Assembly: GCA_014190515.1 (NCBI GenBank)
Contig: BJGN01000011.1
Span: 1-42,178 of the forward strand
DNA from: Bacteroidota bacterium
GTDB lineage: Bacteria > Bacteroidota > Bacteroidia > Chitinophagales > Saprospiraceae
Direction: 5' to 3'
Length of the DNA: 42,178 nucleotides
Below are positions 1 through 42,178 of this stretch, piece by piece. Every line of letters begins with the position of its first letter. The first letter of the stretch is position 1. A program made the position numbers and the translations under genes. Under the pieces are notes generated by a model. The model was given only the letters and a program-made list of their open reading frames with translations, did not search any database and was not told the origin of the DNA.

Positions 1-1
1 C

Positions 2-130
2 ATTCAGTGCATAAGAGATAGACAATATGCCGATAGTTTGCGACTTCGCAACAAAACTATAATAGGCGTAGGAGTTGTCTTTTCGGCATCAAAGAAGGGT
101 ATTTCAGCGTGGGAAAGGGCCGAATTATAA
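2..130 (+). CDS. C-terminal fragment of a DUF1703 / AAA-ATPase-like PD-(D/E)XK family protein (partial, runs off left edge)
   Basis: The second forward frame is open from the first base of the window to a TAA at 128-130, giving 42 residues and a stop. The segment reads as an alternation of charged residues with YADSLRLRNK, then a hydrophobic strand (TIIGVGVVFS) and a closing WERAEL. This matches what I remember of the tail of Bacteroidota ATP-binding proteins with a C-terminal DUF1703 PD-(D/E)XK nuclease fold, where the pattern is YA-x-x-[YF]-x-x-x-G-K-x-I-x-x-[IV]-G-[VI]-x-F-S followed by a conserved W. The catalytic residues would lie upstream of the window. The call rests on a short segment and family memory, so it is moderate. 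Confidence 0.5.
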   Translation: MQCIRDRQYADSLRLRNKTIIGVGVVFSASKKGISAWERAEL

Positions 131-407
131 GGGATGTATGGAAATTAAACAGAATTAGGAAAAACAAGATAACTAGTTGTTTTGGTACGGCAAGGAAGAA
201 ATGTCTTTGTTAAAATAAAGAAAATATATGTAATCATTTAAATATAAATAAAGAAATAAGAGGAGCAATTAATGAGATATTTTCACTTCGAAAAAAAGAT
301 TTAGTTAACAGTACCGTTTTTTGAATAATCCATTAAGCTGAAAATAATTTAACCACATTGCATTTGATTTTGTATTTTTAAGTATCTAATACTAAAGATA
401 TTGTAAA
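131..407. other. AT-rich intergenic region, no gene seen
   Basis: These 277 bases separate the left-edge fragment from the metalloprotease gene. All frames are broken by stops. I see no convincing hairpin terminator and no full TAnnTTTG/TTG promoter pair. A near match to a -7 box (TATTTTTA) lies at about 371-378 but lacks a suitable upstream element, so it is not called. Confidence 0.6.
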
Positions 408-2903
408 ATGAGGATAATACTGTTTTTTATTCTTGTATTAGCTAATTTAGACACTGCTTACACTCAGTCGAAAATTAGCTTTTGGCGTGTCGAAGTGGAA
501 GGAAACTGTCATCTTACCTGGGATTGGAATTACAAGGAAGTAAATCCTGATTATCAGAATAAGGGTTACCAAAATCAAGTTTTTCAAGGCAATTATTCCT
601 TTTTTTGCCCAAAATGGGCTGCAACAACAGAAAATGATGTGTTGTTAATTAAGTCTGGTACGCTCGAAGACCGATTTCCTGATGATATTATCAGTAACAT
701 AAAAGAGGGAACATGGACGGTCACTGGTAGCAGTGTCATGAATACCAAAGTTTATGATTCAACTGAAGATTTACGAAAGGATTATAAGAGTTTTTCAGAA
801 TCAACTAATATTTCACAGAGTTCTGCCCGGGTTTTAAATGAAAATCCTGGTTTTGGATTGAAAATTTGGATAAATGAAGGGTTTGTTGAAGGAGGTGTCT
901 CTGTATCAACCCAAATAGATGATGTCTCAGCTAAAGGTGAGGCAGTAATTTCGATTACAGATTGGGAAGGCAGAAAAACAAATCGTTTTCCTTTAGATGA
1001 GCTAGTTATGAAAAGTAATCATGAGGAGTTTGCTATAAAATTAATGCAAAATTCCTTTAGTGATCGTGAGCAAAGTTCGAATCTGGATGGATTTGATCCT
1101 GAAAGCGCTAAAATTTTGGAAGGAATGAATCTTCTTTCTGGTGATATTACCTGGAAATCGAGTGTCAGTAAACTTGCTAATCAAAATGGTTTCCTTATAC
1201 AAACCATTTCAGGAACCAAAAACTTCTCTGTACCGTATAATGAATTTTTTGTTGATGAAAAGGAAAGATCTGGTCAGGTAAACATAATTCTCAGGCAAAA
1301 TATTAAAATTACCTTAAAACCCTATACTTCCCCCGAGGAGGAAAAATATGAAGCCTTTATTGAGCCTGTTAATAATGAATTGGCTTCCTATGATCAATTT
1401 ATTCCCCAGGGTAGAATTATTGACAATTCACAAAATGTAATCGTTCCGGGCATTTATTCCAACACCAGCGACAGAGGAAATTCCTTAGCATTTAAAGTCA
1501 CTGTTTATGAAACAAAAACTAAGAAGCAAATACCTTCTGACCAATACCAGACTTATTTTCAGCTAAGTAATACAAGCAGATATCGGGGAATTTGCAATAA
1601 TTTTCCAATTTTGAAAAATGCACCAAATACAGAACCTGATTTCCTCTTTCTTTCTGAAATGAATGATGCCTCAGATTTTGAATATCTTAAAGCAGATATA
1701 GCTAAAACTCTAAGACAAAAAGGGGATGCAAAGATTACATTAACAAGCATGGATTATGCGGCATTTACCAACTTAGAGGCAGAGGTTTATTTGCATCTTG
1801 AAGGAGGAAAAACATTAATTGCCAAATTTAAACCTGATAATAGAAAGGTAGTACGTATCCCTAAAGATGATAATTTCAACATGATTTCAGATGCCTGGGA
1901 GAATAAAACAGGTGTTTCAAACGTAACAGCAACCTGGGACGAAGATCCTTATCCATTAAACCAGCGCCGTAATGGCGATGGTTATACCCTTTTTGAGGAA
2001 TATAGGGGATTTCATGTGGTTAATAATAGTCAATTTAATCCAAAAAACACAGTTTGGGAAAAAGGACACATTCGCACAGATCCAAATCATAAGGATGTTT
2101 TTATATATGATCAGGATCAACTTTTTAAAAATCATTATTCAAAATTCAATCCTGCACAATTGAATTGGCATTATATTTTGGAGAACCAATTTAATTTTAG
2201 CCGCGCATCTCCAATGCATCCGGAGCATCGATGGATTAATTTCAATACGCCAGGGGAATACTTCTATGCAAAACAATATGGTATGCATTTAGCCATTCAG
2301 GGGATCGAGGGAAGTGAGGAATTTAATCTTGGCATTGCAAGGGCTGGCGCGCCCAATCTAAATGATTTCCAAAACCAGCAGGATGAGAACAGTAGTTTGA
2401 AGAATATTAGGAAAATATTTGGGCAAATTTTCGATATAATGGAATCACCTACGTTTTCCAAAATGCTCTGTCCTATACCACTAAATTTCGATCAACCCCT
2501 TAAATGTCATTATGTGGTATCCATAAATAAACCACTCATAGACTACTTATGTTTGAAAAGTGTTTCACCAAATTATAGGCAGTTCGTTTCCGAAAAACTG
2601 CTCACAACCACGGTAATACATGAAATTGGACATAGTATAGGTATTCAACATCATGGGAATGATAGGGTTACAAATACCTATGGCGTAAGAGACTGTGCCA
2701 TAAGATATACTTCAGATGGTGAAGATTTACATCCAAATTTCTATGTGGATATGCATCGTTATTGTCGTTCCACAGAAACTTATCTTCAATATGTGCCTCT
2801 TGACCGCCCCTTGTCACCTAATGAACAAATCCCTCTGGATGTTGTAAAAAAAACAGCTCATGGTTGTTGGGAACAAATAACTGTTAAAAGTGATAATTAT
2901 TAA
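408..2903 (+). CDS. Secreted putative zinc metalloprotease with metzincin-type motif
   Basis: The 831-residue product starts with a clear signal peptide (about residues 1-20, ending TAYTQ), so it is exported. Near the C-terminus is HEIGHSIGIQH, with H738, E739, H742, G745 and H748. It fits the metzincin consensus HExxHxxGxxH, which provides three zinc ligands and the catalytic glutamate. A methionine in VDMHRYC about 40 residues later could be the Met-turn, which is inference. Around residues 485-530 is an acidic segment (DDNFNMISDAWE, then NGDGYTLFEEYRGF) that resembles the calcium-binding D-x-N-x-D-G-x-x-D-x-W-E modules of secreted bacterial proteins. The ~480 residues before that are not recognised. 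No T9SS sorting domain is visible. It stands alone, with 235 bp before the sulfatase. Substrate is unknown. Confidence 0.75.
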   Translation: MRIILFFILVLANLDTAYTQSKISFWRVEVEGNCHLTWDWNYKEVNPDYQNKGYQNQVFQGNYSFFCPKWAATTENDVLLIKSGTLEDRFPDDIISNIKEGTWTVTGSSVMNTKVYDSTEDLRKDYKSFSESTNISQSSARVLNENPGFGLKIWINEGFVEGGVSVSTQIDDVSAKGEAVISITDWEGRKTNRFPLDELVMKSNHEEFAIKLMQNSFSDREQSSNLDGFDPESAKILEGMNLLSGDITWKSSVSKLANQNGFLIQTISGTKNFSVPYNEFFVDEKERSGQVNIILRQNIKITLKPYTSPEEEKYEAFIEPVNNELASYDQFIPQGRIIDNSQNVIVPGIYSNTSDRGNSLAFKVTVYETKTKKQIPSDQYQTYFQLSNTSRYRGICNNFPILKNAPNTEPDFLFLSEMNDASDFEYLKADIAKTLRQKGDAKITLTSMDYAAFTNLEAEVYLHLEGGKTLIAKFKPDNRKVVRIPKDDNFNMISDAWENKTGVSNVTATWDEDPYPLNQRRNGDGYTLFEEYRGFHVVNNSQFNPKNTVWEKGHIRTDPNHKDVFIYDQDQLFKNHYSKFNPAQLNWHYILENQFNFSRASPMHPEHRWINFNTPGEYFYAKQYGMHLAIQGIEGSEEFNLGIARAGAPNLNDFQNQQDENSSLKNIRKIFGQIFDIMESPTFSKMLCPIPLNFDQPLKCHYVVSINKPLIDYLCLKSVSPNYRQFVSEKLLTTTVIHEIGHSIGIQHHGNDRVTNTYGVRDCAIRYTSDGEDLHPNFYVDMHRYCRSTETYLQYVPLDRPLSPNEQIPLDVVKKTAHGCWEQITVKSDNY

Positions 2904-3099
2904 GGATTACAAATATTTAATCAGACTTGGTAGTGTTAGTCAAAAAAAAATTCTAAAGTCTTCATCCTTTCTTATATTAAAACGCATGGTTAATTGCATT
3001 AATAAAAATTTAATGGTTGAATATGCTCAGCTCATTTTTAAAATATTGAAGGGAAAATTCTTATTTTTATAGAAATCAAACATTGATTTAACCCTACGT

Positions 3100-3120
3100 T
3101 GTATTCTAGCCGTGAATACA
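3100..3120. promoter_or_regulatory. Inverted repeat just upstream of the sulfatase gene (possible operator)
   Basis: TGTATTC (3100-3106) and GAATACA (3114-3120) are perfect 7-base arms around a 7-base spacer, 17 bases before the sulfatase start codon. The position suits an operator or a leader hairpin for the sulfatase-xylanase run. No recognisable -7 box accompanies it, so the function is inferred from position only. Confidence 0.3.
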
Positions 3121-3137
3121 GCCAATAATATTTCAAA

Positions 3138-4631
3138 ATGCACCTGAAATCGATAAAACATTTATTATTTCCAATTCTTATCGTTTTCGTTTTTGCTTCT
3201 TTTCAAACGAAAAAGCAAATAGTAAATCGACGGCCAAATATCGTACTCATTTTCATGGACGATATGGGTTATGAAGATTTGAGCTGTTATGGATCGGAAA
3301 CCATTTTCACGCCAAATATTGACAAACTGGCAGCGAATGGCATGAGATTTACCGACTTCCACGTAGCTGCCTCCGTTTGCACCCCATCCCGTACCGCCTT
3401 GTTGACTGGCTGTTACCCTCATCGTCTTGGTTTGCCAAAAGTGCTATTTCCCGAAGGAAAAAACAATCCGGGAAATACCGGATTACATCCTGATGAACAA
3501 ACGATTGCCGAGCTACTTAAAGTAACTGGGTATGCTACGTCGATGGCTGGTAAATGGCATTTAGGGGATAAAAAAATGTTTTTACCAACCCAGCATGGTT
3601 TTGATCAATATTTTGGGGTACCATACAGCAATGATATGACCATTGCGCCTGATATGGTTTTAGCGGAAAATATCCTGTTGCGAAATGGCGTGACCAGAGA
3701 AATGATTCAACAATTTGACGCTGTGAAAATGGATTATAAAAATCATCAGACGCCTCTTATGAAAAATAATGAGGTAGTCGAATTTCCTGCTGACCAAACC
3801 ACTTTAACCAAACGATACACCGAATATTCCGTCGATTTTATCAATGATCAGGCGGGAAAATCACCTTTTTTCCTTTATTTAGCCCATACCATGCCGCATA
3901 TTCCCATTTTTGCTTCAAAAGATTTTTTAGGTAAATCTAAAGGGGGGGTATATGGAGATGTCATAGAAGAGGTGGACTGGTCTGTTGGAGAAATAATAAA
4001 GGCATTAAAGAAAAAAGGGGTATTTAATAACACGTTGATTATTTTCACTTCTGATAACGGACCCTGGCTTTCTTATGGAAATCATGGTGGCACTGCCGGC
4101 AAACTGAGAGGTGGTAAATTTGATGTTTTTGAGGGTGGCTTCAGGGTTCCCTGTATCATGTCTTTTCCGAAGGCTATACCCAAAGGGAAGGTAAATAATG
4201 ATTTAATAACCAGCATGGATATTGTTCCTACCCTTTGTCAAATGACTGGAACGCCTTTGCCCGCAAAAAAAATAGACGGAATCAATGTATTGCCTTCACT
4301 TAAGGGTAAAAAGATGAATAAGACACTGGATACCCGATATTTTTATTATTTCTCTGATGAAAAATTATCAGCTGTCCGCAAAGGACATTGGAAATATATG
4401 ATTCCTATTAAATATAGGACCGTTACGAGCGCTGGTAAAGATGGTAGAAATGGAAAAACGGAAGCTTTTCAGCAATCAGAAGCCCTTTACCATTTAGGAA
4501 AGGATATTTCAGAAAGCACAAATGTCATCAAGGAACACCCTGAAATTACCAACGAGCTAAGACAAGCACTGGAAGCATTTGATCAAACCCTTAAAAAAGA
4601 AGCTCGCCCAGTTGGCGTCGCAATAAAATAG
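3138..4631 (+). CDS. Secreted sulfatase (arylsulfatase A-like, S1 family)
   Basis: The 497-residue protein has an N-terminal hydrophobic signal segment (residues about 8-22) and then the alkaline-phosphatase-fold sulfatase domain. D41 and D42 (FMDDMGYED) are the N-terminal calcium ligands. C81 in CTPSRTALLTG is the C-x-P-S-R site that a formylglycine-generating enzyme must oxidise. K139/H141 (GKWHLG) and HTMPHIP are conserved active-site blocks, and TSDNGPW supplies the second Asp-Asn metal pair. Length is normal for the family. It would hydrolyse sulfate esters, probably on a polysaccharide, but the substrate is not readable. Its stop is 7 bases before the next gene, so the two are surely co-transcribed. 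No FGE gene lies in the window. Confidence 0.95.
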   Translation: MHLKSIKHLLFPILIVFVFASFQTKKQIVNRRPNIVLIFMDDMGYEDLSCYGSETIFTPNIDKLAANGMRFTDFHVAASVCTPSRTALLTGCYPHRLGLPKVLFPEGKNNPGNTGLHPDEQTIAELLKVTGYATSMAGKWHLGDKKMFLPTQHGFDQYFGVPYSNDMTIAPDMVLAENILLRNGVTREMIQQFDAVKMDYKNHQTPLMKNNEVVEFPADQTTLTKRYTEYSVDFINDQAGKSPFFLYLAHTMPHIPIFASKDFLGKSKGGVYGDVIEEVDWSVGEIIKALKKKGVFNNTLIIFTSDNGPWLSYGNHGGTAGKLRGGKFDVFEGGFRVPCIMSFPKAIPKGKVNNDLITSMDIVPTLCQMTGTPLPAKKIDGINVLPSLKGKKMNKTLDTRYFYYFSDEKLSAVRKGHWKYMIPIKYRTVTSAGKDGRNGKTEAFQQSEALYHLGKDISESTNVIKEHPEITNELRQALEAFDQTLKKEARPVGVAIK

Positions 4632-4638
4632 CTCAACT

Positions 4639-7600
4639 ATGAAAAATCTATACAAAATGAAAATTTCCTTACCCTTGCACCGACTTTTCTTCGTACTATT
4701 TTGTGTCCTTTATTTTTTATCTGGCCAGTCTTCTAAGAAACTCGATCCTGTTCCATTAAAATTTACCTTAAAACAAAATGGTGATCAGATTGAAGTTTGG
4801 CAATCGGGTGTTTTAAAACCCGTGGTGGTGCAAAACGCAAAGGCTGATTTCAGACCTTATATTCATCCTATTTTAGCGCCGAACACCACCGTTTCTTTGA
4901 CGCAGTATAGTCCTGAGCACCATAAACACCAAACCGGTTTGTTTTGGGGCTTTACACGAGTAAATGGGTCAGGTATAGAAAAAGATAGCTTAAATAAATG
5001 GTTTTATCGGAAAGATAAACCCGCTGATATACAAGCGCAAATAGGTCGGGACTTTTTTCATAATCCTACAGGCGAATATTGGCAAAAAGTAGAAGCGACA
5101 ATCCTTAAATCCAGTGGTGATAATTTGCAATGGCAAACCGTTTACAATCTGTTAGATGGGAATAAAAAGCCTATTTTAAAGGAAACGCAGACCTGGACAT
5201 TTTCTCATAAAGACAACAAACATGTATTGTCATTAGAATGGGAAGGTGAAGCTATTGAAGATATTACCATAAATGAATTTGATTATGGTGGTTTGTTTTT
5301 AAGAATGCCGTGGAAAGCAGGTGTTAAGGGAGAAGCCGTGAATACTGCCCGTCAAATAAACCAAAAAGCAGATGCTCAACGAGCTCAGTGGGTTGATGTC
5401 GGTATGGCTATTGATGGCTTAAATGATTGGGGGCATATTGCCCTTTTTGATCATCCCGAAAATAATGGATTTCCAACTACCTGGCGGGTAGATGGTCAAC
5501 TGGGGATTGGGCCTGTGAAGGCAAAACAAGGGGATTGGCATATTAAAAGGGGTCAAATGGCTACTTTTAAGCACCAGGTTGTTGCCTATTCAGGTACGCT
5601 GAATAATATGGAAATGGATAATCTTTGGGGAGATTTTTCCGGAGATAAAGGCATGTACAATACCGCCTCTCTTTGGGGTATTGCTCAACAGGAGGGTAGA
5701 GATGCGAAATTTTTAAGCCCAGAAGAGGCCGTAGCAAATATGACTATGAAAGAAGGATTTAAAGTCAATGTTTGGGCTGCTGAACCCATGATTACCCAGC
5801 CTATGGCCTTCTGTTGGGACGATAAAGGGCGCCTGTGGATTGCAGAAAACCGGGATTATGAGTCGCGCGGTCATGGTTTTTCAAACGCAGGAAATAGTCG
5901 TATTTTAATCATTGAAGATACCAATCACGATGGTGTAGCGGATACTAAAAAAGTGTTTTTAGAAGGAATTGCTTTCCCCGCTGCCATGGCCGTTGGTTTT
6001 GATGGCTTGTATTTGGGTGCACCGCCTAATTTACTATTTGTACCAGATAAAAACCAAGATGATAAAGCAGACGAAAATGATATTGAAGTCCGTCTGAATG
6101 GTTGGGGTATTCGCGACAGACATGAAACGTTGAACAGCCTGCATTGGGGACCCGATGGCTGGTTGTACGGCTGTCAGGGCTTTGCAACCCCTTCAAAAGT
6201 GCGCAAACCCGAAGGAAAAGGACGGCTTTACAGACATAAAGACCCTTTTCCAGAAGATATTTTAGATGGAGATGGCGTAGATATTAATGGTGGTGTGTGG
6301 CGGTATCATCCCATTAAAGATAAATTTGAAGTGGTGGCTCATGGTTTTAGTAATCCCTGGGGCATTGATTTTGATGCCAAAGGACAATTATTTATCAGTG
6401 CTTGCGTCATTCCCCATATGTGGCACGTGATTCCAGGCGGTATTTATCACAGGCAGGGAGGACAGCATTTTAATCCTTATTTTTATAGCGATATTCGAAC
6501 CATAGCCGACCATAGCCATCGATCCGCACATGGAGGTGCCAGAGTGTATCAATCGGACGCATTTCCAGCAGAACACAAAGGCCGTATTTTTATGGCAAAT
6601 ATCCACGAACATGCCGTTTTATCAGATTTTTTACAACCTAAAGGCTCAGGTTTTGTCGCCAAACATGGCGATGAATTGCTTTTGGCGAATAATGCTCAAT
6701 GGGTAGGTTTTAGCATGGAAGTTGGTCCTGACGGCGGACTTTATGTATTGGACTGGCATGACGCTGATATTTGTGGAAAGGAGGTATTGAATGGTGAAAC
6801 AGGCCGTATTTTTAGAATAATGCCTGATAAGTCATTGGCACAAAATTTTGAAAACAGATTTGCCGATTTAAATACTTTTACGGATAAACAATTGGTGGAA
6901 TTACAAAAAAGTCCGAGTGATTGGCATGCAAGACGCGCCAGAGTAATCCTGCAATATAGAGCGCATAAAAGCAAAGTAGATAAAAATGCCGTTGATGCTT
7001 TACAGGCCATTTACAAACAAAATACTAATGCTGATTACAGGCTTAGGGCGATGTGGACCTTGAATATTACAAATCAAATTACATCAAATGAACTCCTCGC
7101 AGCCTTGTCCGATAAAGATGAACACATACGTGCCTGGGCCATTCAATTTCTCTGTGAAGACAAAAACCCCTCAAATGAAGCTATTTTAGCCTTTATTCGC
7201 TTGGCAAAAGAAGATCCTTCGCCTGTTGTACGCTTATATCTGGCTTCCGCAATGCAACGTATCAACAAAGAAGCTGCGTGGAATCTGGCAGAACAACTGG
7301 CTTTACACAGCGAAGACGCAACGGATCATAACCTACCTAAAATGCTTTGGTTTGGCTTGGAACCATTGGTGAAAAATAATCCTGACAAAGCGATTACCCT
7401 GGCTAATAATGCAAATATTCCTTTGATTTCGCAATACATTTCACGACGATTGATAGATGCCAATATGCCTGAATTGGTGCTTGCTATTCTCAGTAAAAAG
7501 TCTAAAAATCAAATCCTTATTTTGGAAGGAATGCGTGATGGTCTCGAGAATCGGTATGATCTGAAAGCACCCAAAAACTGGCCAGCTGTTTATGCGAAAT

Positions 7601-8550
7601 TGAAACGCAATAAAGGAAAAACGGAACAATTAGCCCATCAGATTGCCCAAAGGTTCGGTGACACGGAAGTACTTGAAAAATCTATGGTAACCCTTAAAAA
7701 TAAAAATGCGACGGTTGTTACCCGTATTCAAGCTATACGGGATATTTCCGTTCGAAAAGGAGATGTTTTACTGGATGAGATACCCAATTTAATCAATGAA
7801 ATTGGTTTAAGAATGGAGGTTATTCAGGCTATCGCAAATTACGATGTTGAAATACTGGGAAAATTACTTTTGTCAAAATACAAAGATTTTAATGAGGCAG
7901 AAAAGCAACAAACCATACTAACTCTTTCCTCCAGATCTCGATATGGCTGGCTTTTGACACAAGCTTTAAAGGAGCAAAAAGTGCCCAAAAAGGACATACC
8001 CGCTTATACTGCCAGGCAGTTATTGCGCGTAGTTGGTAGCGGTTTTATTGAAGTTTGGGGACCCATTGAGCAAGAACCTTCCCTCGCTAAAGCTTATTCC
8101 AAATACCAGAAAATGATAACTGCTAATGCCCTGACAACAGCTAATGCGAAAAGGGGGGAAGTGCTTTTTCAGGTAGCTTGCGGCAGTTGCCATAAAATGT
8201 ATGGCAAAGGTGGTGACATTGGTCCTGATTTGACAGGATCAAATCGGGGAAATCTGGATTATCTTTTGTTCAATGTCCTGAATCCAAGTGGTGAAATACA
8301 AGATGATTATAAATTAGTTGTCGTGACAACGCGCGATGGACGCACTTATTCAGGGAATGTTGTGGGTGAAAATGAGCGCCAACTCACTATGCGCATGGTG
8401 GGACAGGAAGCGGCAATCATTAATAAATCTGATATTCAATCGAGGGAAGTACAACCTACTTCGTTGATGCCGATTGGTTTATTTGACCCTTTGGATGAAT
8501 CTGAGGTATTAGATTTGGTGAAATATATGCAAACCTTTAAGTCTAAATAA
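4639..8550 (+). CDS. Four-part fusion: DUF6807 (PmoA-like) + PVC-type membrane-bound dehydrogenase + HEAT-like repeats + cytochrome c domain
   Basis: The 1303-residue exported protein begins with a signal peptide; ATG at 4639 or 4657 are both plausible. Residues ~40-335 match the DUF6807/PmoA-like family (FRPYIHPILAPNTT, then the H-rich PEHHKHQTGLFWG). Residues ~358-725 form the Pirellula/Verrucomicrobium-type dehydrogenase domain, a beta-propeller-like segment (AAEPMITQPMAFCWDDKGRLWIAE and GPDGWLYG). Residues ~745-1130 look like helical HEAT-type repeats. Residues ~1165-1303 form the heme domain, with C1181-G-S-C1184-H1185 for covalent heme c and SLMP M1277 as likely axial ligand. These proteins are thought to oxidise sugars or related compounds outside the cytoplasm, but no substrate is established. 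The sulfatase precedes it by 7 bases and the xylanase follows after 30, which supports a glycan role. Confidence 0.85.
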   Translation: MKNLYKMKISLPLHRLFFVLFCVLYFLSGQSSKKLDPVPLKFTLKQNGDQIEVWQSGVLKPVVVQNAKADFRPYIHPILAPNTTVSLTQYSPEHHKHQTGLFWGFTRVNGSGIEKDSLNKWFYRKDKPADIQAQIGRDFFHNPTGEYWQKVEATILKSSGDNLQWQTVYNLLDGNKKPILKETQTWTFSHKDNKHVLSLEWEGEAIEDITINEFDYGGLFLRMPWKAGVKGEAVNTARQINQKADAQRAQWVDVGMAIDGLNDWGHIALFDHPENNGFPTTWRVDGQLGIGPVKAKQGDWHIKRGQMATFKHQVVAYSGTLNNMEMDNLWGDFSGDKGMYNTASLWGIAQQEGRDAKFLSPEEAVANMTMKEGFKVNVWAAEPMITQPMAFCWDDKGRLWIAENRDYESRGHGFSNAGNSRILIIEDTNHDGVADTKKVFLEGIAFPAAMAVGFDGLYLGAPPNLLFVPDKNQDDKADENDIEVRLNGWGIRDRHETLNSLHWGPDGWLYGCQGFATPSKVRKPEGKGRLYRHKDPFPEDILDGDGVDINGGVWRYHPIKDKFEVVAHGFSNPWGIDFDAKGQLFISACVIPHMWHVIPGGIYHRQGGQHFNPYFYSDIRTIADHSHRSAHGGARVYQSDAFPAEHKGRIFMANIHEHAVLSDFLQPKGSGFVAKHGDELLLANNAQWVGFSMEVGPDGGLYVLDWHDADICGKEVLNGETGRIFRIMPDKSLAQNFENRFADLNTFTDKQLVELQKSPSDWHARRARVILQYRAHKSKVDKNAVDALQAIYKQNTNADYRLRAMWTLNITNQITSNELLAALSDKDEHIRAWAIQFLCEDKNPSNEAILAFIRLAKEDPSPVVRLYLASAMQRINKEAAWNLAEQLALHSEDATDHNLPKMLWFGLEPLVKNNPDKAITLANNANIPLISQYISRRLIDANMPELVLAILSKKSKNQILILEGMRDGLENRYDLKAPKNWPAVYAKLKRNKGKTEQLAHQIAQRFGDTEVLEKSMVTLKNKNATVVTRIQAIRDISVRKGDVLLDEIPNLINEIGLRMEVIQAIANYDVEILGKLLLSKYKDFNEAEKQQTILTLSSRSRYGWLLTQALKEQKVPKKDIPAYTARQLLRVVGSGFIEVWGPIEQEPSLAKAYSKYQKMITANALTTANAKRGEVLFQVACGSCHKMYGKGGDIGPDLTGSNRGNLDYLLFNVLNPSGEIQDDYKLVVVTTRDGRTYSGNVVGENERQLTMRMVGQEAAIINKSDIQSREVQPTSLMPIGLFDPLDESEVLDLVKYMQTFKSK

Positions 8551-8580
8551 GAGAATTAATGTGACAGTTAAGCCCAAAAT

Positions 8581-9336
8581 ATGGATTATATCATGAGAAA
8601 AACAAATATTTTAAAAGGGAAGTACCTATTGTTTGGGCTATTTCTTGTTTTATTCTTTAATGAAAATAGTTTAAATGCTCAAAAAGTCTGTATTGAAAAT
8701 AATAAAGATCAGATTGTTGGCTCGAAAGACGGCTTCCGCTATGAATTATGGAACCAATATGCTAAGGGGCATGCTTGTATGACTATTTCTGACGGCGCTT
8801 TGTTCAGCGGAGAATGGAGTGATATAGAGAATTATCTCGCTCGTCGTGGGTTGTCCTATGACAAAAAAAGGAATCATCAGGAAATTGGGGACTTTTACGC
8901 TAAATACGATTGTGATTATAATCCTTCTGAAGGCAAAAATGGTAATTCATATTTGTCAGTCTATGGCTGGACAGTGGAGCCTTTGATTGAATATTATATT
9001 ATTGAAGATTGGCGAAACTGGGTTTCCTACATGTCACCAGATGCTACTTTTAAAGGTTCTTTCGATATAAATGGAAGCATATATGATATTTATACAAAAA
9101 CCAGGGTTGAGAAACCCTCTATTGTTGGGATCACAACATTTGAACAATATTTTAGTATCAGAAGAGAAAAACGTAACAAGGGTAGCATCCATATTTCAGA
9201 TCATTTTAACAAATGGGAATCTTTCGGCATGAACATGGGGAAATTACATGAGGTGTCTTTCGTTGTGGAGGGTTACAAAAGTAGCGGCAGTTTTAACTTT
9301 AAGGAATTAGATGTTTTTGTAAATAGGAATAAATGA
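8581..9336 (+). CDS. Secreted endo-1,4-beta-xylanase, glycoside hydrolase family 11
   Basis: The 251-residue protein has a signal peptide (about residues 13-34, ending LNAQ) and one GH11 jelly-roll domain over the rest. The family signatures are all present: GNSYLSVYGWTVEPLIEYYI with the nucleophile E137, TTFEQYFSIR, FNKWESFGMNMGKL, and VVEGYKSSGS with the acid/base E230. It would cleave internal beta-1,4 bonds of xylan outside the cell with retention of configuration. Size is typical of a single-domain GH11 enzyme; no carbohydrate-binding module or sorting domain is appended. ATG at 8593 is an equally possible start. It sits 30 bases after the dehydrogenase fusion and overlaps nothing, and an alpha/beta hydrolase follows at once. 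Confidence 0.95.
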   Translation: MDYIMRKTNILKGKYLLFGLFLVLFFNENSLNAQKVCIENNKDQIVGSKDGFRYELWNQYAKGHACMTISDGALFSGEWSDIENYLARRGLSYDKKRNHQEIGDFYAKYDCDYNPSEGKNGNSYLSVYGWTVEPLIEYYIIEDWRNWVSYMSPDATFKGSFDINGSIYDIYTKTRVEKPSIVGITTFEQYFSIRREKRNKGSIHISDHFNKWESFGMNMGKLHEVSFVVEGYKSSGSFNFKELDVFVNRNK

Positions 9337-9369
9337 AACTTTTCGTTGTACTTAAGCTGTTTACTTTTA

Positions 9370-10173
9370 ATGATTTTATACAAACTTTTGAAAAAACCAT
9401 TTTTCGGGCATTTCATGGTCAATTGGAGAAATCCACTGTCTGAAGATGAGAAAAAGAATTGGACAGAATTTTCAGTTCTAAGTAAATCTGGTGCAACCCT
9501 ATCTGGATTATATGCCATAGCAAATAACCCTAAAGCGACCATTGTTTTAGGGCATCCCATGGGAAAAGAAGCAAAAGGTTACTTCTTAAAAAATGGTTAT
9601 ACCGACTTATTATTAAGTAATGGTTATAACGTTGTAATTTTTGATATAAACGGGTTTGGAGAAAGCAGCATGGGTAATTTTTCCTATTATGAAGATATAG
9701 TTTCGATCAGTAAGAAAGCGAAGGAATTATTTCCAAACCTACAAATTGGATATCATGGAATCTCTTTGGGAGGACAATATGCCACTATATCGTTTGCGGA
9801 TAATTTGCATTGTTATGACTTTGCAATCATAGAAAGTGCCCCAACAACCTTAGATGAATTCTGGATTCATTTTCCTTCTGCGCACAATGCGTTGAAACTA
9901 TTCAATGTATTTATGCCAAAATATAAAAGCAAAATAAATATGGTTGAACGGATTAAAGAAGCTAAAAGATTAAAATCTATTTTGTTTATTTATTCTGATA
10001 CTGATACTTGGGCAACAACCGAAATGGGAAAAAGATTTCATGAAAATTGTCCCGTTTTATCTGAACTATGGACTGTTCCGGTGGCAAAGCACGCCATGAT
10101 CATAAAATCAGATTTCAGCGAGCAGTATAAGCAAAAAATAATAGCCTATTTTGACCATTCCATTAATATATAA
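9370..10173 (+). CDS. Alpha/beta hydrolase fold protein (possible esterase)
   Basis: The product of about 267 residues has an alpha/beta-hydrolase core. The strand and oxyanion segment is TIVLGHPMGKE. The nucleophile elbow GISLGG carries S132. D210 or D212 (YSDTDTW) is the acid and H241 (AKHAMI) the base. The N-terminus (MILYKLLKKPFF) is short and weakly hydrophobic, so export is uncertain. I prefer ATG 9370; a TTG at 9346 would add eight hydrophobic residues and make a better membrane anchor. It follows the xylanase by 10-34 bases. An acetyl-xylan or feruloyl esterase role would fit the context, but the closest architecture is the generic serine hydrolase group, so no substrate is claimed. 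Confidence 0.8.
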   Translation: MILYKLLKKPFFGHFMVNWRNPLSEDEKKNWTEFSVLSKSGATLSGLYAIANNPKATIVLGHPMGKEAKGYFLKNGYTDLLLSNGYNVVIFDINGFGESSMGNFSYYEDIVSISKKAKELFPNLQIGYHGISLGGQYATISFADNLHCYDFAIIESAPTTLDEFWIHFPSAHNALKLFNVFMPKYKSKINMVERIKEAKRLKSILFIYSDTDTWATTEMGKRFHENCPVLSELWTVPVAKHAMIIKSDFSEQYKQKIIAYFDHSINI

Positions 10174-10215
10174 AAATTGGAGTAATTTGCAAGCTATCAG
10201 AAAAAAAACATATTT

Positions 10216-11100
10216 CTAAAGCTTCTCAATTTCTTCCTTCGTCAAACCTGTTGAAGCAATAATAGTCGCTATTAAGACACCCATATCTTTTAGTGATTTT
10301 GCTATTTCAATTTTCCCTTCCAATTTCCCTTCCAATTTCCCCTCCAATTTCCCCTCCAATTTCCCATCACCAAAGGCCGTGTCAAAGGCACCATTCAAAT
10401 CTCTGAATATTTTCAGACTTTTCTCATAGTTATCCATTTCTATAGAACCCAAATTGGCAAGTTCTTTGGCAAGTTCTGCCTTCTCAAATGCCTGTTTAAA
10501 CACTTCGTCTTTGATACTTAGCGGGATAGTCTGGAAATCCTCCAAATGTTTGATAAAATAAAGCCACTTATCCAATCTTGTTTCCAACTCAGTTTCCCCC
10601 TTATGGAAATTTGGCATCTCAAAATAAATAAATGTCAATTTCTCGTAAAATGTCTTTCCATTTTGATTCTTAAGCTTTATCGTATGTTTAAATTCGTTGG
10701 TTTCAGGGTCTAATTTTTGGTTGTCAAAAGTAAAGTCTAAAATACCTATGCAATAAACCGCTTTCATATTAAAATCCCAAAATCCTTTTTCCGCTTGTTC
10801 CCTAATGGGAAAAGTAGCGTAATAAAGGGTTCTTTCTCTGAAATAATTTTGTTTTGCCTTTTGTAGCTCTACTATGAATTTTTCCCCTCTTTCGTTCTCG
10901 CAATAAATGTCATAAACGGCTCTACGATTTGCTTCCGTCTCTCCCAACTGTTCATTATTCTTAAAGGTCAGATCTACAATTTTGTCCGATTCAGGCAAAA
11001 GTGAGTTCAGGAAATCCAACAATAAGGGTTTACTAGCCTCTTCCCCGAAGATTTTCTTAAATCCAAAGTCTGTAAATGGATTTATAAATTTTGCTTTCAT
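10216..11100 (-). CDS. Rpn family recombination-promoting nuclease / PD-(D/E)XK putative transposase
   Basis: The 294-residue protein opens with the family hallmark FINPFTDFGFKKIFGEE and LLLDFLNSLL. The PD-(D/E)XK core follows, with D64 (VYDIYC) and E78-x-Q80 (FIVELQ), then FRERTLYYATFPIREQ. Rpn proteins of E. coli are DNA endonucleases that raise recombination and have been linked to phage defence; here that is by homology only. Near the C-terminus (about 245-266) is a run of four GKLE units and one GKIE, a charged helical linker. The gene is convergent with the hydrolase and divergent from the GNAT-nitrilase gene. No terminal inverted repeats flank it, so it is not an obvious mobile element by itself. 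Confidence 0.9.
   Translation of the reverse strand: MKAKFINPFTDFGFKKIFGEEASKPLLLDFLNSLLPESDKIVDLTFKNNEQLGETEANRRAVYDIYCENERGEKFIVELQKAKQNYFRERTLYYATFPIREQAEKGFWDFNMKAVYCIGILDFTFDNQKLDPETNEFKHTIKLKNQNGKTFYEKLTFIYFEMPNFHKGETELETRLDKWLYFIKHLEDFQTIPLSIKDEVFKQAFEKAELAKELANLGSIEMDNYEKSLKIFRDLNGAFDTAFGDGKLEGKLEGKLEGKLEGKIEIAKSLKDMGVLIATIIASTGLTKEEIEKL
10312..10359 (-). repeat. 12-bp tandem repeat inside the Rpn gene (GKLE units)
   Basis: Four units of TTTCCC(T/C)TCCAA stand head to tail on the plus strand, with one silent T/C difference between the first two and last two. A fifth degenerate unit follows. Each unit is 12 bp, so gain or loss keeps the frame and only changes the length of the (GKLE)n linker. 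Confidence 0.9.
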
Positions 11101-11270
11101 ATTTTGTTTTTACTACCAAATTCCCGGCTTTAGTAAACATACAACTATTCGAGGAGGTATGCCTAAATAGTGTAGTAAAGGATGATATGTGTCTTTTTAC
11201 CTGACTTCAAAAAATCAGGTATTTTGTCCCAAAAAAAGCTAAGTTAAATTTGTGTCTTGACGATGAGAAC

Positions 11271-11286
11271 ACGCGAGGAATCGCGT
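11271..11286. repeat. REP-like palindrome (ACGCGA-GGAA-TCGCGT) with CTCTAC flank
   Basis: ACGCGA and TCGCGT are perfect 6-base arms around GGAA, followed by CTCTACGGGG; on the left only GAG is retained. This resembles the dispersed short palindromes built on GTAGAGACGCGA/TCGCGTCTCTAC found in multiple copies in Bacteroidota and cyanobacterial genomes. Family membership is from memory, and only one copy is in the window. Confidence 0.45.
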
Positions 11287-11388
11287 CTCTACGGGGATTG
11301 GGATAATTGATGCAATATGGGAAAATCATTAAAAAAGTACCCTATTATAAATTCCACACACAAGTCCTCTCCCATTTTCCACCCCCAC

Positions 11389-11420
11389 ATTAGTATTTTT
11401 GATACTAATATGTATCTTTG
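11389..11420 (+). promoter_or_regulatory. Probable operator and -7 box for the GNAT-nitrilase operon
   Basis: ATTAGTAT (11389-11396) and ATACTAAT (11402-11409) are perfect 8-base arms around TTTTG. Three bases on, TATCTTTG (11413-11420) is an exact match to the Bacteroidota -7 consensus TAnnTTTG. A dimeric regulator on the palindrome would occupy the area between the -33 and -7 elements, so repression is the simplest reading. Transcription would start near 11427 and give a ~67-base leader. Confidence 0.5.
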
Positions 11421-11493
11421 AACCTATGATAAGCATTTGGTTTAGCTGTCATCCATAAAACCTGTTCGTTCATCTTTTTATCATACCACGCCC

Positions 11494-13014
11494 ATGGTTC
11501 CTATCGATAAAATCGAAGTAAGGAATTTACATATCGAGGATTTTTCTGAATTACTTGCCGACTTAAAATCTTTGCCTGACGAAGAACTTGCTGTCCTCTG
11601 GACGGAAGCTCAAATCTTAAAATTACTCACCGTTTTTCCTGAAGGTCAAATCGTTGTTTTGGCAAATGGTATCGTCGTAGGTTACTCTTTTTCCATCATT
11701 TTGTCGATCGAACAGATGGAAAAGTTGACCCATTTCAGAGAGATAACCGGGAATTTTTCCTTTTCAACCCACCAGTACGAAGGGGATTTATTATATGGGC
11801 TCGATACTTTTGTCTTACCAGAATACAGGGGATTAAGATTAGGAAGGAGACTTTCAGATGTTCGTAAGGAATGGTGCGAGGAAAGGAATCTTTGCTCCAT
11901 CGTCACCTATTCCAGAATGCCTAAACAAGAGGGCGATGCATTAAAATCGCCTAAAGATTATATACAAAAGGTAAAATACAAAGAGCTCCAAGATCCTATT
12001 TTAGGATTTCATCTGGCGAATGATTTTCATATTAAAACCATCCTTCCCGACTATTTCGCAGGGGATAGAAAACAAGCGGTCAGTACGGTTATTCTGGAAT
12101 GGAACAATATTTTCTACCAAAAAAGAACGCGTGAAATCAGCTACCGGACTAGTGTGGTCAGGGTTGGACTTATCCAATGGCAAATGCGCTTGTTTCCTTC
12201 CATGGATGCGCTTTGCGAACAAATTGAATATTTCGTCGATTCTGTCGCCAGCTACACCTGTGACTTCATGCTATTTCCTGAATTATTTAATGCTCCACTT
12301 ATGGCAGAGTTCAATCATTTAAGTGAACCTGAAGCTATTAGAGAGTTATCCGCATTTACCATACCACTGAGAGATAAATTTTTGGAATATGCTGTTTCCT
12401 ACAATGTCAATATTGTAACGGGAAGTATGCCTTTGATGGAAAACGGGCAATTATTAAACGTCGGTTATCTCTGTCGAAGAGATGGAACGTTTGAACGCTA
12501 TGAGAAAATTCATATCACGCCGGCAGAAGTAGATTCCTGGGGCATGGCCGGTGGAAGTAAAATGGAGGTTTTTGATACCGATTCCGGCAAAATTGCCGTA
12601 GCTATCTGTTATGATGTTGAATTTCCTGAAATGTGCCGGATTCTGGCCGACAAAGGGATGCAAATTTTATTCGTCCCCTTTTTAACCGATACTCAAAATG
12701 GATACATGAGGGTTCGTTATTGTGCTCAGGCGAGAGCCATTGAAAACGAATGCTATGTGGTCATGGCAGGTTGTGTAGGCAATTTACCGCAGGTTCATAA
12801 TATGGATATTCAATATGCGCAATCTGCTGTGTTAACACCCTCAGACTTCGCTTTTCCTTCTAATGCAGTGAAAGGTGAGGCTACACCAAATACAGAAATG
12901 ACCCTTATCGTTGATATTGACCTCGACCTTCTGAGAGAATTGCACGAATATGGTAGTGTGCGAAATATGAAAGATCGCCGCTTAGAACTTTACGAAATAA
13001 AACCTCCCGCGTAA
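11494..13014 (+). CDS. Bifunctional GNAT N-acetyltransferase / nitrilase-superfamily carbon-nitrogen hydrolase
   Basis: The 506-residue protein is a natural two-domain fusion. Residues 1-~210 are a GNAT acetyltransferase, with the acyl-CoA loop in VLPEYRGLRLGRRL. Residues ~220-505 are a carbon-nitrogen hydrolase with the full Glu-Lys-Cys triad: E263 (LFPELF), K338 (YEKIHITP) and C372 (VAICYDVEFPE). There is no signal peptide, so it is cytoplasmic. The same fusion is known in other bacteria (for example the YhcX group of Bacillus); the amide or nitrile substrate and the acetyl acceptor are not established. It heads a run with three small genes (gaps 28, 12 and 1 bases), which points to one transcript from the promoter at 11413. 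Confidence 0.9.
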   Translation: MVPIDKIEVRNLHIEDFSELLADLKSLPDEELAVLWTEAQILKLLTVFPEGQIVVLANGIVVGYSFSIILSIEQMEKLTHFREITGNFSFSTHQYEGDLLYGLDTFVLPEYRGLRLGRRLSDVRKEWCEERNLCSIVTYSRMPKQEGDALKSPKDYIQKVKYKELQDPILGFHLANDFHIKTILPDYFAGDRKQAVSTVILEWNNIFYQKRTREISYRTSVVRVGLIQWQMRLFPSMDALCEQIEYFVDSVASYTCDFMLFPELFNAPLMAEFNHLSEPEAIRELSAFTIPLRDKFLEYAVSYNVNIVTGSMPLMENGQLLNVGYLCRRDGTFERYEKIHITPAEVDSWGMAGGSKMEVFDTDSGKIAVAICYDVEFPEMCRILADKGMQILFVPFLTDTQNGYMRVRYCAQARAIENECYVVMAGCVGNLPQVHNMDIQYAQSAVLTPSDFAFPSNAVKGEATPNTEMTLIVDIDLDLLRELHEYGSVRNMKDRRLELYEIKPPA

Positions 13015-13042
13015 CATCAATATAGGGACAAAGAAACCAAAC

Positions 13043-13237
13043 ATGGGATCCACCGACAAGATGATTAGACTCATTGTCGCTGCCGTTATTTCCGGCTTAT
13101 TAATTGGAAATGTCATTTCCGGTATCTTCGGCTATGTTTTACTCGCATTTGCCGCCGTCTTTGTACTCACTAGTTTTGTGAGTTTCTGCCCATTGTATCT
13201 TCCCTTTGGCATTTCAACGAGAAAAAAAGACCAGTAA
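13043..13237 (+). CDS. DUF2892 (YgaP-like) small inner-membrane protein
   Basis: The 64-residue protein has two predicted membrane segments (about residues 7-25 and 28-46) joined by a short G-rich turn, then the CPLYLPFG motif typical of DUF2892 proteins and a basic tail. In other bacteria the domain is found fused or adjacent to rhodanese domains, as in YgaP, and the neighbour two genes downstream is a rhodanese. It probably forms a membrane platform for sulfur-transfer chemistry; this role is inferred from context. Confidence 0.85.
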   Translation: MGSTDKMIRLIVAAVISGLLIGNVISGIFGYVLLAFAAVFVLTSFVSFCPLYLPFGISTRKKDQ

Positions 13238-13249
13238 ATCGATTGGACC

Positions 13250-13453
13250 ATGCCTTTTTTACAAACACATAAACTAACTATTATAGGGGTATTGATAGGC
13301 GCTATCGGTGGATACTTATACTATTATCATATTGGATGCGTTTCCGGCACCTGTCTAATTACCTCAAAACCATTAAACAGCACCCTTTACGGATCTGTTA
13401 TGGGTGGCTTATTCTTAAACATGTTTCAAAAGGAAAATACTAAACAATCATAA
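13250..13453 (+). CDS. DUF6132-like small membrane protein
   Basis: The 67-residue protein has two hydrophobic segments (about residues 9-25 and 45-60). Between them is a conserved-looking GCVSGTCLITSKP with two cysteines, which I associate with DUF6132 proteins that accompany DUF2892 and rhodanese genes in Bacteroidota. The cysteine pair near the membrane surface could take part in thiol or persulfide chemistry, but this is inference. It starts 12 bases after the previous stop and ends one base before the next start. Confidence 0.75.
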   Translation: MPFLQTHKLTIIGVLIGAIGGYLYYYHIGCVSGTCLITSKPLNSTLYGSVMGGLFLNMFQKENTKQS

Positions 13454-13454
13454 C

Positions 13455-13706
13455 ATGACTTTGCAAAACATTTTAAAAGAGAAAAAAGGAACTATTGTAG
13501 ATGTTCGTTCTCCAGAAGAATTTATGGGTGGAAATGTAGTGGGCTCCATTAATATTCCGCTACAGGAAATTCCACAACGTTTGGAAGAATTAAAAACATT
13601 GAACCAGCCACTTATTCTGTGTTTTGCCTCCGGTGCCTGCTTTTCAGGCACTTGCGAAAAACCTACCGTTAACAAAGCAGCTTTAATTAAAGCTTCCGAA
13701 AGATAG
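13455..13706 (+). CDS. Rhodanese-like domain protein, C-terminally truncated or degenerate
   Basis: The 83-residue product begins as a normal single-domain rhodanese: TIVDVRSPEEFMGGNVVGSINIPLQEI, then the strand leading to the active cysteine C56 in LILCFASGA. After this the usual pattern fails. The family has C-x-x-G-x-R-S and then a last helix and strand with a GG-W motif near residue 95; here the loop reads GACFSGTC without the arginine and the protein stops at 83. No other forward frame restores the missing end. It may be a decayed copy or a divergent minimal form. It would be a persulfide carrier or thiosulfate sulfurtransferase if active. Confidence 0.75.
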   Translation: MTLQNILKEKKGTIVDVRSPEEFMGGNVVGSINIPLQEIPQRLEELKTLNQPLILCFASGACFSGTCEKPTVNKAALIKASER

Positions 13707-13724
13707 TATTTCAAGTGATTATTT

Positions 13725-13758
13725 CGTCTGAAATGCAATGATTTCGGACGCTTTTCAT
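13725..13758 (+). terminator. Hairpin terminator after the rhodanese gene
   Basis: CGTCTGAAAT (13725-13734) pairs with ATTTCGGACG (13741-13750) through ten pairs including one G-T, with a six-base loop GCAATG. CTTTTCATTT follows, a weak T-rich tail. It lies 19 bases after the rhodanese stop and before the M1 peptidase leader, where a terminator would be expected. Confidence 0.55.
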
Positions 13759-13779
13759 TTATAAAAGAAAAAAATAGAG

Positions 13780-13824
13780 AATATACTTATATTTAGTGAA
13801 CGCAAATTTCTCATTAAGTATATT
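13780..13824 (+). promoter_or_regulatory. Long-loop inverted repeat in the leader of the first M1 peptidase gene
   Basis: AATATACTTA (13780-13789) and TAAGTATATT (13815-13824) are perfect 10-base arms separated by 25 bases. The second arm ends four bases before the ATG at 13829. In RNA the stem would cover the ribosome-loading region; in DNA it could be a split operator. Both are inference from position. Confidence 0.35.
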
Positions 13825-13828
13825 TCCA

Positions 13829-15454
13829 ATGCTAAGAACCATTCCTACACCTTTCTTTCTTCTCTTTTTTCTATGCTTTTTTGCAAAAAATGCTCTGGCT
13901 CAAAATAGAGATATTAGTTACATGTCCTCAGGTGGCAAATTACACCCGCTTCAGGCAAATATGGACATCAGACATTATACGATTATCCTTGATGTGGATA
14001 TTGATAAAAAAACCATTGCTGGTTCCACAGAAATAGATATGATTCTTTCAAAACCTTCAGATACTATTTTATTGGATCTGGTGTACCTGCTGAAAATTGA
14101 AAAAGTTAAAGCCAATGACAAACCAGTCAATTTTCAACATGTAAAAGATAAAATTTATATCACAGCAACCAGCCCATTTCAAGCGGGGAAACAGAAAATT
14201 ACCATTTTTTATGGTGGAGAACCTCCCGTTGCTGTCAAACCTCCCTGGTTTGGCGGATTTACATGGACAAAAGACAGAAGTGGAAATCCTTGGGTGGCTA
14301 TCAATTGTCAAAAGGAAGGAGGCCGCCTATATTTTCCTTGTAAAGATCATCCAAGTGACGAACCTAACGAAGGAGTCGATTTGTTCATTACCGTTCCCGC
14401 TTCATTAGTGGTCGCTGGTCCTGGTCTTTTGATAGACGTGAAGACCAAAAAAGAAAAGAAAACATTCCATTGGAAAACAAATTATACCATCAGTAATTAT
14501 TGTATTCTTTTTAATATAGGCAAATACGAAGTGATTAGCAAAGATTATAAAACGATCGATGGAAATATAGTGCCCATCCAATATTATGTTTTGCAAGAAG
14601 ATACAGCTCAGGCAAAAAAAATCATTGAGCTGAAGGAGAGGGATTCCAGGGTGTTGGAAAAATATTTCGGCGAATATCCATGGGTTAAGGAAAAAATTGG
14701 CATTGCCGCTGTCCCAAACCCTGGTATGGAACACCAAACCATGATTACTTTCCAAAACAAATTTGATTACACTGACATTGGAGGTCAGCCCTACTCTGCC
14801 AACTTGTTTCACGAATATGCCCATGAATGGTTTGCCAATAAAGTGACCAATAAAGACTGGGCGCACATGTGGATTCAAGAAGGTATTGCCACTTACGCAG
14901 AAGCATTAATACACTTTGAACTTGGCGGTCAGGTGGCTTATGATGACCTTATAAACAGACATCGACGATCCATAAGAGCTAAAAAACCTATGGTTGGTGG
15001 TGAGGAATTATCAGAAGACGAAACGTATAATGGAAATGATATTTATACGAAAGGATCCTTTTTTATGCACTCCCTTAGATATGTTTTAGGAGATGAGGTT
15101 TTTCTTCCAACGCTAAAAAAATTGGCCACTGATCCCAAATACACTTATGATCAATTTGTCACCACTCAAGATGTGGAACAATTGTTCAGCATGGAGGCAA
15201 AACAGGACTTGAAACCATTATTTGATTTTTATACCCGTACGAACGATGTCCTTGATATCACCGTAAAAGAAGTGGGTGCAGGTAAATTTACCATCAAATT
15301 AAATAACTTTTTCATGGCCCTGCCCATGGATATCTCTACGGAAAAGGGTACAACAAAAATGGTTATTCCAAAGGAAGGTATCACCGTTCAAAGCGCTTTT
15401 CCCCCTCAGGTGGATTTGAAAAATAATTATCTCAAAAAAATAAGCATTCAGTAA
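13829..15454 (+). CDS. Secreted M1 family zinc metallopeptidase (first of a tandem pair)
   Basis: I start at ATG 13829 because it gives a clean signal peptide (MLRTIPTPFF to ALAQ); a GTG at 13796 would add eleven poorly fitting residues. The 541-residue product has the M1 order: an N-terminal beta domain, PNPGMEHQTMITF (the GxMEN-type substrate site), the zinc site H328-E-Y-A-H332 with E351 eighteen residues after it, and a downstream IYTKGSFFMHSLR whose Tyr fits the transition-state tyrosine. It should remove N-terminal residues from peptides in the periplasm or outside. The stop overlaps the next start by one base (TAATG), so the two are translationally coupled. Confidence 0.92.
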   Translation: MLRTIPTPFFLLFFLCFFAKNALAQNRDISYMSSGGKLHPLQANMDIRHYTIILDVDIDKKTIAGSTEIDMILSKPSDTILLDLVYLLKIEKVKANDKPVNFQHVKDKIYITATSPFQAGKQKITIFYGGEPPVAVKPPWFGGFTWTKDRSGNPWVAINCQKEGGRLYFPCKDHPSDEPNEGVDLFITVPASLVVAGPGLLIDVKTKKEKKTFHWKTNYTISNYCILFNIGKYEVISKDYKTIDGNIVPIQYYVLQEDTAQAKKIIELKERDSRVLEKYFGEYPWVKEKIGIAAVPNPGMEHQTMITFQNKFDYTDIGGQPYSANLFHEYAHEWFANKVTNKDWAHMWIQEGIATYAEALIHFELGGQVAYDDLINRHRRSIRAKKPMVGGEELSEDETYNGNDIYTKGSFFMHSLRYVLGDEVFLPTLKKLATDPKYTYDQFVTTQDVEQLFSMEAKQDLKPLFDFYTRTNDVLDITVKEVGAGKFTIKLNNFFMALPMDISTEKGTTKMVIPKEGITVQSAFPPQVDLKNNYLKKISIQ

Positions 15455-17085
15455 TGAAGTTATATCATGCGCTTATTTATCTGTTTTTACTCAGTGGTAG
15501 CACCATGGTTTATGCAGATAAATATCCTAAAAATCATAACATTGATATCATACATTATAAGTTTGAACTGAGCTTATCTGATCAGTCAGACGAAATAATG
15601 GGTAAAGCCTCTCTACACATTTTATTTAAAACAGACGATTCAAAAAAAATCCGTCTGGATTTGATAAATAAAACAGATGCGAGAAAAGGTAAAGGTATGA
15701 CTATTGACTCTATATATAGCCCGCATCATAAAATAAAATTCACCCATTCCAATGATGAGGTATTCTTGTTTTTTGATACCCCTCCCAAAAAAGATGAAAA
15801 GCTTGAAATAAGCATTGTCTATCGGGGAATCCCTGCTGGAGGTCTGAAAATTGGCCCCACCAAGTATGGACATCGTAGTTTTTTCAATGAAAACTGGCCG
15901 AATCTGGCACGCCATTGGTTACCTTCTATTGACCATCCTTATGATAAGGCAACCAGTGAATTTTTAGTAAAAGCCCCCTCAAAATACAAAGTGGTATCCA
16001 ATGGATTGTTGCAGGAAGAAACCCATTTGGACAAATCATTTACCCTGACCCATTGGAAACAATCTGTGCCTGTGTCGCCCTGGTTGTTTGTTTTAGGCGT
16101 TGCCGAATTTGCCGTTCAAATGGTGGACGAATTTGAGGGAAAATCCATTCAAACCTGGGTATATCCTCAAGATAGAGAAAAAGGATTCATCGATTTTTCC
16201 TATCCAACCAAAGATGCTCTGACCTTCTTTTCCTCTTATGTAGGTCCATTTGCTTATGAAAAACTGGCAAATATTCAAGCAGCAAGCGTTGGAGGGGGTA
16301 TGGAAACCTCTTCTGCTATCTTTTATGGGGAAAATTTGATAACAGGCAAACCCGATAATAAAAGGCTTCAAGACGTAGTCATCCATGAATTGGCGCATCA
16401 ATGGTTTGGCAATGCAGTGACGGAATCTACCTGGGACGATGCCTGGTTAAGTGAAGGTTTTGCCACTTATTTCACCTTACTTTACCAGGAACATGCTTAT
16501 GGTTACCAGGAATATATCAATGGTCTAAAACTGGCAAAAAGACGTGTAGATAATTACACAAAAACGGACTCCACTTTTAGCATTATCAGTGACCGCACAG
16601 CAGAAAGTGGTATAGTGACAAATACGCTGACCTATCAAAAAGGAGCCTGGATCTTGCACATGTTACGACATAAAATAGGTCATGTTGCTTTTAAAAATGG
16701 CATTCAGGCTTATTACAAAAAATATTTTAACGGTACGGCTACCACCGATGATTTCAGGGCAGAGATGGAAAAGTCTTCCCAAAAAGATTTAAAGACCTTT
16801 TTTCAGCAATGGCTGTATCAACCTGATCCATTAAAAATAAAAACATCTTATGTATACGATGAAACCCTGAAAGAACTTCAATTAAAGATCGAACAGATAC
16901 AGTCTTCCGGTATTATTTTTGAATTTCCTCTGGAGCTGGAAGTGTATAATCCACTACTGAATGGTACCACTTTCCATGAATTTGAGATAAAAGAAAAGAC
17001 GACGCTTCTAAAAATTCCGATGAAACTTGCCCCTGGTGGATTGAAATTTGATCCGAGAAGCATTCTCCTGGCAGAATTTTTTTAA
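15454..17085 (+). CDS. Secreted M1 family aminopeptidase (second of a tandem pair)
   Basis: The 543-residue protein has a signal peptide (about residues 1-21, ending MVYA) and all M1 elements: GGGMETSSAIFYGEN, H311-E-L-A-H315 with E334 as third zinc ligand, and TYQKGAWILHMLR with the catalytic tyrosine. It resembles the first gene in layout but is clearly divergent, especially at the substrate motif (GGGMETS against PGMEHQT). The pair therefore looks like an old duplication with altered specificity. It overlaps the upstream gene by one base. Confidence 0.93.
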   Translation: MKLYHALIYLFLLSGSTMVYADKYPKNHNIDIIHYKFELSLSDQSDEIMGKASLHILFKTDDSKKIRLDLINKTDARKGKGMTIDSIYSPHHKIKFTHSNDEVFLFFDTPPKKDEKLEISIVYRGIPAGGLKIGPTKYGHRSFFNENWPNLARHWLPSIDHPYDKATSEFLVKAPSKYKVVSNGLLQEETHLDKSFTLTHWKQSVPVSPWLFVLGVAEFAVQMVDEFEGKSIQTWVYPQDREKGFIDFSYPTKDALTFFSSYVGPFAYEKLANIQAASVGGGMETSSAIFYGENLITGKPDNKRLQDVVIHELAHQWFGNAVTESTWDDAWLSEGFATYFTLLYQEHAYGYQEYINGLKLAKRRVDNYTKTDSTFSIISDRTAESGIVTNTLTYQKGAWILHMLRHKIGHVAFKNGIQAYYKKYFNGTATTDDFRAEMEKSSQKDLKTFFQQWLYQPDPLKIKTSYVYDETLKELQLKIEQIQSSGIIFEFPLELEVYNPLLNGTTFHEFEIKEKTTLLKIPMKLAPGGLKFDPRSILLAEFF

Positions 17086-17176
17086 GTTTATCTTATGACA
17101 AATCATTATGACTTCTATTTTGATAATACCCTAAATTTATCACTTGAAATTATTTACTTTACAAAAAAATCAACCT

Positions 17177-17935
17177 ATGACCCGAATGATTGGCATGATA
17201 GCCACCCTCCTGTTTTTACATATCCATGTAAATTCAACTGCCCAAAATGCAGATAACCGATATTTTGAAATGCGTACTTACACCTGCCATCCTGAAAAAA
17301 GACCAGACCTCATCAAACGATTTCAGGATCATACCCTTCGGCTGTTAAAAAAGCATGGTATTGATAACGTAGCTTATTTTTTACCCACTAAGGAAGATGT
17401 TTATTCGCTCACTTTCATTTTAGGATATCCGTCACAAGAAATGAGAGATAAACTATGGAACGAATTTGGCGCTGACCCAAAATGGAAAAAAGCAGCGGCG
17501 AAATCGGAGGCGAATGGTAAATTGGTAGCGAAAGTAGATCAGACTTTTTTAAAAATGGTTCCTGAATTAACTACGGCTATTTCTCCAAATACGGTAGCTT
17601 TAAATCAGGTTTTTGAGTTAAGGACTTACACCTGTTTGCCAAATCGTCTTCCGGCATTGAAAGCCAGATTCCGGGATCATACCCGTGCCTTATTCGAAAA
17701 ACATGGTATGAAAAATGTGGTATATTGGGAGAGCATTGAAAAGGATGGAAACCAGCCTAAATTGATTTATTTGTTGTCCCATAGCAGTGAAGCAGCGGCA
17801 AAAGCGTCTTTTGATGCCTTCCGTATTGATCCTGAATGGGTTAAAGCCAGAGATAATTCTGAGGCCGACGGTAAAATTGTAGAAAAGGTGGAATCAGTAT
17901 TCCTAAAACCACTCCCTTTTTCCCCTTTAAAATAA
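17177..17935 (+). CDS. Secreted protein with two NIPSNAP domains
   Basis: I start at ATG 17177 (252 residues), which gives a signal peptide (MTRMIGMIATLL to STAQ); the TTG at 17144 would precede it with a charged stretch. Two copies of the NIPSNAP fold (dimeric alpha-beta barrel-like) follow, at about residues 30-135 and 145-250. They open with FEMRTYTCHPEKR and FELRTYTCLPNRL and share a DPxW and SEANGK/SEADGK ending. The biochemical role of exported NIPSNAP proteins is not known. It follows the M1 pair by 91 bases and converges with the aminotransferase gene. Confidence 0.88.
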   Translation: MTRMIGMIATLLFLHIHVNSTAQNADNRYFEMRTYTCHPEKRPDLIKRFQDHTLRLLKKHGIDNVAYFLPTKEDVYSLTFILGYPSQEMRDKLWNEFGADPKWKKAAAKSEANGKLVAKVDQTFLKMVPELTTAISPNTVALNQVFELRTYTCLPNRLPALKARFRDHTRALFEKHGMKNVVYWESIEKDGNQPKLIYLLSHSSEAAAKASFDAFRIDPEWVKARDNSEADGKIVEKVESVFLKPLPFSPLK

Positions 17936-17945
17936 ATATCTGATA

Positions 17946-19067
17946 TCAGCTATAGATTTTCTGCATGGCTATACGAAATTGTTGCATTTCCTCCATAGTA
18001 CCTGTAGAAATTCTGCTCCACTCGATAAGGGGAGGGAAAGGTCTTCCAGCCTGAACTCCCCACTTTTCTAACTCCTTATTAAATGCACCCAATTCTTTTT
18101 TGGGTTTGAAAAATACGAAATTAGTATGCGAGGGCATGTAAACCAGGCCTAAATTGTCCAACGTTGCATATATATGGTCTTTTGCCTCCTTATTTTTCAA
18201 TAAACTAAAAGCATAAAAGGCCTTATCGGCCAATGCCTCTTTAGCGGCAACCATACCCACGGTACCTACAAAAGCAACCCTATTGGCTATTAATTTCGAG
18301 GCCATCACTGGATTTGCCACCAAATAGCCCATTCTTAGTCCGGCGAGACCATAAACCTTTGAAAAAGTTCTGGACACAATAACATTTAGCCCTTGCTTGA
18401 CCAATTCCACCATGCTCGGATAATCAGGGGTGGTGATAAAATCAAAATACGCTTCATCGACAAAAACCGTAGTTTTCTCTGCCGCTTGTTTACAAAAAGA
18501 CCTCAAGTCATTCTCTGGAATCAAGGTACCTGTTGGATTATTCGGATTACAAACGAAGACGAGCTTTGTGTTTTCATTTATTCTATCAGCCATACCCACC
18601 AAATCGTGATCTAGGGAAGGCGTAACGGGAATCTTATGAATTTTTGCGCCAAACTGTTCAGCATAAACCATAAGTGAATTGAAAGTAGGATCTGGTGCAA
18701 TGATTTCACCTCCTTTCCAACCTAAGGTAAGACCGGTTATTTTTAACCCTTCTGTAGAACCAGCCGTGAGTACGATGTGGTCCTTGCTCACTCCCTCCCA
18801 ATCGGCAATGGCTTGCAATAACTCATCCTGATAAGAAAAAGGGTATCTGCAAACCACATCCATTTTGTCAATGATCGCCTTTTTTACCCGTTCAGAAGGG
18901 CCGTAAGGATTTTCATTTGAACTCAAGCGAGCCATTGGATTACCCACCAATGGCATGAATGGCTGCTCAGCCAAACTTTCGGTGGCAGATAACTTTTGCT
19001 GCAGGGAAAGCGAGGCCAGCGCTAAACCGCTTAATCGAAGCCAATCTCTTCTTGAAACAGGTTGCAT
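17946..19067 (-). CDS. Tat-exported PLP-dependent aminotransferase (histidinol-phosphate aminotransferase-like, fold type I)
   Basis: The 373-residue protein starts with a twin-arginine signal (SRRDWLRLSG, then an Ala/Leu-rich stretch to about residue 28). The class I/II aminotransferase fold follows: SSNENPYGP near the start, CNPNNPTG (about 173-180), D204-E-A-Y for the pyridine nitrogen, and SRTFSKVYGLAGLRMGY with K237 as Schiff-base lysine. It resembles HisC in layout, but the export signal argues against a housekeeping histidine role. Tat export makes sense for an enzyme that must bind PLP before crossing the membrane. Substrate is unknown. A candidate promoter lies 45 bases upstream. Confidence 0.88.
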   Translation of the reverse strand: MQPVSRRDWLRLSGLALASLSLQQKLSATESLAEQPFMPLVGNPMARLSSNENPYGPSERVKKAIIDKMDVVCRYPFSYQDELLQAIADWEGVSKDHIVLTAGSTEGLKITGLTLGWKGGEIIAPDPTFNSLMVYAEQFGAKIHKIPVTPSLDHDLVGMADRINENTKLVFVCNPNNPTGTLIPENDLRSFCKQAAEKTTVFVDEAYFDFITTPDYPSMVELVKQGLNVIVSRTFSKVYGLAGLRMGYLVANPVMASKLIANRVAFVGTVGMVAAKEALADKAFYAFSLLKNKEAKDHIYATLDNLGLVYMPSHTNFVFFKPKKELGAFNKELEKWGVQAGRPFPPLIEWSRISTGTMEEMQQFRIAMQKIYS

Positions 19068-19111
19068 ACTTTAAAAATTAGGGTTTTCTGAAATAAAATC
19101 TCGAATTACTT

Positions 19112-19145
19112 CAAAAATAAGAAAACCAATCTTAAGTAGAACAAA
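19112..19145 (-). promoter_or_regulatory. Candidate promoter of the aminotransferase gene
   Basis: On the minus strand TTTG (19145-19142) and TATTTTTG (19119-19112) match the Bacteroidota -33 and -7 elements, with a 22-base spacer that is at the long end of the accepted range. The -7 box is 44 bases before the start codon. This suggests that the gene is transcribed apart from the adhesin operon upstream. Confidence 0.4.
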
Positions 19146-19193
19146 ATCCCTAAAAAATAAAAACCTTTTACTAAACTGCGTAAAAATTAGTCT

Positions 19194-20150
19194 TTATTTC
19201 TTCTTCTTGGTTATTTTAGGCCTTGCTGTCAACTGATAGGTAAATGAAAAAACATGGTCTCCAGCGGAGAAATTACCCCCTGTTAATGGAAAATCAAACT
19301 GATACCCAATACCAAAAGGATGTTTGGATACCAGGGCATTTAAGCCGACAGACTGGCTTCCTGTGATGGTCCGGTAACTGGAATTCCTATAAACAGGTGC
19401 CAGGCTGAAAAAAGATCCTTGTGCGGTCATAAATCTGACCTCTCCCAAAATATCTAATTGATAATCAGCATTCTCCTGCGTTCTTACAAGCATACTTGGT
19501 CGTATCACTATCTTATCCTTTATTGGCAATTCCAATCCGGTAGATACAAAAACGGTGAAGGCATTCTGAAGATCATTTTCATCGGTAAAAACAGGATTGA
19601 AAAAAGGTAGAAAATTATAGGCAGACACACCTAGAAAAAAACCATGCGTGAAGAAATTAAATCCAACATTAAAGTTAGGAGCTAAATGATTGAATTTTGA
19701 ATCATCGTTAAATACATCATCCGTAACGCCCAGGTCTAAAAAGTTCTTTAATTCAATCCTATATTGATTCATATTTGCTGACAATCCGAAGGAAAATCCC
19801 GACGGTTTTTTATCCCCTTTTTTAGTGGTAAGGATATGATAGGCAAAAGTTGTTTCAAGGCCTGCATACGAACTGGCTCCATTCTGATCCTTGAATAAAT
19901 TAAAACCCACTCCAATTTTACTTTTTGAAAAAGGATAATCTGCGGAAATAACTTGTGAATTAGGGGAATTTTTGAAGCCCGCCAATTGCTTTTTGTATAT
20001 CAATGTGGCACTTCCATGTCCCTGACTCCCGGCTAATGCTGGATTGGTTAAATAAGGTTTGAAAAAATTCTGATTCTGGAAAAGAAAATTCTGCCCGCTT
20101 ACAGCGAAATTCAAACCCAACAAAAATGAAAAGAAAATAATACCTCTCAT
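19194..20150 (-). CDS. PorP/SprF family type IX secretion-associated outer-membrane protein
   Basis: The 318-residue protein has a signal peptide (about residues 1-19, ending VSGQ) and the family opening NFFKPYLTNPALAGSQG, followed by alternating amphipathic strands of an outer-membrane beta-barrel. Family members such as SprF of Flavobacterium johnsoniae are needed for secretion or attachment of a partner carrying a type B (gliding-type) sorting domain, and are usually encoded right beside it. Here the giant adhesin ends 7 bases upstream, so this is very likely its dedicated partner. The C-terminus is basic (KKKK). Confidence 0.93.
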   Translation of the reverse strand: MRGIIFFSFLLGLNFAVSGQNFLFQNQNFFKPYLTNPALAGSQGHGSATLIYKKQLAGFKNSPNSQVISADYPFSKSKIGVGFNLFKDQNGASSYAGLETTFAYHILTTKKGDKKPSGFSFGLSANMNQYRIELKNFLDLGVTDDVFNDDSKFNHLAPNFNVGFNFFTHGFFLGVSAYNFLPFFNPVFTDENDLQNAFTVFVSTGLELPIKDKIVIRPSMLVRTQENADYQLDILGEVRFMTAQGSFFSLAPVYRNSSYRTITGSQSVGLNALVSKHPFGIGYQFDFPLTGGNFSAGDHVFSFTYQLTARPKITKKKK

Positions 20151-20157
20151 GATTTAA

Positions 20158-23100
20158 TTACTTTATTAAAGTGAAATTCCCCTTGCGGATATCCTCTTTA
20201 GTTACCTGAATAACATACCAATAGTCGCCTGCAGAGGCAGGAATCTGTCCAATCATTCCATCCCAACCTAGGGAGTCTCCTGCATATTCAACGAGTAATC
20301 TACCTGTTCTATCGAAAATATACACCTTAGATTCCGGGTAGAAAACAAGTGCTGGATTTTCCCAGCGATCATTATTGCCATCGCCATTTGGAGTGAAAAA
20401 GCTGGAAAGTTTAATCTCACTGTCTATCACATTGAATTGGGTTTGACAGGTTTTGTCGCCTACGGTAATCTTAAAGCCCGCAAAACCTGTAGTCGTTGGC
20501 GTTCCGGTTACTTTATAACTTAGGGTACCACCCATTGGATTTAATCTTAAGGAATCTCCCGTAAGCGTTAAGCCTGCTACACCTGTTGAAGAAAGGGTTA
20601 AAGGACCAACTTTTCCGTTGTTACCGCCTTGATAATTAATCTTCAATACCCCAGTATATTCCACATCTTTTCCAAGATCATCCGGAGTCAATTGGCTGCT
20701 ATTACAATCAAAAGAGGATAATTTTGGTAATAATAAGGTCACTGGCAATTCTACGATACAAGTTTTTGCACCAAAAGCTATGTTAAATATTGCCTTTCCA
20801 GTATCGGCTGGAACGCCCGTTGCCACCCATTCTAATGATCCATTACCCACTGCCAGCTTCCCAGGTTGAAGGGTAAGATTGAGGCCAGTAACTCCGGTGG
20901 ATGAAAGGTTCATTCCTGTAAAATCGCCCCCATTACCGCCTTTGTAGGACAAAATGATAACCCCTGAATACGGTTCGCCTTTATAAATTTCCATATTGTC
21001 GATGAGGTAAGTTCCGCAAAACAAGGAATCGACCTGATCATTTTTGTTGACAGTAATGGTTCCAGTTGCATTTAAAATGCCACAACCACCGGTTAAAGCA
21101 ATACTATAGTTGAAAATACCGCTTATTGTTGGTACACCACTAATAGTTACCACATTTGCCGACCACACTGCACTTACGCCATCTGGCAGCCCAGTTGCGG
21201 CCCCTATTCCAGAAATACCCGTGGTTGTATGCGTAATATTTGTAAGCAGCCTGTTAATATTTAACGCAGGTGTTGAAGAAGCTGGGGTCACTGAACTGAC
21301 TGGAGAAACGGTGATGGTTCCCGTGGCGCTGCCAGTTCCGCAACCACCCGTTAAAGGAATGGTATAATTAAAAGTACCGCTTACAGAAGGGGAACCACTT
21401 AATCTTATGGTATTAGCCGACCACGACGCGTTTATACCTTGTGGCAACCCGGTGGCCACACCAATACCGGTCGCCCCTGTGGTATTATGTGTAATAGTTG
21501 TCAGCGCTGTATTAACGCATAAAGTTGGTGTTGAACTTGGAGCACTTACCGTATTGTTTACTCCAACGGTTATACTTCCCGTTGCATTCACCAAACCACA
21601 ACCTCCGGTTAAAGGAATGGTATAATTAAAGGTTCCACTTTCGCGAGGGGTTCCACTGATTGTCAATACGTTGGCTGACCAATTGGCTATTAAACCCGCT
21701 GGAAGGCCCGTCGAGAGGCCTATGCCTGTCGCACCCGACGTTGTATGTGTTATATTTGTTAAAACGGTATTGACACACAAAGCAGGCGTTGAACTAGCTA
21801 CACTCACTGTATTTCCGGAAGTAACGGCAAGGGTAGTACTTGCTGTTGTTTGACAACCACGGCTATCCGTTACGGTTACAGTATAAACACCCGCTGCACT
21901 TGCCTTAATACTGCTACTTGTACTTCCCTGGGCATTACTCCACAGGTAGGAACTTATTAACGCACCCGCATTTGTTTCCGCATTTACCCTAAGAGTGACT
22001 TCGTTCGCCGGACAAAGAATACCTTCATTAGATACCCTTCCGCTATTTTCACTAACCACTACATTTGTTTGAATACCAAACGATGGCTCCATAATTTCTA
22101 TAGACCTTACTGCTTTACAGCTATTTACACTACTTTCTGTTACAGTTACCTGGTAATTTCCTTTTGGAAGATTTGTCAGGGAAGCAGCAGTAGCACCCCC
22201 GGCATTCGATGACCAGACAAAAGTATATGGAGAAGATCCATTACTTACATTAAGCGAAATAGTACCATCAGAAGCCCCCGGGCAAACCACATCTGTTTTC
22301 GACACACCAATAATTAACGGAATACTTCTATCAGTTAAGGTAGCTGTTGCCACTCCACTACAACCCTTTTCATCGGTCACGGTCACTTTGTACTGACCTT
22401 GTATTAAGCCAGAAATAGTTGGCGAGACTGAGCCGTTGCTCCAAAGGTAAGACCAACCATTGCCCGTTGAAACCGACGCAGATCCCGTTTGATTCAACAA
22501 ACAATCTGTGTTCGTCACAGAAACGGAAGGTTTGGGTTTGCTGTTAACTAACACAATAGTTTTTGCTACGGAAATACAACCATCGGAGTCAGAAGCTGTC
22601 ACTGAATATTCAGAAGATAAAGCAGGTGAAACAATCAAAATGGATTTTGTTTCTCCTCCGCTCCATGCATAAGAAGCTGCTCCTTTGGCATTTAACACCA
22701 CACTTTCTCCTTCACATATCGTACCATCGTTATTTAATAAGCCCGATTTATCTGTTACGACAATAGAAACATCATTTGTTGCTTTTACGGTAATCGAACC
22801 TGTTGCGCTTACTGCGCCACAACCACCTATCAATGGAATCATATAATTAAAGGTTCCACTTTCCGATGGTGAACCACTAATAGTGATTTTATTTGCCGCC
22901 CAGGCAGCTGTTACCCCTTCAGGTAACCCTGTTGCTTTACCAATACCTGTCGCTCCCGTTGTTGTATGGGTAATATCTGTTAATAATCCATCGATGCACA
23001 GCGTGGGTGTTGAACTTGCCACGCCAACCAAATTATCAGGTGCCAATGTTAAGGTATTACTTGCCGTTGTCTGACAGCCCCTGCTATCTGTTACAGTAAC

Positions 23101-26100
23101 TATATATAATCCTGCCGCACTTACATTAATGCTATTACTTGAACTACCTGATGCATTATTCCAAGAATAAGAACTGATGGTTGCGCCTGAGGTAGCCGCT
23201 GCGCTTACCGTGATGGTGGCTGCATCGGAAGGACAGATAATTCCATCATTCGCCTGCGCACCACTATTCTCCCTTATCACCATATTCGTTTGTACCCCAA
23301 ACGATGGCTCAAAAATTTCGATAGAACTTACCACCTTACAGCTATTAGCACTTCCCTCTGTCACCGTTACTGAATAGCTGCCTCTGGAAAGATTCGATAG
23401 ATTAGCCGAAGTTGCTCCACGAGCGTTAGAGGACCAGGCATAAGTGTATGGAGAAGATCCACCAACCACATTGAGCCTGATTGTTCCATTCGACCCACCC
23501 TGACAAATAACATCTGTTTTGGTTATTCCAATGGTTATTGGTAGGCTTACATCCTTTAGTGTCGCCATAGCGGTTCCCTTACAACCCTTTTCATCGGTCA
23601 CCGTAAGATTATACTGGCCTTGAGATAGTCCGGAGATACCTGCTGTAGTTAACCCATTGCTCCAAAGATAAGACCAACCACTTCCAGTAGAAGCCAAAGC
23701 TGTGCCATTTTGACTTGAAGAACAATTCGGATTTGTTGAGGTAACGGTTGGCACAGGTAAAGTATTTACAACAACCGTTGTTTTAACCATGGCAGTACAA
23801 CCATTATCGGAACTTATTGATACGGTATATTCTGTAGTAGTTTTTGGAGCAACAGAGAGAATTGAACTGGTCTCTCCCCCATTCCACATAAAAGTTGAAC
23901 CACCTTTAGCTATTAAAATAACCTCATCGCCGGCACAAATTGTACCGTCATTATTTACCAATCCAGATTTATCTGTTATCACTATGAAAGCATCATTCGC
24001 CGATGTTACGGTAATGGTACCTCTAGCACTTAAGCTACCGCAACCACCCGTCAATGGAATAGTATAATTGAAAGTACCCGACGCTGTTGGCGTTCCGCTG
24101 ATGGTGATCACGTTCAATGCCCATCGTACAGATACGCCTGCAGGAAGTCCCATTGCGGTGCCTATACCCGTCGCGCCTGTCGTCGTATGCGTTATATTTG
24201 TTAATGCTGAATTAATGCAGAGCGTTGGTGCTGAAGAAGCTACACTCACTTTATTCGCTGGGGTAACTACTATCGTCCCTGTAGCATTAATATCAGCACA
24301 AGCACCAATAATTGAAATTGCATAATTAAAAGTACCGCTTACAACAGGCGTTCCACTGATAATGATACCCTCTGGAATCCAGGATGCCACTACCCCTTCA
24401 GGTAAACCTTTAGAAAAACCTATTCCCACTGCATTGGTTACAGTATGTCTGATTTCTGTAAGCGAGCTATTGATACAGAGTGTTGGGGTTGAAGAAGCTG
24501 CACTCACTGTAATAGAAGGATTAACCACAATGGTACCCGTTGCCTTTACCGTATCACAACCTCCGGTGAGTGGAATACTGTAACTGAAAGTACCCGACGC
24601 CGTTGGCGTTCCACTAATCGTTATTACGTTCGCTGACCATGCTGCAGATACGCCCGCAGGAAGTCCCGTCGCGGTGCCAATACCCGTAGCGCCTGTCGTT
24701 GCATGCGTTATATTTGTTAATGTTGAATTAATACATAATTCAGGCGCCGATGAAGCTGCTGAAACGGTATTCGCTGGTGAAACAATAATAGTTCCCGTAG
24801 CATTTAAACTACCGCAACCACCTTTCAAAGGAATACTGTAAGTAAAAGTACCCGATGCCGTTGGTGTTCCGCTAATCGTTATTACGTTTGCTGACCATGC
24901 TGCAATAACACCCGCAGGAAGTCCTGTCGTAGTGCCTATACCCGTCGCGCCTGTCGTTGTATGCGTAATATTTGTTAAGGCTGTATTAATGCAGACCGTT
25001 GGTGCAGATGAAGCTGCTGAAACGGTATTCGCCGGGGTAACAATAATTGTACCCGTAGCACTTAAATTTCCACAAGCTCCAGTCAAAGGAATACTGTAAG
25101 TAAAAGTACCCGACGCCGTCGGTATTCCGCTAATCGTTATTACGTTTGCTGACCATGCTGCAATAACACCCGCAGGAAGTCCCGTCGCCGTGCCTATACC
25201 CGTCGCTCCCGTGGTCGTATGCGTTATATTTGTTAAGGCTGAATTGATGCATAACGTTGGTGTTGAAGAAGCTACACTTACTGTATTTGCTGGTGTAACC
25301 ACAATAGTACCTGTAGCATTTAAACTATTACATCCACCCGTCAAAGGAATACTGTAAGTAAAAGTACCCGATGCCGATGGTGTTCCGCTGATCGTAATCA
25401 CGTTCGCTGACCATGCTGCCGATACCCCCGCAGGAAGTCCCGTCGCCGTGCCTATTCCCGTCGCTCCCGTGGTCGTATGCGTTATATTTGTTAAGGCTGA
25501 ATTGATGCAGAGCGTTGGTGTAGAAGAAGCTGCACCTACTGTATTATCAGGATTCACCGTTATGGTTCCCGTTGCCGTCACGCTGTCACATCCACCCGTC
25601 AATAAAATACTGTAATTAAAAATACCGGTCACTGTTGGCGTACCAGAAAGAGTTATTCTATCGGAAGCCCATGATGCTAAAACACCCGCAGGAAGTCCCG
25701 TCGCCGTGCCTATTCCCGTCACGCCTGTCGTTGTATGGGTAATATTTGTAAGAACTGTATTTATACATAGCGTTGGTGTAGATGAAGCCACACCCGCACT
25801 ATTCCTAGGAGTTACCCTGATAACCCCAATGGCACTCAAAGTATCACAACCCCCTGTGAGTGGAATTAAATATACATATACGCCAGAAACCAAAGGCTTT
25901 CCGCTAATCGTTATGACGTCAGCTGCCCACTCTGCAGTGACCCCGTCAGGAAGACCTGTCGCGGTACCAATGCCGGTTGCTCCCCTTGTTCTGTGGGTGA
26001 TATTGGTTAGCGTTGTATTAACACATAGAGTAGGTGACGAACTGGCTATAGTCACTGTATTGGAGGGTATTACGGTAATAGTACCTATAGCGATTGAAAC

Positions 26101-29100
26101 ACCGCAACCTCCTGATAATCTTATTTCGTACTTGAATATACCTGAAACCTCTGGGGTACCGGTAATAAAAATAGTATCTGAAGACCAGTTGGCTGTTAAT
26201 CCTGGCGGTAAGCCTATGGACGTATCAATACCTGTTGCTCCAACCGTTGAATGCTTAATGGTAGTAAGTGAAGTATACAAACACAATGTTGGCGTGGAAG
26301 AAGCGGCACTTACTGTATTCACAGGCGTTACGGTGATCGTTCCCGTGGCATTTACGCTTCCACAACCTCCTGTTAAAGGAACTGTGTAAGTAAATATTCC
26401 GCTATTGGTTGGCGTTCCAAGAATAATTAATCTGTTAGAAACCCACTGAGCAGTTACTCCATTAGGAAGACCGGTTGCTGTACCAATACCTGTAGCGGTT
26501 GTGGTCGTATGTATAATATCTGTTAATGGCGTATTAATGCACAAAGTTGGTGTTGTAGAAGGAGCACTCACTGTATTTTCAGGCGTCACCGTCAAAGTAC
26601 CCGTAGCATTTACATCACCACAACCTCCTGATAGCGAAACACTGTAGTTAAATACACCACTTGATCTCGGCGTTCCACTAATCGTTATAACATTGGCATT
26701 CCAATTGGCTGATACACCTGCCGGGAGCCCAGTGAATGAACTGATACCTGTGGCACCCGTGGTGGTAATCGTTATATTTGTTAAAGGTGTATTAATACAT
26801 AGCGATGGTGTAGAAGAAGCAGCGCTTGCTGTATTTAACGGCGTCACAATAATGGTTCCCGTAGCAGATACGGTACCGCAACCGCCGCTTAATGGTATAG
26901 AATAGTTAAATGTTCCACTTTCTGTGGGTGTTCCAACAATACTTATGGTACTGAAGTTCCATGAGGCGGTTACCCCGGCAGGTAGTCCTGTGGGAGTTCC
27001 TATGCCAGTAGTTCCACCCGATGTCAGGTGAGACAAACCCGTCAGTGGAGTATTAATACATAGCGTCTGGGCTGAATTACCTGCAGATACGGACATTTCT
27101 TGCGTTACGTTAATAGTACCCGTAGCATTTACGGAACCACAACCTCCTATGATAGGTATCGTATAGTAAAATGTACCACTTGCCGTTGGCGTACCGCTAA
27201 TCGTCAGCGTATTGTTGCTCCACGTTGCAGTTACCCCTTCAGGAAGATTAACGGGGGTACCTATGCCCGTTGTTCCAGTCGTTGTGTGAATGATATCTGT
27301 TAATAAGGTATTATTGCATAAAGTGGGGGAGGTTGAAGCCAAAGACACGGAAGTTATTTCTGTCACCGTAATGGTTCCTGTAGCTGCTACGTTACCGCAC
27401 CCACCTGTCAGAGGAATATTATAGTTATAAATCCCCGTAATAGTAGGTGTTCCGCTAATGGTAATGGTATTTGATGCCCATACAGCGTTTACCCCTGCTG
27501 GTAATCCTGTAGCTGTACCTATACCTGTTGCCCCCGTTGTCGTATGCGTGATATTTGTTAATAAGGTATTTACACATAGCGTGTCCGAGGGTGATGATGA
27601 ACTTACCGTATTGGCAGGTGTCACCGTGATTGCGCTACTCGTAGCCGATGCAACGCAACTTCTGTTATCCGTTACGGTTACCGAGTAAGCCCCGGCAGTA
27701 TTCACAATGAGGCTATCATTGGTATTTCCAGTAACACTCCATGAATAGGAACTAATTGTAGCCCCTGTATTGGGAAGTGCATTCACCTTTATGGTCGCCG
27801 ATTCCGAGGTACATATTGTCCCGTCATTTGCCAGTGCCCCACTGTTTTCCTTAACCAATAAATTCAACTGCATACCAAACGAAGGCTCTAAAATTTCTAT
27901 CGTACTTACTGCTTTACAATTTTTAATACCACTTTCAGTAACAGTAACCGTATAATTTCCTTTTGGTAAGTTCATTAAATTAGTGGTGGTTGAAGTGGCA
28001 CCTGAAGCATTGGCAGACCAGGCATAAGAATAAGGTGACGTTCCTCCGGTCACTGCGAGTGAGATAGCCCCTGTCTGTGCCCCATAACATACCACATCTG
28101 TTTTTGATGCCACAATGGTAACAGGCGTAGCAGCATCGACTAAGGAAGCTGAGGCTGTTCCCTTACAGCCATTTAAATCTGTAACCGTTACAACATAGAG
28201 ACCTTGAGGTAATTCGGTAATACTTGCTGTGGTAGCTCCGCTACTCCAAAGATAGGACCATCCACTTCCCGATGATGCCAGTGCTGTTCCCGTTGTGTTA
28301 CCCGGACAATTTGGAGGAGTAGAAGTAACGGTGGGTATTGGTAAAGAATTTACCGACACTATCCTATTCACCGTGGCAGAACAACCGTTATTATCCACTA
28401 CGGTAACAGCATAAGAGGTCGTAGCGGTTGGTGAAACTTTGAGAATAGAATTTGTCGAACCATCACCCCAGGTGAATGTTGAACCTCCGGTTGCTTTTAA
28501 TATGGCATCCATTCCGACACATATTGTACCGTCATTATTTGTTAAACCCGATTGGTCAGTCACTGCAATAGCTGCAGTAGGTGTAGCATTTACAGTAATC
28601 GTTCCCCCCGCGCTCACTATACCACAACCCCCTGTTAATGGAATGTTGTAGGTAAATATTCCAGTAGCAGTAGGTGTTCCACTAATGGTAATCGTATTTG
28701 GAGCCCAAACAGCAGTTACGCCCGCTGGTAATCCTGTCGCCGTTCCAATGCCTGTTGCCCCTGTTGTAGTGTGTGTAATATTGGTAAGTGCCGAACTTAA
28801 ACATACGGTTGATGTGGACCCTGCACTCACTGTATTGGCAGGCGTCACGGTAATTGATCCCGTTGCGCTGACATCGCCACAGCCACCAGTAAGCGGTATA
28901 GTATAGTTAAATGTTCCGAATTCCGATGGTGTACCACTCAATAAAATGGAATCTGCCGCCCATATAGCCGTTACCCCTACGGGTAGTCCGTTGGGGGTAC
29001 CTATACCCGTAGCACCTGTTGTCTTATGAGTTATATTTGTTAACGCTGTGTTAACACATAAGGTGGGCGTTGAAGAAGCTGCCGTCACTGTATTACCCGA

Positions 29101-32100
29101 ATTAACGTTGATCGTTCCCGTAGCAGTGATGCTTCCACAACCACCTGTTAAAAGAATGCTATAATTAAAAATACCCGTTTCTGTTGGCGTTCCACTTATT
29201 GTGATGGTGTTAGAGGCCCAGGTTGCACTTACTCCTAATGGTATTCTCAGAATACTTGTTATGCCGGTTGCCCCTGTTGTAGTGTGTGTAATATTGGTAA
29301 GTGCCGAACTTAAACATACGGTTGATGTGGACCCTGCACTCACTGTGTTATTTGGCGTCACCGTAATGGTACCTAAAGCATTTACATTACCGCAACCCCC
29401 TGTTAATGGAATAATGTAGTTAAAAGTCCCTGCTGCCGTCGGCGTACCACTTAAGGTGATCACGTTTGAGGCCCAGGTTGCCGTTATCCCTGCAGGAAGT
29501 CCTGTGGGTAAGCCAATACCCGTTGCTCCAGTAGTTGTATGTGTAATATCAGTTAGTGCTGAATTGATGCAGAGCGTTGGTGTAGAAGAAGCTACAGAAA
29601 CTGTGTTTAAAGAATCTACCGTAATGGTACCTATAGCCATAGGATTCCCCGTACCGCAATCTCCTGTTAATGGAATACTGTAAGTAAATACACCCGCTTC
29701 CGATGGGGTACCCTGAATGGTTATCGTATTGAAAGCCCATGCTGCTGTTACCCCGGCAGGTAAACCGGAAGGTGTTCCTATGCCAGTACTTCCTGTGGTC
29801 GCAATAGTGACAAGGGGTAAAATCCCGCTTATACAAATCGTAGGAGTGGATGAAGCTGTGTCTGCGAAACAACGCGATCTATCCCTGTACATGGCATATT
29901 TCTCTTTGGAAATGAGGACTGGACTGTAGTTTGTCGACGTTTCGTCAACAAAGGTTCTGACATTAGATGCTCCTCCCACTAAGGAATTTAATCCTGTACT
30001 ACCGTCTGAATTTCCGGCAAATAATTTTACGATGCCATTAGGCGCACTAACACTTCCACTTCCTGTGACTACTATATCTCCACCAGTATCTGTACTTATA
30101 TTTATTCTTTTACCCGCGTTCAATACAATGGCTCCCTTATAGCCAGTCAATGAATCAACATTGGCGTTAGAGGATACAGGTTGTTTCAGTTCAATATTTC
30201 CCTCTGTAGTTTCAATTAAAACAGGTCCTGCCGAATAAATTCCCGTTGGATTTACCGAACCTATTTCCAATCCCCCGCTCAAGTCAACAAAATGAAGGCT
30301 ACCTAACCTGTTCGTATTATCACCCCCTGCTATGGTACTCACATTATTTGAAGCATGAGACAACGAAAAATGTCCTGTTCCGTGTAAACCTAATCCGCTG
30401 CCTGTAATAGGTGCTGTTTGATTAACCGAATCCCGGGCATGGAAATTAAGATTACTATTCGTGGCAGTTAAAGCACCATTGATATTTATTTTTCCTCCGT
30501 AAATGGATACAGGACCCGCAATGGATTGGTTTGTAGCCACTGTGATATTGGAAGTATTGTTAGCCTTTCCAAGGGTTAGGCCTGTAATAGCGCCAGGAAC
30601 CGTGATATTTGTCATTGGCCACGTAAAGGCTGAAGTAAAACTATTGTTAGGACGGACCGTGAGCGAACCTATGCAGTCTATGGTAACTGCCCCAGGAGTA
30701 GCTATTACATTGCCCTCAATGGTCACATTGCTACTGGAAGAAGTAACATTGCTTCCAGCCTTTTTACCAATTACGGTAGTTCCCGCAAACTTTACGTTTT
30801 CTTGTATGCCAGTTGGATTTGAGCCTATTATGGTGATGGGGCCAGATGCGGCTAATAAATCTCCATAGAATTGGGTACTTATTTTGATTTCGGTGGCTGT
30901 TCCTGATGCACCGTTCAATGTTATACCACCCCCAGTGCCTGTGGCTTCAATGATTGCATTCAAATTCATTCCCATGGCGGTACCCGCATTGTTCACATTC
31001 AAAGCATCACCGATGATAGAAATGGCATCGGATGCTGTGCTGGCTGATCTCAACGTTATTTGATCCCAGGAAGACACCGCCTGAGCATTGGCACTACCTG
31101 AACCACTTGCCACACCCGTTATGGATATTTTACCTGTTCCTGAATGAATGACAGATCCCCTGAATCCTACGCCAAAAGACATGGCAGGATTAGACGTTCC
31201 GGTGTTTTTTCCCCGAATATTTATATTACCTCCATTGGAGTTTAACGATGTTCCTGAACGAAAATGAACGCCCGATATATATTGGGTACCAATAGCCTCT
31301 GGGCAGGTTTCCAATGCTGTTCCAAGGGCAAAGCCAGTGGTTAGATTAGCGCCGCCGCCGAGGTTAATATCTCCTCCTGAGGTGACAATAGAGGAATTTG
31401 TCAATAACTGCACGTAGCCTGTGGAATTAACATCGGCATCTGCCCATAAACTCACGTCGCCAGTGTTGGTAAAAATGGTATCGGAAGCACCAAGGTTAAT
31501 TTTTCCGGTAGCTTTTAATAAAACATCAGCCCCTGCGGAATTGGTCCTTATATTATGATTTATAGCAAGGTCGCCTCCATAAAAAGAGATTGGACCAGCA
31601 GTCTGAACGGGTGCAGTTAGTGAAATATTTGCTGTATTCCCAGGTTTTCCAAGGGTTAATCCACCAATGGAAGTTGAAATATTGAAACCAGAAATTGGAT
31701 AAGAAACAGGGTTGGTGAAGCTAACCGACGCAGGCCTGATTTCCAGTAATCCGGCACCAGAAAAACTACTACTTGCTGTGGCAGGAATATTATTTTCAAA
31801 AATCAGATTTCCTGCGTTTATGACGGTTGGCCCTGTATAAGTATTTGCGCCCGTAATAAGAAGCGGACTCTGACCCGATTTTATCAGCGTACCTGAACCA
31901 GAAATTACGCCGCGATAGTTCGACGAATCACTTCGATTAAACGTCAGGCGACCATAATTTACTATATTACCCGCTATTGAACCAGATGTACCCCCATTTC
32001 CTATGGATAAGCTGCTATCTTTTGCAATCGTTATGATACCTGAATGGGTATTATTCCCCAATAGGGTTATCGGCGCTCCCACTTGTAATATTTCCTCGGA

Positions 32101-35100
32101 ACCACTCATATTTCCTGCTATGGTTAGCGGAGTAGCTCGTTTGAATATCACCAGACCGTTATTTATAACGGCACCAGGAAAACTTGAACTAATGTCTGTA
32201 ATTTCCTGAGTTCCCTTGGAAGTGAAACTATAGGTGTTGGGTGAGGTACTGGAAGTAACAGAATTACTTAATACGGTAGTATCCTGATAGGTTAGCGCAC
32301 CAGTGAAATTCACCTTACCAGACATATAAACATTTGAAATGCCATAGCCACCGCCAGTCGGGGAAGTTGCCAAAGCCCCAATGGTTGTACTTCCTGTTGA
32401 CATATCAACACCAAGGTGATTTCCATTCCGGTACGCCGCACCATTATAAATAGATGTGTTAGCACGAATCTGAACATTCGTTCCTGATTGCGACAACTCC
32501 GCAAATACACATTTAGTATATGTTCCATCAAATTGTTGAAACTGAAAAGTTGCGCTATTTGTTAAGGCATTATATGATTTTATATAAGCACCGGCTGTTT
32601 GTGTTCCAAAACTAAATGCTACTGCCGCTCCGGATTGTAAACCACCAGTAATTCTTGTAAGTATTTCCAGAACAGTAGCATTTGTAGCTATTGTTGCTGC
32701 CGTGCTTGTAAGAAATACATTGTAATAAGCTCCGGAAGCTCCCTTAATTTCTAAGCCTCCAACGCCTGAAACAGGTCTGGTGAAAGTTATGTCTTCATTT
32801 GGTGCCAAAATCAGTTTAGCACTGCTGTCTATGGTAACTGATGAGGTGCTGTTTATGGTTCCGCTCGAAGCCTGACTCAAGGAACCTCCACTGCCTACCT
32901 GAAGATTTCCCCGGGTAATTAAGGTAGCACCCGTGTAGGTATGGTCTTTTTGAAGGGTTAACAAGCCGGCGCCAGCTTTGGTTAAACTTGCCTGGGTTCC
33001 ACTGATAACCCCATTATAGGTAGATGTTGCAGATACGTCGATGTTGACGTTCCTGGTATTCGCCAGGGTCAGATTTCCTGTCCCTGACAATGAAGTTCCT
33101 TTAATGAGTATATTCCCCGTCGTGATATTGCTGGTCGTAAAATTTGCATTGAGGGCAATGGCTCCGCCGTAGATACTTACAGGCCCGGCAATGGTATTCG
33201 GAGAACTAATCGTTACAGGTGAAGTATTTGTCAAAATAACAGGACCTGAGGAATCTGACATTTGGTCGTAATATCCAAGATTTAATCCTGAAATGGAAGT
33301 TGAATTATTAATTAGCAAATAATTGTAGATGCCCCCTATATTAAGGGCACTTAAATTACCGTTATGTGTCCAATCGAGCGTAGTTCCATAAGAACCTGCA
33401 TCAGGTAGTAAATATACTTTTCCAGTGCCAGTGTGAACAATGCTTGCCCCACCAGAACCTGAAATCAGATCAGCTATAAAAATTAAATCTCCGCTACCTG
33501 TGGTAACGGTACTTCCATCATTATCGGTTATTATACCATTATCGAGACCACTAACTGCCCAGGCTAAAAGATCACCACCATTTGTCGTAATATTTCCCCA
33601 AAAATCCAAGGCATATCCATTGTAACCACTTGCACCTATTGATGGACCGTTCCCAACGGTAAGACCATTCCATGTATAGCTTCCTCCATTAGTATTGGAA
33701 CCACCTAACCACACATGTCCGCCATTGGTAGAAATAGTTCCCATCTGGGAGACACCTCCGTCGTTATTAGTATTGTCATAATCAGACCACATAATCACGT
33801 CCATAACGCCTGTGCCACTGGTTGTAATGGTTCCTGTATTTGTAACACGGGCATTCCCCTGCATCGTCAGTACCCCCGTTCCACCAGATTTGGTGATGGT
33901 GGAATTGTTACTGATAGATGGATTTCCATTCCATATAGATTTCAGAAAAATATTTCCCGTATCTGATGAGGTCAAAGCGGCATTAATGGTAATGGCACCA
34001 CCGTACATATTTATCGGACCAGCGGCGGTAATAGCCATATCTATTAATAGATTAGTAGCATTACCCGTCTTACCCAATGTAAAGGAACGCATGATCTGTC
34101 CATTTTGATTCCAGGTGAACCAATCTGTCTGAACTCCAAATTTAAAACTGGCAGAAGCAGATTTCCAGTCCACCGCCCCAGTGGTTGCTATAAATGGGCG
34201 ATAGCCGTTAAAATAGTAGCTGTCAAATTGTATGTTTATATTACTTGAGCTGGAGGGGACTACAGAGGCAGCTTTCGAACCCAGATAAAGATTATTATTT
34301 ATAAACATCCTTCCCCCTTCTTTTCCATTATTATACTTTCCATTCAGGGAAATGGGGCCTCCATTAGCCAGGATATTAGTTGGACCTCTTAGCACGATGT
34401 CATAAAAAAAATCGTTCGTATTGTTACCAGCATTAATGGTAACTCCACCACCTACACCGGTAGCGGTAATATTAAGACTCGAAGTAGCTTCCGTCTCAAT
34501 ACCAAAAACATCATCTCCTGATACTCCATGAGCATATCCGTTGATGGTTACAGCATTTGCTGTGGTATTAGCCGATTGTATAGTAAAAGGGAAAGACGCA
34601 TTATTAACATAAAATACAATGCCTGAGCAATAACTACTGCCATTTGTTTGACTATAACCGTCTAGTAAAATAGTACCCGTGCCACTACTTATAGTATCGG
34701 CACTGGATAAAAAATAAAATCCGAGGCCCGAGGCTCCATAACCTGGAGAAACAGACCTGGCATAAGATTTTCCTTTTATGGCAATGTTACCACCCCCTGA
34801 ATTAAAATTGGCGACCAAGTCAATTCTTACACCCTCTGTATAATCTTGTGCCGAGGAGCCCAATGCATAATCACTTCCCTGATTATTTCCCCCACCAAGG
34901 GTAATATCACCCCCCTGGGTATTGATGGTTAGTCCTCCTCTAAATTGGATATAACCATTATTCGTTGATTCAAAATCGTTTGCATCATCTACATTCGACG
35001 CAAGCAGGACATCCCCCCCGATGGAAGAAATGGTCGTTGCCCCTGTATTAACAATATGCGATTTTGCAAGGACCTTGAAATTATTAGCTGTCGGGTTTAT

Positions 35101-38100
35101 GATGCTGGCACTAAAAGTTACCTTATTTGCTTCAATGGCCACATCGTTTAGTGCGAGTTTGCCCTGTATAACGGAAGCGTTGATTGTCACCAGGCTACTA
35201 ATGGTTGTAAAGATACCATTGTCATAAACCCAGGTTGAGCCTTCTGCATCTCCACCTGAACTTACGATGGTCAAATCACCTGTCCCCATTGCTGTCCGAT
35301 AAATAGCATGCAAGGTATTGGCAGCTAAAACGGGGGTAAATTCGGTGGTTGTTTCATCGGCATTAACCCGAACATTGGTTTCACCACCAACCAGAGTTGT
35401 TAGTCCGATACTATTCAATTCAAAACCACTGAATAATTTAGCTATGCCGCCAGTTCCCATCGTTAAAGTAGGCGTCGGAGAACCTGAAAGTTTAATGTCC
35501 CCTCCAGTACGTGTACCTATGGCAGCACTTTTTCCTGCATTGATATGGATAGCATTTGCGGTAGTGTTTGTCGACGAAATATTCTGGGCGATGGTCAAAT
35601 CTCCGGCCAGGGTTTCAACCAATACCGTGCCACTGGAATGTATGCCACTTTTTGTACCCACGGTGCCAATGGTTAATCCGCCACTCGCGTCGGTAAAACT
35701 TAATGAACCCAGTCTGGTACTACTTTCACCACCTGCCAGGGTAGACACATTATTGCTGGTATTATTCAGCGTAAAAGTACCTGTGCCATGTAAGCCAAGA
35801 TTACTGGATACTATGGCAGCTGTTTGGGTAACTGCACCAGTGGCGTACAGATTAATATCATTGTTGGTAGCCGTCAGAGCACCCCCTATAGTCATGGCAC
35901 CCCCATGAAAAGTCATAGGAGCTGCGGCAATTAGTGCTGAATTTATCGTTAATGCGGCAGAATTACCCACTTTTCCTGAGGTAAATGCGCTAACCGTGCT
36001 AATATCGAGATTACGGATCGTCGTTGCTGCGCTAAAGCTATTATCAGCGGATCTTGGTTCTATCTTGAAAGTACCTGTGGTACCTACCTTAGTAGCTCTA
36101 AGCCCATCAAAAAGAACATTATTCCCACTAAGAAGAACATTAGCAGCTGTATTTATTACGGAAGGAGTAATTCCTTGAACTGTTGTGGCATTTAATCTGC
36201 TACCAAAATAAATATTACCATAACTCAATACCTGGCCCAGGCCTTGTGTCACTAAACCAACTGGAGTAGCACGCAGAATAATATCTCCATTACCTGATAA
36301 TAATTGAATGTTGGACGTTGAGTTCTCCCCCGCCAAACGCAAAGCCACATTTCCAGTGGCTGTTTGGCTTCCTTCCATTAAAATACCTCCACCCGTTGGC
36401 GAAGAAGACTGTACTAATACATTTCCCCCACCTGCATTTATAAAACGGATACCGTCATAAAGACTGGACCCCCCTGCAATGGTAATAGCGGGACCGACGC
36501 CTGCATAGGAAGACGTAATGGCTATATTCGGAGCTACACCATACGTAAATTCTATCCCATGATTAACTGACGAAATACCTAGCATATTAATCCGGCCTAT
36601 TCCAGAATTAATCAGGAGGTTACCCTGGGAAGTTATGCCAGGCCGCGAATTCGATCCCTGCCAGGCTGAACGGCCTTTAATGATGATATCTCCGCCACCG
36701 GTCAACAAGGATACTACCGCACCTGTTCCCCCAGCTACACCAAGATTTACCCCACCGGTATATTCACCAGCCCCTCTATATGCATAATTATCTGGTATAC
36801 CATCGGAAGCTACACCTCCGTTTGCCCCATCATCGAGACCACCCGCCATTATCAATTTTCCTCCCTGCGTATTTACCGTAACTCCAGCACGCAATCCAAT
36901 TTCATCATCATTGCCAGCGGTGGAGGATGCTTGACTATTATCGGCATCGGCCCAAAAAATAATATCCCCATTATTAGACTGCACCATTTTTCCTTCAACA
37001 TTCACCCAAGCCCAGCCTCTGGCTTTAAAGAGTATTTTAGCCCCTGAGGCGGTTGAAATAAGGTTTTCGTTAATTCCAATATAACTACCTTGTAGGGTAA
37101 TCGGCCCAGCTACAGATAAGCCACCAATATGGTCGTGAACTATCGCAAAATTGTCTGTCAATTTTCCAAGGGTCAATCCACTCATGCCATTGGCTATTTT
37201 AAACCATATAGTATGAAGATTTGCATTAAAGGAAGCGTCATTTGACTCCATCGTGAAGGTGCCCGTTCCATTTATCCAAGGTCTATGGTTATCAGTAATC
37301 GTCTCCCAATTAAATGACTCCCCTCTGATGATAGTATTCCCAGCCCCAGGATTGATGGTCAAATAGTCCAAGTTCAATACACCTGACCCATTAGCCTCCA
37401 TATCGGCATTAATGGTAATATTTCCTCCAGCCGAAGTAATGATTTTTCTATTAGAGGTACTTAAAGTATTTTCAGAATAGAACCCACCGTTCGCATTCAA
37501 AGTAATGTTGGAAGCAGCAGTAGAAGTAATATTTGCCCCTGTCTCAATATAGCCAGTAGCCTGCAAAAGAATATTGGCGTTAGTGGTAGTAGTCGTCAGG
37601 TTTTGTTTGACCCTGACATCTCCCCCGCTTATGGTGATTGGACCAGCTACAGAAATATTAGCACCTATGGTAATATCTGCTGTATTTCCTGTTTTACCAA
37701 TAGTTAAACTGGAGGCACTATCAGCAACCGTATAATTTGAATTATGAGGAAAGATTTCAGCCGCTGCAAAACTTGTTCCAACGGGTTGATAGGTAACAGC
37801 CCCTCTGGTTTTAACCTTAAATCCATTAAGCCCGGCACCTACCAGACTGGAATAGGTGAAAACCACATTTCCGGTGGCTATCCAACTGTTATTGGAGGGA
37901 GAACCGAAATAGATATCCCCCCAGCTGGAATGACCAATACCTCCCGCAGCGGTAGTACCTCTGTCCCCGATGATTTGAATTGCTCCTGTTTTAGATAAAA
38001 TCTGTATATGTTTGATTTGACTAGCTAAGCCTGATGATCGGTAAAAGTTGATACCATAAGTATTGTTACTTTGGGTGCTTGTAAGTTTACCCGATAAAGT

Positions 38101-40107
38101 AATATTACCCTGATCTGTTTCAATGTTAGAAATTTCGTTGTTAAATGAAATACCCCCAAAATATTGCGTACCATTCCAACCACCAATAGCATCACCATAA
38201 ATACCAATGGTACCTGTACCGGTAGTGGTTATATTTGCCTGAAGACGAACTCCGTCATCATAGCTGCTGTTACATTTACCATATATATTAATATTCCCTC
38301 CTGCCGCAGTTAGCGTTGCATTATTGATAAGGATACCTGGTGAACCATTTGGTCTATTAGATGCGGCATAAAGGCCGGCACCTTCTGTTCCAGTAAAATT
38401 ACCTCCTAATGTTATGTTTCCTCCATTAGACAGCAAGCTTGAACCACTGTTTAGGGTAATTGAACCAGTGGTAGCATTAGGTAAAACCACTGCCGTTCCA
38501 AGCGAGTTAGATCTAAAAGTGATATTTCCTCTATTTGTTTGAAGGACTCCGCTTGCTCCTATCTCAATATAGCCAGTAGCCTGCAAAAGGATATTGGCGT
38601 TAGTGGCAGTAGTCGTCAGGTTTTGTTGGACCGTGATATTACCAGCATAAATACTCATGGCTCCAACGGTGGTCCTCGGACTTGATAAGGTCAAATTGGC
38701 GGTATTGGTTGATTTACCATAAGTAAAACTGCCTAATGTAGTGCCAAAATTCCAGTCATCATCAAAGGTTAAGGTACCACTGGCTCCTGCCCTCATATAG
38801 GTAAAAGTATTGTCTTTGGGTTGAATTGCAAGGTTACCTGTAGTTTGCACCGATATAGATCCTGAACCTGCGTTAACATTGTTTTGGATAATTGAATTCC
38901 CATCAAGAGTGATATTTCCGTTGTATGCATTGGTTCCATCGTGGCCTATTCTGATGGAATTGGAAGTGTTAGCAGCAATAAACTGTAATGCATTGCTATT
39001 TTGGCCAGCGTTCTCTCGACTATTTGAACCCGTTAGCACAATATTTCCGCCGCGTGAAGTAATTTTTATACCATCTGCGATGGCTTGCGTTGAACCCAGC
39101 TGAAGCCCCATCATGTCATCATTTCCATTGGTTGGAAAGGCAGCGGTACCGGTAATGGTTATGTTACCAGAAGTTGAAGAGACAGCAATACCATTTAATG
39201 ACGTGTATAACAAAGCCCCCCGCCTCCAGCCGGTATTGGTTCCTGACTGGTCCACGCCAGACCCAGTGAGGTTTATAGATCCTGTGGTGCTGTTAATTGT
39301 AACTGCACCCGAGTTACCAAAAATACCCAATCCACTTCCAGTTCCGTACATTCCTTTTAAATCACCAATAATGTCAATTTGTCCCGGACCTGAGGTAATT
39401 GTGCTATTTCTTATGTTTATTCCGTAATTTTCCCCGTCACCATCACTAGTATTCCATGACAAACCTGCCATATAAATATTTCCTCCGCTTGTGTTCAGGC
39501 TGGAACCTATGAACGACAGACCAGAAAGGTCATCTGCCCAGGTGCGAGCTGAGGTATTGCCAACATTCAGACCATTCCAGGTCGCTGTAGTGGAACCTCC
39601 ACCTGACCAGAAATGACCTCCATTAGTTGTTATGGTTGTTCCATTCAATTGTATTCTACCATGATCAGTGTTGGAAGTAGACATGGCTGTTCTCAGAACT
39701 AAGTTTAATGATGCATTGCTTGAGGAAATACTGATACTTGAAGCAGCAATAATGTCATTGACTATATTAAATGTAAGTGTTCTGGAAGTTGAACCAGTAT
39801 AAGCAATGGAGGAATTTATGTATAAGTCACGTGGTACCCCGCTTACCCAAGGAAGCACAATAGTAAGATTACCTATATTGGTCAGATGATCGATTATGAC
39901 ACTTGGATGAATATTTGCTGAGACATTGGTATTCGACACCGTTAGGGTATTTCCCGTAATACTCCAATTGGTTCCAGAGGTTCCTGTTTGTCCTACTGTG
40001 GATATCGTCAGGTGTTGTGCAAACCCTGAAGTGACAAACAATGAAAAAAACACCACAGCGTTAATTAACGCTGTGGTGCGAAAAGCTTTTTTAAAATTCA
40101 TTTTCAT
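20158..40107 (-). CDS. Giant surface adhesin: beta-helix region, 23 Ig-like repeats, PKD/SprB-like modules, T9SS type B sorting domain
   Basis: A single uninterrupted frame encodes 6649 residues. Residues 1-31 are a signal peptide (ending SGFAQ). Residues ~32-3417 are Gly/Thr/Ser/Asn-rich beta-strand repeats like filamentous haemagglutinin, in about eight super-repeats marked by TLGK-x-GN and AGPI-x-x-x-GG, with autotransporter-type beta-strand repeats near 2370 and 2700. Residues ~3418-6355 hold 23 Ig-like repeats of ~85 residues and three ~322-residue composite modules. Residues ~6356-6562 contain two related ~90-residue beta domains. Residues ~6563-6649 are the gliding-type C-terminal domain (FFTPNGDGNNDRWENP to NFTLIK), the signal for type IX export and surface attachment. 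The likely role is adhesion, gliding or aggregation, like SprB. A PorP/SprF gene follows at 7 bases and a LuxR-type regulator gene lies upstream. Confidence 0.95.
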   Translation of the reverse strand: MKMNFKKAFRTTALINAVVFFSLFVTSGFAQHLTISTVGQTGTSGTNWSITGNTLTVSNTNVSANIHPSVIIDHLTNIGNLTIVLPWVSGVPRDLYINSSIAYTGSTSRTLTFNIVNDIIAASSISISSSNASLNLVLRTAMSTSNTDHGRIQLNGTTITTNGGHFWSGGGSTTATWNGLNVGNTSARTWADDLSGLSFIGSSLNTSGGNIYMAGLSWNTSDGDGENYGINIRNSTITSGPGQIDIIGDLKGMYGTGSGLGIFGNSGAVTINSTTGSINLTGSGVDQSGTNTGWRRGALLYTSLNGIAVSSTSGNITITGTAAFPTNGNDDMMGLQLGSTQAIADGIKITSRGGNIVLTGSNSRENAGQNSNALQFIAANTSNSIRIGHDGTNAYNGNITLDGNSIIQNNVNAGSGSISVQTTGNLAIQPKDNTFTYMRAGASGTLTFDDDWNFGTTLGSFTYGKSTNTANLTLSSPRTTVGAMSIYAGNITVQQNLTTTATNANILLQATGYIEIGASGVLQTNRGNITFRSNSLGTAVVLPNATTGSITLNSGSSLLSNGGNITLGGNFTGTEGAGLYAASNRPNGSPGILINNATLTAAGGNINIYGKCNSSYDDGVRLQANITTTGTGTIGIYGDAIGGWNGTQYFGGISFNNEISNIETDQGNITLSGKLTSTQSNNTYGINFYRSSGLASQIKHIQILSKTGAIQIIGDRGTTAAGGIGHSSWGDIYFGSPSNNSWIATGNVVFTYSSLVGAGLNGFKVKTRGAVTYQPVGTSFAAAEIFPHNSNYTVADSASSLTIGKTGNTADITIGANISVAGPITISGGDVRVKQNLTTTTTNANILLQATGYIETGANITSTAASNITLNANGGFYSENTLSTSNRKIITSAGGNITINADMEANGSGVLNLDYLTINPGAGNTIIRGESFNWETITDNHRPWINGTGTFTMESNDASFNANLHTIWFKIANGMSGLTLGKLTDNFAIVHDHIGGLSVAGPITLQGSYIGINENLISTASGAKILFKARGWAWVNVEGKMVQSNNGDIIFWADADNSQASSTAGNDDEIGLRAGVTVNTQGGKLIMAGGLDDGANGGVASDGIPDNYAYRGAGEYTGGVNLGVAGGTGAVVSLLTGGGDIIIKGRSAWQGSNSRPGITSQGNLLINSGIGRINMLGISSVNHGIEFTYGVAPNIAITSSYAGVGPAITIAGGSSLYDGIRFINAGGGNVLVQSSSPTGGGILMEGSQTATGNVALRLAGENSTSNIQLLSGNGDIILRATPVGLVTQGLGQVLSYGNIYFGSRLNATTVQGITPSVINTAANVLLSGNNVLFDGLRATKVGTTGTFKIEPRSADNSFSAATTIRNLDISTVSAFTSGKVGNSAALTINSALIAAAPMTFHGGAMTIGGALTATNNDINLYATGAVTQTAAIVSSNLGLHGTGTFTLNNTSNNVSTLAGGESSTRLGSLSFTDASGGLTIGTVGTKSGIHSSGTVLVETLAGDLTIAQNISSTNTTANAIHINAGKSAAIGTRTGGDIKLSGSPTPTLTMGTGGIAKLFSGFELNSIGLTTLVGGETNVRVNADETTTEFTPVLAANTLHAIYRTAMGTGDLTIVSSGGDAEGSTWVYDNGIFTTISSLVTINASVIQGKLALNDVAIEANKVTFSASIINPTANNFKVLAKSHIVNTGATTISSIGGDVLLASNVDDANDFESTNNGYIQFRGGLTINTQGGDITLGGGNNQGSDYALGSSAQDYTEGVRIDLVANFNSGGGNIAIKGKSYARSVSPGYGASGLGFYFLSSADTISSGTGTILLDGYSQTNGSSYCSGIVFYVNNASFPFTIQSANTTANAVTINGYAHGVSGDDVFGIETEATSSLNITATGVGGGVTINAGNNTNDFFYDIVLRGPTNILANGGPISLNGKYNNGKEGGRMFINNNLYLGSKAASVVPSSSSNINIQFDSYYFNGYRPFIATTGAVDWKSASASFKFGVQTDWFTWNQNGQIMRSFTLGKTGNATNLLIDMAITAAGPINMYGGAITINAALTSSDTGNIFLKSIWNGNPSISNNSTITKSGGTGVLTMQGNARVTNTGTITTSGTGVMDVIMWSDYDNTNNDGGVSQMGTISTNGGHVWLGGSNTNGGSYTWNGLTVGNGPSIGASGYNGYALDFWGNITTNGGDLLAWAVSGLDNGIITDNDGSTVTTGSGDLIFIADLISGSGGASIVHTGTGKVYLLPDAGSYGTTLDWTHNGNLSALNIGGIYNYLLINNSTSISGLNLGYYDQMSDSSGPVILTNTSPVTISSPNTIAGPVSIYGGAIALNANFTTSNITTGNILIKGTSLSGTGNLTLANTRNVNIDVSATSTYNGVISGTQASLTKAGAGLLTLQKDHTYTGATLITRGNLQVGSGGSLSQASSGTINSTSSVTIDSSAKLILAPNEDITFTRPVSGVGGLEIKGASGAYYNVFLTSTAATIATNATVLEILTRITGGLQSGAAVAFSFGTQTAGAYIKSYNALTNSATFQFQQFDGTYTKCVFAELSQSGTNVQIRANTSIYNGAAYRNGNHLGVDMSTGSTTIGALATSPTGGGYGISNVYMSGKVNFTGALTYQDTTVLSNSVTSSTSPNTYSFTSKGTQEITDISSSFPGAVINNGLVIFKRATPLTIAGNMSGSEEILQVGAPITLLGNNTHSGIITIAKDSSLSIGNGGTSGSIAGNIVNYGRLTFNRSDSSNYRGVISGSGTLIKSGQSPLLITGANTYTGPTVINAGNLIFENNIPATASSSFSGAGLLEIRPASVSFTNPVSYPISGFNISTSIGGLTLGKPGNTANISLTAPVQTAGPISFYGGDLAINHNIRTNSAGADVLLKATGKINLGASDTIFTNTGDVSLWADADVNSTGYVQLLTNSSIVTSGGDINLGGGANLTTGFALGTALETCPEAIGTQYISGVHFRSGTSLNSNGGNINIRGKNTGTSNPAMSFGVGFRGSVIHSGTGKISITGVASGSGSANAQAVSSWDQITLRSASTASDAISIIGDALNVNNAGTAMGMNLNAIIEATGTGGGITLNGASGTATEIKISTQFYGDLLAASGPITIIGSNPTGIQENVKFAGTTVIGKKAGSNVTSSSSNVTIEGNVIATPGAVTIDCIGSLTVRPNNSFTSAFTWPMTNITVPGAITGLTLGKANNTSNITVATNQSIAGPVSIYGGKININGALTATNSNLNFHARDSVNQTAPITGSGLGLHGTGHFSLSHASNNVSTIAGGDNTNRLGSLHFVDLSGGLEIGSVNPTGIYSAGPVLIETTEGNIELKQPVSSNANVDSLTGYKGAIVLNAGKRINISTDTGGDIVVTGSGSVSAPNGIVKLFAGNSDGSTGLNSLVGGASNVRTFVDETSTNYSPVLISKEKYAMYRDRSRCFADTASSTPTICISGILPLVTIATTGSTGIGTPSGLPAGVTAAWAFNTITIQGTPSEAGVFTYSIPLTGDCGTGNPMAIGTITVDSLNTVSVASSTPTLCINSALTDITHTTTGATGIGLPTGLPAGITATWASNVITLSGTPTAAGTFNYIIPLTGGCGNVNALGTITVTPNNTVSAGSTSTVCLSSALTNITHTTTGATGITSILRIPLGVSATWASNTITISGTPTETGIFNYSILLTGGCGSITATGTINVNSGNTVTAASSTPTLCVNTALTNITHKTTGATGIGTPNGLPVGVTAIWAADSILLSGTPSEFGTFNYTIPLTGGCGDVSATGSITVTPANTVSAGSTSTVCLSSALTNITHTTTGATGIGTATGLPAGVTAVWAPNTITISGTPTATGIFTYNIPLTGGCGIVSAGGTITVNATPTAAIAVTDQSGLTNNDGTICVGMDAILKATGGSTFTWGDGSTNSILKVSPTATTSYAVTVVDNNGCSATVNRIVSVNSLPIPTVTSTPPNCPGNTTGTALASSGSGWSYLWSSGATTASITELPQGLYVVTVTDLNGCKGTASASLVDAATPVTIVASKTDVVCYGAQTGAISLAVTGGTSPYSYAWSANASGATSTTTNLMNLPKGNYTVTVTESGIKNCKAVSTIEILEPSFGMQLNLLVKENSGALANDGTICTSESATIKVNALPNTGATISSYSWSVTGNTNDSLIVNTAGAYSVTVTDNRSCVASATSSAITVTPANTVSSSSPSDTLCVNTLLTNITHTTTGATGIGTATGLPAGVNAVWASNTITISGTPTITGIYNYNIPLTGGCGNVAATGTITVTEITSVSLASTSPTLCNNTLLTDIIHTTTGTTGIGTPVNLPEGVTATWSNNTLTISGTPTASGTFYYTIPIIGGCGSVNATGTINVTQEMSVSAGNSAQTLCINTPLTGLSHLTSGGTTGIGTPTGLPAGVTASWNFSTISIVGTPTESGTFNYSIPLSGGCGTVSATGTIIVTPLNTASAASSTPSLCINTPLTNITITTTGATGISSFTGLPAGVSANWNANVITISGTPRSSGVFNYSVSLSGGCGDVNATGTLTVTPENTVSAPSTTPTLCINTPLTDIIHTTTTATGIGTATGLPNGVTAQWVSNRLIILGTPTNSGIFTYTVPLTGGCGSVNATGTITVTPVNTVSAASSTPTLCLYTSLTTIKHSTVGATGIDTSIGLPPGLTANWSSDTIFITGTPEVSGIFKYEIRLSGGCGVSIAIGTITVIPSNTVTIASSSPTLCVNTTLTNITHRTRGATGIGTATGLPDGVTAEWAADVITISGKPLVSGVYVYLIPLTGGCDTLSAIGVIRVTPRNSAGVASSTPTLCINTVLTNITHTTTGVTGIGTATGLPAGVLASWASDRITLSGTPTVTGIFNYSILLTGGCDSVTATGTITVNPDNTVGAASSTPTLCINSALTNITHTTTGATGIGTATGLPAGVSAAWSANVITISGTPSASGTFTYSIPLTGGCNSLNATGTIVVTPANTVSVASSTPTLCINSALTNITHTTTGATGIGTATGLPAGVIAAWSANVITISGIPTASGTFTYSIPLTGACGNLSATGTIIVTPANTVSAASSAPTVCINTALTNITHTTTGATGIGTTTGLPAGVIAAWSANVITISGTPTASGTFTYSIPLKGGCGSLNATGTIIVSPANTVSAASSAPELCINSTLTNITHATTGATGIGTATGLPAGVSAAWSANVITISGTPTASGTFSYSIPLTGGCDTVKATGTIVVNPSITVSAASSTPTLCINSSLTEIRHTVTNAVGIGFSKGLPEGVVASWIPEGIIISGTPVVSGTFNYAISIIGACADINATGTIVVTPANKVSVASSAPTLCINSALTNITHTTTGATGIGTAMGLPAGVSVRWALNVITISGTPTASGTFNYTIPLTGGCGSLSARGTITVTSANDAFIVITDKSGLVNNDGTICAGDEVILIAKGGSTFMWNGGETSSILSVAPKTTTEYTVSISSDNGCTAMVKTTVVVNTLPVPTVTSTNPNCSSSQNGTALASTGSGWSYLWSNGLTTAGISGLSQGQYNLTVTDEKGCKGTAMATLKDVSLPITIGITKTDVICQGGSNGTIRLNVVGGSSPYTYAWSSNARGATSANLSNLSRGSYSVTVTEGSANSCKVVSSIEIFEPSFGVQTNMVIRENSGAQANDGIICPSDAATITVSAAATSGATISSYSWNNASGSSSNSINVSAAGLYIVTVTDSRGCQTTASNTLTLAPDNLVGVASSTPTLCIDGLLTDITHTTTGATGIGKATGLPEGVTAAWAANKITISGSPSESGTFNYMIPLIGGCGAVSATGSITVKATNDVSIVVTDKSGLLNNDGTICEGESVVLNAKGAASYAWSGGETKSILIVSPALSSEYSVTASDSDGCISVAKTIVLVNSKPKPSVSVTNTDCLLNQTGSASVSTGNGWSYLWSNGSVSPTISGLIQGQYKVTVTDEKGCSGVATATLTDRSIPLIIGVSKTDVVCPGASDGTISLNVSNGSSPYTFVWSSNAGGATAASLTNLPKGNYQVTVTESSVNSCKAVRSIEIMEPSFGIQTNVVVSENSGRVSNEGILCPANEVTLRVNAETNAGALISSYLWSNAQGSTSSSIKASAAGVYTVTVTDSRGCQTTASTTLAVTSGNTVSVASSTPALCVNTVLTNITHTTSGATGIGLSTGLPAGLIANWSANVLTISGTPRESGTFNYTIPLTGGCGLVNATGSITVGVNNTVSAPSSTPTLCVNTALTTITHNTTGATGIGVATGLPQGINASWSANTIRLSGSPSVSGTFNYTIPLTGGCGTGSATGTITVSPVSSVTPASSTPALNINRLLTNITHTTTGISGIGAATGLPDGVSAVWSANVVTISGVPTISGIFNYSIALTGGCGILNATGTITVNKNDQVDSLFCGTYLIDNMEIYKGEPYSGVIILSYKGGNGGDFTGMNLSSTGVTGLNLTLQPGKLAVGNGSLEWVATGVPADTGKAIFNIAFGAKTCIVELPVTLLLPKLSSFDCNSSQLTPDDLGKDVEYTGVLKINYQGGNNGKVGPLTLSSTGVAGLTLTGDSLRLNPMGGTLSYKVTGTPTTTGFAGFKITVGDKTCQTQFNVIDSEIKLSSFFTPNGDGNNDRWENPALVFYPESKVYIFDRTGRLLVEYAGDSLGWDGMIGQIPASAGDYWYVIQVTKEDIRKGNFTLIK
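20161..20421 (-). other. T9SS type B (gliding motility-associated) C-terminal sorting domain of the adhesin
   Basis: The last ~87 residues begin SSFFTPNGDGNNDRW, continue with VYIFDRTGRLLVEY and DSLGWDG, and end with AGDYWYVI and GNFTLIK. These are the hallmark blocks of the CHU_C / type B domain, which directs passage through the type IX translocon and depends on a PorP/SprF-like partner. Confidence 0.95.
21043..21816 (-). repeat. Ig-like repeats 21-23 of the adhesin
   Basis: Three ~258-bp units encode the ASSTP-x-LC-x-N / GLP-x-G / ISG-x-P / LTGGCG pattern. The final unit has ALNIN where the others have a cysteine (LCIN or LCVN). Confidence 0.9.
21817..22779 (-). repeat. Composite module C (PKD-like + SprB-like segments) of the adhesin
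   Basis: This 321-residue copy runs from DVSIVVTDKSGLLNNDGTIC through a PKD-like unit, a SprB-like unit (TGNGWSYLWSNGS), a second SprB-like unit (CPGASDGTISLNV), the linker IEIMEPSFG and a final ISSYLWSNAQGSTS / GVYTVTVTDSRGC unit. It is collinear with modules A and B. Confidence 0.85.
22780..23034 (-). repeat. Ig-like repeat 20, a single unit between modules B and C
   Basis: This 255-bp unit has the two cysteines of the family and stands alone between two composite modules, so the module-plus-repeat block appears to have duplicated as a unit. Confidence 0.85.
23035..24000 (-). repeat. Composite module B of the adhesin
   Basis: This 322-residue copy is collinear with modules A and C, and starts DAFIVITDKSGLVNNDGTIC. 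The SprB-like unit (CQGGSNGTIRLNVVGGSSPYTY) and IEIFEPSFG linker are in the same order. Confidence 0.85.
24001..27615 (-). repeat. Ig-like repeats 6-19 of the adhesin
   Basis: Fourteen units average 86 residues. Units 14-17 (about 24520-25560) are nearly identical at DNA level, while units 11, 12 and 18 have drifted. Most units have one cysteine in LCIN near the start and one in GGC about 57 residues later. Confidence 0.9.
27616..28584 (-). repeat. Composite module A of the adhesin
   Basis: This 323-residue copy begins IAVTDQSGLTNNDGTIC and is collinear with modules B and C. It contains a PKD-like unit (GGSTFTWGDGSTNS), two SprB-like units (SGSGWSYLWSSGA; CYGAQTGAISLAVTGG) and IEILEPSFG. Confidence 0.85.
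28585..29856 (-). repeat. Ig-like repeats 1-5 of the adhesin
   Basis: Five units follow the beta-helix region directly. Units 3 and 5 share a variant start (AGSTSTVCLSS) and an 80-bp identical stretch. Confidence 0.9.
29857..40014 (-). repeat. Beta-helix-like N-terminal region of the adhesin with eight super-repeats
   Basis: About 3,390 residues of short strand-turn units (GNITL, GGNI, SGTGTI types). A TLGK-like marker followed by AGPI and a GG turn recurs near 38720, 37700, 37165, 35975, 34080, 33280, 31650 and 30570. The fourth and eighth super-repeats share a long extra block (LGLHGTG, NNVSTLAGG or NNVSTIAGG). Confidence 0.75.
31790..33000 (-). repeat. Autotransporter-associated beta-strand repeats within the adhesin
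   Basis: Units near 32,985-32,870 (LTKAGAGLLTLQKDHTYTG, then GNLQVGSGGSL) and 31,895-31,790 (LIKSGQSPLLITGANTYTG, then NAGNLIFENN) carry the G-x-G-x-L-x-K-x-G and N-T-Y-T-G patterns of this repeat family. The rest of the beta-helix region lacks them. Confidence 0.8.
40051..40078. repeat. Perfect 28-bp palindrome inside the adhesin signal-peptide codons
   Basis: The half-site CACCACAGCGTTAA is followed at once by its exact reverse complement, with no spacer. It covers nucleotides 30-57 of the adhesin coding sequence. In mRNA it could fold to a 12-bp stem with a 4-base loop about 30 bases after the start codon. It may be a regulator site, a translational control hairpin or a coincidence of signal-peptide coding. 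Confidence 0.95.
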
Positions 40108-40274
40108 TTACACCTATTCAATAAACAATTATTAGGCGAAAATAGAATTTACTTTTTTTAAAAAAAAAGAACCTTATACGGGAAAAACACGGTATGTTGC
40201 AAAAACAACTTTAAAAAAAGTACTTTAATTTCAACATGATATATAGTAAATAAATTATTTATTTAGGTAATATA

Positions 40275-42077
40275 CTATTCATTAACAAAAGATAAAAGAT
40301 GGGTAATCAAATTTTCCTGAGGAGTAAGATTCATTTTTTTGCGTATATTAGTCCTAGTAGATTCAATCGTTCGCATGCTTCTATTGGTGATTAATGCCAG
40401 ATCTTTTGAGGATGGATTTAGCCTTAAATAGGCACATAATTTCAATTCGGATGGACTTAAATCGGGATATTTATGTAACAGTAAACTAAAAAAATCTTCA
40501 TTATTTGACGTCAACCGAACATCAAAATCATTTTTAAGCATGAGAATAGGGTCTGCTTTCAACACAGATCCAATCTTTTTTAATTTGACCTGTTCCGTTG
40601 AATTATCGCTTAGGATTTTTGATGTTTTTTGAACCATATCATTCACTTGCTGCTGCATTTGTGCCAATAGCGTGACCTGCGAGGTTAATTCCTTTTCCTT
40701 ATTATCAATCACGTCCTTCAGATATTTCCTGTTTAATTCTTGTTTTTGTTTTTCCAGCAACACTATTTTATGTTTATTCCGCCACCATTGAATGATAACT
40801 AACAATAAAAGCACGCAAACAATCAATATTGAAATGAAATATTGATAATTCAATTGCTTTTTGGACAGGGTTACGATTTCCCTCTCTTTTTTCTCCGATT
40901 CATATTTCTCCTTTAACGCAAAGGCTTCCTTTTTAACAGATTCATTCACCAGACTATCATTCAGAAGATGAAATTTTGTTTGGAAAGTGTAAGCTGCTTT
41001 ATAGTCAGCCATGTCTCTGGATAGCCAGGATAATCGCTCGTAAACCAAGGCTTCTTCCCGAACAGAATTCAATGATTTGGTTAAGGTCAGGCTTTTATTC
41101 AATCGGAGGGATGCATCGGTATATTTCTTTTGCAGGCGAAAAAGATTTCCCATATTGAGGTTAGTCAACATGACGCCATATTGAATATTATTCTCCGCAC
41201 AAACCCTTTCACATTCAGCAAAAAGTTTTTCAGCCGCTGATAAATTTCCTTGTTTTTCTAGAATATTTGCCCGATTTGTCAGATTTTGAGCCAGCAAAAG
41301 GGGATAATCAGCCTTTTTTAATTCCCGATAGGCCAAATCATAATAGGTCAATGCCTTTTCAATTTGATTTGTCTGTTTATAATTACTTCCTAGGTTATTG
41401 TAATTCATAATCAGCGGATAGGTATAACCCAGGGATTTATTGATATCAATGGCTTTTAAAAGATTCAATTTTTGATTTTCCCTGTCGCCAAGTCGCTCGT
41501 AGTTGGTAGCTAAATTATTATAAGCAACAGCCAATTCCTTTTTATCTCCAATTTTTTCAAAAAAGGAAATAGCTTGCAATAATGATTTTATAGCAAGGGA
41601 ATATTTTCCAATGTAAGCATTTTTCAATCCATCCACCATTAAATAATTTCCATAAAAAGGCGAGGTGGGTGACCTAAATTTTTCTGCCTGACTATGCCAG
41701 TAGTTGAGAGAATCAATATTTCCTTTAAAATAAAAAGTACTTGCCAGTTGCAAATAAATGAAAGCAATTTCCATTTCGTCCTTTTCACCAACGAGTTGTC
41801 TGAATTTATGTAAGGTAAGGATGGTCAAATTATAATTATCTGTTTTATCCAGATAATCTAATTGTAAACGGTATAGCTCGATGAATAGCTTCTCATTTAA
41901 TAGTTCCTTTTCGACCTTAAAGGATTCTTCTATAAAGTCGGCTGGATTTCTTTGAAGGATTTGCTTTAGCGAATCTATTTTTTGCTTCCCAACGTTTGGA
42001 CCAGATGTGGGCGTATTTTGTCCTTGAATACTTGTTAAAATATTAAGTAGTAAAAAGAAGGATAAGATTACTTTCAT
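40275..42077 (-). CDS. TPR-containing transmembrane regulator with C-terminal LuxR-type helix-turn-helix
   Basis: The 600-residue protein has a signal peptide (about residues 1-19), then about six to eight tetratricopeptide repeats to residue ~370 (for example YNNLATNYERLGD and YNNLGSNYKQTNQIEKALTYY). One membrane helix follows at about 407-427 (ISILIVCVLLLLVIIQWW), then a charged coiled coil (~430-485) and a LuxR-type helix-turn-helix (~540-595: LSPSELKLCAYLRL, RTIESTRTNIRKKM). TPRs would face the periplasm and the DNA-binding end the cytoplasm. Such proteins in Bacteroidota are thought to be one-component membrane regulators. It lies 167 bases upstream of the adhesin on the same strand and is a natural candidate to control it, but this is inferred from position. 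Confidence 0.88.
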   Translation of the reverse strand: MKVILSFFLLLNILTSIQGQNTPTSGPNVGKQKIDSLKQILQRNPADFIEESFKVEKELLNEKLFIELYRLQLDYLDKTDNYNLTILTLHKFRQLVGEKDEMEIAFIYLQLASTFYFKGNIDSLNYWHSQAEKFRSPTSPFYGNYLMVDGLKNAYIGKYSLAIKSLLQAISFFEKIGDKKELAVAYNNLATNYERLGDRENQKLNLLKAIDINKSLGYTYPLIMNYNNLGSNYKQTNQIEKALTYYDLAYRELKKADYPLLLAQNLTNRANILEKQGNLSAAEKLFAECERVCAENNIQYGVMLTNLNMGNLFRLQKKYTDASLRLNKSLTLTKSLNSVREEALVYERLSWLSRDMADYKAAYTFQTKFHLLNDSLVNESVKKEAFALKEKYESEKKEREIVTLSKKQLNYQYFISILIVCVLLLLVIIQWWRNKHKIVLLEKQKQELNRKYLKDVIDNKEKELTSQVTLLAQMQQQVNDMVQKTSKILSDNSTEQVKLKKIGSVLKADPILMLKNDFDVRLTSNNEDFFSLLLHKYPDLSPSELKLCAYLRLNPSSKDLALITNRSMRTIESTRTNIRKKMNLTPQENLITHLLSFVNE

Positions 42078-42178
42078 ATAATGACACCTTTGGAGAATAC
42101 TGGATTCTAAGTGAAGATAACTTTATAAACTGGAAGTAATACTTGCGAATATAGTATATTTTATGATTGTAAATGATT

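Follow-up and report, generated by a model that had tools for sequence, protein, structure and literature searches.

The 42,178-nt contig analysed here (contig C11 in its entirety, hereafter the window) carries on its minus strand a locus that is probably a self-contained surface-display module, in which a giant adhesin would be switched on by its own cis-encoded membrane regulator. Along that strand, a 600-aa regulator with TPR, membrane and LuxR-type segments (40275-42077) is followed by a 6,649-aa type IX type B adhesin (20158-40107) and a PorP/SprF protein of 318 aa (19194-20150), with gaps of 167 bp between the first two genes and 7 bp between the last two, an arrangement that an earlier note on this DNA had described and that the ORF coordinates bear out. 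Only 101 bp are visible upstream of the regulator, and since the window is a complete contig the genes upstream of it are out of view. No Rfam family or tRNA was detected by scanning the window.

The first protein (40275..42077, minus strand) was recognised as a membrane one-component regulator from domain searches, hydropathy, a fold model and the profile of its relatives. It has a signal-like N-terminus (residues 1-19), a TPR superhelix (27-376) that we infer to be periplasmic, a single membrane helix (414-432) within a continuous helix (379-488), and an HTH at about 540-599. The earlier note had called it a membrane TPR/LuxR-type regulator, of which the TPR part is recovered directly by Pfam (TPR_12, E=1.2e-15), whereas the LuxR part is not recovered by GerE alone, which falls under the Pfam cut-off of 23.5 with 15.4 bits for the whole protein and 19.2 bits for the isolated domain. 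The C-terminus can nonetheless be assigned to the LuxR/NarL type because the relatives' profile matches LuxR/NarL-type domains in the PDB (EsrB, 7.1e-5, together with VraR, GerE, NarL and FixJ) and the predicted fold places C-terminal helices at 542-599; GerE is detected in 11 of 17 members at E<=0.01. The fold model (pLDDT 83.7, pTM 0.57) agrees with the proposed topology, and no histidine kinase domain is found by Pfam.

The adhesin (20158..40107, minus strand) was identified from domain and repeat matches. It ends in a type B sorting domain (CHU_C; 20191..20412, minus strand), scoring 79.6 bits with TIGR04131 (cut-off 35) and 49.4 bits with CHU_C (cut-off 27), and it includes SprB repeats (PF13573, 78.5 bits), two stretches of PATR/autotransporter-type repeats in its first half and Ig-like repeats of about 86 aa in its second half. 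By simple hydropathy, a hydrophobic segment at residues 12-30 is compatible with a signal peptide. The first 500 residues are beta-rich in a predicted model and likely form a beta-helix; we put this no more strongly because no PDB match to the model passes E 0.001 (the best is 8.4e-3). The gene 7 bp further on matches PorP_SprF (PF11751) with 147.2 bits (cut-off 22.3) and TIGR03519 with 156.9 bits (cut-off 90.55), so that its identification as the PorP/SprF partner of the adhesin, also proposed earlier, is confirmed.

This downstream pair has clear counterparts. Type B proteins are described as requiring a cognate PorP/SprF, mostly encoded by the next gene, and in F. johnsoniae the cognate shuttle is needed for type B secretion and the CTD/shuttle pair determines the destination (PMC12618676). 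The window's pair resembles SprB-SprF and other type B/PorP-SprF pairs of Flavobacterium johnsoniae in its type B signal, its SprB repeats and the PorP/SprF gene directly downstream, and differs from the sprB operon in the membrane regulator in front. That operon is given as remFG-sprCDBF in an account of F. psychrophilum, which reports predicted sigma-54 and SM5 promoters upstream and, in its treatment of the operon, names no membrane regulator within it (PMC9723704). With remFG-sprCD neighbours considered, the gene preceding the adhesin is the regulator both in the window and in a second genome, G290, and no PorE-like gene lies beside the pair in the window.

The same gene order was sought in other Bacteroidota genomes, as the earlier note had suggested, and in all sampled relatives with a visible neighbour, a second family included, the regulator adjoins the adhesin. 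Taking as assessable those members of the regulator clade in which the DNA continues beyond the regulator, a surface-protein ORF lies downstream on the same strand, 119-167 bp away, in seven of seven. Five of these belong to the window's genus and two to the second family, one of the two being Algoriphagus marincola; a regulator truncated by its contig end (G213) and a relic (G485:C8) stand outside this count. We conclude from these seven loci that the pairing is not due to chance. The six clade members placed on the tree form a single clade (100/100). In G290 the regulator, an 8,062-aa adhesin and PorP are present in full order with gaps of 166 and 7 bp, and the downstream ORFs of G258 and G048, of which the N-terminal 545 and 508 residues are visible, both match the adhesin. 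In A. marincola (Cyclobacteriaceae) identity is 41% for the regulator and 40% for the adhesin N-terminus, and the regulator's other flank is unlike that in the window. PorP/SprF lies behind the adhesin at all three located adhesin ends (the window, G290 and G148), that of G148 being on a separate contig and assigned from its PorP and neighbours; in A. marincola and G485 both the adhesin end and PorP fall past the contig limit, and in G258 and G048 neither was located. Contig G048:C70, considered as a missing adhesin end, was left out of this count because it carries a different PorP-like ORF. The adhesin N-terminus is present in five of 298 family genomes, every one of them in the window's genus, and a second phylum-wide match (G595) proved to be a 1,076-aa ORF without such a module. 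The base of these comparisons is narrow, with five of the seven pairs in one genus and two families in all.

The proposal of a self-contained unit thus holds as to a dedicated regulator-adhesin pair, because the regulator stays next to the adhesin in the sampled relatives and in the second family, but it applies to one clade of TPR/LuxR proteins only; the other TPR/LuxR proteins examined adjoin other genes, of many kinds. Within a flank of about 1.5 kb, no obvious giant adhesin is seen at any of 24 loci with remote homologues from the family (L020-L043), the downstream ORF running off and being unsizeable in some (such as L029, L031 and L036, where that of L036 is PEGA / carboxypeptidase-regulatory-like). 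At 142-190 bits (18 loci, L169-L186), seven stand beside a secreted protein of about 2,500 aa, downstream in six and divergent in one, and 11 are without a giant neighbour. The neighbour of L169, the sole member scanned, is a subtilase that has a type A tail; L170 is nearly a copy of L169, and the neighbour of L177 runs off its stretch. The neighbourhoods of remote relatives therefore do not support a role of the whole TPR-LuxR family as adhesin regulators.

Because the 167-bp gap between regulator and adhesin (40108..40274, minus strand), which is kept in five genomes of the window's genus, contains conserved promoter-like sequence, the adhesin may be transcribed from a promoter of its own. 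The candidate promoter is CTATTTTCGC (40136-40145, minus strand), one base off a -7 box, and the candidate operator is a direct repeat, CCGT-N7-CCGT, near 40178 on the same strand. A sister element, CTATATTCGC (42145-42154, minus strand), lies upstream of the regulator, in the stretch between that gene and the contig end (42078..42178, minus strand). The form CTATWTTCGC occurs upstream of regulator and adhesin alike in the window's genome, G258 and G048, and with a one-base change before the regulators of G148 and G290; neither the A. marincola nor the G485 locus has it. Its reading as a shared operator of the two genes is suggestive and is put no higher because the motif is not over-represented genome-wide, with 18 sites where the reversed control has 22. 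Upstream of genes, the TAnnTTCG form is no more frequent than in shuffles (3 against 3.4), and scans for sigma-70 promoters and terminators gave no excess over shuffles.

We infer the topology, signal, target promoter and activating role of the regulator, and its control of adhesin transcription. The protein would sit in the inner membrane with its TPR domain in the periplasm, one crossing helix, a cytoplasmic coiled coil and a terminal LuxR/NarL-type HTH. A peptide or protein signal would bind the TPR domain in the periplasm, upon which the coiled coil would pair the DNA-binding domains, and these would switch on the adhesin promoter within the 167-bp gap, perhaps along with that of the regulator itself. 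The adhesin would then leave through the type IX system via its type B signal, and the PorP/SprF encoded by the third gene would retain it on the surface. Adjacency of the regulator and adhesin genes points to regulation but falls short of proof.

An unlikely alternative, although the best of those we considered, is that the regulator is real but has its main targets elsewhere, and stays by the adhesin since both genes move as a mobile island. This would account for a patchy spread, in which the family sample has both genes at high identity only in the window's genus yet A. marincola has both, for flanks that vary between species, and for a transposase-like ORF, which we take to be of IS30 type, about 1.3 kb upstream in A. 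marincola. It does not readily account for the gap length and sequence blocks kept within the genus, and since the partner in G485 has a different N-terminal architecture (a DUF5122 propeller) and is still paired, hitch-hiking alone explains the pairing poorly.

We regard as less probable again a feedback arrangement in which the TPR domain senses periplasmic adhesin or PorP/SprF, that is, unexported cargo, and tunes synthesis to secretion. Such sensing is consistent with the binding of peptides and proteins by TPR domains and with regulator and cargo being kept together, but the sequences offer nothing to tell it from sensing of another ligand. Its closest functional analogue is FimS of P. 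gingivalis, described as an inner-membrane-anchored periplasmic TPR sensor that controls fimbriae and whose signal is unknown (PMC11053733). The likeness, a periplasmic TPR sensor governing a surface adhesive structure, depends on the placement proposed here for the window's regulator, and FimS is a histidine kinase whose response regulator, FimR, is a separate protein, whereas the window's regulator has its DNA-binding domain on the same chain and no kinase. The match to the FimS family (NCBIfam) is weak, 49.1 bits over the TPR-to-membrane region against a cut-off of 600 bits, and we treat FimS as an analogy only.

That a common TPR/LuxR protein simply happens to adjoin the adhesin is very improbable, as such relatives are plentiful (283 of 298 family genomes match the regulator at E<=1e-5, some over one part of the protein only) but the conserved gene order, seen in all assessable members of one clade spanning two families, contradicts it.

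Rap and NprR, which are among the regulator's structural and profile matches, likewise have a peptide-binding TPR superhelix, a generic TPR likeness only; both are cytoplasmic, and belong to Gram-positive bacteria and to their phages or plasmids. In the BT_3442 family of Bacteroides, a TPR protein is described that lies at the edge of a secreted-protein gene cluster (PMC2954219), a position shared with the window, but that cluster holds a MACPF protein, and the regulator's match to the family is weak, 24 bits against a cut-off of 940 bits; here too we see an analogy only. In Bacteroidota, PorXY-SigP is described as an envelope-linked control of type IX genes (PMC9143113, PMC7712824); it governs components of the secretion machine, whereas the window's regulator would be tied to one cargo. 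In these accounts, type IX control concerns the whole machine or acts via sigma factors, and a regulator encoded alongside its adhesin, kept in place across two families and often replaced by an unrelated membrane regulator, would give a simple rule linking signals to adhesins, along with single-gene tests. The components are individually known and their arrangement looks new; among the matches listed there was no literature on a regulator encoded with a giant type B adhesin.

In the second family, an unrelated multi-spanning AraC-type protein often occupies the position of the regulator. Among AraC-type homologues of at least 260 bits, 11 of 25 lie directly before an ORF of 1,000 aa or more, and PorP/SprF follows the large ORF at five of those 11 loci. 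By comparison, 11 further giant type B ORFs of the same genomes had neither regulator in the stretch examined; this control set was drawn from among the matches listed and leaves out ORFs whose start is out of view (L117). As for the 23 other type B loci in the window's genome, C186 was viewed only as a short locus (L004), and on at least three contigs (C99, C159 and C124) the type B gene runs off the end with the upstream gene out of view. It seems that modules for giant type B adhesins frequently include a membrane-tethered regulator encoded in cis and of exchangeable class, TPR-LuxR in the window and multi-spanning AraC in many Cyclobacteriaceae. It is less likely that they form a modular class in which each has its own membrane-tethered factor, drawn from unrelated families (TPR-LuxR, multi-spanning AraC, TPR-AraC or perhaps ECF sigma) and sensing the state of its own cargo, in export or at the surface; if so, the cell would choose adhesin by adhesin what to display. 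One of the control giants has a 7TM histidine kinase upstream, and in G485 the partners of the TPR-LuxR and AraC proteins both begin with a DUF5122-propeller.

The ORF calls bear out the earlier note's order of regulator, type B adhesin and PorP/SprF on one strand: the 600-aa regulator (40275–42077), the 6,649-aa adhesin (20158–40107) and the 318-aa PorP/SprF protein (19194–20150) all lie on the minus strand, with gaps of 167 bp and 7 bp. The genome is fragmented (355 contigs, 91% complete) and the window is the whole of contig C11 (42,178 bp), which ends 101 bp before the regulator and places the upstream neighbour outside it. An aminotransferase gene follows PorP/SprF on the same strand, 126 bp further on; we leave it out of the unit because in G290, a genome of the same genus, a putative SusC/SusD gene pair separates it from PorP/SprF. 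Just upstream of the regulator, locus L044 encodes a Fib_succ_major protein (209 aa, 9151–9780; domain scan of L044 only), and the place is filled in four of the five genus relatives (L044, L045, L047 and L049, not L046); the window's contig ends before reaching this position.

The regulator has a match of at least 83% in all six genomes of the genus within a family sample of 298, that in G213 spanning residues 1–241 only, and the best match outside the genus in this sample has 27% identity (136.6 bits). A peptide-pattern scan of an 84,980-species collection gave 22 loci, six of them at 41% or above: five in the genus and one in Algoriphagus marincola (Cyclobacteriaceae). Among 196 genomes of the latter's family, a regulator profile scores 1,002 bits in A. 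marincola and 430 and 242 bits in a second genome, G485, with no match above 185 bits beyond these two; the top match outside the window's own genome in a phylum sample of 390 reaches 178.5 bits.

The earlier note had proposed looking for the gene order in other Bacteroidota genomes, and there a surface-protein ORF follows the regulator on the same strand, at 119–167 bp, in seven of seven clade members whose contigs extend past the regulator (the window, G258, G048, G290, G148, A. marincola and G485 contig C27); G213 falls outside this count since its contig ends within the regulator. Complete partner ORFs encode 6,649 aa (window) and 8,062 aa (G290, with the same C-terminus as the window adhesin). 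Four others run off their contigs after at least 545 (G258), 508 (G048), 2,288 (A. marincola) and 961 aa (G485), and that of G148 extends 1,034 aa to a masked stretch and continues past it. By alignment, six of the seven partners share the same kind of N-terminus, and the G485 partner opens with a DUF5122 propeller. The gene after the adhesin is PorP/SprF in the window, G290 and G148, the G148 adhesin end being on a separate contig and assigned via its PorP and neighbours; the ends of the other four were not located.

In the regulator, residues 1–19 are hydrophobic and the sole other strong hydrophobic segment is at 414–432. An AlphaFold model from 30 sequences (mean pLDDT 83.7, pTM 0.57) has a TPR superhelix at 27–376, a continuous helix at 379–488, within which the membrane segment falls, and a C-terminal domain made of helices; TPR proteins, LGN among them, head its PDB matches, and Rap proteins come lower in the list. 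The HTH by itself scores under the Pfam GerE cut-off, and a profile of 17 relatives matches EsrB, VraR, GerE, NarL and FixJ in the PDB. Because the N-terminus is signal-like and there is a single membrane helix, we infer that the TPR part is periplasmic and the HTH cytoplasmic. The adhesin also has a signal-like N-terminus, two stretches of PATR/autotransporter-type repeats in its first half and, in its second half, mainly repeats of about 86 residues, together with SprB repeats and the type B sorting domain; part of the 86-residue series is a 258-bp DNA unit in 4.9 copies (24522–25788). Its first 500 residues are modelled as mostly beta (pLDDT 73.8), with no strong match among solved structures.

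A tree of 30 regulators groups the six adhesin-paired rows in a single clade (100/100), and none of 500 shuffles gave a value as low. A neighbouring clade of seven joins it at a weakly supported node (66/34); five of these seven adjoin a roughly 2,500-aa protein, the ORF after L036 runs off the stretch, and for L185 a type A-tailed protein is encoded two genes away on the opposite strand. No giant neighbour was seen within the stretch for the other 17 rows, seven of which have only about 1.5 kb of flank. Such proteins of about 2,500 aa lie downstream of TPR-LuxR regulators in L169, L170, L171, L173, L174 and L175 and divergently in L177, a second regulator–cargo pairing; that of L169, the sole one of this set scanned, is a type A-tailed subtilase.

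The adhesin N-terminus profile matches 7 of the 196 genomes of A. marincola's family; outside A. marincola the best matches are partial (E 7.6e-19 to 1.5e-9) and sometimes well inside the ORF. At five of these loci (L106, L107, L109, L110 and L111) the regulator's place is taken by a multi-spanning protein of about 400 aa that has an AraC-type HTH (HTH_18 in all three tested, E 2.9e-13 to 5.7e-12) and gives no TPR match; in the seventh genome, G377, the contig extends only about 1.6 kb upstream, and no regulator was seen there. A profile of the AraC-type protein gave 25 matches of at least 260 bits in the same 196 genomes, and all 25 neighbourhoods were inspected. Eleven directly precede a same-strand ORF of 1,000 aa or more, a count that ignores an overlapping antisense ORF in L193 and includes some ORFs running off the contig or stretch; because many of these loci look orthologous, there are fewer than 11 independent events. 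In G394 another two, arranged in tandem, are separated from a downstream 4,061-aa ORF by a short HTH-like ORF, and one is followed first by PorP and next by a 3,814-aa ORF. Five have a type B or PorP gene upstream of them, at a distance of one or two genes (checked by Pfam in L200, L206 and L207), three have a next gene whose product is collagen-like in the sole one tested (L205), one is two genes from a protein of that type, one has none and one is at a contig end. The full order of AraC-type regulator, adhesin and PorP occurs in five cases (L106 with L125, L111, L194, L209 and L210); Pfam finds the type B domain and PorP in L194, L209 and L210, and PorP also in L111 and L125; the adhesins of G341 and G451 carry the type B domain as well.

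G485 carries three arrangements at once: the TPR-LuxR pair on C27, a TPR-AraC protein adjoining a giant adhesin on C8, and an AraC module on C12. A DUF5122 start is common to the partners on C27 and C12, the closest approach among these loci to a single cargo type under two regulator classes. On C8 (L168, 8053–19214), a 186-aa membrane-and-HTH ORF that has no TPR part looks like a relic of a TPR-LuxR regulator, and it adjoins the TPR-AraC protein, which is divergent from the giant GLUG/MBG adhesin ORF. This TPR-AraC protein is a TPR sensor fused to the other HTH class.

As controls, 11 other giant type B ORFs (about 2,090–3,260 aa) of the same genomes had neither TPR-LuxR nor AraC-type regulators in the stretch inspected (0/11). 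At one of them (L128, 1217–10571; G337 contig C26) the 2,087-aa type B protein has an ORF for a 7TM histidine kinase 443 bp ahead of it and a seemingly PorP-like ORF after it; other kinds of membrane sensor therefore do occur. Across 21 own-genome stretches holding 23 other type B matches, TPR-LuxR gave no match and the sole AraC hit was a weak fragment of 38.8 bits, lying some 6 kb from the type B gene; in at least three stretches the upstream gene is off the contig. Another regulator–type B–PorP arrangement in the own genome (contig C94; L145, 5684–9498) has, on one strand, an ECF sigma factor, a 377-aa ORF with no Pfam match, possibly an anti-sigma, a 375-aa type B protein and PorP/SprF. 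In G213 (contig C85; L116, 1440–5675) a one-strand series begins with a multi-spanning protein in which HTH_18 is weak (E 0.0048) and continues with a LuxR response regulator, a type B protein of 376 aa and PorP/SprF.

According to PMC12618676 and PMC9143113, type B proteins depend on a cognate PorP/SprF that is commonly encoded immediately downstream, and the operons of mobile ones such as SprB have no PorE-like gene. Here the gene after PorP/SprF encodes an aminotransferase rather than a PorE-like protein, which fits the mobile class and is no proof of it. A periplasmic TPR domain, that of FimS, can control surface fimbriae in Bacteroidota, according to PMC11053733. With gene order, domains, conservation and clade established, the TPR domain might sense a peptide or protein, the coiled coil would relay the signal, and the HTH would act on the adhesin promoter. 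The parts are already known, and the new element is the linked, exchangeable regulator; titles and opening abstracts among the matches listed in open-licence literature describe none encoded with a type B adhesin and PorP/SprF, which only weakly indicates that none has been described.

Sequence conservation in the 167-bp gap extends across five genomes, at a mean column identity of 86%. The gap contains CTATTTTCGC, and CTATATTCGC lies upstream of the regulator, each differing at one base from the -7 box of Bacteroidota, TAnnTTTG (PMC9723704). In own-genome stretches TAnnTTTG is enriched upstream of genes (23, versus 11 antisense and 8.1 in shuffles), and the TAnnTTCG form is not (3 versus 3.4 in shuffles). 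Four of the five gaps also have a direct repeat, CCGT-N7-CCGT, 11 bp apart. We regard these elements and the repeat as candidate regulatory sites only, because CTATWTTCGC has 18 genome copies versus 22 for its reversed control. The candidates allow transcription of the adhesin from its own promoter in the gap, and a three-gene operon is therefore not established.

Elsewhere in the window, genes for a sulfatase, a DUF6807/DUF7133/HEAT/cytochrome c fusion, a GH11 family protein and a hydrolase are consecutive at 3138–10173, a cluster that looks like polysaccharide degradation. A PD-(D/E)XK family transposase gene lies at 10216–11100, and tandem M1-type peptidase genes with a one-base overlap occupy 13796–17085.
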